A DNA stretch of 64,000 nucleotides, taken from an uncultured Flavobacteriaceae bacterium. GTDB lineage: Bacteria > Bacteroidota > Bacteroidia > Flavobacteriales > Flavobacteriaceae. Location: assembly GCA_947501845.1 (NCBI GenBank), contig CANMXP010000011.1, forward strand, positions 1-64,000, in the 5' to 3' direction. Positions 1-64,000 of this stretch are shown one piece after another. Both the position numbers and the translations under genes were made by a program. The notes beneath the pieces were generated by a model. It did not search any database. It had not been told where the DNA came from and saw only the letters and a program-made list of their open reading frames with translations. Each line of letters opens with the position of its first letter. Positions within the stretch are counted from its first letter, which is position 1.

Positions 1-103
1 ATAAAACACCTAATATGGTATATAAATTAACAGCGTAAATCAATTTTTAACCTGTAGCCATATTTCAGGACAAGACACATCAAACGGCAAACAAAATTGT
101 CAA

Positions 104-619
104 ATGACTGATAGAATAGAAACAAATTTGGAATATAGACTAAACAACTCGTATAAAGGCGATTTGATTTCTCATGTCAACACTCACCAAGACGACTTCC
201 TAGAACTTGTTAAATTAGCTATTTCCGACAAACAACCTTATTCATGGCGTGCAGCTTGGTTGTTATGGGGTTGTATGGACAAAAACGACAAACGAATATA
301 CAGATATATAAAAGAAATTATTGACGTATTACCTGAAAGGCAGGATAATCAACAGCGTGAATTGTTAATAGTTTTACAGAGAATGGAATTAGATGCTGAC
401 AATAAAGGACAGGTTTTTGACATTTGCTCAAAAATTTGGAGAAAAGTAACTAAAAATTCTTCTCTTCGTTTCCATGCGTTTAAAACAATGATTGCGATTT
501 CAAAAGAATACCCTGATCTTTCAAACGAAATAAAATCATTGACAGATGATTATCATATGGTTAATTTAACTGACAATGTAAAAAAAGCCATTTTCAAATT
601 AATGACAAACATAAATTAA
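104..619 (+). CDS. HEAT-like helical repeat protein, function unknown
   Basis: A 171-residue soluble protein with no signal peptide or membrane segment. It is made of amphipathic helices; the stretch around residues 45-60 (SWRAAWLLWGC) and the later helices look like degenerate HEAT/ARM repeats. Proteins of this kind occur as small orphan genes in accessory regions of Flavobacteriia. It is the first of the row of unrelated + strand genes filling the first 12 kb. The ATG is the first good start after an AT-rich leader and has no clear ribosome binding site, which is normal in this phylum. The fold assignment is by pattern only, and I do not recognise a specific family. Confidence 0.55.
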   Translation: MTDRIETNLEYRLNNSYKGDLISHVNTHQDDFLELVKLAISDKQPYSWRAAWLLWGCMDKNDKRIYRYIKEIIDVLPERQDNQQRELLIVLQRMELDADNKGQVFDICSKIWRKVTKNSSLRFHAFKTMIAISKEYPDLSNEIKSLTDDYHMVNLTDNVKKAIFKLMTNIN

Positions 620-672
620 ATATGGGTTACAATATTGTATCCTATGCATTAAAAACGCATTTTACATTTAAC

Positions 673-684
673 GTTACCATGCAT
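673..684 (+). other. Cassette-junction-like motif GTT-N6-MAT
   Basis: GTTACCATGCAT follows CATTTTACATTTAAC and is followed 7 bases later by an ATG that opens only a 4-codon ORF. The same spacing of GTT and a terminal AAT/CAT/TAT recurs before most genes of this region (965, 3739, 6618, 7918, 9646, 10736 and 11813). It may mark block boundaries. Confidence 0.35.
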
Positions 685-734
685 TAGGCGAAATGAAACT
701 TAGGTAAAATGTATACGATGAAAATTTAGATGTT

Positions 735-803
735 ATGGAATCAAACAATAAAATGACACTTTTACAAGAGAAAGAAATAATCCTGCTAGCGCTTCGTCTA
801 TGA
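735..803 (+). pseudogene. Truncated 5' gene fragment (22 codons) cut by a dispersed repeat
   Basis: An ATG opens a reading frame starting MESNNKMTLLQEKE that ends after 22 codons. The frame stays protein-like only up to about 783, where the dispersed repeat beginning TGCTAG starts. It looks like the beginning of a gene whose remainder was lost when the repeat or a neighbouring block arrived. The family cannot be told from so few residues. The rest of the 620-1020 gap is filled by this fragment and the repeat copy. Confidence 0.3.
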
Positions 804-976
804 CAAGTGCTTCAAGACCCAATAGATTAAAAACACCATCCCTTTAATTTTATTCAACTTCAAAATAGAAAAGAATATTTTAAATAAATTACTTTTTAAC
901 CTTTTCTATTTATAGATTAGGGCTGTAAGAATATTTTATAAATTTATAGGGTATATATATAATTGTTGTGTGCAAT
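784..976 (+). repeat. Dispersed repeat, copy D (short form)
   Basis: This copy begins TGCTAGCGCTTCGTCTATGAC, runs through an AT-rich stretch with TTTTATTCAACTTCAAA and TTATAGATTAG, and ends at TTATAGGGTATATAT followed by GTTGTGTGCAAT. It matches copies A (3411), B (6285) and C (10627) block by block, all in the same orientation and each ending shortly before a gene. Unlike A and B it lacks the nested inverted-repeat insert. Confidence 0.7.
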
Positions 977-1032
977 AAAACTGACTGCTAAAATGCAAGA
1001 ATGAAAACCGATAGAATTAAGTGAATTATAGG

Positions 1033-1521
1033 ATGAGAAAAAGAAACCTGACAGCTCAAGAATTTCAGCAAGAATTAGCATCGGATGAAAGTTATCAAAA
1101 GATGATGAGAGATAAAGAGGCTAAAAGAAAAGAACTTGAAGAATTACTTAATAAAGATGAAGAACCCCTAGTCCAAGAAATTAGAGACTTGGGTTTTGAA
1201 ATTGATTCTGTGTGGAATTTAGTAAATAATAAACCTCACCAATTTTTAGAGAGTAAATTTACAGGTGATTATAGGATTGCTTATGAAACTTTAGTAAAAC
1301 ATTTGGACTTTGACTATCACCCTAAAACGATTGAAGGAATTATTCGGGCTTTGACCGAGAAGGAAGCTCAAAAGATTGCGACAGATAAAATATTAGAGCT
1401 TTTTTACAAAGAGACTGACAAGAATCTAAAATGGGTCATGGCTAATGCCCTAAGGACTTTAATGACCTGGAGTAAAAGACAAAAATATCCAGAGATTGGA
1501 GAAGTATTAAAGAAAACATGA
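1033..1521 (+). CDS. HEAT repeat domain protein, possible immunity-type protein
   Basis: A soluble, charged protein of 162 residues counted from ATG 1033; a GTG at 1021 would add four residues. The N-terminus is a charged helix (TAQEFQQELASDESYQ) followed by EPLVQEIRDLG and SVWNLVNN, a layout I associate with small bacterial HEAT-repeat proteins that have a helical C-terminal solenoid (IIRALTEKEAQ, WVMANALRTL). Such proteins are frequent beside SUKH and similar genes in polyimmunity loci. It lies 45-60 bp after repeat copy D, which may carry its promoter. There are no catalytic motifs. The family placement is by pattern. Confidence 0.6.
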   Translation: MRKRNLTAQEFQQELASDESYQKMMRDKEAKRKELEELLNKDEEPLVQEIRDLGFEIDSVWNLVNNKPHQFLESKFTGDYRIAYETLVKHLDFDYHPKTIEGIIRALTEKEAQKIATDKILELFYKETDKNLKWVMANALRTLMTWSKRQKYPEIGEVLKKT

Positions 1522-1700
1522 TAGTATTACTGTATGCAACAATAAATATAGGTCATTTGGCGGATTATGCTAGATTTAAAAATGAGTACATTTAATAAAA
1601 TATATAGAGGTTTGATATGGTGGAGCTTTGAAATGCCAAACACCCTATATTCGAACCATTATAGCTAATTAGAGAACAAAATTTACAATTTTTTTATTTG

Positions 1701-2270
1701 ATGAATGAATTTATAAAATATATTTCTTCTACTATTCCTGATTTGAATAAAGACACATTGAATATTTTAGAAAAATCCTTCTCAAAAGAAGAAGTAAAAA
1801 AAGGTCATTTACTTCAAAAACAAGGTAAAGTATGCACTAATTTGTATTTTATTTCTGAAGGAATTTGTCGCTCATTTTCTTTAAAAGAAGAGAAAGAGTT
1901 TACAACCTGGTTTGGTTTTAAAAATAACTTTATAACTTCTTATATAAGTTTTTTCTCTAAAGAGCCCAGCTACGAAAGTATTGAAATGCTCACAAATGGG
2001 ACATTATATAAAATTAGTTCTATTAATTTTTTTGATAACAGAATTTCATCAGCTCAAATAGAAAAAATCATTAATCGTTTTAATTCACTTTATACTATTC
2101 AACTAGAAAAGCGATTATTCATTATTCAAACCTATTCGGCAATAGAAAAGTATAGACAAATAATGACAGACGAGCCTCATTTAATTAAACATATCCCCAA
2201 CAAACATTTAGCTAGTTATTTAGGAATTACAAGAGAAACATTAAGTAGAATACGTTCATCTATTAATTGA
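1701..2270 (+). CDS. Crp/Fnr family transcriptional regulator
   Basis: A 189-residue regulator. Residues about 20-120 form a cyclic-nucleotide-binding-type beta-roll, with the typical opening KKGHLLQKQGKVCTNLYFI and a following SEGICRSF strand. The C-terminus (about 165-188) is a helix-turn-helix with IPNKHLASYLGITRETLSRIR. The usual cAMP phosphate-binding RxS motif is not evident, as in most Bacteroidetes members, so the ligand is unknown. ATG 1701 is preferred over an in-frame TTG one codon upstream. The next gene follows in the same direction after about 60 bp and may be its target or partner. Confidence 0.9.
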   Translation: MNEFIKYISSTIPDLNKDTLNILEKSFSKEEVKKGHLLQKQGKVCTNLYFISEGICRSFSLKEEKEFTTWFGFKNNFITSYISFFSKEPSYESIEMLTNGTLYKISSINFFDNRISSAQIEKIINRFNSLYTIQLEKRLFIIQTYSAIEKYRQIMTDEPHLIKHIPNKHLASYLGITRETLSRIRSSIN

Positions 2271-2331
2271 CATATATCACAGATTTTCGATTTATTGATT
2301 TCTAAATTTGCTTAATCGAAATATCAGAGCA

Positions 2332-2820
2332 ATGAGAGAAAAATTAGGTTCCCAGAAAACTTTTGTTAATGTATTGAGAATTTTAGCATTCTTTTCCCGA
2401 AAAAAAGTATTTGATAAATTAACTTTTTGGATGACAAAAAAAAACGCGAAACTTAATATTCGTTTAAATAAACCAAAACAAGCAAATAATGTTAGTGATT
2501 TGGCTAAAACATGGCAACAATTAATGCCTTCAGACGGACAGCATTTATTTAAAATAACCAAAGTAGCTAAAAATACAGCTTACACAGAAATACATCTTCA
2601 TTGTCCTCTAAGAGGAACAGGAAATGTAGAAGCCTGTTATAAATTAATGAATTATGACAGAACTCTAATGGAGGAAATTGGTGGAGAATTGGTTGTTTTA
2701 GAATCACAATCTAATTCTGGGAAAAATTATTGTTCTTTAGCCATTCGGGCAAAAGGACAAAATATGAATGATTTAACTCCTGCACATAAAATAACTAGTA
2801 AAGTTAAAGATTTAGTTTAG
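2332..2820 (+). CDS. L-2-amino-thiazoline-4-carboxylic acid hydrolase-like protein
   Basis: A 162-residue protein from ATG 2332; an in-frame TTG at 2308 would add eight residues, and a stop at 2296 limits further extension. The C-terminal half has the spaced cysteines and pattern of the ATC-hydrolase family: HCPL with Cys 91, ACYKLMNYD with Cys 102, then GGELVV and YCSLAIR with Cys 134. The family proper is often 200 residues or longer, so this is a short member. It follows the Crp/Fnr gene by 61 bp and may be in one transcription unit with it. The substrate is unknown, because many family members are annotated only by similarity. Confidence 0.55.
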   Translation: MREKLGSQKTFVNVLRILAFFSRKKVFDKLTFWMTKKNAKLNIRLNKPKQANNVSDLAKTWQQLMPSDGQHLFKITKVAKNTAYTEIHLHCPLRGTGNVEACYKLMNYDRTLMEEIGGELVVLESQSNSGKNYCSLAIRAKGQNMNDLTPAHKITSKVKDLV

Positions 2821-2891
2821 TGTTATCTCCGATAATCCTTGATTATTTAATTCTACACCAACCATAGTAAATAAGCAAAAAAAGATAAAAT

Positions 2892-3359
2892 ATGAGTATA
2901 GTAGGTTCAATCTATAAAGCAAATGATGAAAATTTAAAGAAATTTATTTCTAAACCTGATGGAAACACTAATTACGGAGAACAAATAGACTTAGATAAAT
3001 TTTTCTGGGATATTAATTATGTACTGACAGAATTCTTTGAACCTGAAGAAAACAAAACCAATGAGAATTTAATCTATGGATATGAAAAAATTCAGGATAT
3101 GAATAATGGAGATGAAGTTCATTATGCATACTCAAATCCAGAAAAAACTAAGGAATTATATTCAATAATTAAAGATTATTCGGAAGAAAAGTTTACTAAA
3201 AATTTGGATAAGGCTTTGAATGACAAAAATTCCATAATAAATTCTTATAAAGAAGATGAAACTTTTAGAGAAGTAACGGTAATGTTGTTTGAATTATTAA
3301 AAAGTAATTACAAAAATGCTGTAGAAAACTCGTTATCAATGATATACATTTATGGATAA
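2892..3359 (+). CDS. DUF1877 (YfbM-like) family protein
   Basis: A 155-residue cytosolic acidic protein. It begins MSIVGSIYKANDENLKKF and has IDLDKFFWDINYVLT at about residues 32-46, which corresponds to the conserved (L/I)D(L/I)DKxW..I..LLT core of DUF1877 proteins. The end (FELLKSNYKNAVENS) is the usual helix after the core. The family has no settled biochemical role, but it recurs in polyimmunity-type arrays, which fits the neighbouring SUKH and HEAT genes. The ATG has an A-rich leader (AAAAAAGATAAAAT). Confidence 0.65.
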   Translation: MSIVGSIYKANDENLKKFISKPDGNTNYGEQIDLDKFFWDINYVLTEFFEPEENKTNENLIYGYEKIQDMNNGDEVHYAYSNPEKTKELYSIIKDYSEEKFTKNLDKALNDKNSIINSYKEDETFREVTVMLFELLKSNYKNAVENSLSMIYIYG

Positions 3360-3410
3360 AACTCATGCTGGCGCTCCTATAGACTAAAGTCCAACCTAAT
3401 TCTAATTATT

Positions 3411-3750
3411 TGCTAGCCTTCCGTCCAATGCCATTAAGTTGAGAGTGAAGTGTCAGTCTGAGCGCAGTTGAAGACAATATAAAGTCTTAATTTAAAAGCA
3501 TTTCGACTGCGCTCAAAGTGACAAAATCAAATAATTAAAGCCTTGACTTAATGACATTGAGTACTCAGTCTGTAACGACTCTAAAAATCAATAAAACACC
3601 GCAATTAATTTTATTCAACTTCAAATTAGAAAAGGGTCTTTTTAAATAAATTACTTTTAAGCTTTTTTATTTTATAGACTAGAGCTTGTAATAATATTTT
3701 CTAAATTTATAGGTTATAACCAGTGCACATATCTACCTGTTACAAACCAT
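3411..3750 (+). repeat. Dispersed repeat, copy A (long form with nested hairpin)
   Basis: About 340 bp, running from TGCTAGCC to GTTACAAACCAT, five bases before the SUKH gene start. It is collinear with copy B at 6285-6629 over its length, sharing CAGTCTGTAACGACTC, AACTTCAAATTAGAAAAGGG and TTTATAGACTAGAGCTTGTA. The inner part (3426-3559) is a nested inverted repeat absent from copies C and D. This repeat occupies nearly all of the 395-bp gap 3360-3754. Confidence 0.8.
3426..3559. repeat. MITE-like nested inverted-repeat element (copy 1)
   Basis: The outer arms are CAATGCCATTAAGTTGAG (3426-3443) and its near reverse complement at 3541-3559. The inner arms are GTCAGTCTGAGCGCAGTTGAA (3451-3471) and TTCGACTGCGCTCAAAGTGAC, with an AAGACAATATAAAGTCTTAA loop region. 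The inner arm motif TTCGACTGCGCTCA also appears alone at 24667 and 26058. It has no ORF. The position inside a larger repeat suggests a small non-autonomous mobile element. Confidence 0.6.
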
Positions 3751-3754
3751 AAAA

Positions 3755-4525
3755 ATGAAAGAAGAAATATTAAAAAGAATTGAATATCTTAAAGACTGCA
3801 AAGGCGCAAAAGAAACTAAATTAGAAAATTTAGGCCGTAGTACTTATGATAAGATTAAAAATATAATTTCTGACCCTAATAAAATCCTAACTCATCTATA
3901 CATACCTAAAGGATCGGAAGAAAAAGCTAAAGCATTAGAAGCTCGTTTTAAAGAAGTTTTCAATATAGATATCGATCCAGAACTCTTGTCTTTTTATCAA
4001 TGTTTTGATGGATTTGAACTTCGCTATGTAGACCCGAAAGAAGCTTGGTCTGAAATTGATATTGAAGACATAGATATTGATTGGAATGAATTCAATATTT
4101 CCCCAGAAGAACTCTCTTATAATGATATTTATAAACAAGAATATGAAGAAATCAAACTAGCTTTTTTTTCGCTTATAGGATTGGATGAAAATCAAACTAG
4201 CTACCATCGTTTAACAGATGTTAATAAAGCCAACGATTTTCTATTTTATACCGAAAATATAGAAGTTGAAGAGTACGGTGTTAAAACCCTAATACCTCCT
4301 GCAGATTTTTTCTTTTCTAAAGAAAATAAAGTTGAAGTTTATGGAGCAGACAGTATACTTTTCTACTTTAATTTCTATTCTAGTTTTGCCCAAAGAATAT
4401 ATGGTATTCATGATAACGCATTAGGGGTTTATATTGCTGCAGACGCAGCAGCAGAAATTATTAAAGACCCAGTGGGTAATGATATGAGACTTTATTTTAA
4501 AAAATTTCTGATTCGGACTGAATAG
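3755..4525 (+). CDS. SMI1/KNR4 (SUKH) family protein
   Basis: A 256-residue cytosolic acidic protein. The diagnostic segment is at about residues 62-90: a helix (KALEARFKEVFNIDIDPELLSFYQCFDGFEL) in which LLSFYQCFDGFEL matches the LP..Y..F....NG motif that opens SUKH domains. A long acidic stretch follows (IDIEDIDIDWNEFNISPEEL), then a C-terminal half with YGIHDNALGVYIAADAA. SUKH proteins are widespread immunity proteins of polymorphic toxin systems and often stand alone in immunity arrays. No toxin gene is adjacent. The gene begins five bases after repeat copy A, so its promoter probably lies in the repeat. Confidence 0.6.
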   Translation: MKEEILKRIEYLKDCKGAKETKLENLGRSTYDKIKNIISDPNKILTHLYIPKGSEEKAKALEARFKEVFNIDIDPELLSFYQCFDGFELRYVDPKEAWSEIDIEDIDIDWNEFNISPEELSYNDIYKQEYEEIKLAFFSLIGLDENQTSYHRLTDVNKANDFLFYTENIEVEEYGVKTLIPPADFFFSKENKVEVYGADSILFYFNFYSSFAQRIYGIHDNALGVYIAADAAAEIIKDPVGNDMRLYFKKFLIRTE

Positions 4526-4578
4526 ACGGTTTGTAACACTATGTAAAATTGTATTTAAACACATTTTACACTAACCGT
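4526..4578 (+). repeat. attC-like bipartite hairpin after the SUKH gene
   Basis: ACGGTT (4526-4531) pairs with AACCGT (4573-4578), and GTAAAAT (4543-4549) pairs with ATTTTAC (4563-4569). An asymmetric bulge separates the two stems, and the loop is about 13 nt. It starts directly after the SUKH stop codon, and the next ATG follows the GTTGGAATAAT junction by 6 bases. The geometry resembles integron attC sites, but the terminal GTTGGAA does not fully match GTTRRRY. Confidence 0.5.
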
Positions 4579-4593
4579 TGGAATAATTAGAGA

Positions 4594-4710
4594 ATGAAAA
4601 TTACGGCAATAATATTTACATCATTATTAATACTAAGTTGCAATCTGAATACTAAAAAAATAACCAAATGGGAATATTTGACAAACTTTTTGGAAAAACG
4701 AACCAAATAA
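4594..4710 (+). pseudogene. Truncated lipoprotein gene fragment (38 codons)
   Basis: The reading frame begins MKITAIIFTSLLILSCNLN, a lipoprotein signal peptide with a LILSC lipobox, and stops after 38 codons within the start of the next fragment. A mature domain is missing, so this is probably the 5' remnant of a lipoprotein gene joined to another truncated gene. It has a clean ATG 6 bases after the GTTGGAATAAT junction. Confidence 0.45.
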
Positions 4711-4847
4711 AAAAAGAAAATCCAAAAACCTTCAACCAAGAAATTGAGAAAACAAGTGAGGTGTTAGATGAAACAATATTTTGGGGTATTGTTGACTCAT
4801 CAGTTAAAAACACTAAAAATCATAGTTTTGCATTGTTTAATTGTTGA
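4668..4847 (+). pseudogene. DUF4240-type gene, N-terminal fragment
   Basis: A 59-codon frame starts MGIFDKLFGKTNQIKKEN and continues EVLDETIFWGIVDSSVKNTKN, then ends abruptly (HSFALFNC, stop). MGIFDKLFGK followed by LDExxFWxxIDxS is how DUF4240 proteins begin in Bacteroidetes, and the family is normally 150-200 residues long. About two thirds of the domain is therefore missing. The downstream DNA to about 5100 shows no continuation in any frame. It overlaps the upstream lipoprotein fragment in another frame. A decayed or deleted gene is the simplest reading. Confidence 0.5.
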
Positions 4848-5121
4848 TAATTCCGATTTGAGTATCTATATCTTTTATATTTTTGTGATCTATAAAGATA
4901 ATCAACTTACTGATTTTTCATCGATACTATAAAATATAACCAACAAGTGCTAAATCGAAAGATTTAGGTTGTATTTGCCAAGACCAGCAAGTTTTTAATT
5001 TGGCCCTGTGCTTAAACCTTAATCTTTAACTTGTGTATGCCATATCCCCTAATGAATATTTTGATTAATTTTCACGGAAAATGGGAGGTTGTGCATAAAA
5101 TAGATATATTAAATTTACCTG
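4848..5121. other. Non-coding spacer between gene fragments and a lipoprotein gene
   Basis: No frame longer than a few codons looks protein-like. It contains CAACAAGTGCTAAATCGAAAG followed by TTTAGGTTGTATTTGCC, reminiscent of the AAGTGCTAAACTGAGAGG text at 11464, so it may be the remnant of another dispersed intergenic sequence. Near its end, GTTGTGCATAAAATAG (from 5088) resembles the block-junction motif before the next gene. Confidence 0.35.
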
Positions 5122-5829
5122 ATGAAAAATATTTTTGTTTTAATATCTTGTATTTATTTATTCTCTTGCAAAGCACATTCTCAATCTAAAACAATGGATA
5201 AAGAATTAATAGAAGCCTTTGATACTATTAAAAATAAAGTTGATATAGAACGATATGGTACTTCTTTATACAATAGAAATTTTGAGGTTATTAATTTTAA
5301 ATATATAGAGGCTACAAAAACTATTCATTGGACTACTATTTTAAGAAATGCAGATAAACCTTTTCCTGTTATAGTATATACCATCACCTATCCAAAGAAA
5401 AATACTATCCTATTCTGGAAAGGAGATTTAGTATTAAAAAACTCGAATCCTGAATATAAATCCATTATTACTGCTTTTATTACAGACGCCGAAGCTTTAA
5501 AGCAACATCAAAAACAGGTGTTAAATGAAATTAAGAATGGAGAAATAGTGAAGTTAAAGATTAGTCAAATAGTGAAATTAAAGAATGGACTATCTTTAAT
5601 GTTAAGAGGTTTTTCAAATAAACGTGTCTATCCAGGGGACCCTAGAACAGCGATGGCTCATATGCAAGTTATAATAGATGATGTTACCAAAGAAGAAATA
5701 TCATTTTATGACCACGCTTTGGCGGGAATACCTTATCCTAATGATACTGAAAAATTAAAAGGATATGTTTTTCGTATAAGAAAGTTTTTGTATGATGAAT
5801 GTATCGAGGTTTTAGTTTCTAAAAAATAA
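5122..5829 (+). CDS. Lipoprotein of unknown function
   Basis: 235 residues with a signal peptide ending in lipobox LFSC, so Cys16 would be the lipidated residue. The residues after it (KAHSQSK) are not acidic, so I see no surface-export signal. The mature part is a mixed alpha/beta domain with two short near-duplicated segments, IVKLKISQIVKLKNGLSL, at about 150-168. I do not recognise the family. It is a solitary gene in the accessory array, and a decayed gene lies immediately downstream. Confidence 0.6.
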   Translation: MKNIFVLISCIYLFSCKAHSQSKTMDKELIEAFDTIKNKVDIERYGTSLYNRNFEVINFKYIEATKTIHWTTILRNADKPFPVIVYTITYPKKNTILFWKGDLVLKNSNPEYKSIITAFITDAEALKQHQKQVLNEIKNGEIVKLKISQIVKLKNGLSLMLRGFSNKRVYPGDPRTAMAHMQVIIDDVTKEEISFYDHALAGIPYPNDTEKLKGYVFRIRKFLYDECIEVLVSKK

Positions 5830-5877
5830 GGTAGAGTATTATATATAAGGATCTAACATACTAAATAAGCAAAAAAA

Positions 5878-6245
5878 ATGGAACTGGTTGAGAATTAAAA
5901 TACCGAGAAGAAATTGACTCAATTACAAAATTGCAATTAAAATTAAACAGAATTCCTAAAACAGCTTTTGGATTGAAAAGAATGGAAAAGGAAACTACTG
6001 GTTTAACGTAAACTGGATGCATAATCATAAAAACAATGTGATAATTTCGATTTATGATAAATCCAGAGAATTTTTAATTAAAAGGTAAGTTTATGAAAAT
6101 ATGTCCCGTCGATAAACCGAAGTTTATTGGCGATTTAATAACTGAAATTAACTTTTATGACGGAAAGAATATTCAATTAAAAGACAATTGTTCTTTATTA
6201 GAGAGCAAACTTAAGACGGGTAAAAGACATATAGAGCCTTTGTAG
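5878..6245 (+). pseudogene. Probable decayed gene with several frameshifts
   Basis: Protein-like text is spread over different frames. One frame reads FWIEKNGKGNYWFNVNWM and on to SREFLIKR before a stop near 6085. An ATG at 6092 opens MKICPVDKPKFIGDLI, which continues TEINFYDGKNIQLK and then falls out of frame near the A-run at 6178-6182; the neighbouring frame continues DNCSLLESKLKTGKRH to a stop at 6245. An intact ancestor of about 110-130 residues is plausible. No family is recognised. The remainder of the 913-bp gap 5830-6742 is repeat copy B and a promoter. Confidence 0.35.
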
Positions 6246-6284
6246 TTCATTTATATATAAAAAGCAAAAATAGATAGCCCTCTC

Positions 6285-6629
6285 TGCTAGCTCTCGTACA
6301 ATGTCATTAAGTTAAGGGCGAAATGTCAGTCAGGAGCGCAGTCGAAGACAATATAAAGTCTTAGTTTTAAAAGCATTTCGACTGCGCTCAATGTAACAAA
6401 ACAAAATAAATTCCTTAACTTAATGACATTGAGCGCTCAGTCTGTAACGACTCTAAAAATCAATAAAACATCGTGCTTAATTTTATGCAACTTCAAATTA
6501 GAAAAGGGTCGTTTTAAATAAATTGCTTTTAAGCTTTTTTATTTTATAGACTAGAGCTTGTAATAATATTTTCTAAATTTATAGGGTATATATGTGTATT
6601 AATGCACATATTAAATTGTTGCAAAACAT
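6285..6629 (+). repeat. Dispersed repeat, copy B (long form with nested hairpin)
   Basis: About 345 bp from TGCTAGCTCTC to GTTGCAAAACAT, collinear with copy A (3411-3750) and with the shorter copies D and C once the nested element is removed. It ends about 110 bp before the Fic gene and in the same orientation. Confidence 0.8.
6299..6431. repeat. MITE-like nested inverted-repeat element (copy 2)
   Basis: The outer arms are perfect over 19 bp: CAATGTCATTAAGTTAAGG at 6299-6317 and its exact reverse complement at 6413-6431. Inner arms lie at 6325-6346 (GTCAGTCAGGAGCGCAGTCGAA) and 6377-6397. The 133-bp unit can fold almost end to end and has no ORF. It interrupts the larger repeat exactly where copies C and D are continuous. 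Confidence 0.65.
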
Positions 6630-6697
6630 TAAATAAAACTTTTAGTAATTAAGTTTACCTTCTTTAATTTAATTTAAACAACCCACTAATTAAGCAT

Positions 6698-6729
6698 TTT
6701 GTGCATTTCTTAAATAAGAGTTATCTTTG
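6698..6729 (+). promoter_or_regulatory. Bacteroidetes-type promoter of the Fic gene
   Basis: TTTG (6698-6701), a 20-nt spacer and TATCTTTG (6722-6729) match the TTTG-N17-20-TAnnTTTG consensus of the phylum's main sigma factor. The predicted transcript would begin about 7 nt downstream, leaving a very short leader before ATG 6743. This also supports that start codon. Confidence 0.6.
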
Positions 6730-6742
6730 ATTAAAATTTGTA

Positions 6743-7867
6743 ATGAAAACATTCAAAGCTGGAAATCGCATAAATCAAGGAACTTATAAAAGCTTTCAAC
6801 CAAGCAAGATAAACCAAGAATGGAAAATTGAGGAAATGGATTTGTTAAACCTTCTAAGTCAAGCTGACAGGCAACTTGGAAGATTAGATATGTATTCTGA
6901 GTATATTCCTAATATTGATTTATTCATAAGTATGCACGTTTTAAAAGAAGCAACCCAATCAAGCAAGATTGAAGGAACCAAAACAAATATAGAAGATGCA
7001 TTATTGGACAAAGAAGATGTAAATGAAGAAAAAAGAGATGATTGGGAAGAAGTTCAAAATTACATAGAGGCTTTAAATTTTGCCATAACTAGTTTAGAAA
7101 AATTACCATTTTCTTCTCGTTTAATCAGAGAAACTCATAAAATATTATTACAAGGTGTTAGAGGAAAGCATAAGCTTCCTGGAGAATTTAGAAGTAGTCA
7201 AAATTGGATAGGAGGAGCAAGCATAAATGATGCAACCTTTATTCCTCCAATACATTCGGACATCAATGAATATATGAGTGACTTGGAGAATTTTGCCCAC
7301 AACTCTGAGTCATTTTTTCCCGACTTGCTTAAAATAGCGTTAATACATTATCAATTTGAAACAATTCATCCTTTTTTAGACGGAAACGGAAGAGTTGGTA
7401 GATTAATGATTACCTTATACTTAGTAGAAAAAGAAATACTAAAAAAGCCTATTCTTTATCTTTCTGATTTCTTCGAAAGAAATAGAATTCTATATTACGA
7501 CAATCTTACTAGAGTTAGGGAAAAAGATGATTTAACGCAATGGTTTAAATTCTTTCTTGTTGGAGTAACTGAAACTGCTAAAAGCAGCATAAGTACATTT
7601 GACAGTATCTTAAAACTACAGAAAGAAGTTGAGATAAAAATTCAAACACTAGGTAGCAGGTCGCATAATGCTCAAATTATTTTAAATCATTTGTATCAAA
7701 AACCGATTATAGGTGCTCAGAAAGTAAAAGAATTAACAAATCTTTCGTCTCCATCTGTTTATAAATTAATTGATGAATTAGAAAAACTTGAAATATTAAA
7801 TGAAATAACAGGAGCAAAAAGAGGGAAAATATATTTATTTAGAAATTATACAAAACTATTTAAATAA
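6743..7867 (+). CDS. Fic family protein (Fido AMPylase/NMP transferase, class II)
   Basis: 374 residues. The Fic catalytic loop HPFLDGNGRVGR starts at His209 and contains the catalytic histidine and the GNGR phosphate-binding residues. The preceding helix carries SSKIEGT at 73-79, the (S/T)xxxE(G/N) inhibitory motif with Glu77, so this is a class II Fic protein that holds its own inhibitory helix. The N-terminal segment resembles the Fic_N domain, and the last 70 residues look like a winged helix (AQKVKELTNLSSPSVYKLIDEL). Such enzymes transfer AMP or another nucleotide group to target hydroxyls; the target cannot be told. It has its own promoter and stands alone. Confidence 0.95.
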   Translation: MKTFKAGNRINQGTYKSFQPSKINQEWKIEEMDLLNLLSQADRQLGRLDMYSEYIPNIDLFISMHVLKEATQSSKIEGTKTNIEDALLDKEDVNEEKRDDWEEVQNYIEALNFAITSLEKLPFSSRLIRETHKILLQGVRGKHKLPGEFRSSQNWIGGASINDATFIPPIHSDINEYMSDLENFAHNSESFFPDLLKIALIHYQFETIHPFLDGNGRVGRLMITLYLVEKEILKKPILYLSDFFERNRILYYDNLTRVREKDDLTQWFKFFLVGVTETAKSSISTFDSILKLQKEVEIKIQTLGSRSHNAQIILNHLYQKPIIGAQKVKELTNLSSPSVYKLIDELEKLEILNEITGAKRGKIYLFRNYTKLFK

Positions 7868-7917
7868 ACATTTTACAATAATAAATAAACAGCATTAAAA
7901 CGACCATTTATACTAAA

Positions 7918-7929
7918 GTTGGCAATAAT
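7918..7929 (+). other. Cassette-junction-like motif GTT-N6-MAT
   Basis: GTTGGCAATAAT ends one base before the transglutaminase ATG. Its text is close to GTTGGAATAAT at 4577, which precedes an unrelated lipoprotein fragment. This supports a shared boundary sequence rather than a gene-specific leader. Confidence 0.4.
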
Positions 7930-7930
7930 T

Positions 7931-8890
7931 ATGAAAAGAACTGTCTGCATCACATTTTTCATATTCATTTTGATTAATTCAGTTTTTTCACAAAACGAAT
8001 CTATAAAGACCTTAGTTGAAAAAACAAACGTATTGAATCTTGATATCTGGGAACTGACAGAGTTTGCACAAAGACATCTTGACGACAAAGAACAATTAGC
8101 AAGGTTTTTCTATTATTGGACAAGTACGAATATTACATATGATCATAAATCTCTAAATGAAAAAACAGAGGGAATAATCTCTTTAGACGAGTACATAAAC
8201 CGACAAGATGAGCATCAAGTTTATGAAAACAGAAAAGGAGTCTGTGCTGGATATTCTAATCTTTTTAAATGGTTTATGGACGAGGTTGATATTGAGGTTG
8301 TGAAAATAAGTGGACATATTAGAGACGAAAGAAATCATTATGTTGAGCTAACAAAAGATGACAATTTTCGACATGCTTGGAATGCCATTAAGTTAAACAA
8401 CAAATGGATCCTCATTGATTCGACTTGGGGAACTTCAGAAGAAAAAGAAACCTCTGAATTCTATTTTGACATAAAACCTGAATTGTCCATAATTACTCAT
8501 TATCCCGAAGACCGTAAATGGCAACTACTAAAAGAACCCTTAACTCTTGAGGAATTCAATAAATCTCAATTTGTTAAACCAATTTGGTTTATGGTTGGAT
8601 TTACGGAAATCCCCAAACTAATGGCTGACCAAAAATTTTATTATTTTACATTCCAAGATATTCCAGACAACAAATGGTCTGTTAGCTTAAAAATGAGTAC
8701 TGATAATATTAACTTTGAACCAATAAGTGATATTAAAGTTATAGACCAAGATCGCTTAACTTATTTTCGATTTGGCAAGGCTCAAGTACCAAAAACAGCC
8801 TACTTTAAAGTTAAAATAGCCAAATTTGAATATGTTGGAAATCAATATACAAAAATTGAATACAAAGATGTTGTTAACTTTAAAATATAA
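7931..8890 (+). CDS. Secreted transglutaminase-like cysteine protease-fold protein
   Basis: 319 residues from ATG 7931, chosen because it gives a clean signal peptide (MKRTVCITFFIFILINSVFS, cut before QNES); a TTG 12 bases upstream would spoil it. The transglutaminase-like core is clear: GVCAGYSNLFKWF with Cys105, FRHAWNAI with His148, and WILIDSTWG with Asp163, the expected Cys-His-Asp triad, in the arrangement seen in kyphoscoliosis-peptidase-like proteins. The C-terminal 130 residues form a beta-rich domain. It probably acts in the periplasm or outside the cell as a peptidase or crosslinking enzyme. It is preceded by the junction motif at 7918. Confidence 0.8.
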   Translation: MKRTVCITFFIFILINSVFSQNESIKTLVEKTNVLNLDIWELTEFAQRHLDDKEQLARFFYYWTSTNITYDHKSLNEKTEGIISLDEYINRQDEHQVYENRKGVCAGYSNLFKWFMDEVDIEVVKISGHIRDERNHYVELTKDDNFRHAWNAIKLNNKWILIDSTWGTSEEKETSEFYFDIKPELSIITHYPEDRKWQLLKEPLTLEEFNKSQFVKPIWFMVGFTEIPKLMADQKFYYFTFQDIPDNKWSVSLKMSTDNINFEPISDIKVIDQDRLTYFRFGKAQVPKTAYFKVKIAKFEYVGNQYTKIEYKDVVNFKI

Positions 8891-8978
8891 ATAATTGGTA
8901 GCCAAAAAAGGATAAAATCAATTGCTGAAACACGCAACGAAATCATACACAAACACGTGTACACAAGTTAAAAGCCAA

Positions 8979-9536
8979 ATGAAATACCTACTTAAAAACC
9001 AAGAAACTGAACGGGTTTTATTTAGAAAAATAAAGCAATCTGATTTTAATGATTGGTTAGAGTTTCATAAAAATCCAATAACTTCTCAGCATTGGATTTC
9101 TGAATTGAAAAATCCAGAAATAGAATGCAATAATTGGTATAAAAAACAATTTCATCGCTATCAAAATGATTTAGGAGGGATGAATGCCTTAATCGAAAAA
9201 GAAACAGGCAAGTTAATAGGGCATTGTGGACTCTTAATTCAAAACGTCGATGGAAAACCTGAATTAGAAATTGCGTATTCACTTTTACCTGAATTTTGGA
9301 ATAAAGGATTTGCAACTGAGTCGGCAAAAAAATGTAGAGACTTTGCTTTTGAAAATAATTTTTCAGAGTCTTTAATTTCTATAATCAGTTTAACAAATAA
9401 ATCCTCTGAAAGTGTTGCTATAAAAAACGGAATGAAAATCGACAAAGTGACTGAATACAATAAAAATAGAGTGAATATTTTCCGAATTTATAAGTCGGAA
9501 TGGAATAAAATAAAACTTGCATCTAATAATAAATAA
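8979..9536 (+). CDS. GNAT family N-acetyltransferase
   Basis: 185 residues from ATG 8979; an in-frame TTG at 8922 would add a non-homologous-looking 19-residue leader. The GNAT order is visible: TERVLFRKIKQSDFNDWLEF, then GKLIGHCGLL (beta4), ELEIAYSLLPEFWNKGFATESA, which contains the acetyl-CoA-binding loop (here WNKGFATE in place of the usual Q/RxxGxG/A), and a C-terminal NKSSESVAIKNGMKI, typical of RimJ/RimL-like members. The substrate is unknown: an amino group of a protein, an antibiotic or a metabolite. It is alone in its block. Confidence 0.85.
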   Translation: MKYLLKNQETERVLFRKIKQSDFNDWLEFHKNPITSQHWISELKNPEIECNNWYKKQFHRYQNDLGGMNALIEKETGKLIGHCGLLIQNVDGKPELEIAYSLLPEFWNKGFATESAKKCRDFAFENNFSESLISIISLTNKSSESVAIKNGMKIDKVTEYNKNRVNIFRIYKSEWNKIKLASNNK

Positions 9537-9665
9537 CCACAATTACGGCGGGTTCGACTGCGTCTGAATCCACTTGGAATTGCTAACGCCATCTCTAAAC
9601 CGAAAGTAGTAATTTTAATCCTCTAACTAATGGTTATTCGTAACCGTTGTAGTGTATAAAGCAGA
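9537..9665 (+). other. Spacer with junction-like motif before a SUKH-type gene
   Basis: The spacer contains ACGGCGGGTTCGACTGCG and AATTGCTAACGCCATCTC, GC-richer than the surroundings, then TAACC directly followed by GTTGTAGTGTAT (9646-9657), whose end is 8 bases before ATG 9666. This AACC-GTT arrangement is the same as at 4573-4587. No ORF is present. Confidence 0.4.
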
Positions 9666-10589
9666 ATGAAAGTAATTTTAATCATATTGGCAGTAATTAG
9701 CGGAATAATCGGATTGATTTTTACAGGACTTATTATCGCAGCAAATAGAAGACGGCCAAAATTCAATAACAAAGGATTTACTCAGCTTGAAAAAAATCTT
9801 TTATCAGAACTTTTTGAATTATTTGAATCAGATTTATCCAATAAGTTAAAAAAGCAAATTGAATATTTCGAATTCAAACGAAAATGGAGACAGTATTGGG
9901 AAAAGAGTATGTCTATGGAACTTTATGGAGATAGTAACAATCCGCTTGCAGATGAGTTTCGTTACTATAGAAAGGATGAGAGTAAACTGGCTACAATTCG
10001 ATTTAAGGTTAAAAACGAAAAATACTCAATAGAATTTGATAATTATGAAGGTCGACTTTGGGGCTGGAAGATTAGACCTAATCCTAAGTCAATAATGAAA
10101 GAAAGGTCAGTTCAAGTCACGAGTAAGAAAATCAACACTGACCCAAATTCTTTCGCTCAACCATTGTTCAAAAAAGAAAAATTAAAGACAATTCCGGCTT
10201 TTAGTGGTTGGCTAACCAAACTGACCAAGACTGACAAAATCAAGGAATCCTTTCATCCAATTAGCTCTAAATACCTTGATAATTTCACGAAACAAATTGA
10301 CTCAAAGTTACCAGAAGGGTATTTGGAATTAATTAAACAAACAGAAGGACTGGAGTTTGAACAATATAGAATACTTGGCGTTTCGGAAATCTATACAACT
10401 GGACTTGATGACGGAAATTATTATCATCTAGCGGAATTTGATGATGGTATAATTGCGGTTAAAGAAGAAGAAAAAACTGGAAAAATGTATTACTGCCATT
10501 ATTCGGGATTAGTAGATGAACTAAGTGCTGATTTTGGAAAAGAACTAATTGAAAAAATAAAAAATACGGTGTCACAACAAAATGGATAG
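9666..10589 (+). CDS. Membrane-anchored protein with C-terminal SUKH (SMI1/KNR4-like) domain
   Basis: 307 residues. A single N-terminal membrane helix lies at about 3-27 (ILAVISGIIGLIFTGLIIAA), followed by basic RRRPKF, so the rest is cytosolic. Residues 35-190 are charged helices with a beta-rich part around FRYYRKDESKLATIRFKV. The last 100 residues have KLPEGYLELIKQTEGLEFEQYRILG, matching the LP..Y.....T.G..F..Y.i.G opening of SUKH domains, then AEFDDGIIAVKEEE. This is the second SUKH-type gene in the array, which strengthens the polyimmunity reading. No toxin partner is adjacent. Confidence 0.6.
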   Translation: MKVILIILAVISGIIGLIFTGLIIAANRRRPKFNNKGFTQLEKNLLSELFELFESDLSNKLKKQIEYFEFKRKWRQYWEKSMSMELYGDSNNPLADEFRYYRKDESKLATIRFKVKNEKYSIEFDNYEGRLWGWKIRPNPKSIMKERSVQVTSKKINTDPNSFAQPLFKKEKLKTIPAFSGWLTKLTKTDKIKESFHPISSKYLDNFTKQIDSKLPEGYLELIKQTEGLEFEQYRILGVSEIYTTGLDDGNYYHLAEFDDGIIAVKEEEKTGKMYYCHYSGLVDELSADFGKELIEKIKNTVSQQNG

Positions 10590-10626
10590 TACACTGGGGG
10601 ATACGCCCTATCTAGTTCTAATTGTT

Positions 10627-10750
10627 TGCTAGTGCTCTGTCTGTGACGAGTGTCCCAAAACCAATAAGGCTCGAACTTGTAGGAATATTTTATAAATTTA
10701 TAGAGTAGATATGTTTACTAGTGCACATATCAATTGTTATATAGCATTTA
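10627..10750 (+). repeat. Dispersed repeat, copy C (shortest form)
   Basis: It begins TGCTAGTGCTCTGTCTGTGAC, close to copy D, lacks the central TTCAACTTC part, resumes with GCTCGAACTTGTAGGAATATT and ends GTGCACATATCAATT followed by GTTATATAGCAT. It ends 20 bases before the next gene and is in the same orientation as the other copies. Confidence 0.7.
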
Positions 10751-10769
10751 TCAATATCTAATAAAATTG

Positions 10770-11450
10770 ATGAACATAGAAGAAATATTAAAACTTGATA
10801 AAAAAATTACATTTAGAAAACTGGTCTATTCTAAATACAAATTTACTTGGGGATTAATAGGCATTTCTCTTCTTGTAATTGGAATATCTTTAATACTTTA
10901 TTGGATACTTTCAAATTTTGAAATTAAAAAAATATGGGCTTTAGTATTAGGAATTGTTTTTGGTTTTATTTCTGGCAAATATTTATTGAATAAAAATACT
11001 AGAATTATACAAAAACACTATAAACACTCGTTACTCGAAAATGGAAAGTGGGATTATACATCAATTATAAAAATCAGAAAGAAAATAATAAAGAAAGAGC
11101 TAAAAGGAAAAGTTGATTTAACAAATGAAAGTCTATTATTTATCATTGACAGCTTGAAAAAGGAATCTGAAATTTTAAAATATAATTACTCATTGCTTAT
11201 TAATGGAGTTATAATAATTTTGAGTGTTTATGCAGGTGCATTTTTAGGTGGATTTGGAAATTATGCTACAGATATAAATGATTACCTAAAATCTTATAAA
11301 ATAATTGCTGGAATTTCGCTTCTGATTATTTCTCTACTTGTTTATATGGAATTAGTAGTTTTTAAAGAGTTTATAATTTCTAGAAAAAGAAATAAGTATT
11401 GTTTAATTAGAGTGTTTGAAAATATCTATATGGAAAAAAACGCTCCATAA
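10770..11450 (+). CDS. Four-helix integral membrane protein, unknown function
   Basis: 226 residues from ATG 10770; a TTG at 10734 inside the repeat is less likely. Two hydrophobic segments near the N-terminus (about 26-50 and 54-72) and two near the C-terminus (about 137-160 and 178-200) flank a basic cytosolic middle (IRKKIIKKELKGK) with a helix TNESLLFIIDSLKKESEILKYN. The termini are predicted to be on the same side. I recognise no family. It is solitary, immediately after repeat copy C. Confidence 0.6.
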   Translation: MNIEEILKLDKKITFRKLVYSKYKFTWGLIGISLLVIGISLILYWILSNFEIKKIWALVLGIVFGFISGKYLLNKNTRIIQKHYKHSLLENGKWDYTSIIKIRKKIIKKELKGKVDLTNESLLFIIDSLKKESEILKYNYSLLINGVIIILSVYAGAFLGGFGNYATDINDYLKSYKIIAGISLLIISLLVYMELVVFKEFIISRKRNKYCLIRVFENIYMEKNAP

Positions 11451-11476
11451 AACATAGCTTGTAAGTGCTAAACTGA

Positions 11477-11503
11477 GAGGTTAGTTTCTTTACAGAAACC
11501 TCT
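11477..11503 (+). repeat. Intergenic hairpin
   Basis: AGAGGTT...TTCT and AGAAACCTCT form a stem of about 10 bp with a 2-nt bulge, separated by TTAC. It is followed by ACACAAC and then the TTG start of a truncated frame. It may be a terminator-like or cassette-end structure, and there is no T tract. The rest of the 11451-11843 gap holds one gene fragment and a junction motif. Confidence 0.4.
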
Positions 11504-11512
11504 ACACAACAT

Positions 11513-11659
11513 TTGAAAAAAACTCTGAGAATACTATTATTTATCGTTACGATTGGAGCAATTTCCTCAATCGAATTTTTAATTTTCGGAATCGTAGTTA
11601 TTCAAGACAAATATGAATCTGAAAACATTCAACAAATTGAAAATAAAATTCACAATTGA
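11513..11659 (+). pseudogene. Truncated membrane protein fragment (48 codons)
   Basis: The frame starts at a TTG with KKTLRILLFIVTIGAISS, a single membrane helix, and continues FGIVVIQDKYESENIQQIEN before a stop. It looks like the N-terminus of a one-pass membrane or sensor-type protein that has lost its remainder. The downstream DNA to 11810 opens another frame, but one with no family-like features. This could instead be a genuine 48-residue membrane peptide. Confidence 0.35.
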
Positions 11660-11812
11660 AATTAGAAAAAAATGTTGTTCACCTCTGATACTCGTTATAG
11701 AAGATTCTACTAAAGAGAAATATATAGCAAATAAGGTGTTATTTGATCTCGAAAGATATTTTTTAATATTTAACTTTGTGCATAACAAAAATAAACGCAA
11801 TTGTCTATAATA

Positions 11813-11824
11813 GTTAGCTACAAT
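11813..11824 (+). other. Cassette-junction-like motif GTT-N6-MAT
   Basis: GTTAGCTACAAT lies 19 bases before the ATG of the DUF7010-like gene and fits the spacing seen before the other genes of the array. It is the last instance before the core chromosome begins at about 12,400. Confidence 0.35.
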
Positions 11825-11843
11825 TAAAACAAATGATATTTAA

Positions 11844-12386
11844 ATGAATTTTATTGATGCACAAAAAGATATGCGCAAATCTTACTTTGGAGGTGGCCCA
11901 GGTGCTTTTGTATCTGGAATTGTATGGCTAACAGCTGGGATTACGGCATTAATTAGTACAAAACAAATTAGTGTATTTCTCTTCTTTTTTGGTGGCATGT
12001 CAATTCACCCCTTAGGAATAGTAATATCTAAAGCCTTAAATAGGTCTGGAAAGCATCAAAGTGGGAACCCCTTATCTTATCTAGCGCTAGAAAGTACTTT
12101 TATATTATTTATCGGGCTATTTATAGCTTACTTCTCATTACAAGTTCGCCCTAATTGGTTTTTTTCAATAATGATATTAATTATTGGCGGACGGTACTTA
12201 GTATTTTCTTCAATTTATGGAATGCGGATTTATTGGGTTTTTGGAGCAACATTAATTTTATCGGGAATTGGCGGATTGATTTTTAATACCCCTTTTCATT
12301 TAATTGGATTAATTGGAGGAGTCATAGAAATTCTATTTTCATTCATTATTCTATATTTAGAAAAAGGTACTTTGAAAATTAAATAG
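11844..12386 (+). CDS. DUF7010-like integral membrane protein
   Basis: 180 residues, with a short cytosolic start (MNFIDAQKDMRKSYFGGGPG) and about six membrane segments. The opening IDAQKDMRxxYxGGGPGxxVSGxVW is what I recognise from DUF7010 proteins, a family of unknown function that occurs sporadically in bacteria as a single-gene accession. It is the last gene of the accessory array; its 3' end faces the core EnvC-like gene 20 bp away, with no clear terminator between them. Confidence 0.6.
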   Translation: MNFIDAQKDMRKSYFGGGPGAFVSGIVWLTAGITALISTKQISVFLFFFGGMSIHPLGIVISKALNRSGKHQSGNPLSYLALESTFILFIGLFIAYFSLQVRPNWFFSIMILIIGGRYLVFSSIYGMRIYWVFGATLILSGIGGLIFNTPFHLIGLIGGVIEILFSFIILYLEKGTLKIK

Positions 12387-12405
12387 AGAAAAAACCAAGT
12401 ATTTA

Positions 12406-13635
12406 TCACATCTTATAAATCCAAGAAGCTGGATTTTCGGTACTTGTTCCTTTAGATATTGTAAAACTTAAAATGGTTTCGCCATTGGACGGGTTGGTAA
12501 AAACCTTACCTATCTCCTGTTTGGTTGTTACCTTGTCACCTTTTTTAACAAAAACATTGGATAGATTCTTGTATATGGTCAAATAATTCCCGTGGCGAAT
12601 CATCACGATGGGGTTTACATTTTTCATTTTAAGTATTTCGCTCACTTCACCATTAAAAACAGCTCTAACTTTAGCGTCTTTTTGCGTTGCAATCCGCACA
12701 CCATGGCTCTTAATTGTTAGCGATTTATCTATGGGGTGCCGTTGTGTACCATAGCCCAATCTTACAACACCTCTTTCAACAGGCCAGGGTAATTTACCTT
12801 TATTGGCTATAAAGTTGGATGCCAAAACTTTTTCTTCAGCGGTAAGCGCAAAACCTTTTGAGCTTGCTACTTTTCCAGCTTTTTTATTAGATCTGGCAAT
12901 GGCTGCTTTAATAATACGGTCTATTTCTCTATCAATTCTATTGGCTTCCCGTTGTTTTTGTTTTATTTGAGCAGTATATCGCGATAAGTTTTGTTTAATT
13001 GATCGCATTAAAACCTGATGCTGCTTGCGTTCTGACTCTAATGATTTTTGAATCTCTTTATTTTCGGCAATCAAGCGTTTTTTATCTTCTTTCTGATCTT
13101 GCAAGTCTTTATTCGTATCTTGTAATTCAAGCGTTTTAGCCTTTATGGTTTCCCCTTGTTGTTTTTGATGGTCGGAGTACTGTTTTATATACTGCAATCG
13201 TTTATATGCCTGTTTAAAATCATCAGACGATAACAGAAACATGATCCTACTTTGCTTATTTTTACTTTTATAAGACTTAATAATCATAGCAGCATAATCT
13301 TGCTTTAGCTCCTTTAATTCGCCTCTTAAAGCTGTTATTTTCTTTTGATTTGAATTAATCGTACGTGTTAATAAATTTGCTTGCTGATTGGTAACTTTAA
13401 TAAGGTTAGAAAGTACATTTATCTTATAATTAAAATCTTCTATTAATGATATCTGCGATCGTTCTTTTGACTTGTTTTCGGCGCGTAATTCATTAATTTT
13501 CTGAATTTCTCTACGCAATTCTTGTCGGCGGGATTCTAACTGTTTTTGCTTATTATTTTGAGAAAAAGCAAAAGACCCGCATAGCAGAAACATTATAAAA
13601 AAAACTATTTTATATGAAGATTTCTTATTTAGCAT
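12406..13635 (-). CDS. EnvC-like murein hydrolase activator (degenerate M23/LytM)
   Basis: 409 residues: a signal peptide ending near AFSQ (1-26), two long coiled-coil stretches (about 28-110 and 150-250) and a C-terminal LytM/M23 fold (about 290-405, from GKLPWPVERGVVRLGYG). The zinc ligands of active M23 peptidases are missing: the usual HxxxD region reads SHGVRIATQKD and the HxH region reads TIYKNLS. It should therefore activate amidases during cell separation rather than cut peptidoglycan itself, as EnvC does. The gene is in an operon with the DUF4292 and TPR genes; its start abuts the DUF4292 stop by one base. Confidence 0.88.
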   Translation of the reverse strand: MLNKKSSYKIVFFIMFLLCGSFAFSQNNKQKQLESRRQELRREIQKINELRAENKSKERSQISLIEDFNYKINVLSNLIKVTNQQANLLTRTINSNQKKITALRGELKELKQDYAAMIIKSYKSKNKQSRIMFLLSSDDFKQAYKRLQYIKQYSDHQKQQGETIKAKTLELQDTNKDLQDQKEDKKRLIAENKEIQKSLESERKQHQVLMRSIKQNLSRYTAQIKQKQREANRIDREIDRIIKAAIARSNKKAGKVASSKGFALTAEEKVLASNFIANKGKLPWPVERGVVRLGYGTQRHPIDKSLTIKSHGVRIATQKDAKVRAVFNGEVSEILKMKNVNPIVMIRHGNYLTIYKNLSNVFVKKGDKVTTKQEIGKVFTNPSNGETILSFTISKGTSTENPASWIYKM

Positions 13636-14402
13636 TAAAGTTTTATTTCTTTAAAACCTGATGGTATTTTAAATGGAAACCGCAGCTCTTCATTTAGGGT
13701 CACATTTTTAAACTCTAAGTTTATAATTGTTTCTTCATTAGTTTCTAGAGCTATTACTTTTATCTTTTCTGGTAGAATCTGTTTTTCAACTTCTTGATGT
13801 GATAAGTAATCTACCTGTAAATGTCTAAACTCTTTTGGTTGTGATATTTGTTGCGACTTTACTTTAAAATGAGATGGGTCTAACAAAAAGAATATCTCAA
13901 AAAGCTCACGTTGTTTTTTAGGCTGAAGAACATACGATTTATCATCGACAGCCCCTTTATAAGTACCCTCTTTTAAATTAAATATAGCCTCTCCCAGTAG
14001 TAAGTTTTGAACCTTTTGAAAATCTAATTCTGTTCCTAGTAAATCACTTAAATACTTGTAATCCCCATCAAAATAGGTGTTATCCAACTTGTTATAAAAG
14101 CTAACTCTTTCTGGTGTGACCAATGCTTTTACTATAGAAAATGTGGCACTTATCCATAAGGCTTCGTCCTTTTTCGCTCTAAAACTTACCGAATGTGTTT
14201 GCGAATCTCCTTTTTGCGAATAGGTTATTTTAAGTGTAGACTTAAGTGTTTTAAAATTAGGAGTCTGTTTTGTGTTTTCTTTTATTAATTGCTTTGTGGA
14301 AAGTTTATAATTGGCTGCTCCTGCAGTAATTGTTCTTGATGATTTACAATTAAATACCAATAGAACCAAAAGGGCTAAAGTGAGTTGAAGGCGTATTTTC
14401 AT
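13635..14402 (-). CDS. DUF4292 lipoprotein
   Basis: 255 residues with lipobox VFNC (Cys19). The mature part is a LolA/LolB-like antiparallel beta fold in appearance: FKTLKSTLKITYSQ, SVSFRAKKDEALWISATF and RVSFYNKLDNTYF are the characteristic DUF4292 strands. In Flavobacteriia this gene sits between a TPR gene and an EnvC-like gene, as here, with one-base overlaps on both sides, so the three are translated as a unit. The role is unknown; by fold it may bind a lipid or envelope component. Confidence 0.85.
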   Translation of the reverse strand: MKIRLQLTLALLVLLVFNCKSSRTITAGAANYKLSTKQLIKENTKQTPNFKTLKSTLKITYSQKGDSQTHSVSFRAKKDEALWISATFSIVKALVTPERVSFYNKLDNTYFDGDYKYLSDLLGTELDFQKVQNLLLGEAIFNLKEGTYKGAVDDKSYVLQPKKQRELFEIFFLLDPSHFKVKSQQISQPKEFRHLQVDYLSHQEVEKQILPEKIKVIALETNEETIINLEFKNVTLNEELRFPFKIPSGFKEIKL

Positions 14403-15763
14403 TAATTCGAACTTTCTAATTGTTTTGCTTTATCACTAAACGTTTTGGCCTTAGTTGTATTGTTTAACAGGGTATGAGCCTTACTTAATTGATTGTAAAA
14501 ATCCTTTTCCATTTTAGTATCATCAATAATATAATCTAATCCAGTTTCCAGAGTATCTATGGCCTTTTTAGGTTTATTTAATTGATTTAACGCCACACCA
14601 TTTATTAAATAAAATATAGGTTGAGATGGATAAATTTGAAGCGCTTCGCTACTTTTTTCTTCTGCTAAATTATACTTCTGTAAATCTATATACAGCAATA
14701 ACACATTACGCAAAACACCAAAGTTATTAGGCTCTAACTTTAATGCCTCTTCAAAATACTGTGAGGCTTTTTCTTTATTCTTCTTGGTTAAGTAATACTG
14801 ACCTAATTCAAGAAGTGTTTTGCTATTATTCTTATTACCAACCATGGCTGTAGCCTCCACTAAATCTGCTTCATACTGTGGATTATTACCAACAAACTTT
14901 ACAAAATCTGTTAATACTTTAAGTTTTGCTTCTGGTTTTATTTCATTGCTTTTAACAACAAGCTTCATAGATTCAATAGCTCTTTCTGCATTGTTATCGT
15001 CTAAATAAAACTTATAAAGAGCTAAATGTACTAATTGCGAATTCGGATTAATTTTTAGCAGTTCCTTAGCTGTTTCAAAGGCTTTCTCTTTTTCATTGTT
15101 TTCACTGTAACGAAAGATTAAAGCCAAATAATTAGATTCTTTATTAGGATGATCTTCAACACGTTTCTCAAGATTTTTTATTTGATCTTTTTTTCGTCCT
15201 GTAGCTTTGTAAATTTGATCGCGCATCCTATCACGAGACACAGAAATCCCAAATTTTAAATCTAATTCATCTAAAAGTTTTAATGCCTCATCATATTTTT
15301 TAGACCTAAGGTAAAGTGACGCTAAATCCTCTTTATAATCTGGGTGATATTTAACAAGTTGCTTAATTGTTTTTATGGCTTTGTCATAATCGTTTTGTGA
15401 CGCATAGAATCCGTATAATTCATCTAAAAACCATTCATTATCGGGTGCTTTGTTTACCGCTTTTTTTAATGCGTCTTCTGCGGCCTGATAATTTTTAAGC
15501 TTCGTATAGTTTTTACCTAATTCGTAGTACAAAACGGGTACAGAATTATCCAATTCTATACATTTTAAAAGCGATTCAACCGACCTATCATAATTCTCAA
15601 TTCCCTTTTGCTTTAAGGCTTCATAGAAAAGCTCTTGAAACTTGTCCTCTACATCACCTAAATCATCATCAGGCTTTTTGTTAAAATCTACCTGCGCATA
15701 GCTAATCTTTGGAAAAATTAACATTCCAAAGACTAGAAAAAATATGTAGATTTTATATTTCAT
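14402..15763 (-). CDS. Tetratricopeptide repeat protein, periplasmic
   Basis: 453 residues with a signal peptide ending near SYAQ (about 1-24) and then about ten TPR units, for example VPVLYYELGKNYTKLKNYQAAEDALKKA and KTLLELGQYYLTKKNKEKASQYFEEAL. No enzymatic motif. It heads the TPR-DUF4292-EnvC operon, which suggests a scaffold for an envelope or cell-division assembly. The TPR-rich nature is certain; the function is inferred from neighbours. Confidence 0.88.
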   Translation of the reverse strand: MKYKIYIFFLVFGMLIFPKISYAQVDFNKKPDDDLGDVEDKFQELFYEALKQKGIENYDRSVESLLKCIELDNSVPVLYYELGKNYTKLKNYQAAEDALKKAVNKAPDNEWFLDELYGFYASQNDYDKAIKTIKQLVKYHPDYKEDLASLYLRSKKYDEALKLLDELDLKFGISVSRDRMRDQIYKATGRKKDQIKNLEKRVEDHPNKESNYLALIFRYSENNEKEKAFETAKELLKINPNSQLVHLALYKFYLDDNNAERAIESMKLVVKSNEIKPEAKLKVLTDFVKFVGNNPQYEADLVEATAMVGNKNNSKTLLELGQYYLTKKNKEKASQYFEEALKLEPNNFGVLRNVLLLYIDLQKYNLAEEKSSEALQIYPSQPIFYLINGVALNQLNKPKKAIDTLETGLDYIIDDTKMEKDFYNQLSKAHTLLNNTTKAKTFSDKAKQLESSN

Positions 15764-15824
15764 TATATTAAACTTCGTACAATTAGAAATAACAATTCAA
15801 AAGTTATTCCAAAAATTCCCTGCT

Positions 15825-15859
15825 TTCACTTCGACTACGCTCAGTGTGGGACGCAGGAA
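15825..15859. repeat. Short intergenic inverted repeat with TTCGACTACGCTCA core
   Basis: ATTCCCTGC and GCAGGAAT surround TTCACTTCGACTACGCTCAG. The same core (TTCGACTRCGCTCA) recurs at 6377, 24667 and 26058, and the ATTCCTGC/GCGGGAAT arms recur at 63025. It is a dispersed short repeat of this genome with no coding content. Confidence 0.55.
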
Positions 15860-16879
15860 TTATTCCAATACCGAATAATCACCAATACTTATAGATGTAT
15901 AATTACCATCATACTTAACGTGATTACCAATCATAGCATTATCTAAATTAGCATTTTTTATTGTGGTATTTGTTTGAATTAGACTATTCTTAACACTTGA
16001 ATTCTCAATCACACTATTATTTCCTACAGATACATAAGGTCCTACCGTACTGTCTTTAAGAATAACATTTTTACCAATAAAACAAGGTTCTATAATAGTT
16101 GAATTATCCAATTTCGCTGAAGCTGACACCAATTGCTCATCGCCATCTGCTTTTAAAAAGCCTAACATGCGTTGATTTGTTTCTATTGTTATCGCTTTAT
16201 TACCGCAGTCCATCCATTCATCAACAGTTCCTGTCTTAAAAATTTTTCCTTCTGCCATCATACGTTTAATACCATCGTTAATCTGGTATTCGCCTCCGTT
16301 CATAATATTTTCATCCAGAATCTCTTGCAACTTTCCTTTTAAAACAGCAACGTCTTTAAAATAGTAAATTCCAATAACTGCTTGATCGCTTACAAAGGTT
16401 TCTGGTTTTTCGACTAACTCAACAATTTCATTGTTCTCATTTAATTTAACCACCCCATAAGCTTCAGGGTTTTCTACTTGTTTTGTCCAAATAACGCTAT
16501 CCGCAGTTTGATCTAAATCAAATTCTGCTCTTATCAACGTATCTGCGTATGCAATAACTGCTGGACCAGAAAGTGATGGTTTTGCACACATAATGGCATG
16601 CCCCGTTCCTAATGGTTGATCTTGACGATAAATAGACGCTTTAGCTCCTAAGCTTTTTGCTAAATCCTCTAAGCTTGAAACCACATCATCACCAAACCAT
16701 GCGGGGTCTCCTAAAACAAAAGCTATTTCTTCTACAGGTTGTTTTAAAACTTTTGCAATGTCTTTTACCAATCTGTGAACAATAGGTTGTCCTGCTACTG
16801 GAATAAGTGGTTTTGGAACCGTTAAACTGTGTGGGCGTAGACGAGAACCTCGTCCTGCCATTGGTACTATTATTTTCAT
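15860..16879 (-). CDS. Sugar-phosphate nucleotidyltransferase with left-handed beta-helix
   Basis: 339 residues. The N-terminal Rossmann-like domain opens with IIVPMAGRGSRLRPHS, the GxGxRL nucleotide-binding signature, followed by KPLIPVAGQPIV with the conserved lysine. DTLIRAEFDLD contains the metal-binding aspartate, and VVKLNENNEIVELVEKP and MDCGNK are standard. The last 90 residues are hexapeptide repeats (FIGKNVILKDSTVGPYVSVG). The enzyme joins NTP and a sugar 1-phosphate to make an activated sugar for surface glycans. The exact sugar cannot be told; glucose-1-phosphate or mannose-1-phosphate is likely. Confidence 0.88.
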   Translation of the reverse strand: MKIIVPMAGRGSRLRPHSLTVPKPLIPVAGQPIVHRLVKDIAKVLKQPVEEIAFVLGDPAWFGDDVVSSLEDLAKSLGAKASIYRQDQPLGTGHAIMCAKPSLSGPAVIAYADTLIRAEFDLDQTADSVIWTKQVENPEAYGVVKLNENNEIVELVEKPETFVSDQAVIGIYYFKDVAVLKGKLQEILDENIMNGGEYQINDGIKRMMAEGKIFKTGTVDEWMDCGNKAITIETNQRMLGFLKADGDEQLVSASAKLDNSTIIEPCFIGKNVILKDSTVGPYVSVGNNSVIENSSVKNSLIQTNTTIKNANLDNAMIGNHVKYDGNYTSISIGDYSVLE

Positions 16880-16988
16880 ATTCCCCTCTTAATCTCCCCA
16901 AAGGAGAGAACTGTTTATATTAAACTTCTTTTTAATTATTTTTTATCCGTCTGGGTTTCTTCCCCCTTAGGGGAATTAAAGGGGATAT

Positions 16989-17423
16989 TTATTTAACCCC
17001 TGTACTACCAAAACCACCTTCTCCTCGAGAGGTTTCAGATAGTTCTTCTACATCAATCCATTCGGCACGTTCGTGTTTTGCAATCACTAATTGTGCTACA
17101 CGTTCTCCATTTTCAATAGTAAAATCTTCATTTGAAAGGTTCACCAAAATCACACCTATTTCCCCTCTGTAATCGGCATCTACAGTTCCAGGAGCATTTA
17201 AGACCGTAATGCCTTTTTTTGCTGCTAAACCGCTACGAGGGCGCACCTGAGCCTCAAACCCTATGGGAAGCTCAATAAACAAACCTGTTTTAACGATGGT
17301 ACGTTCTAGAGGTTTTAACGTAATAGCTTCTAATATATTTGCTCTTAAATCCATACCTGCAGATGCTATGGTCTCATAATTGGGCAAGGTATGATTAGAT
17401 TTATTTATTATTTTAATTTGCAT
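16989..17423 (-). CDS. dut: dUTP diphosphatase
   Basis: 144 residues, the usual length of trimeric dUTPases. All five motifs are present in order: [36 protein letters not shown] with the catalytic aspartate, GERVAQLVI, and the C-terminal arm [10 protein letters not shown]. It hydrolyses dUTP to dUMP and pyrophosphate, keeping uracil out of DNA. It starts one base after the flippase stop, so the two are co-transcribed. Confidence 0.97.
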
Positions 17424-17424
17424 G

Positions 17425-18885
17425 TTATCGCTTTATTAATTGTTTTATTTGATTTTTTTCCAAGACATAAACAATGCCCAAAAATACAATTAACATTGAT
17501 ATTCCCATTATATAATTAGCTCTAAATTGATAGAATGACAACCCTGATAACCCTACGGAAAGTCCTAAATAAAGCCCAATCTTTTTGAGGTTATAAGGAA
17601 TTGGGTAATACTTTCTTCCAAAATAATACGATAATAGCATCATTGTAGCATAAGCTACAAGAGTTGCTATCGCAGATGCTTTATAACTATAGCTCTTAAT
17701 AAATAACACATTGATAACTAGTGTTACAACGGCTCCAATGATTGAAATATAAGCTCCAAATTTTGTTCTGTCGGTTATCTTATACCAAACAGATAAATTA
17801 TGATAAATCCCTAAACAGAAGTTGGCCAGCAAAATAATTGGTACAACCCACATAGCTTCCCAATAAGCTTCACTCCTTACAATTATTGGCTTTAAAATAT
17901 CTACAAAAACAATCACACTTAGTAAAATAATTGCTCCAAATGCTACAAAAAACTCTAATATTTTAGCATAATTTTTTTGAGGGTTTTCAGTATTAGCATG
18001 ACTAAAAAAGAAAGGCTCAATACCAAGTCTGTAAGCTGTTGCGAACAAAGTCATAAACAGGGCCAATTTATAACAGGCAGAATACATTCCTATATGGGTT
18101 TTGGCAACATCTTCTGGAAGTAGATAATCTAATAAAATGCGATCAAAAGTTTCATTAATTGAAAAAGCAATACCTGCAATTAGAACAGGGAAGGCATAGC
18201 GTATCATTTTTTTCCACAACTCAGAATTAAATTTATATTTAATCTTAGTATAGAAAGGAAACATTAACACTAGGGTTACCGCACTTGCTATTAAGTTTGC
18301 AATGAAAATATAACTGATTTCGAAATTTGACCTATAAATACTTTCAAATATTAGGCTATTACCTGCTAAGTCTTTTAATGCCAGCAAAAAGAATAAGTTC
18401 AGTCCTAAGTTAATAACGACATTTAAAATCTTAATTATGGCATAACGCATGGGTCTTTGCGTTGCTCTTAACCATGCAAAAGGAATAATAACTAAGGCAT
18501 CTAATAATAAAATCCATATAACTAGATTAATGTACTTTATATCAATATCAATAAATGATGCTATTTGATTTTGACATATTAATGCGATTACAAAAAAACT
18601 AATGGATGATATTGTTAAAGAAATGGCCGAAGTACCTATAACGCTATTTTTATCATCTTCTTTATTGAAAAACCTAAAAAAAGCGGTCTCCATTCCGTAG
18701 GCTAAAACAACATTGAATAGTACAAAATACGAAAAGATAACTGATACTTCTCCATACTCTGCTACAGAAGATAATACGCCATCTGAAGTATAAAGCGGCA
18801 CCAACAAAAAACTTAACATTCTGGGAAGCACAGTAGCTAAACCATAAATAAATGTTTGTTTAAATAGTGCTTTAAGTCCGCTCAA
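17425..18885 (-). CDS. Oligosaccharide flippase (Wzx/MurJ-like, MOP superfamily)
   Basis: 486 residues with about 14 membrane helices. The opening [29 protein letters not shown] is the classic start of polysaccharide-type MOP exporters, and a charged loop [13 protein letters not shown] follows the second helix. It moves lipid-linked oligosaccharides across the inner membrane. Its position with a nucleotidyltransferase and dUTPase is a common flavobacterial arrangement, so it probably serves a housekeeping surface glycan rather than a capsule locus. Confidence 0.88.
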
Positions 18886-18947
18886 CGATTCGTTTTTTAT
18901 TCCGCTAAAAATACGTTTTTAGCTCATGCAAACCAAAAGATAAGTTA

Positions 18948-19454
18948 TTACTTGTTTTGAGGTACGTTAGGGTAGTTTGCAGATGCTTTCTTAATAATAT
19001 TAGAAATCTTATAATACAACGTTCTATGACCTTTCTTATAACTAACTACACATTCTGTATCATCCAATTCGAAAGGTATTTTTTCAGCTATTTCTGCAAC
19101 GGTATTACCATATTCAGCTAATGGATCACGATTCATAATAATATCGTGCCTTTGATTGGCTTCAGATTTAAAGCGCCCTACAAAAACAGATGTATTCTTT
19201 AATTCTAATTTCACACGTTTTCCTTTAAAATAAAGGCTATCTAACACCATGTTATCAGGGTTTGATTTAACTGGGATGAATAAATTATAACCCGAGCCAC
19301 CGCCTTTAACACCTGAAACCCAGTGCTCAGAATAAACCTCTCCTATTTCTAAAGGTAATTTACCCCCTAATTTTTGAGTGCTTGCACATTGTGAAACCCC
19401 TACAACAATTAGTAAAAGCAAAAATATGTTTGTTATATTTTTAAATGAGTTCAT
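18948..19454 (-). CDS. Lipoprotein of unknown function
   Basis: 168 residues, with a signal peptide and lipobox (VSQC, Cys23). The mature part contains EVYSEHWVSGVKGGGSGYNLFIP, VLDSLYFKGKRVKLE and ECVVSYKKGHRTLYYKISNI, a small beta-rich fold that I know only as a conserved flavobacterial hypothetical protein. It lies alone between the flippase and the sigma factor operon and shows no motif pointing to an activity. Confidence 0.65.
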   Translation of the reverse strand: MNSFKNITNIFLLLLIVVGVSQCASTQKLGGKLPLEIGEVYSEHWVSGVKGGGSGYNLFIPVKSNPDNMVLDSLYFKGKRVKLELKNTSVFVGRFKSEANQRHDIIMNRDPLAEYGNTVAEIAEKIPFELDDTECVVSYKKGHRTLYYKISNIIKKASANYPNVPQNK

Positions 19455-19638
19455 TTTAAAGATTTAATATTATAAAAATTAATCCAACTAAAGATATAAG
19501 GCCACTTTGTTTCTAAAATCAAGAACAGGACTTGGATTATAACTAAATGACTAATAACAATTACTCCTATTGATCTAAGTTATTATTATAGTTTAGTTTC
19601 AATCTGATTACAAATATACATTTCAAAATTGATGCCAT

Positions 19639-19671
19639 AAAAAATGCCTCATTAAAGTGAAGCATTTTTTT
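19639..19671 (-). terminator. Rho-independent terminator of the hydrolase-sigma operon
   Basis: AAAAAATGCCTCA and its near complement GTGAAGCATTTTTT form a stem around TTAAA. It lies 18 bp after the stop of the 19689-20243 gene on the - strand and is symmetric enough to act in either direction. Confidence 0.7.
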
Positions 19672-19688
19672 TATAATAACAAAGCGCT

Positions 19689-20243
19689 TTAGCTACTCAG
19701 CCCTTTTAACATTTTTATTTCTTTCGCTATTTGCTTGCCAATAAAAAATACTAGAACAAATAAGGCCACAAATCCAGATACTTGAATATAAGTATAAAAC
19801 CCTGTTGATAGCCCTTGTTTAAAATACGGCATTAAAATCATAAAACCTGTAACATATAATATGATTAGAATGGGCGTAATAATATAATGTGTATTAATAC
19901 GTGATTTATAATAATTAACTATTTTTTGTTTAAATGTCGTATTATCAATTGTTACATCTAGTCTATGGAGTTTTTTAATACTTAATTGTTCTACTATTAT
20001 TCTTATCAATAATACACTAAACATAAGTAAAAGTGCCATGGCTGCCTTTGTATTGTTATAAGCTGTAATATAAAAGAAGAACCCCAACAAAATTGCAGCT
20101 GTTACACTTAATACAATATTTGTTATACGTTGCTTTCTTTTAAGAAAAGCCACCTTCTCGATGATTATTTTTGATCCATTTTCTGGAGTTTTTAATTCTG
20201 ATTGGTTTTCCCATTGGGATTTTAAGTTTTCAAAAGTTGTCAT
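19689..20243 (-). CDS. Four-helix membrane protein, putative partner of the adjacent sigma factor
   Basis: 184 residues: a cytosolic start (FENLKSQWENQSELKTPENGSKIIIEKV) with four membrane helices in two pairs, around 40-90 and 125-175. Its ATG overlaps the stop of the ECF sigma gene by four bases, the usual arrangement for sigma factor and membrane regulator. It lacks a zinc-binding HxxxCxxC motif, so it is not a ZAS-type anti-sigma. The anti-sigma role is inferred from position only. Confidence 0.6.
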   Translation of the reverse strand: MTTFENLKSQWENQSELKTPENGSKIIIEKVAFLKRKQRITNIVLSVTAAILLGFFFYITAYNNTKAAMALLLMFSVLLIRIIVEQLSIKKLHRLDVTIDNTTFKQKIVNYYKSRINTHYIITPILIILYVTGFMILMPYFKQGLSTGFYTYIQVSGFVALFVLVFFIGKQIAKEIKMLKGLSS

Positions 20244-20731
20244 TGTTTAACGCATTTAGTTAATTCATTTTTAATTCTGTGGACTCTCACTCTTACTGCC
20301 TCATGGCTAAGACCCGTAATTTCTGCGATCTCTTTTTGTGGTAATCCTTCCAACTCGAGTAGTATGATACTCTTGCCGTCTTTATTTAATTTATTGATAC
20401 AATTATATAGTTGTTTTAATTTAAATTCTTTATCGGCTTCTAAAGTCGAATCGTTGGTATTCTCTAGGTAGCTTAAGTGCTCTGATACATCAACTGTTTT
20501 TTTATTTCTAAGACTTACTAAACACGTGTTTACTGTAATTCTATAAATCCAAGTTGATATACTGGATTCCTTTCTAAAGGATTTTAAATTTTCCCAAACT
20601 TTGATAAAAACTTCTTGTGCTAAATCTTTAGCCAGCATTTCATCACCATTAGAATAGCCTAAACATAAGCGAATGACCTTTGGATAATTAGTTGTATAAA
20701 TTTTATCAAATTTAGATTCTAAACCTTCCAT
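20240..20731 (-). CDS. ECF-type RNA polymerase sigma factor
   Basis: 163 residues. Region 2 is visible as DLAQEVFIKVWENLKSF and TWIYRITVNTCLVSLRNKK; region 4 is the C-terminal helix-turn-helix LPQKEIAEITGLSHEAVRVRVHRIKNEL. It would direct transcription of a small regulon in response to an envelope or internal signal. The stop overlaps the ATG of a membrane protein, and the start lies four bases after the alpha/beta hydrolase stop, so the three genes form one operon. Confidence 0.92.
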   Translation of the reverse strand: MEGLESKFDKIYTTNYPKVIRLCLGYSNGDEMLAKDLAQEVFIKVWENLKSFRKESSISTWIYRITVNTCLVSLRNKKTVDVSEHLSYLENTNDSTLEADKEFKLKQLYNCINKLNKDGKSIILLELEGLPQKEIAEITGLSHEAVRVRVHRIKNELTKCVKQ

Positions 20732-20735
20732 TCGT

Positions 20736-21584
20736 TTATTTTAATTCCGATTTAATCGTTTTTATAAGATATTCTGGTTGGTCGTACATAATAAAATGTG
20801 CTGAATCCTTAACATATTCAATACTATAATTACTCAAGTTTTTATATTGCTCTGTGTAGGTTCGTTTAGCATTCTCTTCTCCAAAAGGATGGGTAGCCCC
20901 TAGAATAAATACTGGAACTTTTATCTTAGCTATGTCTTCCCTAAGGTCTAATTTCATTAAATCGGTATAACCATAAACATAAGTCTTTCTGTCTGCTTCT
21001 AAAATCCATGTTTTAATTTGATCATGTTTTTCTTTGTTTAAGGACATTCCTGTTGCAAATTGTACTGCTTGCTTTTCAAAGTTTTCGGCATCCATTTCTA
21101 ACATCTGCTTATTATAAGGGTTATCGTAAACAACATGTTCGCTTTTAAAATTAGGCATCATTAATGCTCCAACTGAAGGAAGTGCATCTAATACAATAAC
21201 TTTATTGAAATTATATTGATCTTCGGTAGCAAGCCATAAAGCTAATGATCCACCTAAACTGTGCCCAATTAAAGTAGCTTTTTCTAAACTGTTTTTAGAA
21301 ATATAGCCTTCTATGCCTTCCTTAATTTTTGGCAACCAAGGTTTTTCAATGGCTGGTACGCCTCCAAAGCCTGCGAAGGTAAATATATGGCATTCGTTAG
21401 TTTTTGATAATTCGCTTACAACATCTTTCCAAACTTCACCAGTGCATGTAAAACCAGGGAATAATAAAACAGGTGCTCCCTTTCCAATTACTTTAACTTT
21501 ATATGCTTCCTGAGCATGTAATGTGATGTTAAAAAGAATGATAGTTATTAATAATACATTTTTAATTGTTTTCATGATATACAT
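20736..21584 (-). CDS. Alpha/beta hydrolase, exported
   Basis: 282 residues, or 279 if the second ATG is used. The N-terminus (TIKNVLLITIILFNITLHAQ) is a signal peptide. The hydrolase core shows GAPVLLFPGFTCTGEVW (oxyanion region), GHSLGGSLALW (nucleophile elbow with the catalytic serine), VIVLDALP and a late DSAHFIMYDQPEYL with the catalytic histidine. The substrate is unknown; esters or lactones are possible. It heads an operon with a sigma factor and a membrane protein. Confidence 0.85.
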   Translation of the reverse strand: MYIMKTIKNVLLITIILFNITLHAQEAYKVKVIGKGAPVLLFPGFTCTGEVWKDVVSELSKTNECHIFTFAGFGGVPAIEKPWLPKIKEGIEGYISKNSLEKATLIGHSLGGSLALWLATEDQYNFNKVIVLDALPSVGALMMPNFKSEHVVYDNPYNKQMLEMDAENFEKQAVQFATGMSLNKEKHDQIKTWILEADRKTYVYGYTDLMKLDLREDIAKIKVPVFILGATHPFGEENAKRTYTEQYKNLSNYSIEYVKDSAHFIMYDQPEYLIKTIKSELK

Positions 21585-21646
21585 TTTTTAAATTGATTTT
21601 CCCTTTAGATTCAAAATCAAAAAAATGTTACATAAAAAATTAAAAA

Positions 21647-21672
21647 AAAGCCCCACTTAAAAGTGAGGCTTA
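21647..21672 (-). terminator. Terminator of the atp operon
   Basis: Read on the - strand, AAGCCTCACTT and AAGTGGGGCTT pair over 10-11 bp with one mismatch, followed by a run of eight T. It lies about 75 bp after the atpG stop codon. Confidence 0.75.
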
Positions 21673-21747
21673 ATATAATATATTGTAAATAAGCTAAATA
21701 GACCCTTTAAAATTCTTCATTTTTTTTGATCATTTAACTTCGCTCGT

Positions 21748-22608
21748 CTAGTTGTTCAACGCTTCTGCACCACCTACGATCTCTAGAATTTCATTAGTAA
21801 TGGCTGCTTGACGCGCTTTATTATACGTTAATTTAAGCTGATCTCTTAACTCGGTAGCATTATCTGTTGCTTTGTGCATAGCAGTCATACGCGCGCCGTG
21901 CTCACTTGCAAAAGAATCTCTAACACCTTTATATAGTTGTGTTTTTAAAGATTTAGGTATTAACTCCTCTACAATTTGCTCTTTAGATGGCTCAAAAATA
22001 TAATCTGCATTGCTACTTGTCTCTCCTTCAACAGGAACAATTGGTAAAAATTGCTCTGTCATTACAATTTGAGTCGCTGCATTTTTAAACTTGTTATAAA
22101 CGATTTCAATTTTATCAAACTCGCCCGAAACAAATTTATCCATTAATAATTCAGCAATGGCTGCAACATTATCAAAAGTCAAATCATCAAAAACATCACT
22201 TTTATTAGCAATAACTCTATCTTGTTTAGTAAAAATATCGTTAGACTTCTTTCCTATTGCTACAATTGATACATTTTTATCTGCATAAGTAGTATCAATT
22301 AATTGCTGCGTTTGTTTAATAATGTTTGAATTAAAAGCCCCGCACAATCCTCTGTTAGAAGTAATTGGAACTATTAATACATTTTTAACTTCACGTTGCG
22401 TTGCATATTTACTTCCAGAATCTGCATCTAAAGTTGCACTTAAGCTCTGTAAAAGCTCGGTTAACTTATCTGCATAAGGACGCATAGCGGTAATAGCATC
22501 TTGTGCCTTCTTTAACTTTGCAGCAGATACCATTTTCATGGCACTGGTAATCTGCATTGTTGAAGATACCGATGATATTCTGTTACGTATTTCTTTTAAA
22601 TTTGCCAT
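21748..22608 (-). CDS. atpG: F1F0-ATP synthase gamma subunit
   Basis: 286 residues, the normal length. The start MANLKEIRNRISSVSSTMQITSAMKMVSAAKL and the end RQAAITNEILEIVGGAEAL are the two invariant coiled-coil helices that form the rotor shaft inside the alpha3beta3 ring. It is the last gene of the atp operon. Unusually, 441 bp separate it from atpA and hold a four-helix-bundle gene with inverted repeats, so its leader is formed by that element. Confidence 0.97.
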   Translation of the reverse strand: MANLKEIRNRISSVSSTMQITSAMKMVSAAKLKKAQDAITAMRPYADKLTELLQSLSATLDADSGSKYATQREVKNVLIVPITSNRGLCGAFNSNIIKQTQQLIDTTYADKNVSIVAIGKKSNDIFTKQDRVIANKSDVFDDLTFDNVAAIAELLMDKFVSGEFDKIEIVYNKFKNAATQIVMTEQFLPIVPVEGETSSNADYIFEPSKEQIVEELIPKSLKTQLYKGVRDSFASEHGARMTAMHKATDNATELRDQLKLTYNKARQAAITNEILEIVGGAEALNN

Positions 22609-22613
22609 TTTTC

Positions 22614-22650
22614 AAGTTATGAGTTATGAATGCTGAGTTATGAGTTTTTA
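22614..22650. repeat. Left terminal inverted repeat of a putative four-helix-bundle element
   Basis: A 37-bp sequence beginning AAGTTATGAGTTATGAATGC, built from repeated GAGTTATGA units. It aligns with the reverse complement of 23012-23048 with about eight mismatches. It starts 5 bp from the atpG start codon. Confidence 0.65.
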
Positions 22651-22699
22651 ATGATTGCTACTAAAATTCTTATTAACTCCTCACACCTATTCATCATGT

Positions 22700-22981
22700 C
22701 TATTGGTACTTCTCTTCCAGTTGCTTCAAGAATCTCTCTAACCAATATTTGGTTTCGTCGGCCTCCTTAAGTGCAATACCAAACTTATTTTTAAAATCCT
22801 TTGTACTAACTCCTCTTTGAGCTTCCCTGGTATTAGCACCAATACTAGTTCCACTTTTTAATAATTGAGAAGCTAACTCAAAATCTTTATTTTCTTTTAA
22901 TTTATCACAATAAATAACTATCTCACAAGCAAATTCGAAACTCTTTTTTCGTATAGGACTTTCGTTTAAGCTTATTTTCAA
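22700..22981 (-). CDS. Four-helix-bundle protein (23S rRNA intervening-sequence/S23 family)
   Basis: 93 residues, shorter than the usual 115-125. The family pattern is clear: SFEFACEIVIYCDKLKE, QLLKSGTSIGANTREAQRG, and FGIALKEADETKYWLERF. The family was first found encoded in intervening sequences of 23S rRNA and is common in Bacteroidetes as single genes; its relative Avd acts with diversity-generating retroelements. Here it sits between atpA and atpG, bounded by 37-bp inverted repeats at 22614 and 23012, which suggests it arrived as a small mobile unit. No reverse transcriptase is nearby. Confidence 0.9.
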   Translation of the reverse strand: MKISLNESPIRKKSFEFACEIVIYCDKLKENKDFELASQLLKSGTSIGANTREAQRGVSTKDFKNKFGIALKEADETKYWLERFLKQLEEKYQ

Positions 22982-23011
22982 ATTATTTTTGTTATGAGTG
23001 AGAGCTATGAG

Positions 23012-23048
23012 TAAGAACTCTTAACTTATAACTCCTAACTCTTAACTT
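23012..23048. repeat. Right terminal inverted repeat of the four-helix-bundle element
   Basis: Its reverse complement begins AAGTTAAGAGTTAGGAGTT and matches the left copy at 22614-22650. It ends one base from the atpA stop codon, so the two repeats and the gene fill the whole atpA-atpG spacer. Confidence 0.65.
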
Positions 23049-23049
23049 T

Positions 23050-24630
23050 TTATGCCCTATACTTTCCTGATAAATCCTTTGCTACAGCTGTTAATGTATC
23101 TGTAACTTCATCAGTTAATTTACCTGCTTTTAATGTACTAAGTACATCTGTATGCTTCGCTTTTAAGAATTCAATGAAATCTCTTTCAAATTCTTTTACT
23201 TTCTCAACAGGAACATCTCTTAATAAGTTTTTAGATCCTGCGTAAATAATAGCAATTTGATCTTCAACAGTAAACGGATCGTTTTGAGCTTGTTTTAAGA
23301 TCTCAACGTTACGCTTACCTTTTTCAATTACGTTTAAAGTAACAGCATCTAAATCTGATCCGAACTTAGCAAAAGCTTCCAACTCACGGAATTGTGCTTG
23401 ATCTAACTTTAAAGTACCAGATACCTTTTTCATTGATTTAATCTGTGCATTACCACCAACACGAGATACAGAAATACCTACGTTAATAGCTGGACGTACA
23501 CCAGAGTTGAATAAATCTCCATCTAAGAAAATCTGTCCATCTGTAATAGAAATTACGTTTGTTGGAATATATGCAGAAACGTCACCTGCTTGTGTTTCAA
23601 TAATTGGTAAAGCTGTTAAAGAACCTCCACCTTTCACTAATGGTTTTAATGAATCTGGAAGGTCATTCATATCTTTAGCAATGCTATCATCATTGATCAC
23701 TTTTGCAGAACGCTCTAATAATCTTGAGTGAAGGTAGAAAACGTCACCTGGATACGCCTCACGTCCTGGTGGACGACGTAATAATAAAGATACTTCACGA
23801 TAAGCTACCGCTTGTTTAGATAAATCGTCATAGATAATTAAAGCTGGACGACCAGTATCTCTAAAATACTCACCAATTGCAGCACCTGCCATAGGCGCGT
23901 ATACTTGCATTGGAGCAGGATCTGATGCATTTGCTGCTACGATAGTCGTATAAGCAAGAGCACCTCTATCTTCTAATGTTTTAGCAATGTTTGCTACAGT
24001 AGATGCTTTTTGACCTACAGCAACATATATACAATATACAGGTTCACCTGCATCGTAAAATTCTTTTTGATTTAAGATGGTATCAATACAAACCGTTGTT
24101 TTACCTGTTTGACGGTCACCAATAACCAACTCACGTTGTCCACGACCTACAGGAATCATGGCATCAATAGATTTAATACCTGTTTGTAATGGTTCTGTTA
24201 CTGGCTCACGGAAAACAACACCAGGCGCTTTACGCTCTAAAGGCATTTCGTAAGTATCTCCAGTAATAGGACCTTTACCATCAATAGGGTTTCCTAAAGT
24301 ATCTACAACACGTCCAACAATACCTTCACCAACATTAATAGAAGCAATACGTCCAGTACGCTTTACAGTAGATCCTTCTCTAACACCTACAGAAGCACCT
24401 AATAATACGATACCTACGTTATCTTCCTCAAGGTTAAGTACAATACCTTCTAATCCTCCATCGAATTCTACTAACTCACCATATTGAGCGTTAGCCAATC
24501 CGTAAGCACGTACAATACCATCACCTACTGTTAATACTGTTCCAACCTCATCTAATGAAGCCCCTGCTTCGAAACCTGAAAGTTGTTGTTTTAAGATTGC
24601 TGATATTTCAGCTGGTTTTACTTCTGCCAT
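23050..24630 (-). CDS. atpA: F1F0-ATP synthase alpha subunit
   Basis: 526 residues. The N-terminal beta-barrel ([20 protein letters not shown]) is followed by the nucleotide-binding domain with Walker [10 protein letters not shown], the catalytic-site arginine region [10 protein letters not shown] and the C-terminal helical domain. It is the non-catalytic nucleotide-binding subunit of F1. atpH lies 65 bp upstream, with a short dispersed repeat in the gap. The partner beta subunit gene is not in the window. Confidence 0.98.
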
Positions 24631-24660
24631 CTTTAATTATGTTTAAATTTCGTTTTTAAA

Positions 24661-24690
24661 CGCATTTCGACTGCGCTCAATGTGACAAAA
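24661..24690. repeat. Short dispersed repeat (TTCGACTGCGCTCA core) between atpH and atpA
   Basis: GCATTTCGACTGCGCTCAATGTGACAAAA is nearly identical to the inner arm of the nested elements at 3505 and 6374. A related piece, ACTTCGACTGCGCTCAGCAAC, lies at 26056, between atpE and atpB. These are solo copies of a genome-wide short repeat. Confidence 0.6.
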
Positions 24691-24695
24691 CGTTT

Positions 24696-25232
24696 TTAAT
24701 TTAATGTAAATTCTCTTTTTAATTTGTTTAGTTGATTTGCAATACTTGCATTATATTGTATATCACCTACCCTTAAAATGAAACCACCTAAAATGCTTTC
24801 ATCTATAATATTTTCTACTTCAACATTTTTACCAGTAAGCTCTTTCGCTTTAGCTAAGACTTTTTTCTTTAAATCTGCTGATAAAGCAATTGCTGTTGTT
24901 ACTGTTGCTAGCTCTATACCTTTTGACTGGTCAAATAATTGATTGTATTTTAAAGCAACATGCCCTAAAATATCAATTCTATTGTTACTAACTAAAGTAT
25001 CTATTAAGCTTAAAGTTGTTTTATCTGATTTTTTAAAAACCTCTAATAAAACAGCCTTTTTTACTGAAGAACTAATTACAGGACTTTGAAGTGTTTCGCT
25101 TAAGTCTTTACTTTCTGCAATAGTATCAGCAATTAACTTCATATCGTTATTTACAACTTCTGCTGAATTTTGATCTGATGCTAAACTTAATACCGCTTTT
25201 GCGTAACGTATTGCTGCTCTTGCTCCTGCCAT
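24696..25232 (-). CDS. atpH: F1F0-ATP synthase delta subunit
   Basis: 178 residues. It opens ARAAIRYAKAVLSLA, the conserved first helix that binds the alpha subunits, and ends GGFILRVGDIQYNASIANQLNKLKREF, the C-terminal domain that holds the b subunit. It forms the peripheral-stalk cap. The ATG overlaps the atpF stop by one base. Confidence 0.96.
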   Translation of the reverse strand: MAGARAAIRYAKAVLSLASDQNSAEVVNNDMKLIADTIAESKDLSETLQSPVISSSVKKAVLLEVFKKSDKTTLSLIDTLVSNNRIDILGHVALKYNQLFDQSKGIELATVTTAIALSADLKKKVLAKAKELTGKNVEVENIIDESILGGFILRVGDIQYNASIANQLNKLKREFTLN

Positions 25233-25738
25233 TATACCTCTGTTAATGATTTTTCACCTAACATCGTTTCAACCAATTTTAATTGCTTGTCTTTATTAGA
25301 TAATTCATCACGTACTACTTTCTCAGCAATGTCTAAAGATAAACCTGCTACATGGCTTTTAAGTTCAGCCATAGCTGCTTTCTTTTCACTTTCAATAGCT
25401 GCTTGCGCTTGTTGAATTAACTTATTAGCTTGCTCTTGGGCTTCACCTTTAGCATCTTCTATCATTTTATTTTTGATATCACGTGCTTCTTTCAACATAG
25501 TCTCACGCTCAGCTCTAGCCTCTTTTAATAATTTTTGATTGTCAGCTTGAAGGTTTTCCATTTCTAATTTTGCTTTTTCAGCAGAATCTAATGCATTTTT
25601 TATACCTTCTTCTCTATCATTAACCGAATCTAAAATTGGTTTCCACGCAAATTTCTTTAATAACAAAATAAGCAATACAAATAAAAGTGCTTGCCAAAAA
25701 AACAATCCTAATGAAAACTCTTCAAGTAATTTTTCCAT
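25232..25738 (-). CDS. atpF: F1F0-ATP synthase b subunit
   Basis: 168 residues: one N-terminal membrane helix (GLFFWQALLFVLLILLLKKFAWKPI) followed by a long charged helix rich in A, K and E (DSAEKAKLEMENLQADNQKLLKEA), the dimeric stator stalk. It lies between atpE and atpH in the standard order. Confidence 0.96.
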   Translation of the reverse strand: MEKLLEEFSLGLFFWQALLFVLLILLLKKFAWKPILDSVNDREEGIKNALDSAEKAKLEMENLQADNQKLLKEARAERETMLKEARDIKNKMIEDAKGEAQEQANKLIQQAQAAIESEKKAAMAELKSHVAGLSLDIAEKVVRDELSNKDKQLKLVETMLGEKSLTEV

Positions 25739-25829
25739 AATTAATTTATATATCTAAAATAACTTTTGTTTAATTTTAAAAGAACAGCTATAACCAACCG
25801 TCATAGCTGTTTCTCTTTTTGTTTGGTAA

Positions 25830-26039
<210 letters not shown>

Positions 26040-26080
26040 TTAAACATTCAATTTTACTTCGACTGCGCTCAGCAACCTTA

Positions 26081-27166
26081 TTAATGATGATCGTGCTCTT
26101 CAACTGCTGCTCCAAAATACAATGCAGACAACATAGTGAAGATATAAGCTTGAAGTGCTGCTACTAGCAACTCTAATATCCCTAACACAAACGCTAACAA
26201 AAATGATAACGGACTACCTATCCAGTTTTGGAAGGTAAACATCATAGCTATTAAACTCATTAATACAATATGTCCTGCAGTAATATTTGCATACAAACGA
26301 ATCATTAATGAGAATGGTTTTATAATAGTACCTAATAATTCAATTGGTGCTAATATAATTTTCATTGGAACTGGTACACCAGGCATCCAAAAAATATGTT
26401 TCCAATAATCTTTTTTTCCTGAAAATGTCGTGATTAAATACGTAATGATTGCTAAACAAAAAGTTACAGCAATATTATTTGTTACATTAACACCTAATGG
26501 CGTCAACCCAAACAAATTGATAATCCATATAAAGAAAAATACGGTAAGCAAATAACTCATGTATTTCTTATAATGTTTTTCACCAATGTTAGGACGCGCT
26601 ATATCATCGCGAATATAAAGTACGATTGGTTCTAATAAACGCCCCATGCCCTTTGGCATACCGTTGTTCTTTTTATAGGCTTTTGCCATTCTACTAAACA
26701 TGAAAAACATAATTAAAAACACTACAATAATCATTGTAACATTTTTAGTTATTGAGAAATCCAATGGTTTTTCGTTAGTAGCGTGATGGTGATCATCTAA
26801 AACAATCTCACCGTCTAAGCCATCTACCTTATATATTTTTCCGTGATATTGCTTATAAAAATCCCCACCAACCTCAGCAACTGTATCTCCATGATGGAAT
26901 TTCGAAGAGGAAAATACTTTTAATCCGTTATCCCAAAGAATAACTGGCAACGGAAATCCTACATGTTTATGCACACCTTCTTCTGTTGTATAAGAAAACA
27001 AACCAAAGTCGTATGTATCTTTTAAATGGTGTTGAATATATGCCTTTCTTTCTGCTTCCTTGTCAACTTTTTGTTCACCGTGAGCTTCTTGTTCTTTCCC
27101 AAAAGAAACAAAGGTTACTAAAAGCAGTAATAATGTAATCGGTTTTAAAGATATTTTTCTTCGCAT
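26081..27166 (-). CDS. atpB: F1F0-ATP synthase a subunit, with N-terminal extension
   Basis: 361 residues. After a cleavable-looking start (ITLLLLLVTFVSFGKEQE) comes a roughly 100-residue extracytoplasmic part (AYIQHHLKDTYDFGLFSY to YHGKIYKVDG) typical of Bacteroidetes a subunits, then the membrane domain. The essential arginine is in KPFSLMIRLYANITAGH, and the last helices carry ELLVAALQAYIFTMLSALY. The C-terminal EEHDHH is histidine-rich. The gene has a well-formed promoter upstream at 27201-27229. Confidence 0.96.
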   Translation of the reverse strand: MRRKISLKPITLLLLLVTFVSFGKEQEAHGEQKVDKEAERKAYIQHHLKDTYDFGLFSYTTEEGVHKHVGFPLPVILWDNGLKVFSSSKFHHGDTVAEVGGDFYKQYHGKIYKVDGLDGEIVLDDHHHATNEKPLDFSITKNVTMIIVVFLIMFFMFSRMAKAYKKNNGMPKGMGRLLEPIVLYIRDDIARPNIGEKHYKKYMSYLLTVFFFIWIINLFGLTPLGVNVTNNIAVTFCLAIITYLITTFSGKKDYWKHIFWMPGVPVPMKIILAPIELLGTIIKPFSLMIRLYANITAGHIVLMSLIAMMFTFQNWIGSPLSFLLAFVLGILELLVAALQAYIFTMLSALYFGAAVEEHDHH

Positions 27167-27200
27167 ATCACTCTAAATAATAGTGGCTTAAAAATCGCTG

Positions 27201-27229
27201 CAAAGGTATGTTTTTATATCAAAAACAAA
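27201..27229 (-). promoter_or_regulatory. Promoter of atpB and the structural atp genes
   Basis: On the - strand, TTTG (27229-27226), a 17-nt spacer and TACCTTTG (27208-27201) fit the Bacteroidetes housekeeping consensus closely. Transcription would start near 27195, about 30 bases before the atpB ATG. atpB can therefore be expressed apart from the atpZ/bactofilin genes upstream. Confidence 0.65.
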
Positions 27230-27282
27230 AACAATTTCGCTTTTTATTTTAAAGGATTGCTTTAATGAAAAAATTACAATAC

Positions 27283-27669
27283 TTATTCTAGTTTATTTAA
27301 CCATTTGCTCAAACTAACAGATTCTAAAATTAAACCAAAAACATAAGGCGTAAAAAAAGCAGCAAACTCTAGTTTGGTAATGATATCATCCTGTTTATAA
27401 AAAGGGTAGAATACCATAAAGAAGATCGCAAATTTTAAGAAACTACCTATTAAGAATAAAAAACCTAGCTGACTTTTATATTTTCTTCTAAGTAGATAGA
27501 GCACTCCAAAAATAACAACAACCAAAATAAAATTTATGACATACGATAGGATGATTCTATTTTCGAAAAGCGGAAAATCAAAAATATCCAATATACTTAT
27601 ATGGGCACAAAAAACTACAGCTAAAACAATAAATGCTTTTACTGTAAAATTAAAAAAAGGATTATCCAT
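27283..27669 (-). CDS. DUF6168-like membrane protein next to the atp operon
   Basis: 128 residues with four membrane helices (KAFIVLAVVFCAHISIL, IILSYVINFILVVVIFGVLYLL, FLFLIGSFLKFAIFFMVFY, FAAFFTPYVFGLILESVSL). It sits between atpZ and atpB with a one-base contact to atpZ, a constant position in Flavobacteriia. By position and topology it may be an AtpI-like assembly helper for the c-ring, but sequence alone does not show that. Confidence 0.75.
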   Translation of the reverse strand: MDNPFFNFTVKAFIVLAVVFCAHISILDIFDFPLFENRIILSYVINFILVVVIFGVLYLLRRKYKSQLGFLFLIGSFLKFAIFFMVFYPFYKQDDIITKLEFAAFFTPYVFGLILESVSLSKWLNKLE

Positions 27670-27902
27670 CAGTATTTAATTCGGTTGACTTGTTTAAGAA
27701 CTGCATATAATGAAATAGCAACCCCTAAAAGTGTCATAATTATAATGTATAGTTTTTCACCATCATTATAATTAGCGTCAAGCCACTTACCTAAAAGCAC
27801 AAACAGGTAAATAGTAACTCCCATTTGGAGTCCTATTCCTGTAAGGATAGCAGCATTTTTAAGCTGTTTTTTCGGTTTGTGGTTTTTGTTGTTGCTGTCC
27901 AC
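27669..27902 (-). CDS. atpZ: AtpZ/AtpI-like protein
   Basis: 77 residues, with a basic cytosolic start (NHKPKKQLKNAAILTGIGLQMG) and two membrane helices. GLQMGVTIYLFVLLGKWLD is the AtpZ signature. AtpZ/AtpI proteins help assemble the c-ring or bring Mg2+ or Ca2+ to it. The first 44 bases overlap the 3' end of the bactofilin gene in another frame, so translation of the two is likely coupled. Confidence 0.85.
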   Translation of the reverse strand: MDSNNKNHKPKKQLKNAAILTGIGLQMGVTIYLFVLLGKWLDANYNDGEKLYIIIMTLLGVAISLYAVLKQVNRIKY

Positions 27903-28281
27903 CTTTATTCATTTCTTTTACGGTGCCTTTCATAATGCAGGTTACATTAAAAGTAGCTCCAGGCTCAACAGCTAATTTGCCAACAACAACTTCGCCTTCA
28001 ATAAACGCAGATGCCTTTAATGTCAATGTGCCTGAAAGCGCTAGTTTTCCAGAAAATTTCCCTTCAAAATAGGCATCTGTACCATGTAAGGTTCCTTTAA
28101 TAAACCCTGTTTTGCCTACAACTACTTTTCCTGAAGTTTTAATATTTCCTTCTATAATGCCATCAATTCTAAAATCACCTTCGCTACTAAAGTCACCAAC
28201 AATTTTGGTGCCTTGTGATACAATGTTTTGACTTGGTTTTCCCTCTACCATTTGTTTTTCTTTTTTATTATCGGAGAACAT
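27859..28281 (-). CDS. Bactofilin (polymer-forming cytoskeletal protein)
   Basis: 140 residues. Core repeats IVGDFSSEGDFRIDGIIEGNIKTSGKVVVGKTGFIKG are the right-handed beta-helix of bactofilins, with short unstructured ends (VEGKPSQN, and a Q/K-rich tail QQQQKPQTEK). Bactofilins polymerise without nucleotides and act in cell shape or in localising envelope enzymes. It lies 12 bp after sprE and overlaps atpZ. Confidence 0.9.
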   Translation of the reverse strand: MFSDNKKEKQMVEGKPSQNIVSQGTKIVGDFSSEGDFRIDGIIEGNIKTSGKVVVGKTGFIKGTLHGTDAYFEGKFSGKLALSGTLTLKASAFIEGEVVVGKLAVEPGATFNVTCIMKGTVKEMNKGGQQQQKPQTEKTA

Positions 28282-28293
28282 AATGCTATTAAT

Positions 28294-30864
28294 TTATTCG
28301 TTATCTATATTCAAATAAGCATCTAAGTTTTTATGAACTTGTACTATTTGATAATTTGCCGATGCTATTGCAAAGTACGGTTCTTTTATTTTATTCTTAT
28401 CTTCTTCAATTATTATTTGATCAAATGCCTTTGCCACCTGTGCATTTTTCAATCCATGAACAATTACAAAAACTGTATTAGGATTATACACATCGACAGA
28501 AGATTTTAAATCATAATATCTTATATTTTCCAAAACCTCATCTAAGGTTTCTTGAAAGCTAGAAACTTGTTCCGTTTCTGGGTTTTCAAACTTAAATATA
28601 ATTTTATAATTATTCGTTATACTATCGTTATCTTCAACAAAATCTTTATTGATTAGTTTGGGTAAAATATTAGCTTCAATATTTTGGGCTTGTATGCCTT
28701 CTTGCGTGTTAGCATAAGTAATGGCCACATAATTGATTGCTTTTTTATAAGCATCATACCCGTATAATCGCCCCATAGCAGTCGCTTTAAGCAGTTCGAA
28801 TTTTGGCACAATAGCCTCACCATCAAATACATTTATATAATTTTCACTTTTAGAAATCACATTGGTGTATTCTTGATTTTTATGCTGTTCGTAAAGGTCT
28901 TCATATATACTTTCTGGGCTATTTTCATCCCGCTCTGAAGCTAGTTCTGGACTGCTTAAAATAGTAGCATACCTAGAATCTGGATAGTTTTTAATTATCT
29001 CATCCTTAGCAATAGTTGCTTCGGCATTTTCACCTAAAATCTCATAGATTTTATACAGATTGTATTTGGATGGTAATATTAACCGTTCCTCTGGATTACT
29101 TTTTAGTAAATTTTGAAATTTGCTTCTCGCTAATTCGTATTCCTTAAACTTTTCTTTATAAATTAATCCTAACTGGTAATAAGCGTAATTACGTTCTTTA
29201 GAAATACTATCAATTTCTTTTTTCTCGGAAGGAATTTTAGAGATGTAAAATTGAGGATCGAATAGCTCTTCTTTTGTTGCCGAAGCTAAAATGTCATTGT
29301 TATTTATATCACCACCAATATTCCCTGATTTTAATTTACTGGACCACCTCCAGTCGTCTTCTAAGCTTCTATCTCCCCAAATTTTTATAAACTCATTCTT
29401 TCCGTATGCTACTGTTGTTGGGTTATAAAAATAAAATACTGTTGCCTGATTAGGAATCCCTCCTTGAGAGATTCTACCTCCAATAGCATTATTAACAGTT
29501 ACCAAACCTGTATTACGTTGCGCGGCTTCTTCTCTTTTCTTTTTCTCTTCTTCTTCTTTCGCTTTAATTTTTAATTCCTCAACTAACGATTTAAAATAAG
29601 CTAGTCTATCTGCATCAGATAAATTTACAAGTCTTAAAACACTATCATTAACTTGAGCAATAGCTTCATAATAAATGACATCTTCCAGATTATCTCGCTT
29701 GCGTTTAATAACACGATAAGGCTTAGAATTTAAAACCAAATTCCCTAAAGTACTATCATAATATTCGCCAGCATCCTTATATATTGACTTATCAAAATTC
29801 ATATCACCAAGAATTTCATAATTCCTGGCTTTTAATAATTTGTCGTTAGAATTAGTACGCAGCGATTTGTTATAATAAGCTGTGGCTAAACTATCTGATT
29901 GATTATTTAAATGATACTCTCCTATTTGATGATAAATTTTATCTAAAAAGGGTCTGTTTTCTCTATTTTCCTGAAGTTCTGTTAGTAATTCTGTTAACTC
30001 TAATTTATTACCATTCTCATAATCAAAGTTTTTAACTTTTTCAATATGAGCACTTATCATATAAATTCTGGGTGTTTTACGGTTAAGTTCAATCACCTTA
30101 TCGAATGCCAAATTAGCACTGTCTTTCTTTCCTAGTTTATTATATAATTGTCCTTGTATAAAACGATAACGTCCACGCTCATCATGACTCTTAGTTGCAT
30201 TGGATGCTATTTCTAATTGCGTAATAGCACTATCAACAGATTTTGTATTTAGATAAGCCTGTGCCAACATAGATGTAGCATCTGCCAAATCCTGCCCCTC
30301 TAAGTCTTCTTGATATAAAAGGCGCTTTAAATTCTTAATAGCTAAATCGTCGTTGTTTAAACGAATATTTGTTTTTTCACGCCAAACCTTAGCTTGGTTT
30401 ATCTTATCACTTGCTGGATATTTGTAGAGTATATAATTAAACGCTTCTAGGGCTGGTATAAAACGTTGGTCAAAATACCTGGATTTACCCAATAGCAAAT
30501 AAGCTTCATCCATTTGTGGGTTTTTCTCCTTCCCATCAATATTCATACTATGTTTCTGAATTGCCTTAACAGCCTTTTCTTCTGCTCTGGTAAAATCTTC
30601 GTTTTTAGACTGCCCAGGAAGGACAACCTCATCGAATATTTGCATGCGTTCTATGGGAAGGACATCCCAATAATTATCTGTATAACTCTTATTAAGATTT
30701 TCCCTTCCTTGCTCTAAGGCATTATAACCGTTAAAGAGGGTGTTAAATTCTGCCGTAACCGCATGGAAGTTTCTGGTAATAAATTTATCCTTTTTCCTGG
30801 AACAACTTACAACCAATAAAGTCGCACATAGAATAATCAATATCGCTTTAGCAGGTCTTTTCAA
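28294..30864 (-). CDS. sprE: SprE/PorW-like gliding motility and type IX secretion lipoprotein
   Basis: 856 residues with lipobox VVSC (Cys21). RNFHAVTAEFNTLFNGYNALEQGREN is the characteristic start of SprE/PorW proteins, followed by many TPR units (DEAYLLLGKSRYFDQRFIPALEAF, YRFIQGQLYNKLGKKDSANLAFDK), a low-complexity KAKEEEEKKKREEAAQ stretch near 440, and a C-terminal ferredoxin-like segment (YFAIASANYQIVQVHKNLDAYL). It links the type IX secretion rings to the gliding machinery. It precedes bactofilin and the atp genes in one run. Confidence 0.82.
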   Translation of the reverse strand: MKRPAKAILIILCATLLVVSCSRKKDKFITRNFHAVTAEFNTLFNGYNALEQGRENLNKSYTDNYWDVLPIERMQIFDEVVLPGQSKNEDFTRAEEKAVKAIQKHSMNIDGKEKNPQMDEAYLLLGKSRYFDQRFIPALEAFNYILYKYPASDKINQAKVWREKTNIRLNNDDLAIKNLKRLLYQEDLEGQDLADATSMLAQAYLNTKSVDSAITQLEIASNATKSHDERGRYRFIQGQLYNKLGKKDSANLAFDKVIELNRKTPRIYMISAHIEKVKNFDYENGNKLELTELLTELQENRENRPFLDKIYHQIGEYHLNNQSDSLATAYYNKSLRTNSNDKLLKARNYEILGDMNFDKSIYKDAGEYYDSTLGNLVLNSKPYRVIKRKRDNLEDVIYYEAIAQVNDSVLRLVNLSDADRLAYFKSLVEELKIKAKEEEEKKKREEAAQRNTGLVTVNNAIGGRISQGGIPNQATVFYFYNPTTVAYGKNEFIKIWGDRSLEDDWRWSSKLKSGNIGGDINNNDILASATKEELFDPQFYISKIPSEKKEIDSISKERNYAYYQLGLIYKEKFKEYELARSKFQNLLKSNPEERLILPSKYNLYKIYEILGENAEATIAKDEIIKNYPDSRYATILSSPELASERDENSPESIYEDLYEQHKNQEYTNVISKSENYINVFDGEAIVPKFELLKATAMGRLYGYDAYKKAINYVAITYANTQEGIQAQNIEANILPKLINKDFVEDNDSITNNYKIIFKFENPETEQVSSFQETLDEVLENIRYYDLKSSVDVYNPNTVFVIVHGLKNAQVAKAFDQIIIEEDKNKIKEPYFAIASANYQIVQVHKNLDAYLNIDNE

Positions 30865-30898
30865 TGCTGGTATTTTTCTAAATAAATAACTACAAACT

Positions 30899-30917
30899 CT
30901 TACATATATTATGTAAG
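30899..30917. promoter_or_regulatory. 19-bp perfect palindrome upstream of sprE
   Basis: CTTACATA-TAT-TATGTAAG has 8-bp perfect arms and lies 35 bp upstream of the sprE start codon, where a regulator would contact the promoter. A related half site, TTACATATAAC, occurs in a palindrome at 55242. No regulator can be named. Confidence 0.4.
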
Positions 30918-31109
30918 CAGGTAAAAATAAGCATCTTTTTTGATTAACCTAAAAAATCAAACGACTTTTGAGCTATAAAAACACATCATTAAGCTGTGTC
31001 ATTTGGAATTGTCACAAATTCACTAATATTCTTTGCTATAGGTAACCTCTCGCTAAGGTGCCAAGACTCAAAAGCCTCTAAATAATTGAAGGGGTTGGAT
31101 ACAGCCAAC

Positions 31110-31504
31110 CAGCATACTGATTACAGGAAAACACCTCGCGTAAAAAGACAAAAGCGCTAAGTAAAACTAAAAAGTTTCAAAAACACATCTAAACGCTGGA
31201 AACAGAGACCTAACACTGCTCACTGGAAATATTTCTCGCAAAGACTCGAAAACGCCAAGAAAAACTCCAAAAGTATCTTAACGCTGAAAACTGAGACTGA
31301 ATACCGAACACTGATTACTGGAAATACCCCTCGTAAAGACACAAAAACGCCAAGAAAAACTCCAAAAGTATCTTAACACTGAAAACTGAGACTGAATACC
31401 GAACACTGATTACTGGAAATACCCCTCACAAAAACGCGAAAACGCCAAGAAAAACTCCAAAACATCTTAACACTGAAAACTGAGACCGAACACTGCCCAC
31501 TGAA
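31110..31504. repeat. Tandem repeat of about 95 bp, four copies, the last incomplete
   Basis: CTGGAAATA begins at 31223, 31318 and 31413, a period of exactly 95 bp; an older, more diverged copy begins near 31124 (99 bp earlier) and a partial one ends at 31504. The unit includes CAAGAAAAACTCCAAAAGTA and GAAAACTGAGACTGAATACC. Read on the other strand it is made of CAGTnTTCAGT-like words and CTTGGCGTTTTTG. It has no ORF. The 30918-31110 stretch before it shows nothing recognisable. Confidence 0.85.
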
Positions 31505-32209
31505 CTAAACACCCGTTCCTGCAAAATGCATTTCAAGCTCTTTTAATGTAGCATCACTGGTTTTTAAGTCTTTAACTACTTCACCTTTTTCAAGAACAAC
31601 AATACGCTCGCAAACATCGGTAACGTGCATTAAATCATGGCTAGAAATTAAAACGGTAGTCCCTTGTTTTTCTGCTAAATCTTTAACAATTCCTTTAAGA
31701 CGAATTTGGGTTGTTGGATCTAAGTTCGCAAAAGGCTCGTCCAAAATAATAACTTCTGGATTCCCTATTAAAGCAGCTACAATACCTGCTTTTTTCTGAT
31801 TCCCTTTACTCAAATCTCGCAGATATTTTTTTTGCCCTAATATTTCACCATGAAAAAAGTCTTCAAACTGTCCAACTAATTTATCAACATCAGCTTTATT
31901 TTGACCTCGCAATTCCCCAATAAAATAAAAGTACTCTTCGGCAGTCAAATAGCCTATCAAAAAACTTTCATCAATAAACGCAGACGTAAATGGTTTCCAG
32001 TCTTCACTTTTATTAACCTGAACTTCATTGTTTATTATATGACCTGTTGTAGGTTTTATTAAATCTAATAACAAACTAAAATAAGTGGTTTTACCTGCAC
32101 CATTATTTCCTACTAAGCCAAAACTTTGGCCTTTAGGAATTTCTAAAGCATCTATTTGTAAAACTTGGTTGTCTTTATATTTTTTTGAAAGGTTTGATGT
32201 TGTTATCAT
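31505..32209 (-). CDS. ABC transporter ATP-binding protein
   Basis: 234 residues with all motifs: Walker A GLVGNNGAGKTTYF, signature LSKGNQKKAGI (a variant of LSGGQ), Walker B EVIILDEPFANLD, and the switch histidine in ISSHDLMHV. It belongs to the group that powers DUF5687-type permeases. The permease gene ends 11 bp upstream, so the pair is one operon. The substrate is unknown. Confidence 0.93.
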   Translation of the reverse strand: MITTSNLSKKYKDNQVLQIDALEIPKGQSFGLVGNNGAGKTTYFSLLLDLIKPTTGHIINNEVQVNKSEDWKPFTSAFIDESFLIGYLTAEEYFYFIGELRGQNKADVDKLVGQFEDFFHGEILGQKKYLRDLSKGNQKKAGIVAALIGNPEVIILDEPFANLDPTTQIRLKGIVKDLAEKQGTTVLISSHDLMHVTDVCERIVVLEKGEVVKDLKTSDATLKELEMHFAGTGV

Positions 32210-32220
32210 GTTTCTTTTTA

Positions 32221-33699
32221 TTAATTGTCTTGATTAAATGCATCAATCATTTTATATTTTGATTCTAAGTATTTTTTGGTAATAAAGCGCATTAGTTTTT
32301 GGTGAAAAATGATGCCAATAACACCTAAAAGCCCCATGACCAAACAGCCTATTTCGAAATTAAAAATAGCGTAAAAGACACCAAAAATTGCAGCTGGAAT
32401 TATCATCAATGGAATCCCGATAAGCCATTGCACGGCACCTGTTCCTTGATAATTAAATGCCGCTTTTTGATCTAAATTAATTCTTTTTCGGTTAAACGAA
32501 CCCCCATACATAATCACATGGGTATTAACACCAATATTATAAATAGCTGCTGCAAAATGGGCAAGTAAAATTTTCCATCCAAAATAAACATATGGAATCC
32601 CCAACAAGAACATAATAACAACACTCATAGCCATAAGCATAAATTTAGACTGTAAATATCTTTCATACTTTATATTCTGACTCATGAGCATCTTATAGTA
32701 ACTACTGTCCCAGGCAGGTATAAACTGCCCAAAATTCATTAAAAAGATACCAGTACTAAAAATACCTATAAAAATAAAGAACCAGGGCATGTCAACATAA
32801 GTTGGTTGCGGATAAAAGAACAAACCGTAACATAGGCCTAATAATAACATCCAAACAGTAGATTTTGAACGCTTATTACGCCAAATAAGTTTTAAATCCA
32901 GCTGCATGAATGGAGCGATATCGCCAAAATTCTTAGTCCATTCCAGATTAGAAGTACTAACCTCAGCCACTTTATTCTTAAGTGAGGCATCGAGGAATAG
33001 TTTTTTTCTAAGTATTTTAAAGTTTATAAAGTACAATCCTATCAAGACCACTACTAAAACACTTATTAAGACAGGATTGTTATAAATAGCATTGAAAACA
33101 TTTGATAAAATATGACCAAACGAAATAATACCAAAATAGTCTAAGGCATATAAAACTCCAGACGAAACAACTAGAGGCAAAAATGCCAAATCTGTTTTTG
33201 ACGAAAAGCTTTCTATAATAAAATTTAAAAAATTATTTATCAGTGTCCAAACGATTAGTGCTAGCATCCATGCCAAAACAGAACCGACAGGATAGTCTTT
33301 ATAGATAAGTATGATTCCAAATGGAACAATAAGAAAAAGTGGTAAAAAATTAAAGAATGATATAGCTGATTTTCCTAAGACATAATTAACAATTTTACGA
33401 CGCTTAATCGGTAAGGTTAATAGTGGTTTCACACTCATTACTGGTAGTTTCTGAAAGAAAAAACGAAACATTAAATCGCCTAAAATCCAATAGAAAATAA
33501 AACTATTTACTAACAGTAACGGATCTTTATCTGGGAAAAACTTTTTTAAGGCAGGATACAAAATTATTCCAGCTCCTGTAAATGTTAAAAGCAACCATAA
33601 GCCAAGAAAACCCATAAGTATTTTGGCGCCAATGCTTTTTCCAAAATTGGAATCTCTAAAAACCGATTTCCACTCTAGATTTATAAAATGCTTGATCAT
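32221..33699 (-). CDS. DUF5687 family ABC permease
   Basis: 492 residues with about 12 membrane helices. It starts MIKHFINLEWKSVFRDSNFGKS, the usual DUF5687 opening, and has a large central cytosolic segment (VAEVSTSNLEWTKNFGDIAPFMQLDLKLIWRNKRSK) that separates two six-helix halves. With the adjacent ATPase it forms an ABC-2-like exporter of unknown cargo. Confidence 0.85.
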   Translation of the reverse strand: MIKHFINLEWKSVFRDSNFGKSIGAKILMGFLGLWLLLTFTGAGIILYPALKKFFPDKDPLLLVNSFIFYWILGDLMFRFFFQKLPVMSVKPLLTLPIKRRKIVNYVLGKSAISFFNFLPLFLIVPFGIILIYKDYPVGSVLAWMLALIVWTLINNFLNFIIESFSSKTDLAFLPLVVSSGVLYALDYFGIISFGHILSNVFNAIYNNPVLISVLVVVLIGLYFINFKILRKKLFLDASLKNKVAEVSTSNLEWTKNFGDIAPFMQLDLKLIWRNKRSKSTVWMLLLGLCYGLFFYPQPTYVDMPWFFIFIGIFSTGIFLMNFGQFIPAWDSSYYKMLMSQNIKYERYLQSKFMLMAMSVVIMFLLGIPYVYFGWKILLAHFAAAIYNIGVNTHVIMYGGSFNRKRINLDQKAAFNYQGTGAVQWLIGIPLMIIPAAIFGVFYAIFNFEIGCLVMGLLGVIGIIFHQKLMRFITKKYLESKYKMIDAFNQDN

Positions 33700-33705
33700 A
33701 TAGGG

Positions 33706-34107
33706 TTAGTTATATTTCTGAGCAATACCTTGTACTTCCATGCCCCAAGACTGCCCGAACATCATTGCTTTTTGTGTTAAATCCAATTGTTTTTCTGCTA
33801 ATTTTTTGCCTAAAGCTGTATTATAAAAAGCAACCAATTCTTTAATTTCGTCTTGGGTAAATTCAGCCATATAAAGATTAGCTATTTTGGTATATAGCCC
33901 GTCTAAAGTTCCATTCGCTTCTTTAGTATATGCTTCTTTATTAGCTTCGGAAACCCCTGCCCCAATCTGCGCAATGGCACTTTCAAACGCTGCCCCTGCA
34001 CCTGTAAGTTTTATAAATTCAACCGTTACATTTTTAAATTCGGTATTGTCTTGAGCTTTAACAGTGATTGTTAGCATAAACAAACATACTAATAGAATTT
34101 TTTTCAT
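33706..34107 (-). CDS. DUF2059 periplasmic protein
   Basis: 133 residues with a signal peptide (LLVCLFMLTITVKAQ). The domain is a helical bundle with LYMAEFTQDEIKELVAFYNTALGKKLAEKQ, the diagnostic FT.eEi.el..FY.spvGkk pattern of DUF2059. The function of the family is unknown. It lies 6 bp upstream of the permease gene, in the same direction, and probably heads that operon. Confidence 0.88.
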   Translation of the reverse strand: MKKILLVCLFMLTITVKAQDNTEFKNVTVEFIKLTGAGAAFESAIAQIGAGVSEANKEAYTKEANGTLDGLYTKIANLYMAEFTQDEIKELVAFYNTALGKKLAEKQLDLTQKAMMFGQSWGMEVQGIAQKYN

Positions 34108-34222
34108 TTTAAAGGTTTTTTATTGGTTAATAGTTAAATTCAAGTTTATAGAATTCTATGTATCAGTATAAATTTTAATAGAATTGTTACAGTCAAAGTT
34201 AAAATTTGCAGATCTACTTTAC

Positions 34223-34230
34223 TATTTTTG
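34223..34230 (+). promoter_or_regulatory. -7 element of the PaaE-like gene
   Basis: TATTTTTG fits TAnnTTTG and lies 14 bp before ATG 34245. A TTTG lies 14 bp upstream, which is short for a -33 element, so only the -7 box is called. It overlaps the region a longer TTG-initiated reading frame (from 34206) would use, which favours the ATG. Confidence 0.45.
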
Positions 34231-34244
34231 TCAAAAATTTACGC

Positions 34245-35300
34245 ATGTCATCATTTCATAAACTTGTAGTTGTAGAAATACAAAGGGAAACCAACGAATC
34301 TATTAGTATAGCTTTTAATATTCCTGAAAATTTGAAAGACACATTTGTTTTCAAAGCAGGTCAATATATAACTCTAAAAACTATTATTAAAGGCAATGAA
34401 GTAAGAAGAGACTATTCGCTTTGTGTATCTCCAAAAAGTGGAGAATTAAAAGTTGCCGTTAAGGCCGTAAAAGATGGCACCTTTTCATCTTATGCCAACA
34501 ACCAATTACAAGTTGGAGATACTCTGGATGTAGCACCTCCAAAAGGACGTTTTGTTTTTGAGCCCAACGACTCTAAAACAAAAAACATTGCTGCATTTGC
34601 CGCAGGTAGTGGTATTACTCCTATTTTAAGTATTATAAAATGTGCTTTAGAAGAAGAAGTTTATAGCAAAGTTATTTTGGTTTATGGTAATAAAACGACC
34701 AAAGACACTATGTTTTTAAACGAACTTCTAGAACTTCAACATGAATATAAAGACCGTTTTTCTATACAGTTTGTATTTAGCCAACAAGAGGAAGAAGATT
34801 CTATTTTTGGCCGCATTGAAAAGAGTACGGTTAATTATGTTATGAAAAACAAGCACAAGCATGTAGACGTTGATGCTTTTTATCTTTGCGGACCAGAGGC
34901 CATGATTCATATGGTAAAAGATGTGTTAACAGAGCATGGTATTGATGAAAATCGTATCCATTTTGAGCTTTTTAAAGCTGCAAAACCTGCCGAAATAAAA
35001 GAAGAGACTGTCTCAAATGGTAAAACCAACATAACAGTTGTTGTCGATGACGAGGAATCTACATTTGAAATGTCTCAAAAGCAAACCATTCTTGAAGCTG
35101 CTTTAGATGAAGACCTTGACGCTCCCTATTCTTGTCAAGGTGGTATTTGCAGCAGTTGCCTAGCTCGAATAAAAGAAGGTGAAGCTACTATGAGACAGAA
35201 TAATATTTTAACCGAAAATGAAGTTGCCGAAGGGCTCATATTAACATGTCAAGCTCATCCTACTACACCTACCCTTTTTGTAGATTATGATGATGTTTAA
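34245..35300 (+). CDS. PaaE-like ferredoxin-NAD(P)H oxidoreductase
   Basis: 351 residues from ATG 34245. The order is an FAD-binding barrel (AGQYITLKTIIKGNEVRRDYSL, with RxYS), an NAD(P) domain (AAGSGITPILSIIK, FYLCGPEAMI) and a C-terminal plant-type 2Fe-2S domain with CQGGICSSC and a fourth cysteine in LTCQAHP. This is the layout of the reductase of phenylacetyl-CoA epoxidase and of related reductases. No paaABCD genes are beside it, so its electron acceptor is unknown; many flavobacteria keep it as a single gene. Confidence 0.9.
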   Translation: MSSFHKLVVVEIQRETNESISIAFNIPENLKDTFVFKAGQYITLKTIIKGNEVRRDYSLCVSPKSGELKVAVKAVKDGTFSSYANNQLQVGDTLDVAPPKGRFVFEPNDSKTKNIAAFAAGSGITPILSIIKCALEEEVYSKVILVYGNKTTKDTMFLNELLELQHEYKDRFSIQFVFSQQEEEDSIFGRIEKSTVNYVMKNKHKHVDVDAFYLCGPEAMIHMVKDVLTEHGIDENRIHFELFKAAKPAEIKEETVSNGKTNITVVVDDEESTFEMSQKQTILEAALDEDLDAPYSCQGGICSSCLARIKEGEATMRQNNILTENEVAEGLILTCQAHPTTPTLFVDYDDV

Positions 35301-35619
35301 ATTCTTATAAATCTATCTTTCAAAAAGATTATTTCTGATTTCTAACACAAAGAATTGGGCTTCAAATTATCGTAGAAGCTTTCACTTATTTATCTTCAAT
35401 CATTACAATAAATGGTCATTTGAACCAAATGATCTTCTATTTCAAAAAACGATAACAACCTAAAAACAAGATGCTTATACTGTTTGTGACTTTTAGACTA
35501 GTAGGTCTTTTACTACACCTGTTTTAGCCTCTAGTTCTAGGGTTTTGTACATATGGAACATGGTTCATACCATTGTTTTGGTAATTTTCATAACTAATTA
35601 AAATTAAACTTAAACGTGT
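35301..35619 (+). promoter_or_regulatory. Leader region of the first SusCD module
   Basis: A 319-bp non-coding region. TCATTTG-AAC-CAAATGA (35416-35432) is a perfect 7-bp-arm palindrome, and ATGGAAC-ATG-GTTCAT (near 35561) is a weaker one. No clean TTTG...TAnnTTTG pair was found, as is common for promoters that need an activator. These are candidate sites for the hybrid two-component regulator encoded downstream. Confidence 0.4.
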
Positions 35620-38600
35620 ATGAAATTACTAAAATTACTCAGGCAAAAATGCCAACATCGCATGTTCATGTTAGCCATAGTTTGGTTAGCAGGAATAGCA
35701 ATTGGGCATTCCCAAAACTTAACAATTACAGGTACCGTTACAGATCAATCTGGACAGCCTCTGGCAGGTGCTAACTTATTAATTAAGGGTACTACCAATG
35801 GTGCTCAAACCGATTTTGATGGGCTTTATTCTATTTCGGCTGAAAGCAATGCAACACTTGTTGTAAGCTATTTAGGTTTCGTTACTCAGGAAATTGCAGT
35901 AAATGGACGAAGCTCTATTAATATTTCTTTAGATGAAGATGCCAGTCAATTAGATGAGGTTGTGATTGTTGGATATGGATCTCAAAAGAAATCAGATCTA
36001 ACGGGAGCTGTTGCCACTGTAAGCAGTAAGGATATTGAAAAATATACTTTTACTGATCCTGCCCAAGCTTTACAAGGTAAAATGGCGGGTGTAAATGTAC
36101 AAGCTCAAGGTGGTTCACCTGGTTCTACTTCTATAATTACAATTAGGGGTGCTGGAACTCTTGGAGACGCTGGTCCACTATTTGTAATAGACGGTGTTAT
36201 TACAGGTAATATGAATTCCATTAACCCTGCAGATATTGATACGATATCTGTATTAAAAGATGCTTCTTCTACTGCTATTTATGGTTCTAGAGCTGCAAAT
36301 GGTGTTATTATAATAACTACCAAAAAAGGTAAAAAAGGTCAATTAACTATTGATTTAGATACCAGCTATGGTTTCAACAAAGTAATTAATGAGCTTAATT
36401 GGGCTAATGCCAGACAATATGCAGATATTGTAAATCAAGCAGATGACAATGATGGTAATTCAAGGTCTCCTGCAAACGACTCACAATTTAACCCTAATAA
36501 TACAAGCAACCTTTACAAAGAATCTTTAAGAACTTCAAGTGTCAAAAATACCAACCTTAGACTTTCGGGTGGCGGCGAGAACACACTATTTAGCCTGTCT
36601 TTAAACCATTTTGATAACGAGGGTGTCGTGAAGTTTTCAGATTTTAAAAGAACTACGGTGAGAGCTACTAGTTCATTCACAAAAGGAAAATTCCGTCTAG
36701 ATAATACTATTGGATTGACAAGAAGTGTTAATAATCCAAACAACTTTTTCAACAAAGAAAGAAACTTAATTCCAACAATACGTCTAAAAGATGATGAAGG
36801 AAATTGGAGTTCTTCTGACCTGCCTGATGGCCAAGCCTTAGGGGCATTTTATGGTCCTGGGACTATGATTAATGAACTAGGTATAGCTGCTTTACAAGAC
36901 AGAACAGTTACTAGAAATACCATTTTAGGTAGTTTAGCTGCTTCTTACGAAATTGTAGATGGATTAACTTATAAAATTAATTTAGGTTTAGAATCGTATG
37001 CAGACAATAACTACGAATTTACTCCAGATGACCAGATTTTTAAAGACGGAAACATTAAGCAGTTCTCAGAATTAAGAGAAAGAAATACAAATTTCTTATC
37101 AACTTTAATAGAACATACTTTAAATTATAAGAAGACTTTTGGAAAACACGGACTAGATCTTTTAGCTGGTTATACAGAACAGGAAAACAACACAAGGCAA
37201 TTAGGTGTTGTGGCTAGAAGGTTCCCTACAAACGATATTCGTGTAGCCAGAGCAGCAGAGGAAATACAAGAAGCTCCTTCATTCGACAGAACCTCAACTA
37301 TTCAATCTTATTTTGGAAGATTAAACTATTCTTTTGATAACAGATACCTTTTAACTGCTACAGTACGTAGAGATGGATCCTCTCTTTTTAAAGAAAGTTT
37401 AAGATGGGGAACCTTCCCTTCTATGGCTTTTGCATGGAATCTTAGTAACGAAAAGTTTATGGAAGATGTGAGTGCTATAACAAATATTAAACTAAGAGTT
37501 AGTTATGGTGAAATCGGTTCTAATAATGTGGATATTTATGCCATAGACCCCGAACTTAATCTATTTAGTGAGTATGTGTTAGGCGATACTCCAGAGAGAG
37601 TAACAGGGTATTCTATTACAAAAGGTGTTAATCCTTCTATTTTTTGGGAAACCACAAAAACAACCGATATAGGGCTTGATTTTAACGCCCTAAACAATAA
37701 GTTGAGTGTAACTATGGATTATTTCATTAAAGAATCAGAAGACATTCTTATTCCAATTCAACTTCCTTTATATACAGGCTTTACAAACGCTATTCCTTTT
37801 AACACAGCAAGTGTTGAAAACAAAGGATTTGAGTTTGTTGCAAGTTATAGTGATCAAATAAGTGATGATTTTTCCTTTAATATTTCAGCAAATTTCTCAA
37901 CATTAGATAATGTAGTAACAGATTTAGGTGGTTCTACACCTATTCGCCAAGGTTCATTTACATCAAATACTATAAACAGTACGAAAACTGATGTTGGACA
38001 ACCTATTGGCTCTTTCTTTGGTTATGTAGTTGATGGTATTTATCAAACAGATGCTGAAGCTACATCGGCTAATGACGCAGCAGGAAGCCCTGTTGCTGGA
38101 GATTTAAAATTCAAAGATTTAGACGGTGATGGTGATGTAGACGTTGACGACCAAACTTACCTAGGAAGTCCTATTCCAACTCTTGAATACGGGTTTAGTT
38201 TAGGAGCAAATTATAAGCAATTTGACTTAAACTTATTTTTCAATGGTGTTTCTGGGAATTCTATATTAAATGGTGTTAAATATAGAGGCCATTTTGATAC
38301 TGAAGGTAACTATTTTGCAGATGCTTTGAATGCATGGACACCAACCAATACAAATACCAATATTCCTAGAAATACGAAATCAGACAACGGTCAAAACAGA
38401 AGAATGTCTAGTTTCTATATAGAAAACGGCGCTTATTTTAGATTAAGAAATGCACAAATAGGATATAATTTCCCTAGTACAGTTCTGGATAAAATAAAGT
38501 TAAACAAGTTAAGATTATATGTGTCAGCAACTAATTTATTCACAATTACAGGCTATGAAGGATACTACCCAGAAGTAGGAAGAAATGGTAGAGGAGGTAC

Positions 38601-38709
38601 CAGTGGAGAACCTGGTAGAGTTGGTAACAAAGTATTTAACGCAGGTGTAGATGAAGGTACTTACCCGACTCCTAGAACCTATCAACTTGGATTACAAGTT
38701 TCTTTTTAA
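35620..38709 (+). CDS. SusC/RagA-type TonB-dependent receptor (module 1, no STN domain)
   Basis: 1029 residues with a signal peptide (about 1-31). It begins directly with a CarboxypepD_reg-like domain (ITGTVTDQSGQPLAGANLLIKGTTNG) and the TonB-box-like DEVVIVGYG, then the plug (LQGKMAGVNVQ, IRGAGTLGDAGPLFVIDGV, DASSTAIYGSRAANGVI) and a 22-strand barrel ending LGLQVSF. It pumps a bound ligand through the outer membrane together with SusD1. The missing N-terminal STN domain means it does not signal to an anti-sigma factor, which fits control by the HTCS three genes downstream. Confidence 0.95.
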   Translation: MKLLKLLRQKCQHRMFMLAIVWLAGIAIGHSQNLTITGTVTDQSGQPLAGANLLIKGTTNGAQTDFDGLYSISAESNATLVVSYLGFVTQEIAVNGRSSINISLDEDASQLDEVVIVGYGSQKKSDLTGAVATVSSKDIEKYTFTDPAQALQGKMAGVNVQAQGGSPGSTSIITIRGAGTLGDAGPLFVIDGVITGNMNSINPADIDTISVLKDASSTAIYGSRAANGVIIITTKKGKKGQLTIDLDTSYGFNKVINELNWANARQYADIVNQADDNDGNSRSPANDSQFNPNNTSNLYKESLRTSSVKNTNLRLSGGGENTLFSLSLNHFDNEGVVKFSDFKRTTVRATSSFTKGKFRLDNTIGLTRSVNNPNNFFNKERNLIPTIRLKDDEGNWSSSDLPDGQALGAFYGPGTMINELGIAALQDRTVTRNTILGSLAASYEIVDGLTYKINLGLESYADNNYEFTPDDQIFKDGNIKQFSELRERNTNFLSTLIEHTLNYKKTFGKHGLDLLAGYTEQENNTRQLGVVARRFPTNDIRVARAAEEIQEAPSFDRTSTIQSYFGRLNYSFDNRYLLTATVRRDGSSLFKESLRWGTFPSMAFAWNLSNEKFMEDVSAITNIKLRVSYGEIGSNNVDIYAIDPELNLFSEYVLGDTPERVTGYSITKGVNPSIFWETTKTTDIGLDFNALNNKLSVTMDYFIKESEDILIPIQLPLYTGFTNAIPFNTASVENKGFEFVASYSDQISDDFSFNISANFSTLDNVVTDLGGSTPIRQGSFTSNTINSTKTDVGQPIGSFFGYVVDGIYQTDAEATSANDAAGSPVAGDLKFKDLDGDGDVDVDDQTYLGSPIPTLEYGFSLGANYKQFDLNLFFNGVSGNSILNGVKYRGHFDTEGNYFADALNAWTPTNTNTNIPRNTKSDNGQNRRMSSFYIENGAYFRLRNAQIGYNFPSTVLDKIKLNKLRLYVSATNLFTITGYEGYYPEVGRNGRGGTSGEPGRVGNKVFNAGVDEGTYPTPRTYQLGLQVSF

Positions 38710-38725
38710 ACTAAAAAATAGAAAA

Positions 38726-40285
38726 ATGAAAAAAATAAAAAAATCTTTTAAAATCATCTTAGCATTACTAGCTATTTGCACCTTCAATGTAAATTGTAAT
38801 GAAGATGATCTAAATCAATCGAACCCAAACGCCGTAACTCCGAGCTCATTTTGGAAATCTGAAGAAGATGCTAAAAAAGGAATTATAGGTGCATACAGTC
38901 CACTTACTAATATTTTATACTACTCACGTTTTGAAATATTCTTGTCAGATTACAGAGATGATGTTATAAATGGTTTTGGTACTTCAGATAGAACGCAAGT
39001 TAGTTACTTTAATACCGACCCTGCTGGTAATCCAGTTAAATGGGTATGGCAAGCCATGTACCAGGGAGTAACAAGAGCCAATGAGGTATTATTTAGAGTT
39101 CCAGATATAGATATGGACCAACAAACAAAAGATAATATTCTTGGAGAAGCTCATTTTTTAAGAGCATTCAATTATTTTAACTTATTGAACAATTGGAGAA
39201 ACATTCCGCTACTTCAAGTACCATTTTCAGAAATAGAAGACCCTTTATCTATAGTACAAGCAACACCAGAAGAAGTTTGGGCTTTAATAGAATCAGATTT
39301 AAAAAGTGCACAATCATTGTTGCCTGATTCTTGGCCGTCAAATGAAACAGGAAGAGCTACTGCTGGAGCAGCTACTGGTTATTTAGGAAAAGCACTTTTA
39401 TATCAGAATAAATATGCCGAGGCCAAAGCTGAGTTCTCTAAAATTATGGGAGGCAGTTACCAATTAATGGATAATTATGCCCATAACTTTACTGAAGAGT
39501 TTGAAAATAATGCGGAATCATTATTCGAAATTCAATTAATCGCCGATGGTAACGGTGGTTGGGGCGGCGACGCACCAGGAAGAGGTAAAGGTTCTGGGTT
39601 TCAACCTGATTTAGCACCTGCAGGCTTTACTAATCAAGATGGTATGTCGGTTAACCAATGGGCTTTAGATTTATTTTTAGACGAAAGAACAATCAATAAT
39701 GAAATTGACCCTAGAACTTACTCAACATTCTTTTTTAACACCACAGAAACTACCACATATGAAGGGGGCGTTCTTTCCTCAAGAACTTATGGTAACCAAA
39801 CCTACGAAGAGGTGTTTGGTGCAGCAGGAACTACTACTTATGGAAATAAGTATACTGACTGGGCTTTTAATGGGCTTAGCCAGTCGTTGGCAGAAGGTTG
39901 GCATGGTGCTGGTAATAATTTAAGAATGTTACGCTATGCCGATGTTTTATTAATGTTTGCAGAAGCTGAATTTATGCTTAATGGTTCTACTCAAGTCGCG
40001 CTAGATGCCATTAATGAAGTACGTGAAAGAGTAGATTTAGCACCACATGCTTCCATTACCCTACAAGACATTGAAGATGAAAGAATTAAAGAGCTTACTT
40101 TCGAGCGTACTAGGTATTTTGACCTATTGCGTTGGGGCAAAGTGGTTGAAAGAATTGTAAATAATTCTGACTTTAAGTCTAATAGTGCTGGAACAAGTGC
40201 TTATAAGCCTGGTAGAGAATATATTGCTATTCCACAAAATGAATTAGATCAAAACCCAAATCTAGTGCAAAACCCTGGATATTAA
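38726..40285 (+). CDS. SusD/RagB-type surface lipoprotein (module 1)
   Basis: 519 residues from ATG 38726; an upstream in-frame start at 38651 would overlap susC1 and destroy the signal peptide. The lipobox is NVNC, followed by acidic NEDDLNQ, a lipoprotein export signal for the cell surface. SusD features are visible: SEEDAKKGIIGAYSPL near the start, EAHFLRAFNYFNLLNNW, and the C-terminal ERTRYFDLLRWGKVVERI and PQNELDQNPNLVQNPGY. It caps the SusC1 barrel and binds the ligand. Confidence 0.94.
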   Translation: MKKIKKSFKIILALLAICTFNVNCNEDDLNQSNPNAVTPSSFWKSEEDAKKGIIGAYSPLTNILYYSRFEIFLSDYRDDVINGFGTSDRTQVSYFNTDPAGNPVKWVWQAMYQGVTRANEVLFRVPDIDMDQQTKDNILGEAHFLRAFNYFNLLNNWRNIPLLQVPFSEIEDPLSIVQATPEEVWALIESDLKSAQSLLPDSWPSNETGRATAGAATGYLGKALLYQNKYAEAKAEFSKIMGGSYQLMDNYAHNFTEEFENNAESLFEIQLIADGNGGWGGDAPGRGKGSGFQPDLAPAGFTNQDGMSVNQWALDLFLDERTINNEIDPRTYSTFFFNTTETTTYEGGVLSSRTYGNQTYEEVFGAAGTTTYGNKYTDWAFNGLSQSLAEGWHGAGNNLRMLRYADVLLMFAEAEFMLNGSTQVALDAINEVRERVDLAPHASITLQDIEDERIKELTFERTRYFDLLRWGKVVERIVNNSDFKSNSAGTSAYKPGREYIAIPQNELDQNPNLVQNPGY

Positions 40286-40319
40286 CATAATTTTTAAGTT
40301 ACAGTTAATTTGTTTAAAC

Positions 40320-40358
40320 GGTCATCAATTCATAGATTTGAATTGATGGCCATTTTTT
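40320..40358 (+). terminator. Hairpin with T tract between susD1 and the VCBS gene
   Basis: GGTCATCAATTCA and TTGAATTGATGGCC pair over about 12 bp, followed by ATTTTTT. It lies just 10 bp before the ATG of the next gene, so it would end or trim most susCD transcripts while allowing some read-through. Confidence 0.65.
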
Positions 40359-40367
40359 GAAAATTAT

Positions 40368-43300
40368 ATGATTCACTACTGGAAAAAAACATTCTTTTTA
40401 CTTGGTATTATTACCTTAGTCGCTTCTTGCTCGAAAAAAAAAACACGCGAGCATAGCACTACTTTTAACTCACTTAGCAAGGAACATTCCCAGGTTTTTT
40501 TTTCCAATAATATCATTGAAAATGATACACTAAATTACTTTAATTTTCCTTTTCTTTATCTAGGAAGTGGCGTCTCATCTGGTGATATTAATAATGATGG
40601 GCTTCCAGACCTTTATTTTACAGGCAACTTAGTTCCTAACAAACTTTATTTAAACAAAGGAGGCCTTAAATTCGAAGATATTACAGAATCTGCTGGTGTA
40701 AGTGGCGATTCTAGATGGTACTCAGGAACGACCATGGCCGACGTAAACAATGATGGATTTTTAGATATCTATCTAAGTGTCTCGGGAAAATCTGGAAATA
40801 GTGCCAATCAGTTATTTATAAATAATGGAGACAATACATTTTCTGAACAAGCGGAATCATTTGGTATTGCCGACAAAAGTAAATCCATACAATCTACCTT
40901 TTTCGATTATAACAATGATGGGTTTTTAGATCTATTCGTTGCTAATTACCCTACTGTATTAGTTAGTATGGGTAATATGTATTATAAGAGTAAAATGGAT
41001 GAAAATAGGTTTGAAGATTCTGGCCATTTATATAAAAATAATGGTAATGGAACATTTATAGATGTAACCACCTCGGCAGGGGTACAGCGCTTCGGACTTA
41101 CTTTGGGCATTGTTGCTTCAGACTTCAATAACGATGGGCACAAGGATCTTTACCTTTCAAATGATTTTAATGTACCCGATTACCTATATCTTAACAATGG
41201 GGATGGTACGTTTAATGAAGTTTCTAATCAAGTTTCCAGACATACATCTATGTTTGGAATGGGTATAGATGCTTCAGACTTTAATAATGATGGTTTAACA
41301 GATTTGCTACAAGTAGATATGACCGCCGAAGATTATAGCCGATCTAAAACCAATATGGCCAGTATGAGCCCTGAAACCTTTTATCAAGCAGTCGATTTAG
41401 GTTTTAACCATCAATATATGCAAAACTCCCTTCAGCTAAATAATGGTATTAATAAGGAAAACCTCCCTATTCTAAGTGATATTTCAAGATTTGCAGGAAT
41501 GGCTACTACAGACTGGAGTTGGGGTGCTATATTTTCCGATTTCGATAATGATGGTTGGAAAGATATCTTTATTAGTAACGGTGTAAAGCGAGATGTTAAT
41601 AATAATGATGTTAATGAAGCATATAAAACCGAAAGCCTTTTTGGCGTCAAAAAAGATTTAGATTATACGAAATTACCAAGTACTCCTATTTCAAATTATG
41701 CATATAAAAACAATGGAGACTTTACGTTTACCAAGGTCGCACACGAGTGGCAACTTGATGACAAAGGGTTTTCCAATGGGTTTACTTCTGTTGATCTAGA
41801 TAATGATGGAGATCTGGATCTTGTTGTGAATAATATGGACAACGCCGCATCAATCTACATAAACGAAACCCAAAACACAGCAAACAATTATTTAAAAATT
41901 AAACTTAACGGCCCAGCCAGCAACCCGTTTGGTCTTGGAACTAAAATTATAGTAAAAACTAAAAACTTAGAACAAAGCCAAGAGCTTACTACCACCAGAG
42001 GATATCAATCTAGTACAGAACCTGTTCTCCATTTTGGAATTGGCAAGTATAACATCATTGATGAAATAAAAATTACATGGCCAAATGGAAATGAGCAAGT
42101 TTTAAAAAATGTCGATGCAAATCAATTGATGAAAATTGAATTCGAAAATAGCCATTCAACAGAACAAACCCCTTCTAAAAAATATAATTTTAAAGACATT
42201 ACTGAAACATCAGGCATTACATTTTTTCATAAGGAAAACTTTTACAACGACTTTAAATTTGAACCTTTACTGCCTCATAAATATTCTACCGCTGGCCCAG
42301 CTCTAACCGTTGGCGATGTAAATGCAGATGGATTAGAAGATTTTTTTATTGGCAATGCTGCAGGAAGCTCTGGAGCTTTATATATTCAAAGAAATGATGG
42401 TACATTTAAAACCATTGAAGGACCTTGGATTCTGGATGCTCAATATGAAGATACAGGTGCTTTGTTGTTTGATGCCGATAATGATAATGACCTAGACCTG
42501 TACGTTGTAAATGGTGGCAATGACGCAACCAAACCAAGTACCGAATACCAGGATAGGTTATATATAAACACCCCTAATGGCTTTATTAAAGCAAATAATA
42601 CACTACCAGAAATTAAAGCAAGCGGTCAAAATGTAATATCTGGTGATTATGATAACGATGGTGATTTAGATCTATTTGTAGGGGGCAGAATAACACCTGG
42701 AAAATATCCATATCCAGCACAAAGCTATATATTAAGAAATGACGGAGGAACAAACACTAATCTAAAATATACAAATGTAACTTTAGAGTTAGCTCCAGAT
42801 TTAAATGAAGCTGGTTTGGTAACCAGTGCCATTTGGGATGATTATAACAAAGACGGCAAATTAGATTTAATTATTACTGGAGAATGGATGCCCATACGGT
42901 TCTTTAAAAACACAGGAACAGCATTTGAAGAAGAAACAGAACAACTTGACTTTAAAGATTATACAGGATGGTGGTACAGTCTTGAAAAATTAGATATAGA
43001 TAATGATGGCGATATGGATTACTTAGCTGGTAACCTAGGTTTAAATTATAAATATAAAGCGAGCAACAAAGAACCCTTTGAGGTGTATGCTAATGATTTT
43101 GATGAAAACGGATCCTCGGATATTGTTCTAAGCTATGAAAAAAACGGAACAAAATTACCCCTAAGAGGTAGAGAATGTTCTTCACAACAAGTACCAGCTA
43201 TTAAAAAGAGATTTAAAACTTTTGAGTCTTTTGCCAACGCAAATTTAATAGACATCTATGGAAAAAACATGTTGGAAGGCTCTTTAAGCTATTCAGTAAA

Positions 43301-43679
43301 TACATTTGCGCACCATATAATAAAAAATGATGGCAATGGCTCTTTTAGCCTTCATAAATTACCCAATCGCTCTCAATTTTCGTCAATAAATAAATTTGTT
43401 AACTTTGATTATAACGGTGACAAGTACCCCGACTTGTTAATTGGGGGCAACCTTTATGGCGCAGAAGTAGAAACCCCACGTAATGATGCTAGTATAACTG
43501 CCGTACTTCAAGGAAGTGCAGATGGTTTCTCCGTTTTAAGCTCAGAAAGTACTGGCCTATTTGTTAATGGTGAAATTAAAGATATAATACCAATACATTT
43601 AGGAAAAGATAATACACTTGCATTTCTAATAGCACCAAATAATGATACCTTAAAATTGTGGACTCTGAATAAAAACTAG
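40368..43679 (+). CDS. FG-GAP/VCBS-ASPIC/UnbV lipoprotein (module 1), CRTAC1-like
   Basis: 1103 residues, lipobox VASC followed by basic KKK. Seven DxNxDGxxD FG-GAP motifs (SSGDINNDGLPDLYF to VDLDNDGDLDLVV) precede an ASPIC/UnbV domain at about 507-590 (LKIKLNGPASNPFGLGTK, ITWPNGNEQVLKNV). Seven more follow (VGDVNADGLEDFF to FDYNGDKYPDLLIGG). This predicts two calcium-binding seven-bladed propellers joined by the ASPIC domain, as in animal CRTAC1. A shared motif, RGRECSSQQVP with Cys937, lies in the last propeller. Role unknown: ligand binding beside SusCD is inferred. It is followed by the HTCS gene in the same operon. Confidence 0.9.
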   Translation: MIHYWKKTFFLLGIITLVASCSKKKTREHSTTFNSLSKEHSQVFFSNNIIENDTLNYFNFPFLYLGSGVSSGDINNDGLPDLYFTGNLVPNKLYLNKGGLKFEDITESAGVSGDSRWYSGTTMADVNNDGFLDIYLSVSGKSGNSANQLFINNGDNTFSEQAESFGIADKSKSIQSTFFDYNNDGFLDLFVANYPTVLVSMGNMYYKSKMDENRFEDSGHLYKNNGNGTFIDVTTSAGVQRFGLTLGIVASDFNNDGHKDLYLSNDFNVPDYLYLNNGDGTFNEVSNQVSRHTSMFGMGIDASDFNNDGLTDLLQVDMTAEDYSRSKTNMASMSPETFYQAVDLGFNHQYMQNSLQLNNGINKENLPILSDISRFAGMATTDWSWGAIFSDFDNDGWKDIFISNGVKRDVNNNDVNEAYKTESLFGVKKDLDYTKLPSTPISNYAYKNNGDFTFTKVAHEWQLDDKGFSNGFTSVDLDNDGDLDLVVNNMDNAASIYINETQNTANNYLKIKLNGPASNPFGLGTKIIVKTKNLEQSQELTTTRGYQSSTEPVLHFGIGKYNIIDEIKITWPNGNEQVLKNVDANQLMKIEFENSHSTEQTPSKKYNFKDITETSGITFFHKENFYNDFKFEPLLPHKYSTAGPALTVGDVNADGLEDFFIGNAAGSSGALYIQRNDGTFKTIEGPWILDAQYEDTGALLFDADNDNDLDLYVVNGGNDATKPSTEYQDRLYINTPNGFIKANNTLPEIKASGQNVISGDYDNDGDLDLFVGGRITPGKYPYPAQSYILRNDGGTNTNLKYTNVTLELAPDLNEAGLVTSAIWDDYNKDGKLDLIITGEWMPIRFFKNTGTAFEEETEQLDFKDYTGWWYSLEKLDIDNDGDMDYLAGNLGLNYKYKASNKEPFEVYANDFDENGSSDIVLSYEKNGTKLPLRGRECSSQQVPAIKKRFKTFESFANANLIDIYGKNMLEGSLSYSVNTFAHHIIKNDGNGSFSLHKLPNRSQFSSINKFVNFDYNGDKYPDLLIGGNLYGAEVETPRNDASITAVLQGSADGFSVLSSESTGLFVNGEIKDIIPIHLGKDNTLAFLIAPNNDTLKLWTLNKN

Positions 43680-43730
43680 ACTTATCGAATGATTATAAGA
43701 AACAAAAAAATAACAACCAAAGCTCTCAGA

Positions 43731-46700
43731 ATGAAAAAACTGTCTAGGGTTGTTTTTTTTATACTTTGTTTTTTATTTTCAAAAATTAATAGCTCTCAAA
43801 ATTTAGGGTATTTTGAACGCATTACCACGGATAACGGTTTGTCCCAAAGTGATATTAACACGATTCACCAGGATAAAGATGGTTTTATGTGGTTTGGAAC
43901 CCATGATGGTTTGAACAAATATGATGGTTATAGTTTCAAAATCTTCAATCCTGATTCAAATATTCCCGAGAGCATAACAAATAATTTAATCTTTGATATT
44001 GAAGAGGACCAAAATGGAAATTTTTGGATTGGAACTACTGGAGGTGGGCTCATATTTTTTGATAAGTCATCTGAAAAGTTCAAAACCTATACTTATGACA
44101 AAAACAACTTAAAAAGTATAAATAGCAACTATATATACAACATTTATATAGACCGAGAGAATCGCTTATGGATTGGAACTAGTGAAGGGTTAAATATGTT
44201 GAATTTAGAAAACTCTAATAATGTTGTGGAGTTTCAACGCTTTAAGCCCCATCTAGAACCCTTTATACCTAATATAAATGTAAGTTCTGTAAACACCATT
44301 TATCAAGATAGAAAGGGACGTATTTGGACGGGAGGACCTGGAGGACTTTACAGGCTATCACGAGAACGTAATGGCGATATGTATTTTAAATTTCTAAATG
44401 AAGACATTGGTTTACCAAATTTAGCGGTATCATCTATTGACGAAGACAAGGAAGGTCGTTTGATAATAGCCACAAATAAAGGCTTGTTCTACCAATCTAA
44501 AATCGACACGTCACTTAAGTTCAAAAAAATCCTTAATGGAAATTTTCGCTGTTTATTAGCAGATGAAAATATTATTTGGGCTGGAAATGAAAGTGGATTG
44601 GATTATTTAAAAATTTCATCCGACAAGGAGTTTCCTGAATTAATTCAGCATTTCGAATATAATCCCACAAACCCAAATAGTTTAAGTAAAAATATAGTTA
44701 CGTCTTTATTTAAAGACAAAACAGGGATTATTTGGATAGGAACGAATGGGGGTGGCGTCAATAAATTCAACCCTGGAAGAAATCGATTTGATCATGTTAG
44801 AAAAACTTTGAAGCCAAACAGCCTTAGCTATGACAAAATAAGATCTTTTTTTGAAGACAGTAACGGAAATTTATGGATTGGGACTGAAGGTGGTGGCGTA
44901 AGCATGAAACCTAAACAAAGTAAAGACAATACTTTTTTTAATTTTGATACTGTAACTAACATATTTGCCATAGAAGAAATTGAATTGGGCAATAGGAAAA
45001 AACTACTGTTTGGCAGTAGAAATTTGATAAGCCTGTATATGTTAGATATTACAGACCCATCTAAAATAAGAACTAACAAAATTTTACCTGTAGAAGAAAT
45101 AACTGGCGGTGTTTTTTCTATTCTTTCAGATAGTAACAAAACTATTTGGATCGGGACTTACGAAGTTGGCATCTATCGTTGGACACCAAAAAGAGGCACA
45201 AATCAATATGTAACAGATATTTTCATGTCTAATCCCAATGACCCAAGTAGTATTTCAAATAATATTATTAGAAATATTTATGAGGATAGCAAGGGAAATA
45301 TTTGGTTTGCAACTGGAGATGGGCTGAACAGACTCACAAAAGAAGAAGCTTTAAAAAAGCATCCTAAATTTCAAGTTTACAAGCATATTGTTAGAGACAA
45401 AACGAGTATTAGTCATAATTATATTTTACCCATTTATGAAAGCGCAAAGGGAGAGCTTTGGATAGGTACCTTTGGGGGCGGCTTAAATAAATTTATTCCA
45501 GAAACCGAAAATAATCCAGCCAGTTTTAAATCCTATTCAGATAAAGATGGGCTTCCCAATAAAGTGATTAAAGGAATTTTAGAAGATGAAAGTGGCAACC
45601 TCTGGCTTTCCACCAATAAAGGGCTTTCCAAATTCAATCCTGAGCTAGAAATTTTTAAAAATTATGATGTAAATGATGGTTTACAAAGTAATGAATTTCA
45701 AGAGTTAGCCTGTCTTAAAAGACGTAACAATGAGATGCTTTTTGGAGGAATCAACGGCTTCAATTCGTTTTTTCCAAAAAACCTAGTTGAAAATACATTT
45801 GAGCCCGAAACGATTATAACCAATTTTTTAATCTCTAATCAGCCTGTCTCTACTCGAGATAAAATTAACGATCGTGTTATATTGGAAAAAACCATTAGCA
45901 AAACTCAAGAAATTAATCTAAAATATTTTGAAAACAACATCTCTTTCGAATTTGCTGCTTTGCATTATGCTGCTTCACAAAAAAATCAATTCGCTTACAA
46001 GTTAGAAGGCTTTGAAAAAAATTGGGAACAAACAACTTCCAATAAGCGTTTTGCCTCTTATACAAATCTAGAGCCTGGTATTTATACGTTTTATGTAAAA
46101 GCCACAAACAATGATGGCTTATGGGATAAAACGCCATCAAAAATTCAAATAAACATTAGCCCTCCTTATTGGCTTTCCAATACGGCATATTTTCTATATT
46201 CCCTCATAGTCATCGGGCTTCTAATTGCTTTTAGAAAATACACCATTATAAATACCACTAAGAAACACCAATTAGAACTAGAGCATTTAGAAAAAGAGAA
46301 AAACGAAGAATTACAACAACTTAAAATAGAATTCTTCACTAATATTTCGCATGAAATTCGCACCCCCCTAACTTTAATAAAAGGCCCCTTAGAATACTTA
46401 AAACAATCCTATACACAATTAGATAAAAACGTTGTTTTACACCAACTAAACCTAATGCAAAAAAATACAGATTCTCTATTGCGTTTAGTTAATCAGTTGC
46501 TTGGTTTTAGAAAAATGGACAAAGGTAAAATGACACTAACACTCTACAAGAGCAATATTATTGAGTTTGTATATGAACTTATTCAACCCTTTCAATTTCT
46601 ATGCAAAAAGCGTCATATAAACATTGAAATAAATCATTCTGATGATAACATAACGACTTGGTTTGACCCTAATGCTGTTGAAAAAATATTAAACAACCTG

Positions 46701-47969
46701 CTATCTAATGCTATAAAATTCACTCCAGATCACGGCGTTATCATTATTGATATTTCTAACACTATAGAAAACCAAAACAGTGATTTAGAAATAAAAAAGC
46801 ACCTAACTATCAAGGTAAAAGACTCAGGCCCTGGTATTAAACCAGAAAAAATCAAATACATCTTCGAGCGTTTTTATGTAGATAAAAAACCTTCTAAAAA
46901 ACAACTCTCCGAAGGTGCTGGTATTGGGCTTTCATATGCAAAAAAGCTAGCAGAATTGCACCAAGGATCTTTAAATGTTGAAAGTAAACACAAAGAAGGC
47001 AGTATTTTTATCTTTAAATTCCCAGTAAATAAAAAAGACTATTTAAATGTCCCTAACATAAGCTTTGAGTCTGAAGATAAAACACTTGGGTTTATGATGC
47101 CCAATAATGTAAGCAGCTATCAAAGAGATATAAACGATGAGATTATTGATAAGATATTTTCTAAAAGAAGATCAAAACTACCTGTACTTTTAGTTGTTGA
47201 CGATCATAGTGATATAAGAGATTTCATTGCACAGGCTCTTAATGAATATTATAATGTATATCATGCAGAAAATGGAAAAGAAGGTCTAGAAGCTGCTAAG
47301 CACTTACAACCAAATGTTATTCTTACCGATATTTTCATGCCAGTAATGGACGGCTTCGAATTTTGCAAACAGCTTAAAACAAAGCAAGAAACCAGTCATA
47401 TTCCTGTTATAATGATTACCGCAAAGGCATCAGAAGAAAATGAACTGGAAGGTTTTACAAATGGAGCCGATGATTATATTAGAAAGCCCTTTAACATCGA
47501 CTTATTAAAACTCAAACTCGCAAATATTTTAGACCATCGTGAGCAATTAAGAAAACGTTTCAATAGAAAAATAATATCTCAACCCCAAGAAGTTGCAGTA
47601 ACATCTACAGATGAAAAGTTTCTGCAACAGGCCATTGAAATTATAGAAAAACACATGATGAATACAGATTTCAATGTTAAGTTCCTTGTTAAGGAAATGA
47701 ACCTTAGCCGTTCCAATATTTTTATGAAATTTAAAGAATTAACAGGGCTGTCTTCAGGTGAGTTTATTAGAAATATTCGTTTAAAACGTGCTTTACAACT
47801 TTTAGAAACAAGTGATCTATCTGTAAAAGAGATTATGTATATGACTGGATTTAATACAGCCTCATATTTCTCAAAATGCTTTAAAAAGCAATTTGGAGTT
47901 TTACCAAGCGACTACATAAAAAAAATAAAATCTGAAGAAAAAATAAACGAACAACCGTACGATAAATAA
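43731..47969 (+). CDS. Hybrid two-component system sensor-regulator (HTCS)
   Basis: 1412 residues from ATG 43731, chosen for its signal peptide (LSRVVFFILCFLFSKINSSQ). The periplasmic part has about 14 two-component-propeller repeats (DKDGFMWFGTHDGLNKYDG, DKTGIIWIGTNGGGVNKF) and a Y_Y_Y domain; a membrane helix lies near 815-840. The cytosolic part has HisKA (FTNISHEIRTPLTLI, His874), HATPase (NNLLSNAIKFTP, GAGIGLSYAKKL), a receiver (VVDDHSDIRDF, Asp1200 in ILTDIFMPVMDG) and an AraC DNA-binding domain. It binds a ligand fragment and activates SusCD genes. It follows VCBS1 by 51 bp, so it is probably in the module it controls. Confidence 0.96.
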   Translation: MKKLSRVVFFILCFLFSKINSSQNLGYFERITTDNGLSQSDINTIHQDKDGFMWFGTHDGLNKYDGYSFKIFNPDSNIPESITNNLIFDIEEDQNGNFWIGTTGGGLIFFDKSSEKFKTYTYDKNNLKSINSNYIYNIYIDRENRLWIGTSEGLNMLNLENSNNVVEFQRFKPHLEPFIPNINVSSVNTIYQDRKGRIWTGGPGGLYRLSRERNGDMYFKFLNEDIGLPNLAVSSIDEDKEGRLIIATNKGLFYQSKIDTSLKFKKILNGNFRCLLADENIIWAGNESGLDYLKISSDKEFPELIQHFEYNPTNPNSLSKNIVTSLFKDKTGIIWIGTNGGGVNKFNPGRNRFDHVRKTLKPNSLSYDKIRSFFEDSNGNLWIGTEGGGVSMKPKQSKDNTFFNFDTVTNIFAIEEIELGNRKKLLFGSRNLISLYMLDITDPSKIRTNKILPVEEITGGVFSILSDSNKTIWIGTYEVGIYRWTPKRGTNQYVTDIFMSNPNDPSSISNNIIRNIYEDSKGNIWFATGDGLNRLTKEEALKKHPKFQVYKHIVRDKTSISHNYILPIYESAKGELWIGTFGGGLNKFIPETENNPASFKSYSDKDGLPNKVIKGILEDESGNLWLSTNKGLSKFNPELEIFKNYDVNDGLQSNEFQELACLKRRNNEMLFGGINGFNSFFPKNLVENTFEPETIITNFLISNQPVSTRDKINDRVILEKTISKTQEINLKYFENNISFEFAALHYAASQKNQFAYKLEGFEKNWEQTTSNKRFASYTNLEPGIYTFYVKATNNDGLWDKTPSKIQINISPPYWLSNTAYFLYSLIVIGLLIAFRKYTIINTTKKHQLELEHLEKEKNEELQQLKIEFFTNISHEIRTPLTLIKGPLEYLKQSYTQLDKNVVLHQLNLMQKNTDSLLRLVNQLLGFRKMDKGKMTLTLYKSNIIEFVYELIQPFQFLCKKRHINIEINHSDDNITTWFDPNAVEKILNNLLSNAIKFTPDHGVIIIDISNTIENQNSDLEIKKHLTIKVKDSGPGIKPEKIKYIFERFYVDKKPSKKQLSEGAGIGLSYAKKLAELHQGSLNVESKHKEGSIFIFKFPVNKKDYLNVPNISFESEDKTLGFMMPNNVSSYQRDINDEIIDKIFSKRRSKLPVLLVVDDHSDIRDFIAQALNEYYNVYHAENGKEGLEAAKHLQPNVILTDIFMPVMDGFEFCKQLKTKQETSHIPVIMITAKASEENELEGFTNGADDYIRKPFNIDLLKLKLANILDHREQLRKRFNRKIISQPQEVAVTSTDEKFLQQAIEIIEKHMMNTDFNVKFLVKEMNLSRSNIFMKFKELTGLSSGEFIRNIRLKRALQLLETSDLSVKEIMYMTGFNTASYFSKCFKKQFGVLPSDYIKKIKSEEKINEQPYDK

Positions 47970-48279
47970 ACCTTCTTCGTTTTATACACCTCTTCCCTTA
48001 ACTATGGGATATCACATACTATAAACATAAGCAGGAATTTTCCTTAACTTGATTTCTGTTTCGACAAAAAACTATCGTTATTCTGTTAATTAACTATAGA
48101 ATAAACTTGATATATTCTTAATTTACCTTAAAAAACTGTTAATTATTCTAATTAATTGCTATTTTTGATTTGATCGGTTTTGTATTTCATCTCTATTTTT
48201 AACAGAAACCTCCATATTTTAACAACTCATAATTATCTGATCACACATTTTTATTTTGAAACTAGTTAAGAAAAATAAT

Positions 48280-48804
48280 ATGACGCAAGAAGCTTATAAA
48301 AAGCTGTTTAACTCTTTTTATACGTCACTCTGCTTATTTTCTAACAAGTACACAAATAATTTAGAACACTCTAAAGATATCGTACAGGAGGTGTTTATAA
48401 AAATTTGGAAGGATCAAATACAACTTAACGATAATGATAACATAAAAGCATACCTTTACACTGCTGTAAGAAATAAGTCTATAGATTTTATAAAGAGTAA
48501 AAAAGTTAAATCTAAAACTAGTTTAGACCCTGAGTCTATAGAAATTATTACTTCTCAAACTTATTTTGAAAAACAGGTGCTCATAGAAGAAACCTCTAGG
48601 TTAGTAAATCAAGCCATTAATACACTTCCATATAAGTGTAAAAGGATAATTCATCTAAGTTTAAAGGGATTAGAAAATAAGCAAATCTCGGAAGAATTAT
48701 CAATTTCATTGAACACTGTTAAGACACAAAAACGCATTGCTTACCAAAAGCTTCGTCCTTTATTAAAAGGTGCCTGCTCCTTGCTAATAACTTTATTATA
48801 CTAA
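48280..48804 (+). CDS. ECF sigma factor (Bacteroidetes FecI-like)
   Basis: 174 residues from ATG 48280; a TTG at 48256 would add eight. Region 2 is HSKDIVQEVFIKIWKDQ and YLYTAVRNKSIDFIKSKK; region 4 is GLENKQISEELSISLNTVKTQKRIAYQKLR. This is the RNA polymerase sigma-70 type paired with FecR-like anti-sigma factors and STN-containing SusC proteins. fecR follows after 162 bp. It probably drives susC2-susD2 and the two VCBS genes downstream. Confidence 0.93.
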   Translation: MTQEAYKKLFNSFYTSLCLFSNKYTNNLEHSKDIVQEVFIKIWKDQIQLNDNDNIKAYLYTAVRNKSIDFIKSKKVKSKTSLDPESIEIITSQTYFEKQVLIEETSRLVNQAINTLPYKCKRIIHLSLKGLENKQISEELSISLNTVKTQKRIAYQKLRPLLKGACSLLITLLY

Positions 48805-48966
48805 ATAACAAGAAATTGCTTAAAATATTATTTTGACAAAAAAACAGGTTAAAAATCAGTGATTTGTCATTTTAGAGATAAAAAAATAACTTTTTTTTCA
48901 CCCCTACTTGATTTTTTATCGTTATAGCTATGTGTTGCAAATAAAAATAATTACTTTTTATATTTC

Positions 48967-50151
48967 ATGAATAGCTTAAAAAGAATCATTTCCTTAGCAA
49001 AAAAAACAGCTTTAAGAATACTTAATGAAAAAGATATTAACACATCAGAGATTGATGAGATTTTCTCTAAAGATGATACTGAGGACATAATAAACAACCT
49101 TACAAGCACAAATATTAAAAAAGAACGAGAAGAACAATTAAAATATATAAACAAAACAAAGCAAAACGATTGGCAAAACGTTAAATCAAATTCATTAGCC
49201 AATAATAAATCGTTTAAACACCTTTACAAATTTGCTGCAATTTTAATCTTGTGTTTAACTCTTGGATATGTTTCTTATAAAAACATTAATAAACCGTCAC
49301 AAATCTCTTCAGATAAAAACACCATTGGATTACCTTTTAATGACATTGTTTTAGATTTAGGCAATGGTGAAAAAGAAATTATTTCAGAAAATAGTTTTCA
49401 GAAAACCATATCTAAAAATGGATCACTTTTAAATGTCGAAAACGGATTCAAACTAGATTACTCCAATTCAAACAGTACAAAATTTTCAGAGAAACTAGTT
49501 TACAATGAATTAACCATCCCATATGGCAGGAATCTTCAAGTTATTCTGTCTGATGGTACAGAGGTTACACTTAACTCGGGTAGTTCTCTTAAATATCCAA
49601 TAAATTTCATAAAAGGGGAAAATAGAACCGTTTATTTAAAAGGCGAAGCTTTTTTTGATGTCGAAAAAAACAAAAAACAACCATTTATTGTTTATACAGA
49701 TAACATGAATATAAAAGTTTTAGGAACCAAATTTAACATTTCATCCTATCCAGAAGACGCTTATATTAATACTGTATTAGTTGAAGGATCTGTAGCTATA
49801 AGTCCTAATTCCAATGTTTCAAACCCTAAAAGAACCACGATACTTAAACCTGGAGATAAGGCAAAATGGACCAAGCAAGATAAGACCATTGACGTTAAAA
49901 CTGTCGATACATCTATTTACACAGCTTGGACAGAAGGTAGAGTTGTTTTTGAACATATGCCTTTCAAAAACATCATCAAGAAACTTGAAAGACGCTACAA
50001 TGTAACCATTACTAATAATAATACTTCACTTAATAACGAAAATTTTACAGCTTCTTTTGATATTGAAACTATCGATCAAGTATTAAATTCTTTTAGCAAA
50101 AATTATAAGTTTAATTATAACATAAAAGAAAATAGCATCACTATAAACTAA
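48967..50151 (+). CDS. FecR-type anti-sigma factor
   Basis: 394 residues: a cytosolic N-terminal sigma-binding part (about 1-85), one membrane helix (FKHLYKFAAILILCLTLGYVSY) and a periplasmic FecR domain (NELTIPYGRNLQVILSDGTEVTLNSGSSLKYP, GEAFFDVEKNKKQPFIVYTDNMNIKVLGTKFNI). It ends in a DUF4974-like domain (FEHMPFKNIIKKLERRYNVTI). It holds the adjacent sigma factor until the STN domain of SusC2 reports ligand uptake. Confidence 0.95.
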   Translation: MNSLKRIISLAKKTALRILNEKDINTSEIDEIFSKDDTEDIINNLTSTNIKKEREEQLKYINKTKQNDWQNVKSNSLANNKSFKHLYKFAAILILCLTLGYVSYKNINKPSQISSDKNTIGLPFNDIVLDLGNGEKEIISENSFQKTISKNGSLLNVENGFKLDYSNSNSTKFSEKLVYNELTIPYGRNLQVILSDGTEVTLNSGSSLKYPINFIKGENRTVYLKGEAFFDVEKNKKQPFIVYTDNMNIKVLGTKFNISSYPEDAYINTVLVEGSVAISPNSNVSNPKRTTILKPGDKAKWTKQDKTIDVKTVDTSIYTAWTEGRVVFEHMPFKNIIKKLERRYNVTITNNNTSLNNENFTASFDIETIDQVLNSFSKNYKFNYNIKENSITIN

Positions 50152-50202
50152 ACAATAACTTTTTAAAAATAACTAAACTATGACATGACAACAACTCCTT
50201 GC

Positions 50203-50239
50203 AAAAAAAAATCGGAAAATGCTGCAACATTTCCCGATT
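50203..50239 (-). terminator. Minus-strand terminator between fecR and susC2, possibly of an antisense RNA
   Basis: On the - strand, AATCGGGAAATG and CATTTTCCGATT pair with one mismatch around a short loop, and eight T follow (50210 to 50203). On the + strand the A tract precedes the hairpin, so it would not stop fecR. No - strand gene is present, so it could end a short RNA antisense to the susC2 leader. Confidence 0.5.
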
Positions 50240-50291
50240 AGTACTAGCAATTTAACAAAAAATATTAAACGACTAAACACAAAACAAAAAT

Positions 50292-53200
50292 ATGAAATTT
50301 CTAATAAAGTTAGGGAATGGCACTCCCTATTTAAAGCTTGATTTAAAAATGAAACTAACTGTTTATTTATTTTTAATATCACTTTTTCAAATACATGCTA
50401 ATTCTTCTTACTCACAAAACACAAAAATTACCTTAGAATTAGAGAATGTAACCATTGAAAATGTACTGCGCTCTATTGAAGCTAAATCCGATTTTAAGTT
50501 TTTATACAACGATAAAGAAGTTGATTATAAAAAATTAGTATCTGTTAACTTCAAAAAAACTAAAATCAAAAAAATATTAAATGATTTATTATCAGACACT
50601 AATATAAATTTCGAAGTATTAAACAAACAAATAATTTTAGTCTCAAAACCCGATGAAGGAACTTCTTTAAGCTTGCAACAAACCATTAAAGGTATTGTAG
50701 TAGATGAAAATGACCTAGGTATCCCTGGTGCAAGCATTATTGTAAAAGGTACAACAAGAGGTATTGTGACAGATTTTGATGGAAACTTTAGTCTTCAGGT
50801 TTCACCAGGAGATGTATTGGAAGTTTCTTTTCTAGGTTACATTACTCAATCAGTGACCATTGGCAATCAAACGTCTATTAAAATAGTATTAAAAGAAGAT
50901 ACTGCACAACTAGATGAAGTTGTTGTTGTTGGTTATGGTACACAAAAGAGAAGTGATATTGTTGGAGCAATATCTTCTGTATCACCAAAGGATTATGAAG
51001 AACAACCTATAGCCATTGCTTCAGACGTACTTCAAGGACGTAGTCCTGGTGTACAAATAAGCAATGCCAGTGGAGCACCTGGTAGTATTGCTGTAGTTAG
51101 AATTAGAGGAGCTAATTCTATTACCAATAATTCTGACCCATTATATGTTATTGATGGTGTACTTGGAGCTTCTTTTACTTCATTAAACCCAGCCGATATT
51201 CAATCTATCGAAATACTAAAAGATGCATCATCTACAGGTCTTTACGGTTCTCGTGGTTCTAATGGTGTTGTTTTAGTAACAACTAAAAGAGGTAAAACGG
51301 ATACGCCAGTAGTTGAATTTAACTCTTTAATTACAGCACAGTATTTGCCAAGCAAAATCAATAAATTATCAGCAGCACAACATGCAGAAGTTGTTAATAT
51401 AAGTAGTGGTACCAATGAATTTTCTCAAAGCCAAATTGAAGCCTTTAGAACAGCTGGAGGAACCGATTGGCAAGACGAAATTTATAGAGAAGGATTTGAT
51501 GCTATATTACAAAATCATAACCTTTCTATTTCTGGAAAGTCAGGCAAAATAGATTACTACGTTTCTGGTAATAAAGTAGATAACGTAGGGATTTTAGAAA
51601 ATAGTATCTATGAGAGAGAAGCTGTTAGAGCTAATATTAATTTTGAAGTAAATGATAAATTAAGAATGGGCTTTTATATTAATTATACAGACGAGTTGGC
51701 AAAAAATATAAACAATACCAGTTCTTTATTTAATCCAACTGCTGCTGCATTAATTTATAGTCCGACTGTACCAGCGTATCAAGATAATGGCAGGCCAACA
51801 CATACTGGAAGATTTTCAGGAATTGGTACATCTCCTACCGCTATTGCGTTTGGTAGAAATAATAATGTATTCACTGATAATACAACCTTTAACTTTAATG
51901 TTAATTGGAATGTTACAAAAAATATTGATTATACATTTATAGGAGCCAGACGAACGCAGCAAGGTTCAACTCGATTTTTTAAAGACGATTTAGCAGATCT
52001 TCAAGCACCTCAAGCTTCTGTTACAGAAACTCAATTCCAAACTTATCAACATACACATATCGTAGACTACAGACCCAATATTGGTGAAAACCATTCATTA
52101 TTGTTAAAAGGTGTTTTTGAAGAAACATGGTTAGAAGCTTTTGGCTCTTCAGCAACTGCAACAGGGCTAACCAATTTAGATCGTTCATATTTTAACTTAG
52201 CTCTTGCAGAAACTTATAATGTTAATTCGGGTGAAAACGAATCTTCCATAAGATCGTATGTGGCAAGAATGGAATATGCCTATAAAAACAAATACTTACT
52301 ATCAAGTACCGTTAGACAAGATCAATCTTCAAAATTTCAAAACAAATTCCAGAATGCCACATTTCCTTCAGTGGCTGTTGGTTGGAGAGTTTCTGAAGAG
52401 CCATTTTTACAAGACTCTAAAACGATAAGTAACCTAAAGCTTAGGCTTAGTTGGGGAGAAACTGGTAATGAAGCTATAGCTCCCTATAGTTCTTTTCCTT
52501 CGTTAGTTACTGGTATTGGTGCTATTGTAGATGGTTCTACCATCCAATTTGGTGTAGCTCCAGGAGGCTTAACAAATGATGATTTAAGATGGGAAACAAC
52601 AGCTCAATTAAACGCTGGTATCGATTTTGGATTCTGGAACAACCGTTTTACAGCTAGTGCAGATTACTATAAAAAGAATACTACTGACGTTTTACTAAGA
52701 GTTACGCCTCCTACCTATATTGGCGGTATAACAGAACTGGTTAATGCTGGAGAAATACAAAATGAAGGTTTTGAATTTATGGTAGAAGGAACCATTATTA
52801 ATAATGACAATTTTCAATGGGATACCGCATTTAATATCTCTACAAATAAAGCAACGGCTATTAGCCTTGGTAATGATGACTTTATATTTCCTAATGGTGG
52901 TTTATTCTCGGGGTCGGCTGCCATTCCAACAAGTGTTGAAGTAGGCGGAAGAATTGGAAACATTCGAGGATATATGAGTGATGGTGTATGGGGAACAGAT
53001 GAAGTTGCAGAAGCTGATGCTTTTGGAGCTGTCCCTGGAGACTCTAAGTATGTAGATGTAAACGATGACGGAATAATATCTGCTGATGATATCACAACAA
53101 TAGGTAATGGAGCTCCAGACTTTACTTGGGGTTTTAATAATACCCTATCTTATAAAAACTTTACCTTAAATGTTTTTCTACAATCTATGGTTGGGCATGA

Positions 53201-53612
53201 TCTGTTAAATATTAACAGAGCATTAACTAATGGTGCAGGTGGTGATGGATCCCGTACTGGTATTGACCAGTTAAATGCCTGGACAACAGATAATCAAAAT
53301 ACTGATGTCCCTGCATTAACCTCAAACTATCTCCATAGACCTGAAGATTCTCGCTATGTAGAAGATGCTACTTTTATAAGGTTTAAAAACATTAGTTTAG
53401 GTTATAATTTACCTGAAAGTCTTCTAGAATCTACTTTCTTAGATTCTGTAAAGCTTATTTTAAGTGCCCAAAACCTTATTACTATAACAGATTATAAAGG
53501 TTATGACCCAGAAGTAAGTGCTGGTGGATCTTCTAATGTATTTTTAGGTTATGATACAGGTGTTTACCCGAACCCTAAAAGAGTTACACTTGGTCTTAAT
53601 GTTAAATTTTAA
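50292..53612 (+). CDS. SusC/RagA-type TonB-dependent receptor with STN domain (module 2)
   Basis: 1106 residues. Signal peptide (LTVYLFLISLFQIHANSSYSQ), then an STN domain at about 40-115 (ITLELENVTIENVLRSIEAKSDFKFLY to VLNKQIILV), CarboxypepD_reg-like domain (IKGIVVDENDLGIPGASIIVKG), DEVVVVGYGTQKRSD, plug and barrel ending VTLGLNVKF. The STN domain is the signalling part that touches FecR, matching the sigma/fecR pair directly upstream. It imports a ligand with SusD2. Confidence 0.95.
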   Translation: MKFLIKLGNGTPYLKLDLKMKLTVYLFLISLFQIHANSSYSQNTKITLELENVTIENVLRSIEAKSDFKFLYNDKEVDYKKLVSVNFKKTKIKKILNDLLSDTNINFEVLNKQIILVSKPDEGTSLSLQQTIKGIVVDENDLGIPGASIIVKGTTRGIVTDFDGNFSLQVSPGDVLEVSFLGYITQSVTIGNQTSIKIVLKEDTAQLDEVVVVGYGTQKRSDIVGAISSVSPKDYEEQPIAIASDVLQGRSPGVQISNASGAPGSIAVVRIRGANSITNNSDPLYVIDGVLGASFTSLNPADIQSIEILKDASSTGLYGSRGSNGVVLVTTKRGKTDTPVVEFNSLITAQYLPSKINKLSAAQHAEVVNISSGTNEFSQSQIEAFRTAGGTDWQDEIYREGFDAILQNHNLSISGKSGKIDYYVSGNKVDNVGILENSIYEREAVRANINFEVNDKLRMGFYINYTDELAKNINNTSSLFNPTAAALIYSPTVPAYQDNGRPTHTGRFSGIGTSPTAIAFGRNNNVFTDNTTFNFNVNWNVTKNIDYTFIGARRTQQGSTRFFKDDLADLQAPQASVTETQFQTYQHTHIVDYRPNIGENHSLLLKGVFEETWLEAFGSSATATGLTNLDRSYFNLALAETYNVNSGENESSIRSYVARMEYAYKNKYLLSSTVRQDQSSKFQNKFQNATFPSVAVGWRVSEEPFLQDSKTISNLKLRLSWGETGNEAIAPYSSFPSLVTGIGAIVDGSTIQFGVAPGGLTNDDLRWETTAQLNAGIDFGFWNNRFTASADYYKKNTTDVLLRVTPPTYIGGITELVNAGEIQNEGFEFMVEGTIINNDNFQWDTAFNISTNKATAISLGNDDFIFPNGGLFSGSAAIPTSVEVGGRIGNIRGYMSDGVWGTDEVAEADAFGAVPGDSKYVDVNDDGIISADDITTIGNGAPDFTWGFNNTLSYKNFTLNVFLQSMVGHDLLNINRALTNGAGGDGSRTGIDQLNAWTTDNQNTDVPALTSNYLHRPEDSRYVEDATFIRFKNISLGYNLPESLLESTFLDSVKLILSAQNLITITDYKGYDPEVSAGGSSNVFLGYDTGVYPNPKRVTLGLNVKF

Positions 53613-53630
53613 AAATAAAAAACTGTTATT

Positions 53631-55118
53631 ATGAAAAATTATAAATTATTAATTTTGGCAGCTTTAACACTTGTTTTTAGCTGTTCCGAGTTGGAGGAAG
53701 ACCCAAAGGGTATACTTACTCCTTCTACGTTTTACCAAACGCAAACAGATCTCGATGCTGGAATAACAGCAATATATAGACCCTATATGGAGTTTTTCTT
53801 GAATGCTCAAGGATCAATCCCTTCTTTAGCAGGAGATGATGTGACTACGCGTTTAGGCTCTAATAAAAGTGATTATCGTGAATTTGATCAGTTCCAATAT
53901 ACCTCAGGTAATGGTTGGTTAAAAGAACATGGTTGGAATCATTTATACCGAACTATATTTTTTGCAAACGCTGTCATTTCAAATTACACAAATGCTCCCG
54001 AAGGAACAGAAAGAGAGCAGGCTGCGGCTCAAGCTTTCTTTTTAAGAGGTTGGGCATATTTTCAACTGGTTAGAACTTGGGGCCCCGTTCCTATAGTTAC
54101 GTCTGATCTAGCTACTGGAGAAGAACCTAGGTCTCCAGAGAGTGACGTTTTTGATTTAGCAATTTCTGATCTTCAATTCGCTATAAACAACTTGCCTCCG
54201 TCTTGGCCTAATGAACCAGGTAGACCTACATCTTGGGCAGCAAAACACATGTTGTCTAAAGTATATATAACTACAGCTGGTTGGCCTTTAAAAATTACTG
54301 CTAACTATGCTAAGGCAGCAGAACTGGCCAAAGATGTTATAGATAACTCTGGTCATGATTTAATGCCTAATTTTAGAGATGCTTGGCTAGAAGAGAATGA
54401 TAATAATATTGAAAGTGTATTAGCTGTACAAGCTGATAACGGTGGCGATTGGGGTCTAAGTAATAGAATGCCTCTTTCTGTTGGTGCTCCTGATGATGAC
54501 CCTGGTAATGGATGGGATGATTATTTTGCTGAAATTGCTTTCTTTAATGAGTTTCCTGAAGGACCAAGAAAAGATGATACTTTTAGAACAACCTTTGCTA
54601 ATGGAACGCTTACATGGGAACAAACTATTCAAGGTAACCCATATTACTCTAAACTTACAGGGTATAGACTTCCTCAAAACTGGCAATTTAGTGGTAACCC
54701 ATACGTTTTAAGGTTTGCAGACGCATTACTTGTATATGCTGAAGCTCAAAATAAAGCTGATGGAGGACCAAATGCTGCAGCTTATGAAGCAGTTAACAAA
54801 ATAAGAAGAAGAGCTGCTGGTGTTAATGACAATAGTGTTGATTTATCTGGTCTTAGCAGTGATGATTTTCATGATGCTGTTATAGCTGAAGCTGGATGGG
54901 AATTTGCTGGAGAATGGCACAGATGGTACAACTTAGTAAGAAACGAAATGGTTGCAGAAGCTACTTCCAAACGAATTACTGATGATAGAGAACTACCGTT
55001 AGTAGGTGCATCTGCTGGAGATCCAGAAAGTGCGTTCAGAAAATTTTATTATGCACCAATTCCATTAACAGAAATGTTATTAAGACCAGACTGGGAACAA
55101 AACGATTGTTGTAACTAA
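53631..55118 (+). CDS. SusD/RagB-type surface lipoprotein (module 2)
   Basis: 495 residues, lipobox FSC followed by acidic SELEEDPKG, again a surface-export signal. SusD features: TQTDLDAGITAIYRPY, AQAFFLRGWAYFQLVRTWGPVPIV, the TPR-like middle, and the C-terminal WEFAGEWHRWYNLVRNEMV. It is clearly diverged from SusD1 in length and sequence, so the two modules are not a recent duplication. It starts 18 bp after susC2. Confidence 0.94.
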   Translation: MKNYKLLILAALTLVFSCSELEEDPKGILTPSTFYQTQTDLDAGITAIYRPYMEFFLNAQGSIPSLAGDDVTTRLGSNKSDYREFDQFQYTSGNGWLKEHGWNHLYRTIFFANAVISNYTNAPEGTEREQAAAQAFFLRGWAYFQLVRTWGPVPIVTSDLATGEEPRSPESDVFDLAISDLQFAINNLPPSWPNEPGRPTSWAAKHMLSKVYITTAGWPLKITANYAKAAELAKDVIDNSGHDLMPNFRDAWLEENDNNIESVLAVQADNGGDWGLSNRMPLSVGAPDDDPGNGWDDYFAEIAFFNEFPEGPRKDDTFRTTFANGTLTWEQTIQGNPYYSKLTGYRLPQNWQFSGNPYVLRFADALLVYAEAQNKADGGPNAAAYEAVNKIRRRAAGVNDNSVDLSGLSSDDFHDAVIAEAGWEFAGEWHRWYNLVRNEMVAEATSKRITDDRELPLVGASAGDPESAFRKFYYAPIPLTEMLLRPDWEQNDCCN

Positions 55119-55144
55119 ATAAAGTAAAATTTATATTAATAGTA

Positions 55145-55183
55145 AAAAAACCTCATTTTCTAATATCAGATATGAGGTTTTTT
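55145..55183 (+). terminator. Terminator after susD2
   Basis: AAAAAACCTCAT and ATGAGGTTTTTT form a perfect stem of about 12 bp around a 14-nt loop, with a T tract. It lies 27 bp after the susD2 stop and about 125 bp before the VCBS2 gene. Confidence 0.8.
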
Positions 55184-55189
55184 CAATAA

Positions 55190-55256
55190 AGTGGTTTAAA
55201 CTTTTTATCTTAAGCTGAAAAGGAAAAAATTTAAACCACTTACATATAACATATGT
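55190..55256 (+). promoter_or_regulatory. Inverted repeat plus palindrome before the VCBS2 gene
   Basis: AGTGGTTTAAA (55190-55200) and TTTAAACCACT (55230-55240) are perfect 11-bp inverted repeats with a 29-nt spacer. ACATAT-AAC-ATATGT follows at 55242-55256. They lie between the susD2 terminator and ATG 55307 and could be a second promoter's operator or an RNA structure that sets expression of the VCBS pair. Confidence 0.4.
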
Positions 55257-55306
55257 CAAAATCTAAATACCAGTTAATGATTTTGATTTAATTAAATAAA
55301 CCGAAA

Positions 55307-58300
55307 ATGCATTCAAACAAACCTGTTTTCATTGCTATTATTTCTGCTTTAATCTTTTTTGGTTGTAAAAAACCAAATATATCGAATACCCTATTTAAGA
55401 GCATTTCTAAAGAACATTCTAATATCAATTTTAACAATATCCTTACTGAGACAGATTCTCTTAATTATTTTATTTATCCGTACTTATATCTAGGCGGAGG
55501 TGTAGCGGCAGGCGATATTAATAATGATGGTTTATCAGACATTTTCTTTGTTGGTAATATGGTAGAAAATAAAATATACCTCAACAAAGGAGAGATGAAA
55601 TTTGAAGATATAACTAGGTCTTCAAACCTAGTAGGGGATAACAAATGGCACACAGGTGTTACTATGTGCGATGTAAACAATGATGGTTATTTAGACATAT
55701 ACCTAAATGTTTCTGGCAAAGAAGAAAACAAACAAAATAAACTATACATCAACAACAAAGATTTAACGTTTACTGAATCTGCTCAAGAATATGGCATAGC
55801 AGATAATGGGTCTTCTATTCAATCTGTTTTTTTTGATTTTGACAATGATGGCGACCTAGATTTATATGTGGCTAATTATCCCATAGCTCCCTTTGGTAGT
55901 CCCAATGCTTTCTATCTACATAAGATGAAAAACTTAAAACATGAAGAAAGTGATCATTTATACGAAAATTTAGGAAATGGAAAATTTGAAGATATAACTA
56001 GCAAAAGTGGTATAGCAAACTACGGATTAACATTAGGAGTTAGCGTTGGAGATTTCAATATGGATGGTTACCAAGATATATACATATCAAATGATTTTAA
56101 TACCCCAGATAAATTTTTCACAAACAATGGAGATGGCTCATTTACCGATAAGTTAAAGCTAGCTACTTATCAAACGGCCTGGTTTGGAATGGGTACTGAT
56201 GCCGCCGATTATAATAATGATGGCCTACTTGATATCATGCAAGTGGACATGACACCAAGGGACAATAGACGAGCTAAAGAAAACATGGCTAGTATGAATG
56301 CTCCGCTATTCTGGAATACTGTTAATAGTGGCTTTCATTATCAATACATGTTTAATTGTCTGCAACTTAACAGGGGCGTGAATCCCAAAAAAGGGGTTCA
56401 ATTTAGTAATACCGCAAGAGTTGCTGGAGTGTCTACTACAGATTGGAGTTGGGCACCATTATTTGCCGATTTTGATAACGATGGATGGAAAGATATTTTC
56501 ATCACAAACGGTATTAAAAGAGACGTAAATAATAAAGACTTCTTTAAAGCGAAAAAGGCAAAAGCAAATTTTACTGGCAAAATTGATGGCTCTGCTTACC
56601 AAAAAATTCCTTCTGAACCCATAGAAAATCATGCTTACAAAAATAATGGCGATTTAACTTTTAATAATGTAGGTGAAAATTGGGGGGTTAACCTTAAAGG
56701 TTTTTCACATGGTTGTGCCTATGCCGATTTTGATAATGATGGCGATTTAGACTTGGTTGTAAATAATATGGATCAAACGGCTAGCCTCTATCAAAATCAA
56801 TTAGAAACACAAGGGAGAAAATATTTAAGAATAAAACTAAATGGAAACCCAAAAAATCATTTTGGCATAGGGACTAAAGCCAAACTTTATCACAAGGGAA
56901 AAATACAATATCAGGAGTTAACATTAACACGTGGTTACGAGTCTTCTGTCGAGCCTATATTACATTTTGGTTTAGACAATATAAAAACAATAGATAGCCT
57001 TTCTATAACATGGCCTGACGGTAAAAAACAAAGCCTTGTAAATGTAAAGACTAATCAGCTTTTAAATATAAATTATTCTAACGCGAACCTTAGTTTAAAA
57101 ACTAAAAATAAAGAACCCAAGTTTGAAGATATAACCCAAACCTTAGCGCTAGACTTTAAGCATGATGAAAATGAACATAGCGACTACCTCTTTGAACCTC
57201 TTTTGCCTCATCAAAATTCTAAATTAGGTACGGGATTGGCTGTAGCAGATGTGAATAATGATGGTCTAGACGACTTTTATGTTGGTAATGCCCATAAGGC
57301 TCAAGGAGCCATGTATCTGCAAAATATTGATGGTTCCTTTACCGAAACCCCTGGACCTTGGGTTACTGATAATGAATATGAAGATATGGGAGCACTATTT
57401 TTTGATGCCGATGGAGATAACGATCAAGATTTATATGTCGTTAGTGGTGGTAACGAATTTTTGAAAAACCAAGAATTTCTTCAAGACAGACTATATATTA
57501 ACAATGGAAACGGAGAATTTAAAAAAGCCACACAAAGCTTACCAACCATGTTAACAAGTGGCAGTTGTGTAAAATCTGGGGATTTTGATAATGATGGGGA
57601 TTTAGACTTGTTTGTTGCTGGAAGGCTAGTACCAGGAAAGTATCCGCTCGCCCCAAGAAGTTATATCTTGAGAAACGACGGCGTGAATGAGAATGAACCA
57701 CAATTTACAGATGTTACAGAACAAATTGCTCCAGATGCAGTCTCTCCTGGCTTAGTTACAGATGCGTTATGGTCAGATTTTAATAATGATGGGCAATTAG
57801 ATTTAATTATAACTGGAGAATGGATGCCTATATTATTTTTCGAAAATAATAACGGTAAGTTTCAAAATAAAACAGAAGCATTAGGACTACAAAACCAAAT
57901 TGGCTGGTGGTACAGTTTGGCAGAAGGTGATTTTGACCAAGATGGAGACAAAGATTATATTGCTGGAAATTTAGGTCTAAATTACAAATACCAAGCGACA
58001 TATGATGAGCCTTTCGAGCTCTATTCTGGCGATTTTGATAAAAATAAAAGACTTGATATTGTTTTAGGCTATCACCAAGATGGCAACAAATATCCTGTAA
58101 GAGGACGACAGTGTTCTTCTGAACAAATTCCCTTAATTAGCTTAAAATTTAAAGACTATAGCTCGTTTGCAAATGCTAGCCTAGTAGACATTTATGGAAA
58201 AGAAAACCTTGAAAATGCTTTACACTTAAGCGCTACTACTTTTGCTAGTAGTATCATTATAAATAACAAACAGAATCCTTGGGAAATAAAACCATTACCT

Positions 58301-58612
58301 TCATTAGCTCAACTATCTTCAACCAACAGCATCATTGTAAAAGATTTTAATGGCGATACTAATTTAGATCTTATCTTAGCTGGAAATTTATATACTTCTG
58401 AAGTTGAAACCCCTAGAAATGACGCCAATCTAGGACTCTATTTAACTGGAAATGGGAAAGGACAATTTAAAGCTATAGATGCCGTTAAAAGTGGATTGTA
58501 CCTTGATGGTGATGTTAAACAAATTGAACTTATTAAAGCAGGTAAAGGCGAAAACAAAATTTTATCTATAGCCAACGATGATTATTTAAAAATTATAAAC
58601 ATAAAGAATTAA
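55307..58612 (+). CDS. FG-GAP/VCBS-ASPIC/UnbV lipoprotein (module 2, first)
   Basis: 1101 residues, lipobox FFGC followed by KKPN. It has the same plan as VCBS1 and is closer to it than to VCBS3: seven FG-GAP motifs (AAGDINNDGLSDIFF to ADFDNDGDLDLVV), ASPIC/UnbV at about 504-590 (LRIKLNGNPKNHFGIGTK, ITWPDGKKQSLVNV), and seven more motifs (VADVNNDGLDDFY to KDFNGDTNLDLILAG). The conserved RGRQCSSEQIP has Cys936, and GNLYTSEVETPRNDA closes the last blade. No catalytic motif is recognisable. It is separated from VCBS3 by 8 bp, so the two are translated together. Confidence 0.9.
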   Translation: MHSNKPVFIAIISALIFFGCKKPNISNTLFKSISKEHSNINFNNILTETDSLNYFIYPYLYLGGGVAAGDINNDGLSDIFFVGNMVENKIYLNKGEMKFEDITRSSNLVGDNKWHTGVTMCDVNNDGYLDIYLNVSGKEENKQNKLYINNKDLTFTESAQEYGIADNGSSIQSVFFDFDNDGDLDLYVANYPIAPFGSPNAFYLHKMKNLKHEESDHLYENLGNGKFEDITSKSGIANYGLTLGVSVGDFNMDGYQDIYISNDFNTPDKFFTNNGDGSFTDKLKLATYQTAWFGMGTDAADYNNDGLLDIMQVDMTPRDNRRAKENMASMNAPLFWNTVNSGFHYQYMFNCLQLNRGVNPKKGVQFSNTARVAGVSTTDWSWAPLFADFDNDGWKDIFITNGIKRDVNNKDFFKAKKAKANFTGKIDGSAYQKIPSEPIENHAYKNNGDLTFNNVGENWGVNLKGFSHGCAYADFDNDGDLDLVVNNMDQTASLYQNQLETQGRKYLRIKLNGNPKNHFGIGTKAKLYHKGKIQYQELTLTRGYESSVEPILHFGLDNIKTIDSLSITWPDGKKQSLVNVKTNQLLNINYSNANLSLKTKNKEPKFEDITQTLALDFKHDENEHSDYLFEPLLPHQNSKLGTGLAVADVNNDGLDDFYVGNAHKAQGAMYLQNIDGSFTETPGPWVTDNEYEDMGALFFDADGDNDQDLYVVSGGNEFLKNQEFLQDRLYINNGNGEFKKATQSLPTMLTSGSCVKSGDFDNDGDLDLFVAGRLVPGKYPLAPRSYILRNDGVNENEPQFTDVTEQIAPDAVSPGLVTDALWSDFNNDGQLDLIITGEWMPILFFENNNGKFQNKTEALGLQNQIGWWYSLAEGDFDQDGDKDYIAGNLGLNYKYQATYDEPFELYSGDFDKNKRLDIVLGYHQDGNKYPVRGRQCSSEQIPLISLKFKDYSSFANASLVDIYGKENLENALHLSATTFASSIIINNKQNPWEIKPLPSLAQLSSTNSIIVKDFNGDTNLDLILAGNLYTSEVETPRNDANLGLYLTGNGKGQFKAIDAVKSGLYLDGDVKQIELIKAGKGENKILSIANDDYLKIINIKN

Positions 58613-58620
58613 AATCTTTA

Positions 58621-61600
58621 ATGAAAGGATTAAAAATTAGCATAGAAATTAATATATTACTTTTTATAAGTATGTGTTTTATAATCACACTTTATTCTTG
58701 TAAAAGTGATAAAAACGATGATACCACAATACCACAAAATACGCAAAGCGAAGACCCAAAACTTTTTAGTCATGTGAACTCCTCAGATTCTGGTATTAAT
58801 TTTATTAATCTACTAACAGAAACCGAAAATTATAACTACTTCAAATACAGTTATTCTTATTTAGGTGGAGGAGTTGCATCTGCAGATTTTAATAATGATG
58901 GTTTACAGGATTTGTTTTTTATTTCTAATAGTAATCAAAATACATTGTATTTAAACAAAGGTGATTTTAAGTTTGAAGACATCACATCATCAACGGGAAT
59001 AAATCCAACAGATGGCTTTAATACGGGTGTTACAGTCGTCGATATAAATCAAGATGGTTTCTTAGATATTTACATTTCAAGAGGCGGTTATCTTGAAGAT
59101 AACAATAAATTTGCCAATTTGCTTTATTTAAATAATGGTGATTTAACATTTACCGAAAAAGCCAAGGAACACGGATTAGACGATTCTAATAGAACCATTC
59201 AGGCAACGTTTTTTGACTACGATAATGATAACGATCTAGATGTATATCTTTCCAACACGCCAAACGTAACAGCTAAATCAAGAATTATAGATTTAGAAAA
59301 AATTAGTAACGACTCTAAAACATTAACTTTAAAAGGAAGTGATAGATTATATGAAAATGACGGTACTGGCCACTTTAAAGATATTACAAAAAAAGCAGGC
59401 ATAGGGTTTGATATTGGTTTTGGCTTAAACCCACAAATAGGAGATATAAATAACGATGGTTGGCTGGATATTTATGTGTGCAATGATTTTAACATGCCCG
59501 ACTTTGTGTACATTAATAATGGTAACGGCACATTTAAAGAGAAAAGAGATTCTATTTTTAAGCACATGTCTTTTAATAGTATGGGAAGCGATTTTGCCGA
59601 TGTTAATAATGATGGCTTTTTTGATTTGATAACGTTAGACATGAATCCTGAAGACTATGTTAGATCAAAAACCACAATGACAATGACTTCGGTTGGAAGA
59701 TTTGAAAATATGGTGAAATCTGGCTACCACTATCAATATATGCATAATATGCTACAATTAAATAATGGTAATGGTACATATAGAGAGATTAGTAAGTTAT
59801 CGGGAATGGCAGATACAGACTGGAGTTGGGCCGTGCTTTCTGCCGATTTTAATTTAGATGGGCTAAATGATATTTATATTACTAACGGTGTTTTTAGAGA
59901 TGTTATGGATAGAGACACACATAATAATACGCTAAAAATTCTTAGAAAAAATGGCAGAAAACCAACTAACAAAGATTTTCTGGAATTTACTAAAATGATG
60001 CCGCAACAAAAACTTGTAAACTACATATATAAAAACAATGGCGACCTAACATATAGTAACGTTTCAACCCAATGGATAGACGCTCATCCTACATTTTCAA
60101 ATGGTGTTGTATATACCGATTTGGACAATGATGGTGATCTTGATATGGTAACCAATAATATTAATGATAAAGCCACCGTATTAAAAAACAACGCTATAGA
60201 ACAAAACAAAGGTGAATACCTAAAAATTAAATTTAAAGGTCCTAAAAACAATGTAAACGGTCTTGGAGCAAAAGTTAAGTTATATCAAGAAAATGGTGTC
60301 ATTCAAACACGCCAATTAATCAATACTCGTGGATTTTTGTCTTCAGTTTCTAATATTTTACATTTTGGTATATCAAAAAATATTTCTATCAAAAAATTAG
60401 AAGTGCAATGGCTGGATGGCAAACAACAAACTCTTGAAAATATTGAATCTAATACGCTCTTAAATATTTCTTATGAAAACGCAATAGATGAAATAAATTC
60501 ATCAGAAATAAAAAGTAACAAGTTATTTTCGAAGCTAGCAACAAATTATAAGCATGAAGACCCTTATTTTAATGATTATGACTTACAAGTCTTACTGCCT
60601 CACAAATTGTCTCAAACAGGACCTGCGTTAACTAAAGCAGATGTTAACCACGATGGAATTGATGACATTTACATAGGTGGCGGGCGTGACCAACCTGGTC
60701 AATTGTTAATTGGGAAATCAAACGGATCTTTCCGTATTAAACCTGTGACCGATTTTAATAACGATAAATTTTATGAGGACCAAGGTGCCGCTTTTTTTGA
60801 CGCTGATAATGATGGAGATCAAGATCTGTACGTTGTAAGCGGTAGTTATGAGATTTATAACACACCCAAACTGCTACAAGACAGACTATATATTAATGAT
60901 GGTAAGGGAGGCTTTACTGCTTCTAGCAATAGTGACTTACCTAAAATTACGTCATCTGGCTCTGTTGTAATCCCTTCAGACTTTGATAGTGATGGCGATA
61001 TAGACTTGTTTGTTGGAGGCCGGGTAATTCCTGGTAAATATCCTAATTCGCCAACAAGCACTTTATTAATTAATGATAAAGGGGTTTTTACTATAAAGAC
61101 TAAAGAAATTGCCCCAAATCTTGAGCAAGTAGGCATGGTAACCAGTGCCTCCTGGCAAGATATTAATAACGATAGTAAATTAGATTTAATTCTAACTGGC
61201 GAATGGATGGGAATAGAAGTATTTATTAATCAAGATAATAAACTGATTAAAAGCGATCTATACAAAAATCTTTATAAAACTGTTGGCTGGTGGAACAAAG
61301 TATTGGTAGTTGATGTTGATAACGATGGTGACAATGATATAATAGCTGGAAATTTAGGGCTAAATTATAAGTTCCATGCATCAAAAGAAAAACCATTTCA
61401 AATCTATTCAACAGATTTTGACTTGAATGGAACCGAAGATATCATTCTTGCTAAAGAATACAATGGAAAAGAAGTACCTGTAAGAGGGAAAACTTGTATG
61501 ACGCAACAAATCCCTCACTTAGCACAAAAAATCCCTAATTATAACGATTTTGCAAATAGAAACCTTGAAAGTATTTTAGGTGAACAAATTAATAGTGCTT

Positions 61601-61992
61601 TAAACTACAAAGCAACAGAATTTAGATCTGGTATCTTTATAAATAATGGAACTTCTGGGTTTGCTTTTTCTCCATTTGAAAACACATTACAGCAATCTCC
61701 AATAAACAGTATTGTTTATTATGATATTAACAATGATGGCATTAAAGATCTTATTTTAGCAGGGAACAATTACCAGTCGGAAGTTGAAACCACAAGAGCC
61801 GATGCTGGAATTGGAAACGTTCTGCTGGGTGAAAAAAGCGGTGGTTTTAAAAGTATATCTCATTTAAAATCAGGATTCTTTGCAGATAAGGATGTAAGAC
61901 ACATGGAACTAATTGAAATGGGAAATGAAAAAATTATTTTTGTTGCCAATAATAATGATTATCATGCTTTATTTAAAATAAATGCGTTCTAA
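58621..61992 (+). CDS. FG-GAP/VCBS-ASPIC/UnbV lipoprotein (module 2, second)
   Basis: 1123 residues, lipobox LYSC followed by KSDKNDD, more acidic than in its two paralogues. Seven FG-GAP motifs (SADFNNDGLQDLFF to TDLDNDGDLDMVT), ASPIC/UnbV from about 530 (LKIKFKGPKNNVNGLGAK, QWLDGKQQTLENI) and seven more (KADVNHDGIDDIYI to YDINNDGIKDLILAG). The shared motif reads RGKTCMTQQIP with Cys959. It is the most divergent of the three. Its stop overlaps the end of the convergent glycosyltransferase gene by 4 bp and no terminator lies between. Confidence 0.9.
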   Translation: MKGLKISIEINILLFISMCFIITLYSCKSDKNDDTTIPQNTQSEDPKLFSHVNSSDSGINFINLLTETENYNYFKYSYSYLGGGVASADFNNDGLQDLFFISNSNQNTLYLNKGDFKFEDITSSTGINPTDGFNTGVTVVDINQDGFLDIYISRGGYLEDNNKFANLLYLNNGDLTFTEKAKEHGLDDSNRTIQATFFDYDNDNDLDVYLSNTPNVTAKSRIIDLEKISNDSKTLTLKGSDRLYENDGTGHFKDITKKAGIGFDIGFGLNPQIGDINNDGWLDIYVCNDFNMPDFVYINNGNGTFKEKRDSIFKHMSFNSMGSDFADVNNDGFFDLITLDMNPEDYVRSKTTMTMTSVGRFENMVKSGYHYQYMHNMLQLNNGNGTYREISKLSGMADTDWSWAVLSADFNLDGLNDIYITNGVFRDVMDRDTHNNTLKILRKNGRKPTNKDFLEFTKMMPQQKLVNYIYKNNGDLTYSNVSTQWIDAHPTFSNGVVYTDLDNDGDLDMVTNNINDKATVLKNNAIEQNKGEYLKIKFKGPKNNVNGLGAKVKLYQENGVIQTRQLINTRGFLSSVSNILHFGISKNISIKKLEVQWLDGKQQTLENIESNTLLNISYENAIDEINSSEIKSNKLFSKLATNYKHEDPYFNDYDLQVLLPHKLSQTGPALTKADVNHDGIDDIYIGGGRDQPGQLLIGKSNGSFRIKPVTDFNNDKFYEDQGAAFFDADNDGDQDLYVVSGSYEIYNTPKLLQDRLYINDGKGGFTASSNSDLPKITSSGSVVIPSDFDSDGDIDLFVGGRVIPGKYPNSPTSTLLINDKGVFTIKTKEIAPNLEQVGMVTSASWQDINNDSKLDLILTGEWMGIEVFINQDNKLIKSDLYKNLYKTVGWWNKVLVVDVDNDGDNDIIAGNLGLNYKFHASKEKPFQIYSTDFDLNGTEDIILAKEYNGKEVPVRGKTCMTQQIPHLAQKIPNYNDFANRNLESILGEQINSALNYKATEFRSGIFINNGTSGFAFSPFENTLQQSPINSIVYYDINNDGIKDLILAGNNYQSEVETTRADAGIGNVLLGEKSGGFKSISHLKSGFFADKDVRHMELIEMGNEKIIFVANNNDYHALFKINAF

Positions 61993-63008
61993 GCCAATTC
62001 TTTTATTTTATTGATAATAGTTTCAGGTAAAATACTTCGGGTAACCTCTTTATAATTATCAGGATATTTATTTCCGTAAACCGAAGTCGGGATTTTAGGA
62101 AACTGTTTTCGATCTGATAACAATGCGTATGCTTTAGGTTGATTAAAGGGTGTAAACCCAGCATAAGGATGAGTAACTCCCCAAATGGTAATTGTCTTAA
62201 TTCCTAGCATAGCGGCAATATGCCCATTGCCAGAGTCCATAGAAAGCATAATATCTAGATGAGAAATAACATCCAACTCTTCATCTAACGACAATTTTCC
62301 AGCTATGTTTATTACATTATCAAACTCACGTTCAAAGTCATTTAAAATTTCTATTTCTTTTTTACCCCCACCAAATAAAACAACTTGGTAATCCCTAGAA
62401 AGTATTTCAATAACCTCTTTCATTAAGTCCAAAGGGTACATTTTACTTTCATGGGCTGCAAATGGGGCCACACCGATTTTCATCTTGGGGCTCCCTTTTA
62501 ATAAATCTTGGCATTTTTTTGATAAAGTCGTTTTTTTAGGAAACTTTGGGTTTGATAAATCTATTTTAAACCCAAGTTTTTCAAATACATCAGCGTAACG
62601 TTGATGGGTGTTTTTTAATGGTTTAAAAACCTTGCCTAAGACTAAGGCTTTTTTCTCTTTCCTACCTTTATCAATCTGAATAAAAGATTTACCAACTAAA
62701 AATAACTTTAAAATATTACTGCGAAGTACATTATGTAAATCGGCAATTACCTCAATGTCCAGGCCTTTGAACTCTTTTGAAAGTTTATACAGCCCAAAAA
62801 CACCTTTATGCCTTCCCTTTATCTCTGCTGGAAAGACAGAAACATTTGATAAGTCCTTAAAAAATGGTTCAAAAAATTTACGTGTTAAAACTGTAATCTT
62901 AACATGTGGGTGTTGCTGCGATAAAGCCCTCAAAACAGGAACCGTCATAGCGACATCACCCATTGCAGAAAGGCGAATTACTAAAATATGTTTTGGTTGT
63001 TTTGGCAT
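61989..63008 (-). CDS. Glycosyltransferase family 9 (heptosyltransferase-like)
   Basis: 339 residues. It starts HILVIRLSAMGDVAMTVPVLRAL, the GT9 opening with the RxxxxGDV motif, and ends with SMDSGNGHIAAMLGIKTITIWGVTHPYAGFTPF, the nucleotide-sugar-binding site with D-SG--H. It adds a heptose or a related sugar to the lipopolysaccharide core in the cytoplasm. It lies 37 bp after the DUF4254 gene in the same direction, a frequent pair in Bacteroidetes. Confidence 0.93.
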   Translation of the reverse strand: MPKQPKHILVIRLSAMGDVAMTVPVLRALSQQHPHVKITVLTRKFFEPFFKDLSNVSVFPAEIKGRHKGVFGLYKLSKEFKGLDIEVIADLHNVLRSNILKLFLVGKSFIQIDKGRKEKKALVLGKVFKPLKNTHQRYADVFEKLGFKIDLSNPKFPKKTTLSKKCQDLLKGSPKMKIGVAPFAAHESKMYPLDLMKEVIEILSRDYQVVLFGGGKKEIEILNDFEREFDNVINIAGKLSLDEELDVISHLDIMLSMDSGNGHIAAMLGIKTITIWGVTHPYAGFTPFNQPKAYALLSDRKQFPKIPTSVYGNKYPDNYKEVTRSILPETIINKIKELA

Positions 63009-63022
63009 CTCAACTTAAAGTG

Positions 63023-63045
63023 AGATTCCTGCAAAAGCGGGAATT
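63023..63045 (-). repeat. Short inverted repeat between the GT9 and DUF4254 genes
   Basis: ATTCCTGC-AAAA-GCGGGAAT forms a hairpin of 8 bp with one G-T-type mismatch. The same arms occur at 15816-15859. It belongs to the common intergenic short repeats of this genome and may weakly terminate. Confidence 0.5.
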
Positions 63046-63651
63046 TTATTTTTGAGAACGCAATACAGGATTAAGCTCATCATCATTGTACATTTTCATT
63101 TGCTTATAAACTTTCATGTACTTATCTCCGTTTTCAATATCGTTAAGTAATGTATCAATCGCTGTAGATAAGTCTACACGTTGTTCCAATAAAATATCTA
63201 ATTTTTTCTGACATGCATCTCTATGAGCATCAGAAGCATCTGTTCTTGTGGCTTCTTCATTCATATGATAAATTTTCAATGCTAAAATAGATAATCTATC
63301 AACGCCCCAAGCTGGACTTTCTGTATTAATAGTCGCATCTGCTTTAGCTTCAACATCATTATATTTTTCAAGAAAATAGCTGTCAATATATTCAACCATA
63401 TCCGTTCTGTCCTGATTTGAAGCATCAATTTGGCGCTTCAACGTTAAAGCCGCAACAGGGTCTATTTGAGGATCTCTAATAATATCTTCATAATGCCACT
63501 GTACTGTATCAATCCAGCATTTCCTATATAATAAATGTTCTAATAAATTACTCTTATCGTAGGCATTCTCAAATGATTGATCTACCGTATTGATTATATG
63601 ATATTTTTCAATTACTTCTTGAAATATTTTGTTAGCTTTTTCTGTAAACAT
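63046..63651 (-). CDS. DUF4254 family protein
   Basis: 201 residues, soluble and helical. DKSNLLEHLLYRKCWIDTVQWHYEDIIRDP and SPAWGVDRLSILALKIYHM are the conserved segments of DUF4254, a family usually found next to GT9 glycosyltransferases as here. The function is unknown. A -7 element TAGGTTTG lies about 20 bases upstream of the start codon (63679-63672 on the - strand). Confidence 0.9.
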   Translation of the reverse strand: MFTEKANKIFQEVIEKYHIINTVDQSFENAYDKSNLLEHLLYRKCWIDTVQWHYEDIIRDPQIDPVAALTLKRQIDASNQDRTDMVEYIDSYFLEKYNDVEAKADATINTESPAWGVDRLSILALKIYHMNEEATRTDASDAHRDACQKKLDILLEQRVDLSTAIDTLLNDIENGDKYMKVYKQMKMYNDDELNPVLRSQK

Positions 63652-63671
63652 GTTATCTATATTTTAAAGTG

Positions 63672-63679
63672 CAAACCTA
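63672..63679 (-). promoter_or_regulatory. -7 element of the DUF4254-GT9 operon
   Basis: TAGGTTTG on the - strand fits TAnnTTTG and lies 20 bp upstream of ATG 63651. No clear -33 TTTG is seen at the right distance, so the call rests on one box. Confidence 0.4.
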
Positions 63680-63814
63680 CGAAAATTATATAGAATACGT
63701 ATTTCTTTCAGTTAATGTGGATTCACAGTTTTTATTACATTAAAATAAATACGATAACGTAAATATACTTCATATTTAATTAACTTTACTACTACAAAAA
63801 AGACATAAAACGCC

Positions 63815-64000
63815 ATGCATATTCATAACATTTCTAAAGAAAATTCCATATTAAACACCTTCATTTCTGAAATTAGAAACATTAATATTCAAAAAGATAG
63901 TATGCGTTTTCGAAGGAATATTGAGCGCATAGGCGAAATATTAGGCTACGAAATGAGTAAATCTCTAAACTATGTTACTTCGACCATTAAAACACCTCTA
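63815..64000 (+). CDS. upp: Uracil phosphoribosyltransferase, 5' part only
   Basis: The first 62 residues are present and the gene continues beyond the window. HIHNISKENSILNTFISEIRN followed by KDSMRFRRNIERIGEILGYEMS matches the N-terminus of Upp-type phosphoribosyltransferases in Bacteroidetes. The enzyme makes UMP from uracil and PRPP. The PRPP-binding loop lies beyond the end. It is divergent from the DUF4254 gene, with 163 bp between them. Confidence 0.85.
   Translation, partial: MHIHNISKENSILNTFISEIRNINIQKDSMRFRRNIERIGEILGYEMSKSLNYVTSTIKTPL

Follow-up and report, generated by a model that had tools for sequence, protein, structure and literature searches.

Two neighbouring SusCD cassettes with two-propeller ASPIC/UnbV lipoproteins, putative periplasm-facing import partners, in a Flavobacteriaceae genome

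The gene content of positions 35,620 to 61,992 of a 64,000-nucleotide stretch of DNA from an uncultured Flavobacteriaceae bacterium (the window) points to two separable uptake cassettes. We propose that their two-propeller ASPIC/UnbV lipoproteins act as generic, periplasm-facing partners of SusCD that receive or process the imported oligosaccharide, and that the substrate of cassette 1 is likely to contain fucose. We hold this combined reading tentatively, at somewhat below an even chance. Bacteroidota take up glycans mainly through SusCD importers, yet what receives the cargo once it has passed SusC is, to our knowledge, poorly known. A concrete candidate is a large conserved protein encoded behind SusD in many lineages, and such a role would give bacterial members of the ASPIC/UnbV family, to which mammalian CRTAC1 also belongs, a firm functional context. 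The wider claim is doubtful: that many SusCD importers across Bacteroidota have these lipoproteins as an overlooked part on their periplasmic side, where they would accept cargo from SusC irrespective of the glycan, as a general receiver or a processing enzyme.

Open reading frames and Pfam agree on the gene content that a first-pass annotation had given for this region: two susC-susD pairs, an HTCS, an ECF sigma/FecR pair and three proteins of about 1,100 amino acids. The tandem arrangement of two SusC/SusD pairs in the window was confirmed by Pfam together with NCBIfam. The genes are:

35620..38709, + strand, SusC1, TonB-dependent transporter (Pfam plug/barrel; TIGR04056, 887 bits)
38651..40285 (listed ORF), + strand, SusD1 lipoprotein (PF07980/PF14322)
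40368..43679, + strand, ASPIC1, two-propeller ASPIC/UnbV lipoprotein (ASPIC domain 41931-42131)
43689..47969, + strand, HTCS hybrid two-component regulator of cassette 1 (Pfam)
48256..48804, + strand, ECF sigma factor of cassette 2 (Pfam)
48967..50151, + strand, FecR anti-sigma factor of cassette 2 (Pfam)
50292..53612, + strand, SusC2 (Pfam/NCBIfam; N-terminal STN domain about 50496-50645)
53631..55118, + strand, SusD2 lipoprotein (Pfam/NCBIfam; mature N-terminus acidic)
55307..58612, + strand, ASPIC2, two-propeller ASPIC lipoprotein (ASPIC domain 56864-57064)
58621..61992, + strand, ASPIC3, two-propeller ASPIC lipoprotein (ASPIC domain 60259-60462)

The listed ORF of SusD1 overlaps SusC1. A Met inside this ORF precedes a sequence resembling a leader, the gene probably starts close to 38,720, and the orthologues in related genomes have 522-523 aa. 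The flanks are unrelated, with an FAD/NAD/2Fe-2S oxidoreductase upstream and a glycosyltransferase of family 9 plus a DUF4254 protein downstream.

We propose that cassette 1 consists of SusC-SusD-ASPIC with the HTCS regulator (Pfam domains Reg_prop, Y_Y_Y, HisKA, HATPase, receiver and HTH_18), and cassette 2 of SusC-SusD-ASPIC-ASPIC with the ECF sigma/FecR pair. The STN domain of SusC2 fits that neighbouring pair, and searches of Pfam and NCBIfam found no STN domain on SusC1. Cassette 1 stands alone at the same genomic place in three of five related genomes, which shows that the two cassettes are separable. ASPIC1 orthologues in five same-genus genomes are 81-90% identical. In all five related loci the HTCS adjoins ASPIC1, and cassette 1 contains no additional gene. 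ASPIC3 finds its closest homologues among the named loci in Kriegella and Zobellia. Of the earlier description of a SusCD double locus, the two SusCD pairs stand, while the single enzyme-free system gives way to two neighbouring cassettes.

Both cassettes resemble polysaccharide utilization loci (PULs) with a SusCD importer in their SusC-SusD pairs, in their HTCS or ECF/FecR regulators and in the STN domain on the SusC beside ECF/FecR. They differ in having a two-propeller ASPIC protein as third component and in lacking a degradative enzyme. Profile searches of the ten locus proteins detected no CAZyme, sulfatase, esterase or peptidase domain, in keeping with the enzyme-free description of the locus; this included the three VCBS proteins, where such a domain would have refuted the first-pass interpretation. 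Separate searches with each propeller half of ASPIC2 likewise gave no degradative-enzyme domain. Neither window cassette thus has the linked carbohydrate-active enzyme that marks a PUL. The substrate class of cassette 1 is suggested by sister cassettes to be fucose-containing. In three of its four nearest relatives among the named loci, a GH29 gene lies between SusD and ASPIC, and one of these also carries FucP; in the fourth nearest (L030), no fucosidase was found in the one gene scanned. The host genome encodes nine GH29 proteins elsewhere.

All three long proteins display the same architecture of propeller, ASPIC/UnbV domain and propeller. Above the Pfam cut-offs they contain solely FG-GAP/FG-GAP_3 repeats (8, 9 and 9 scored FG-GAP_3 stretches) and one central UnbV_ASPIC domain each (77.7, 78.6 and 68.2 bits, where the cut-off is 23.4). 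Each has a lipobox Cys, in agreement with their description as lipoproteins. The AlphaFold model of ASPIC2 (pLDDT 94, pTM 0.93) places propeller 1 at about 55394-56815 and propeller 2 at about 57107-58609, and its predicted fold matches CRTAC1 and propeller proteins. Murine CRTAC1 (9etn) combines a propeller with an ASPIC/UnbV domain and is the best sequence match (E 5.7e-28). Its chain 9etn_A, an FG-GAP propeller joined to ASPIC, is also the best fold match (Z 39.1, rmsd 2.4, 464 aligned). Unlike CRTAC1, the window proteins add a second propeller after ASPIC, a bacterial lipoprotein anchor and linkage to SusCD.

Homologous loci in other genomes link these proteins to SusCD. Among 80 named loci, chosen by ASPIC similarity, a first SusD model placed ASPIC directly behind SusD in 36 and SusC/D upstream in the operon in 15; SusC/D lay elsewhere in the stretch in 12, was not found in 13, and 4 ended at a contig edge. 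With a better SusD model, SusD is directly upstream of ASPIC in 40/80 loci, and SusC or SusD occurs in 63/80 stretches. This strong co-occurrence supports the suggestion that the VCBS proteins are functional partners of SusCD. In the host genome, 12 of the 15 ASPIC genes have a SusD no more than 10 kb away, as against 10% of the genome that is so close to one (binomial p 3e-10). Some ASPIC neighbours are oxidoreductases or haloperoxidase-like, in a scan around the named loci that covered 82 of the 129 listed neighbours.

The association is not exclusive. In a class-wide sample, 9 of 16 family members had no SusCD operon nearby. We therefore rejected strict dependence on SusCD, and the basic task of the family may even be unrelated to it. 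Nor does the locus appear to define an uptake system of its own, as had been supposed. Siblings in the host occur in loci with GH16/17/30, GH3, GH42-like, GH88/95/sulfatase genes and a GH36 match below threshold, and the protein is also present without SusCD in other genomes. Most SusCD-linked ASPIC genes of the host lie near an enzyme gene, so the enzyme-free cassettes of the window are the exception there, and we rejected a new system specific to this locus.

The mature N-termini gave insights into the probable orientation of these lipoproteins. The acidic surface-export signal used for this prediction has been characterised in a small number of species. Mean net acidity at positions +2 to +7 was -0.14 for ASPIC (n=85, after exclusion of 10 of the 95 ASPICs in which no lipobox was recognised) and 2.05 for SusD (n=62). 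In the comparison sets it was 2.68 for SusE (n=22) and -0.24 for BamD (n=21, a single orthologue group), both obtained with a simple lipobox rule, which puts the Cys of locus L118 in the wrong place, and with a few SusE entries that are low-scoring Pfam matches. Taking one pair per locus in 46 loci, SusD was more acidic than ASPIC in 40, tied in 1 and lower in 5 (Wilcoxon p 3e-8). ASPIC1, ASPIC2 and ASPIC3 have values of -4, -2 and 0 and lack the acidic surface-export motif. Most ASPIC N-termini therefore lack the acidic signal of SusD and SusE and are BamD-like, predicting that they face the periplasm, with the proteins probably attached to the inner side of the outer membrane and not to its outer side. 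A net acidic N-terminus occurs in 30/85 ASPICs and an acid pair at +3 to +6 in 11/85, suggesting that some may be surface exposed.

Conservation points in the same direction. In 45 triplets, mean identity was 0.44 for ASPIC, 0.30 for SusC and 0.24 for SusD, making ASPIC the most conserved cassette member, in a set whose selection by ASPIC similarity inflates the ASPIC value. Distances correlated at 0.77 between SusC and SusD, at 0.29 between SusC and ASPIC (weak yet significant, p 0.0002) and at 0.15 between SusD and ASPIC; several SusC sequences of the own-genome comparison were truncated where their stretches end. The same ASPIC motifs occur in own-genome loci with differing enzymes. In nine proteins without SusCD, the chosen conserved loop residues, assigned from DSSP strings and the calcium-loop pattern, are kept at 94% in propeller 1 and 82% in propeller 2. 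This persistence weakens the idea of ASPIC as a SusCD docking module only. Taken together, the N-termini, the conservation, the weak co-diversification and the loop residues argue against a ligand-specific surface binding protein and favour a generic role in receiving or processing, probably in the periplasm.

A surface role would nevertheless have precedents. ASPICs could be glycan-binding proteins in the position of SusE/F, behind SusD, feeding SusCD from outside. Like SusE/F genes, the ASPIC gene directly follows susD, and its product is a lipoprotein, net acidic at the N-terminus in the 30 cases above. According to PMC13142918, XusB is a surface-exposed, seven-bladed propeller lipoprotein that works with an outer-membrane TonB-dependent transporter and is itself the lid, providing a lid-like example on another Bacteroidota transporter. 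PMC10404256 describes BtuG as a surface lipoprotein of a TonB-dependent transporter, and both share with ASPIC the pairing of a lipoprotein with such a transporter. Unlike XusB as described there, both window cassettes encode a SusD lid, and ASPIC1-3 have two propellers and no typical surface-export signal; the difference from SusE/F is likewise one of export motif. The rarity of the signal, the weak co-diversification with SusD and SusC, and the recurrence of the same motifs beside different enzymes and in loci without SusCD make this reading rather unlikely. The earlier proposal of a binding protein for a large ligand loses ground with it.

An enzymatic role is also unlikely in our estimate. 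Propeller 2, or propeller 1, would form a new class of enzyme acting on a feature common to many imported glycans, for instance a sugar that has been oxidised or dehydrated. Propeller 2 has His, Glu, Arg, Trp and Asp residues that do not belong to the calcium-loop pattern and are conserved in at least 70 of the 82 homologues; they are largely retained without SusCD, but they may be structural. Aldos-2-ulose dehydratase, which has a catalytic metal site in its propeller, is among the fold neighbours of propeller 2 (Z 27.7, rmsd 3.3, 357 aligned) and shares FG-GAP/VCBS (PF13517) blades with it, as do other propellers of the VCBS superfamily. However, propellers of proteins that are not enzymes reach equal or better scores (LGI1, Z 30.4), and CRTAC1 is the sole match of propeller 2 by sequence below E 0.01 among solved structures. 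No sequence link to the dehydratase was found, leaving the fold match alone, and the window proteins have neither a cupin domain match nor a recognised catalytic site. The oxidoreductase and haloperoxidase-like neighbours would suit an enzyme. A factor for assembly or stability of the SusCD complex, with no part in ligand handling, would explain the generic conservation across cassettes and the co-operonic position. We consider this improbable, since the host has 29 SusD positions and only 11 two-propeller ASPICs, and stretches that lack SusCD also encode the protein, conserved residues included.

Under the periplasm-facing reading that we prefer, SusCD would capture and import an oligosaccharide whose enzymes are presumably encoded elsewhere in the genome. 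The ASPIC lipoprotein, anchored facing the periplasm as its N-terminus predicts, would most likely receive the oligosaccharide behind SusC. It would then hold the oligosaccharide by, or process, some common feature ahead of hydrolysis in the periplasm or transport across the inner membrane, a job that its conservation suggests to be generic and independent of the glycan chosen by SusCD.

We found no paper joining UnbV or VCBS with SusD in the open literature, which mostly excludes subscription journals. New here are the predicted periplasmic orientation, and the sequence-based picture of ASPIC as the most conserved part of the cassette, co-diversifying weakly with SusCD and keeping conserved propeller-loop residues without it. 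Another bacterial context for the ASPIC/UnbV family comes from PMC12758564, where homologues of hydrazine synthase have a gene annotated as CRTAC1 next to them. Twelve loci on viral contigs also matched segments of the query, at 25-32% identity.

The ordinary part of the window locus (35620-61992) consists of SusCD cassettes with known regulators. Its open reading frames lie where the first-pass annotation had placed them (ORF listing of the window), and SusC1, SusD1, the HTCS, the ECF sigma factor, FecR, SusC2 and SusD2 were all identified by Pfam, with NCBIfam in agreement for the Sus proteins of both cassettes. An STN domain is present on SusC2, next to ECF/FecR, and absent from SusC1, next to the HTCS, which is the usual pairing. 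Genes for glycosyltransferase 9 and DUF4254 lie downstream of the locus, and one for an oxidoreductase upstream; the window also encodes a Fic/DOC family protein at 6743-7867. The only above-cut-off Pfam matches in the three proteins of about 1,100 aa (ASPIC1, ASPIC2 and ASPIC3) were FG-GAP repeats and, in the middle, an UnbV_ASPIC domain, and the propeller halves of ASPIC2, each searched separately, matched no enzyme family. These profile searches uphold the earlier claim that the locus has no enzymes. What is new, judging from sequence, is a frequent, conserved and probably periplasm-facing double-propeller partner of SusCD; the open literature searched yielded no publication that joins SusD with UnbV or VCBS proteins.

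The locus is two cassettes rather than one. Cassette 1 (SusC1-SusD1-ASPIC1-HTCS) sits behind the same oxidoreductase gene in five same-genus genomes, with no additional gene in its interior in any of the five. The glycosyltransferase gene directly follows it in genomes G001, G004 and G002. In G011 it is followed by the second cassette (ECF sigma-FecR-SusC2-SusD2-ASPIC2-ASPIC3), arranged as in the window, and in G010 that place is taken by a divergent second cassette (SusD 32% and ASPIC3 67% identical), separated from cassette 1 by a TPR protein (L201:634-2271). Cassette 2 of G002 lies on a different contig, with a TPR protein after it. The SusC2 there is shorter (1,007 aa), and the stretch read has no match to sigma or FecR. 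Cassette-2-like loci repeatedly have a TPR protein of about 546 aa beside them, at the G010 site above and at L068:13326-14966 and L204:3718-5352. A genus-wide search found ASPIC-type proteins in 11 of 12 genomes (0 to 12 copies per genome) and ASPIC1, at no less than 81% identity, in six of the 12, own genome included.

The best 80 of 520 confirmed loci in named genomes, picked by ASPIC similarity, came mainly from Bacteroidota, plus one Calditrichota MAG. With our first SusD model, SusD was immediately upstream of ASPIC in 36 of these 80; SusC/D was upstream within the operon in 15, elsewhere in the stretch in 12 and absent in 13, and a contig edge cut four. A broader model placed SusD immediately upstream in 40, the number of stretches with SusC or SusD remaining 63 of 80. 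A less biased, class-wide sample of 60 genomes, own genome among them, had the ASPIC domain in 27 and PF14322 SusD in 22. Twenty of its stretches (every match outside own genome with an open frame of 1,050-1,250 aa, plus some others) yielded 16 proteins of the two-propeller clade, defined by a profile score above 700. Six were directly in SusCD operons, one had SusCD near by and nine had none, one of these nine stretches displaying a SusC-like match of 25 bits. Therefore, the ASPIC protein, originally proposed as the functional partner of SusCD, is a frequent but not an exclusive one. The contig of the Calditrichota MAG (L062), nominally outside Bacteroidota, reads SusC-SusD-ASPIC-1223 aa-ASPIC and may owe this to transfer or a binning error. 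Runs of five (G078 C55:7374-20539) and four (G068 C3:123850-132133) ASPIC matches, each in an open frame some 840-930 aa long, are apparently tandem arrays.

Own genome encodes 15 ASPIC proteins, eleven of the two-propeller type and four shorter or longer forms with no recognised lipobox. Two Pfam models gave 28 SusD matches each, at 29 positions in total. Twelve of the 15 ASPIC genes lie no more than 10 kb from a SusD, against an expected 10%, the share of the genome within that range (p 3e-10); with each cluster taken once, the figure is 9 of 12 (p 1.6e-7). Unlike the locus in the window, the remaining SusCD-linked ASPIC loci have enzymes near by, so cassettes without enzymes are unusual even within own genome.

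Genes in the other SusCD-linked ASPIC loci of own genome
GH16, two GH17, GH30, GH2-type domain
Two GH3, alpha/beta hydrolase, multihaem cytochrome
GH88, GH95, pectate-lyase-like proteins, sulfatase
GH42-like protein at contig edge
Haloperoxidase-like and esterase-like proteins
Enolase-superfamily proteins, MFS transporter
Divergent GH3 about 1.5 kb past SusC
L013:6525-18199, consecutively SusC-SusD, GH36 match, sodium symporter, FGGY kinase, glycerophosphate-oxidase-like protein, ASPIC

The GH36 match of L013 is sub-threshold (26.6 bits against a cut-off of 27). L034 and L035 share its gene order, with nearly equal gene lengths, and operons of this type are candidates for galactosylglycerol (floridoside-like) uptake. 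An ASPIC protein the size of a single propeller, with no lipobox, precedes a haloperoxidase-like protein and esterase-like proteins at L015:8529-16764. PAP2 was the commonest family among scanned ASPIC neighbours (6/82). Adjoining ORFs of 874 and 624 aa at L022:5468-10515 have nearly identical first 40 residues, which suggests a tandem duplication.

Relatives among the best 80 of 520 named loci provided a hint to the substrate. Those closest to cassette 1 were L041, L054 and L073, in all of which a GH29 fucosidase gene is placed between SusD and ASPIC, and L030, where the single gene scanned was no fucosidase; L073 has an L-fucose symporter in addition. Nine GH29 genes are present in own genome, all of them outside the window's contig. 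Our best guess for cassette 1 is fucose-containing glycans. L068, L076 and L089 are among the loci closest to ASPIC3, and the genes scanned there encode a TPR protein, GH43-like proteins, sulfatases and enzymes of sugar-acid oxidation.

A structure model of ASPIC2, built with 82 homologues (pLDDT 94, pTM 0.93), has CRTAC1 as its closest solved fold (Z 39.1, rmsd 2.4, 464 aligned). For propeller 2, similar folds are LGI1 (Z 30.4), one chain of the KICSTOR complex (Z 28.4) and aldos-2-ulose dehydratase (Z 27.7, rmsd 3.3, 357 aligned), the propeller of which a published survey assigns to the VCBS superfamily (PMC8023676). Such modelled likenesses are common among propellers and are no proof of function.

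A surface-export signal of Bacteroidetes lipoproteins has been described as a short acidic stretch behind the lipidated cysteine, with versions K-(D/E)2 in Capnocytophaga and SDDFE from F. johnsoniae SusDs (PMC5080379). We scored net acidity at +2 to +7. It averaged 2.05 in SusD (at least 1 in 54 of 62 scored, three of 65 lacking a recognised lipobox) and 2.68 in SusE (20/22), against -0.14 in ASPIC (30 of 85, ten of 95 lacking a recognised lipobox) and -0.24 in BamD (1/21). In 54 same-operon pairs, some sharing a SusD, SusD was more acidic in 47, tied in one and lower in six; with one pair per locus (n=46), the counts were 40, one and five (p 3e-8). All eleven two-propeller ASPICs of own genome scored 0 or below, those of the window (ASPIC1/2/3) -4, -2 and 0. 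Against a periplasmic side, an acid pair at +3 to +6 occurs in 11 of 85 ASPIC proteins, with 23 of 62 in SusD, and other lipoproteins in these stretches, of unassigned location, are ASPIC-like (mean net 0.23). Two-propeller ASPIC proteins are predicted to face the periplasm.

In 45 SusC-SusD-ASPIC triplets, ASPIC was the most conserved member (mean identity 0.44, against 0.30 for SusC and 0.24 for SusD); the eight own-genome triplets gave 0.47, 0.33 and 0.28. Distances correlated at 0.77 between SusC and SusD, 0.29 between SusC and ASPIC (p 0.0002) and 0.15 between SusD and ASPIC (p 0.035); in own genome, the first of these values was 0.53, and neither of the others (0.19 and 0.16) reached significance. 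These patterns may be read as those of a generic rather than a ligand-specific partner. Polar loop residues picked for their conservation were retained at 98% in propeller 1 and 91% in propeller 2 of the 82 homologues. In the class-sample proteins, retention was 94% and 82% without SusCD (n=9) and 94% and 76% with it (n=7), and the conserved residues are therefore independent of SusCD.
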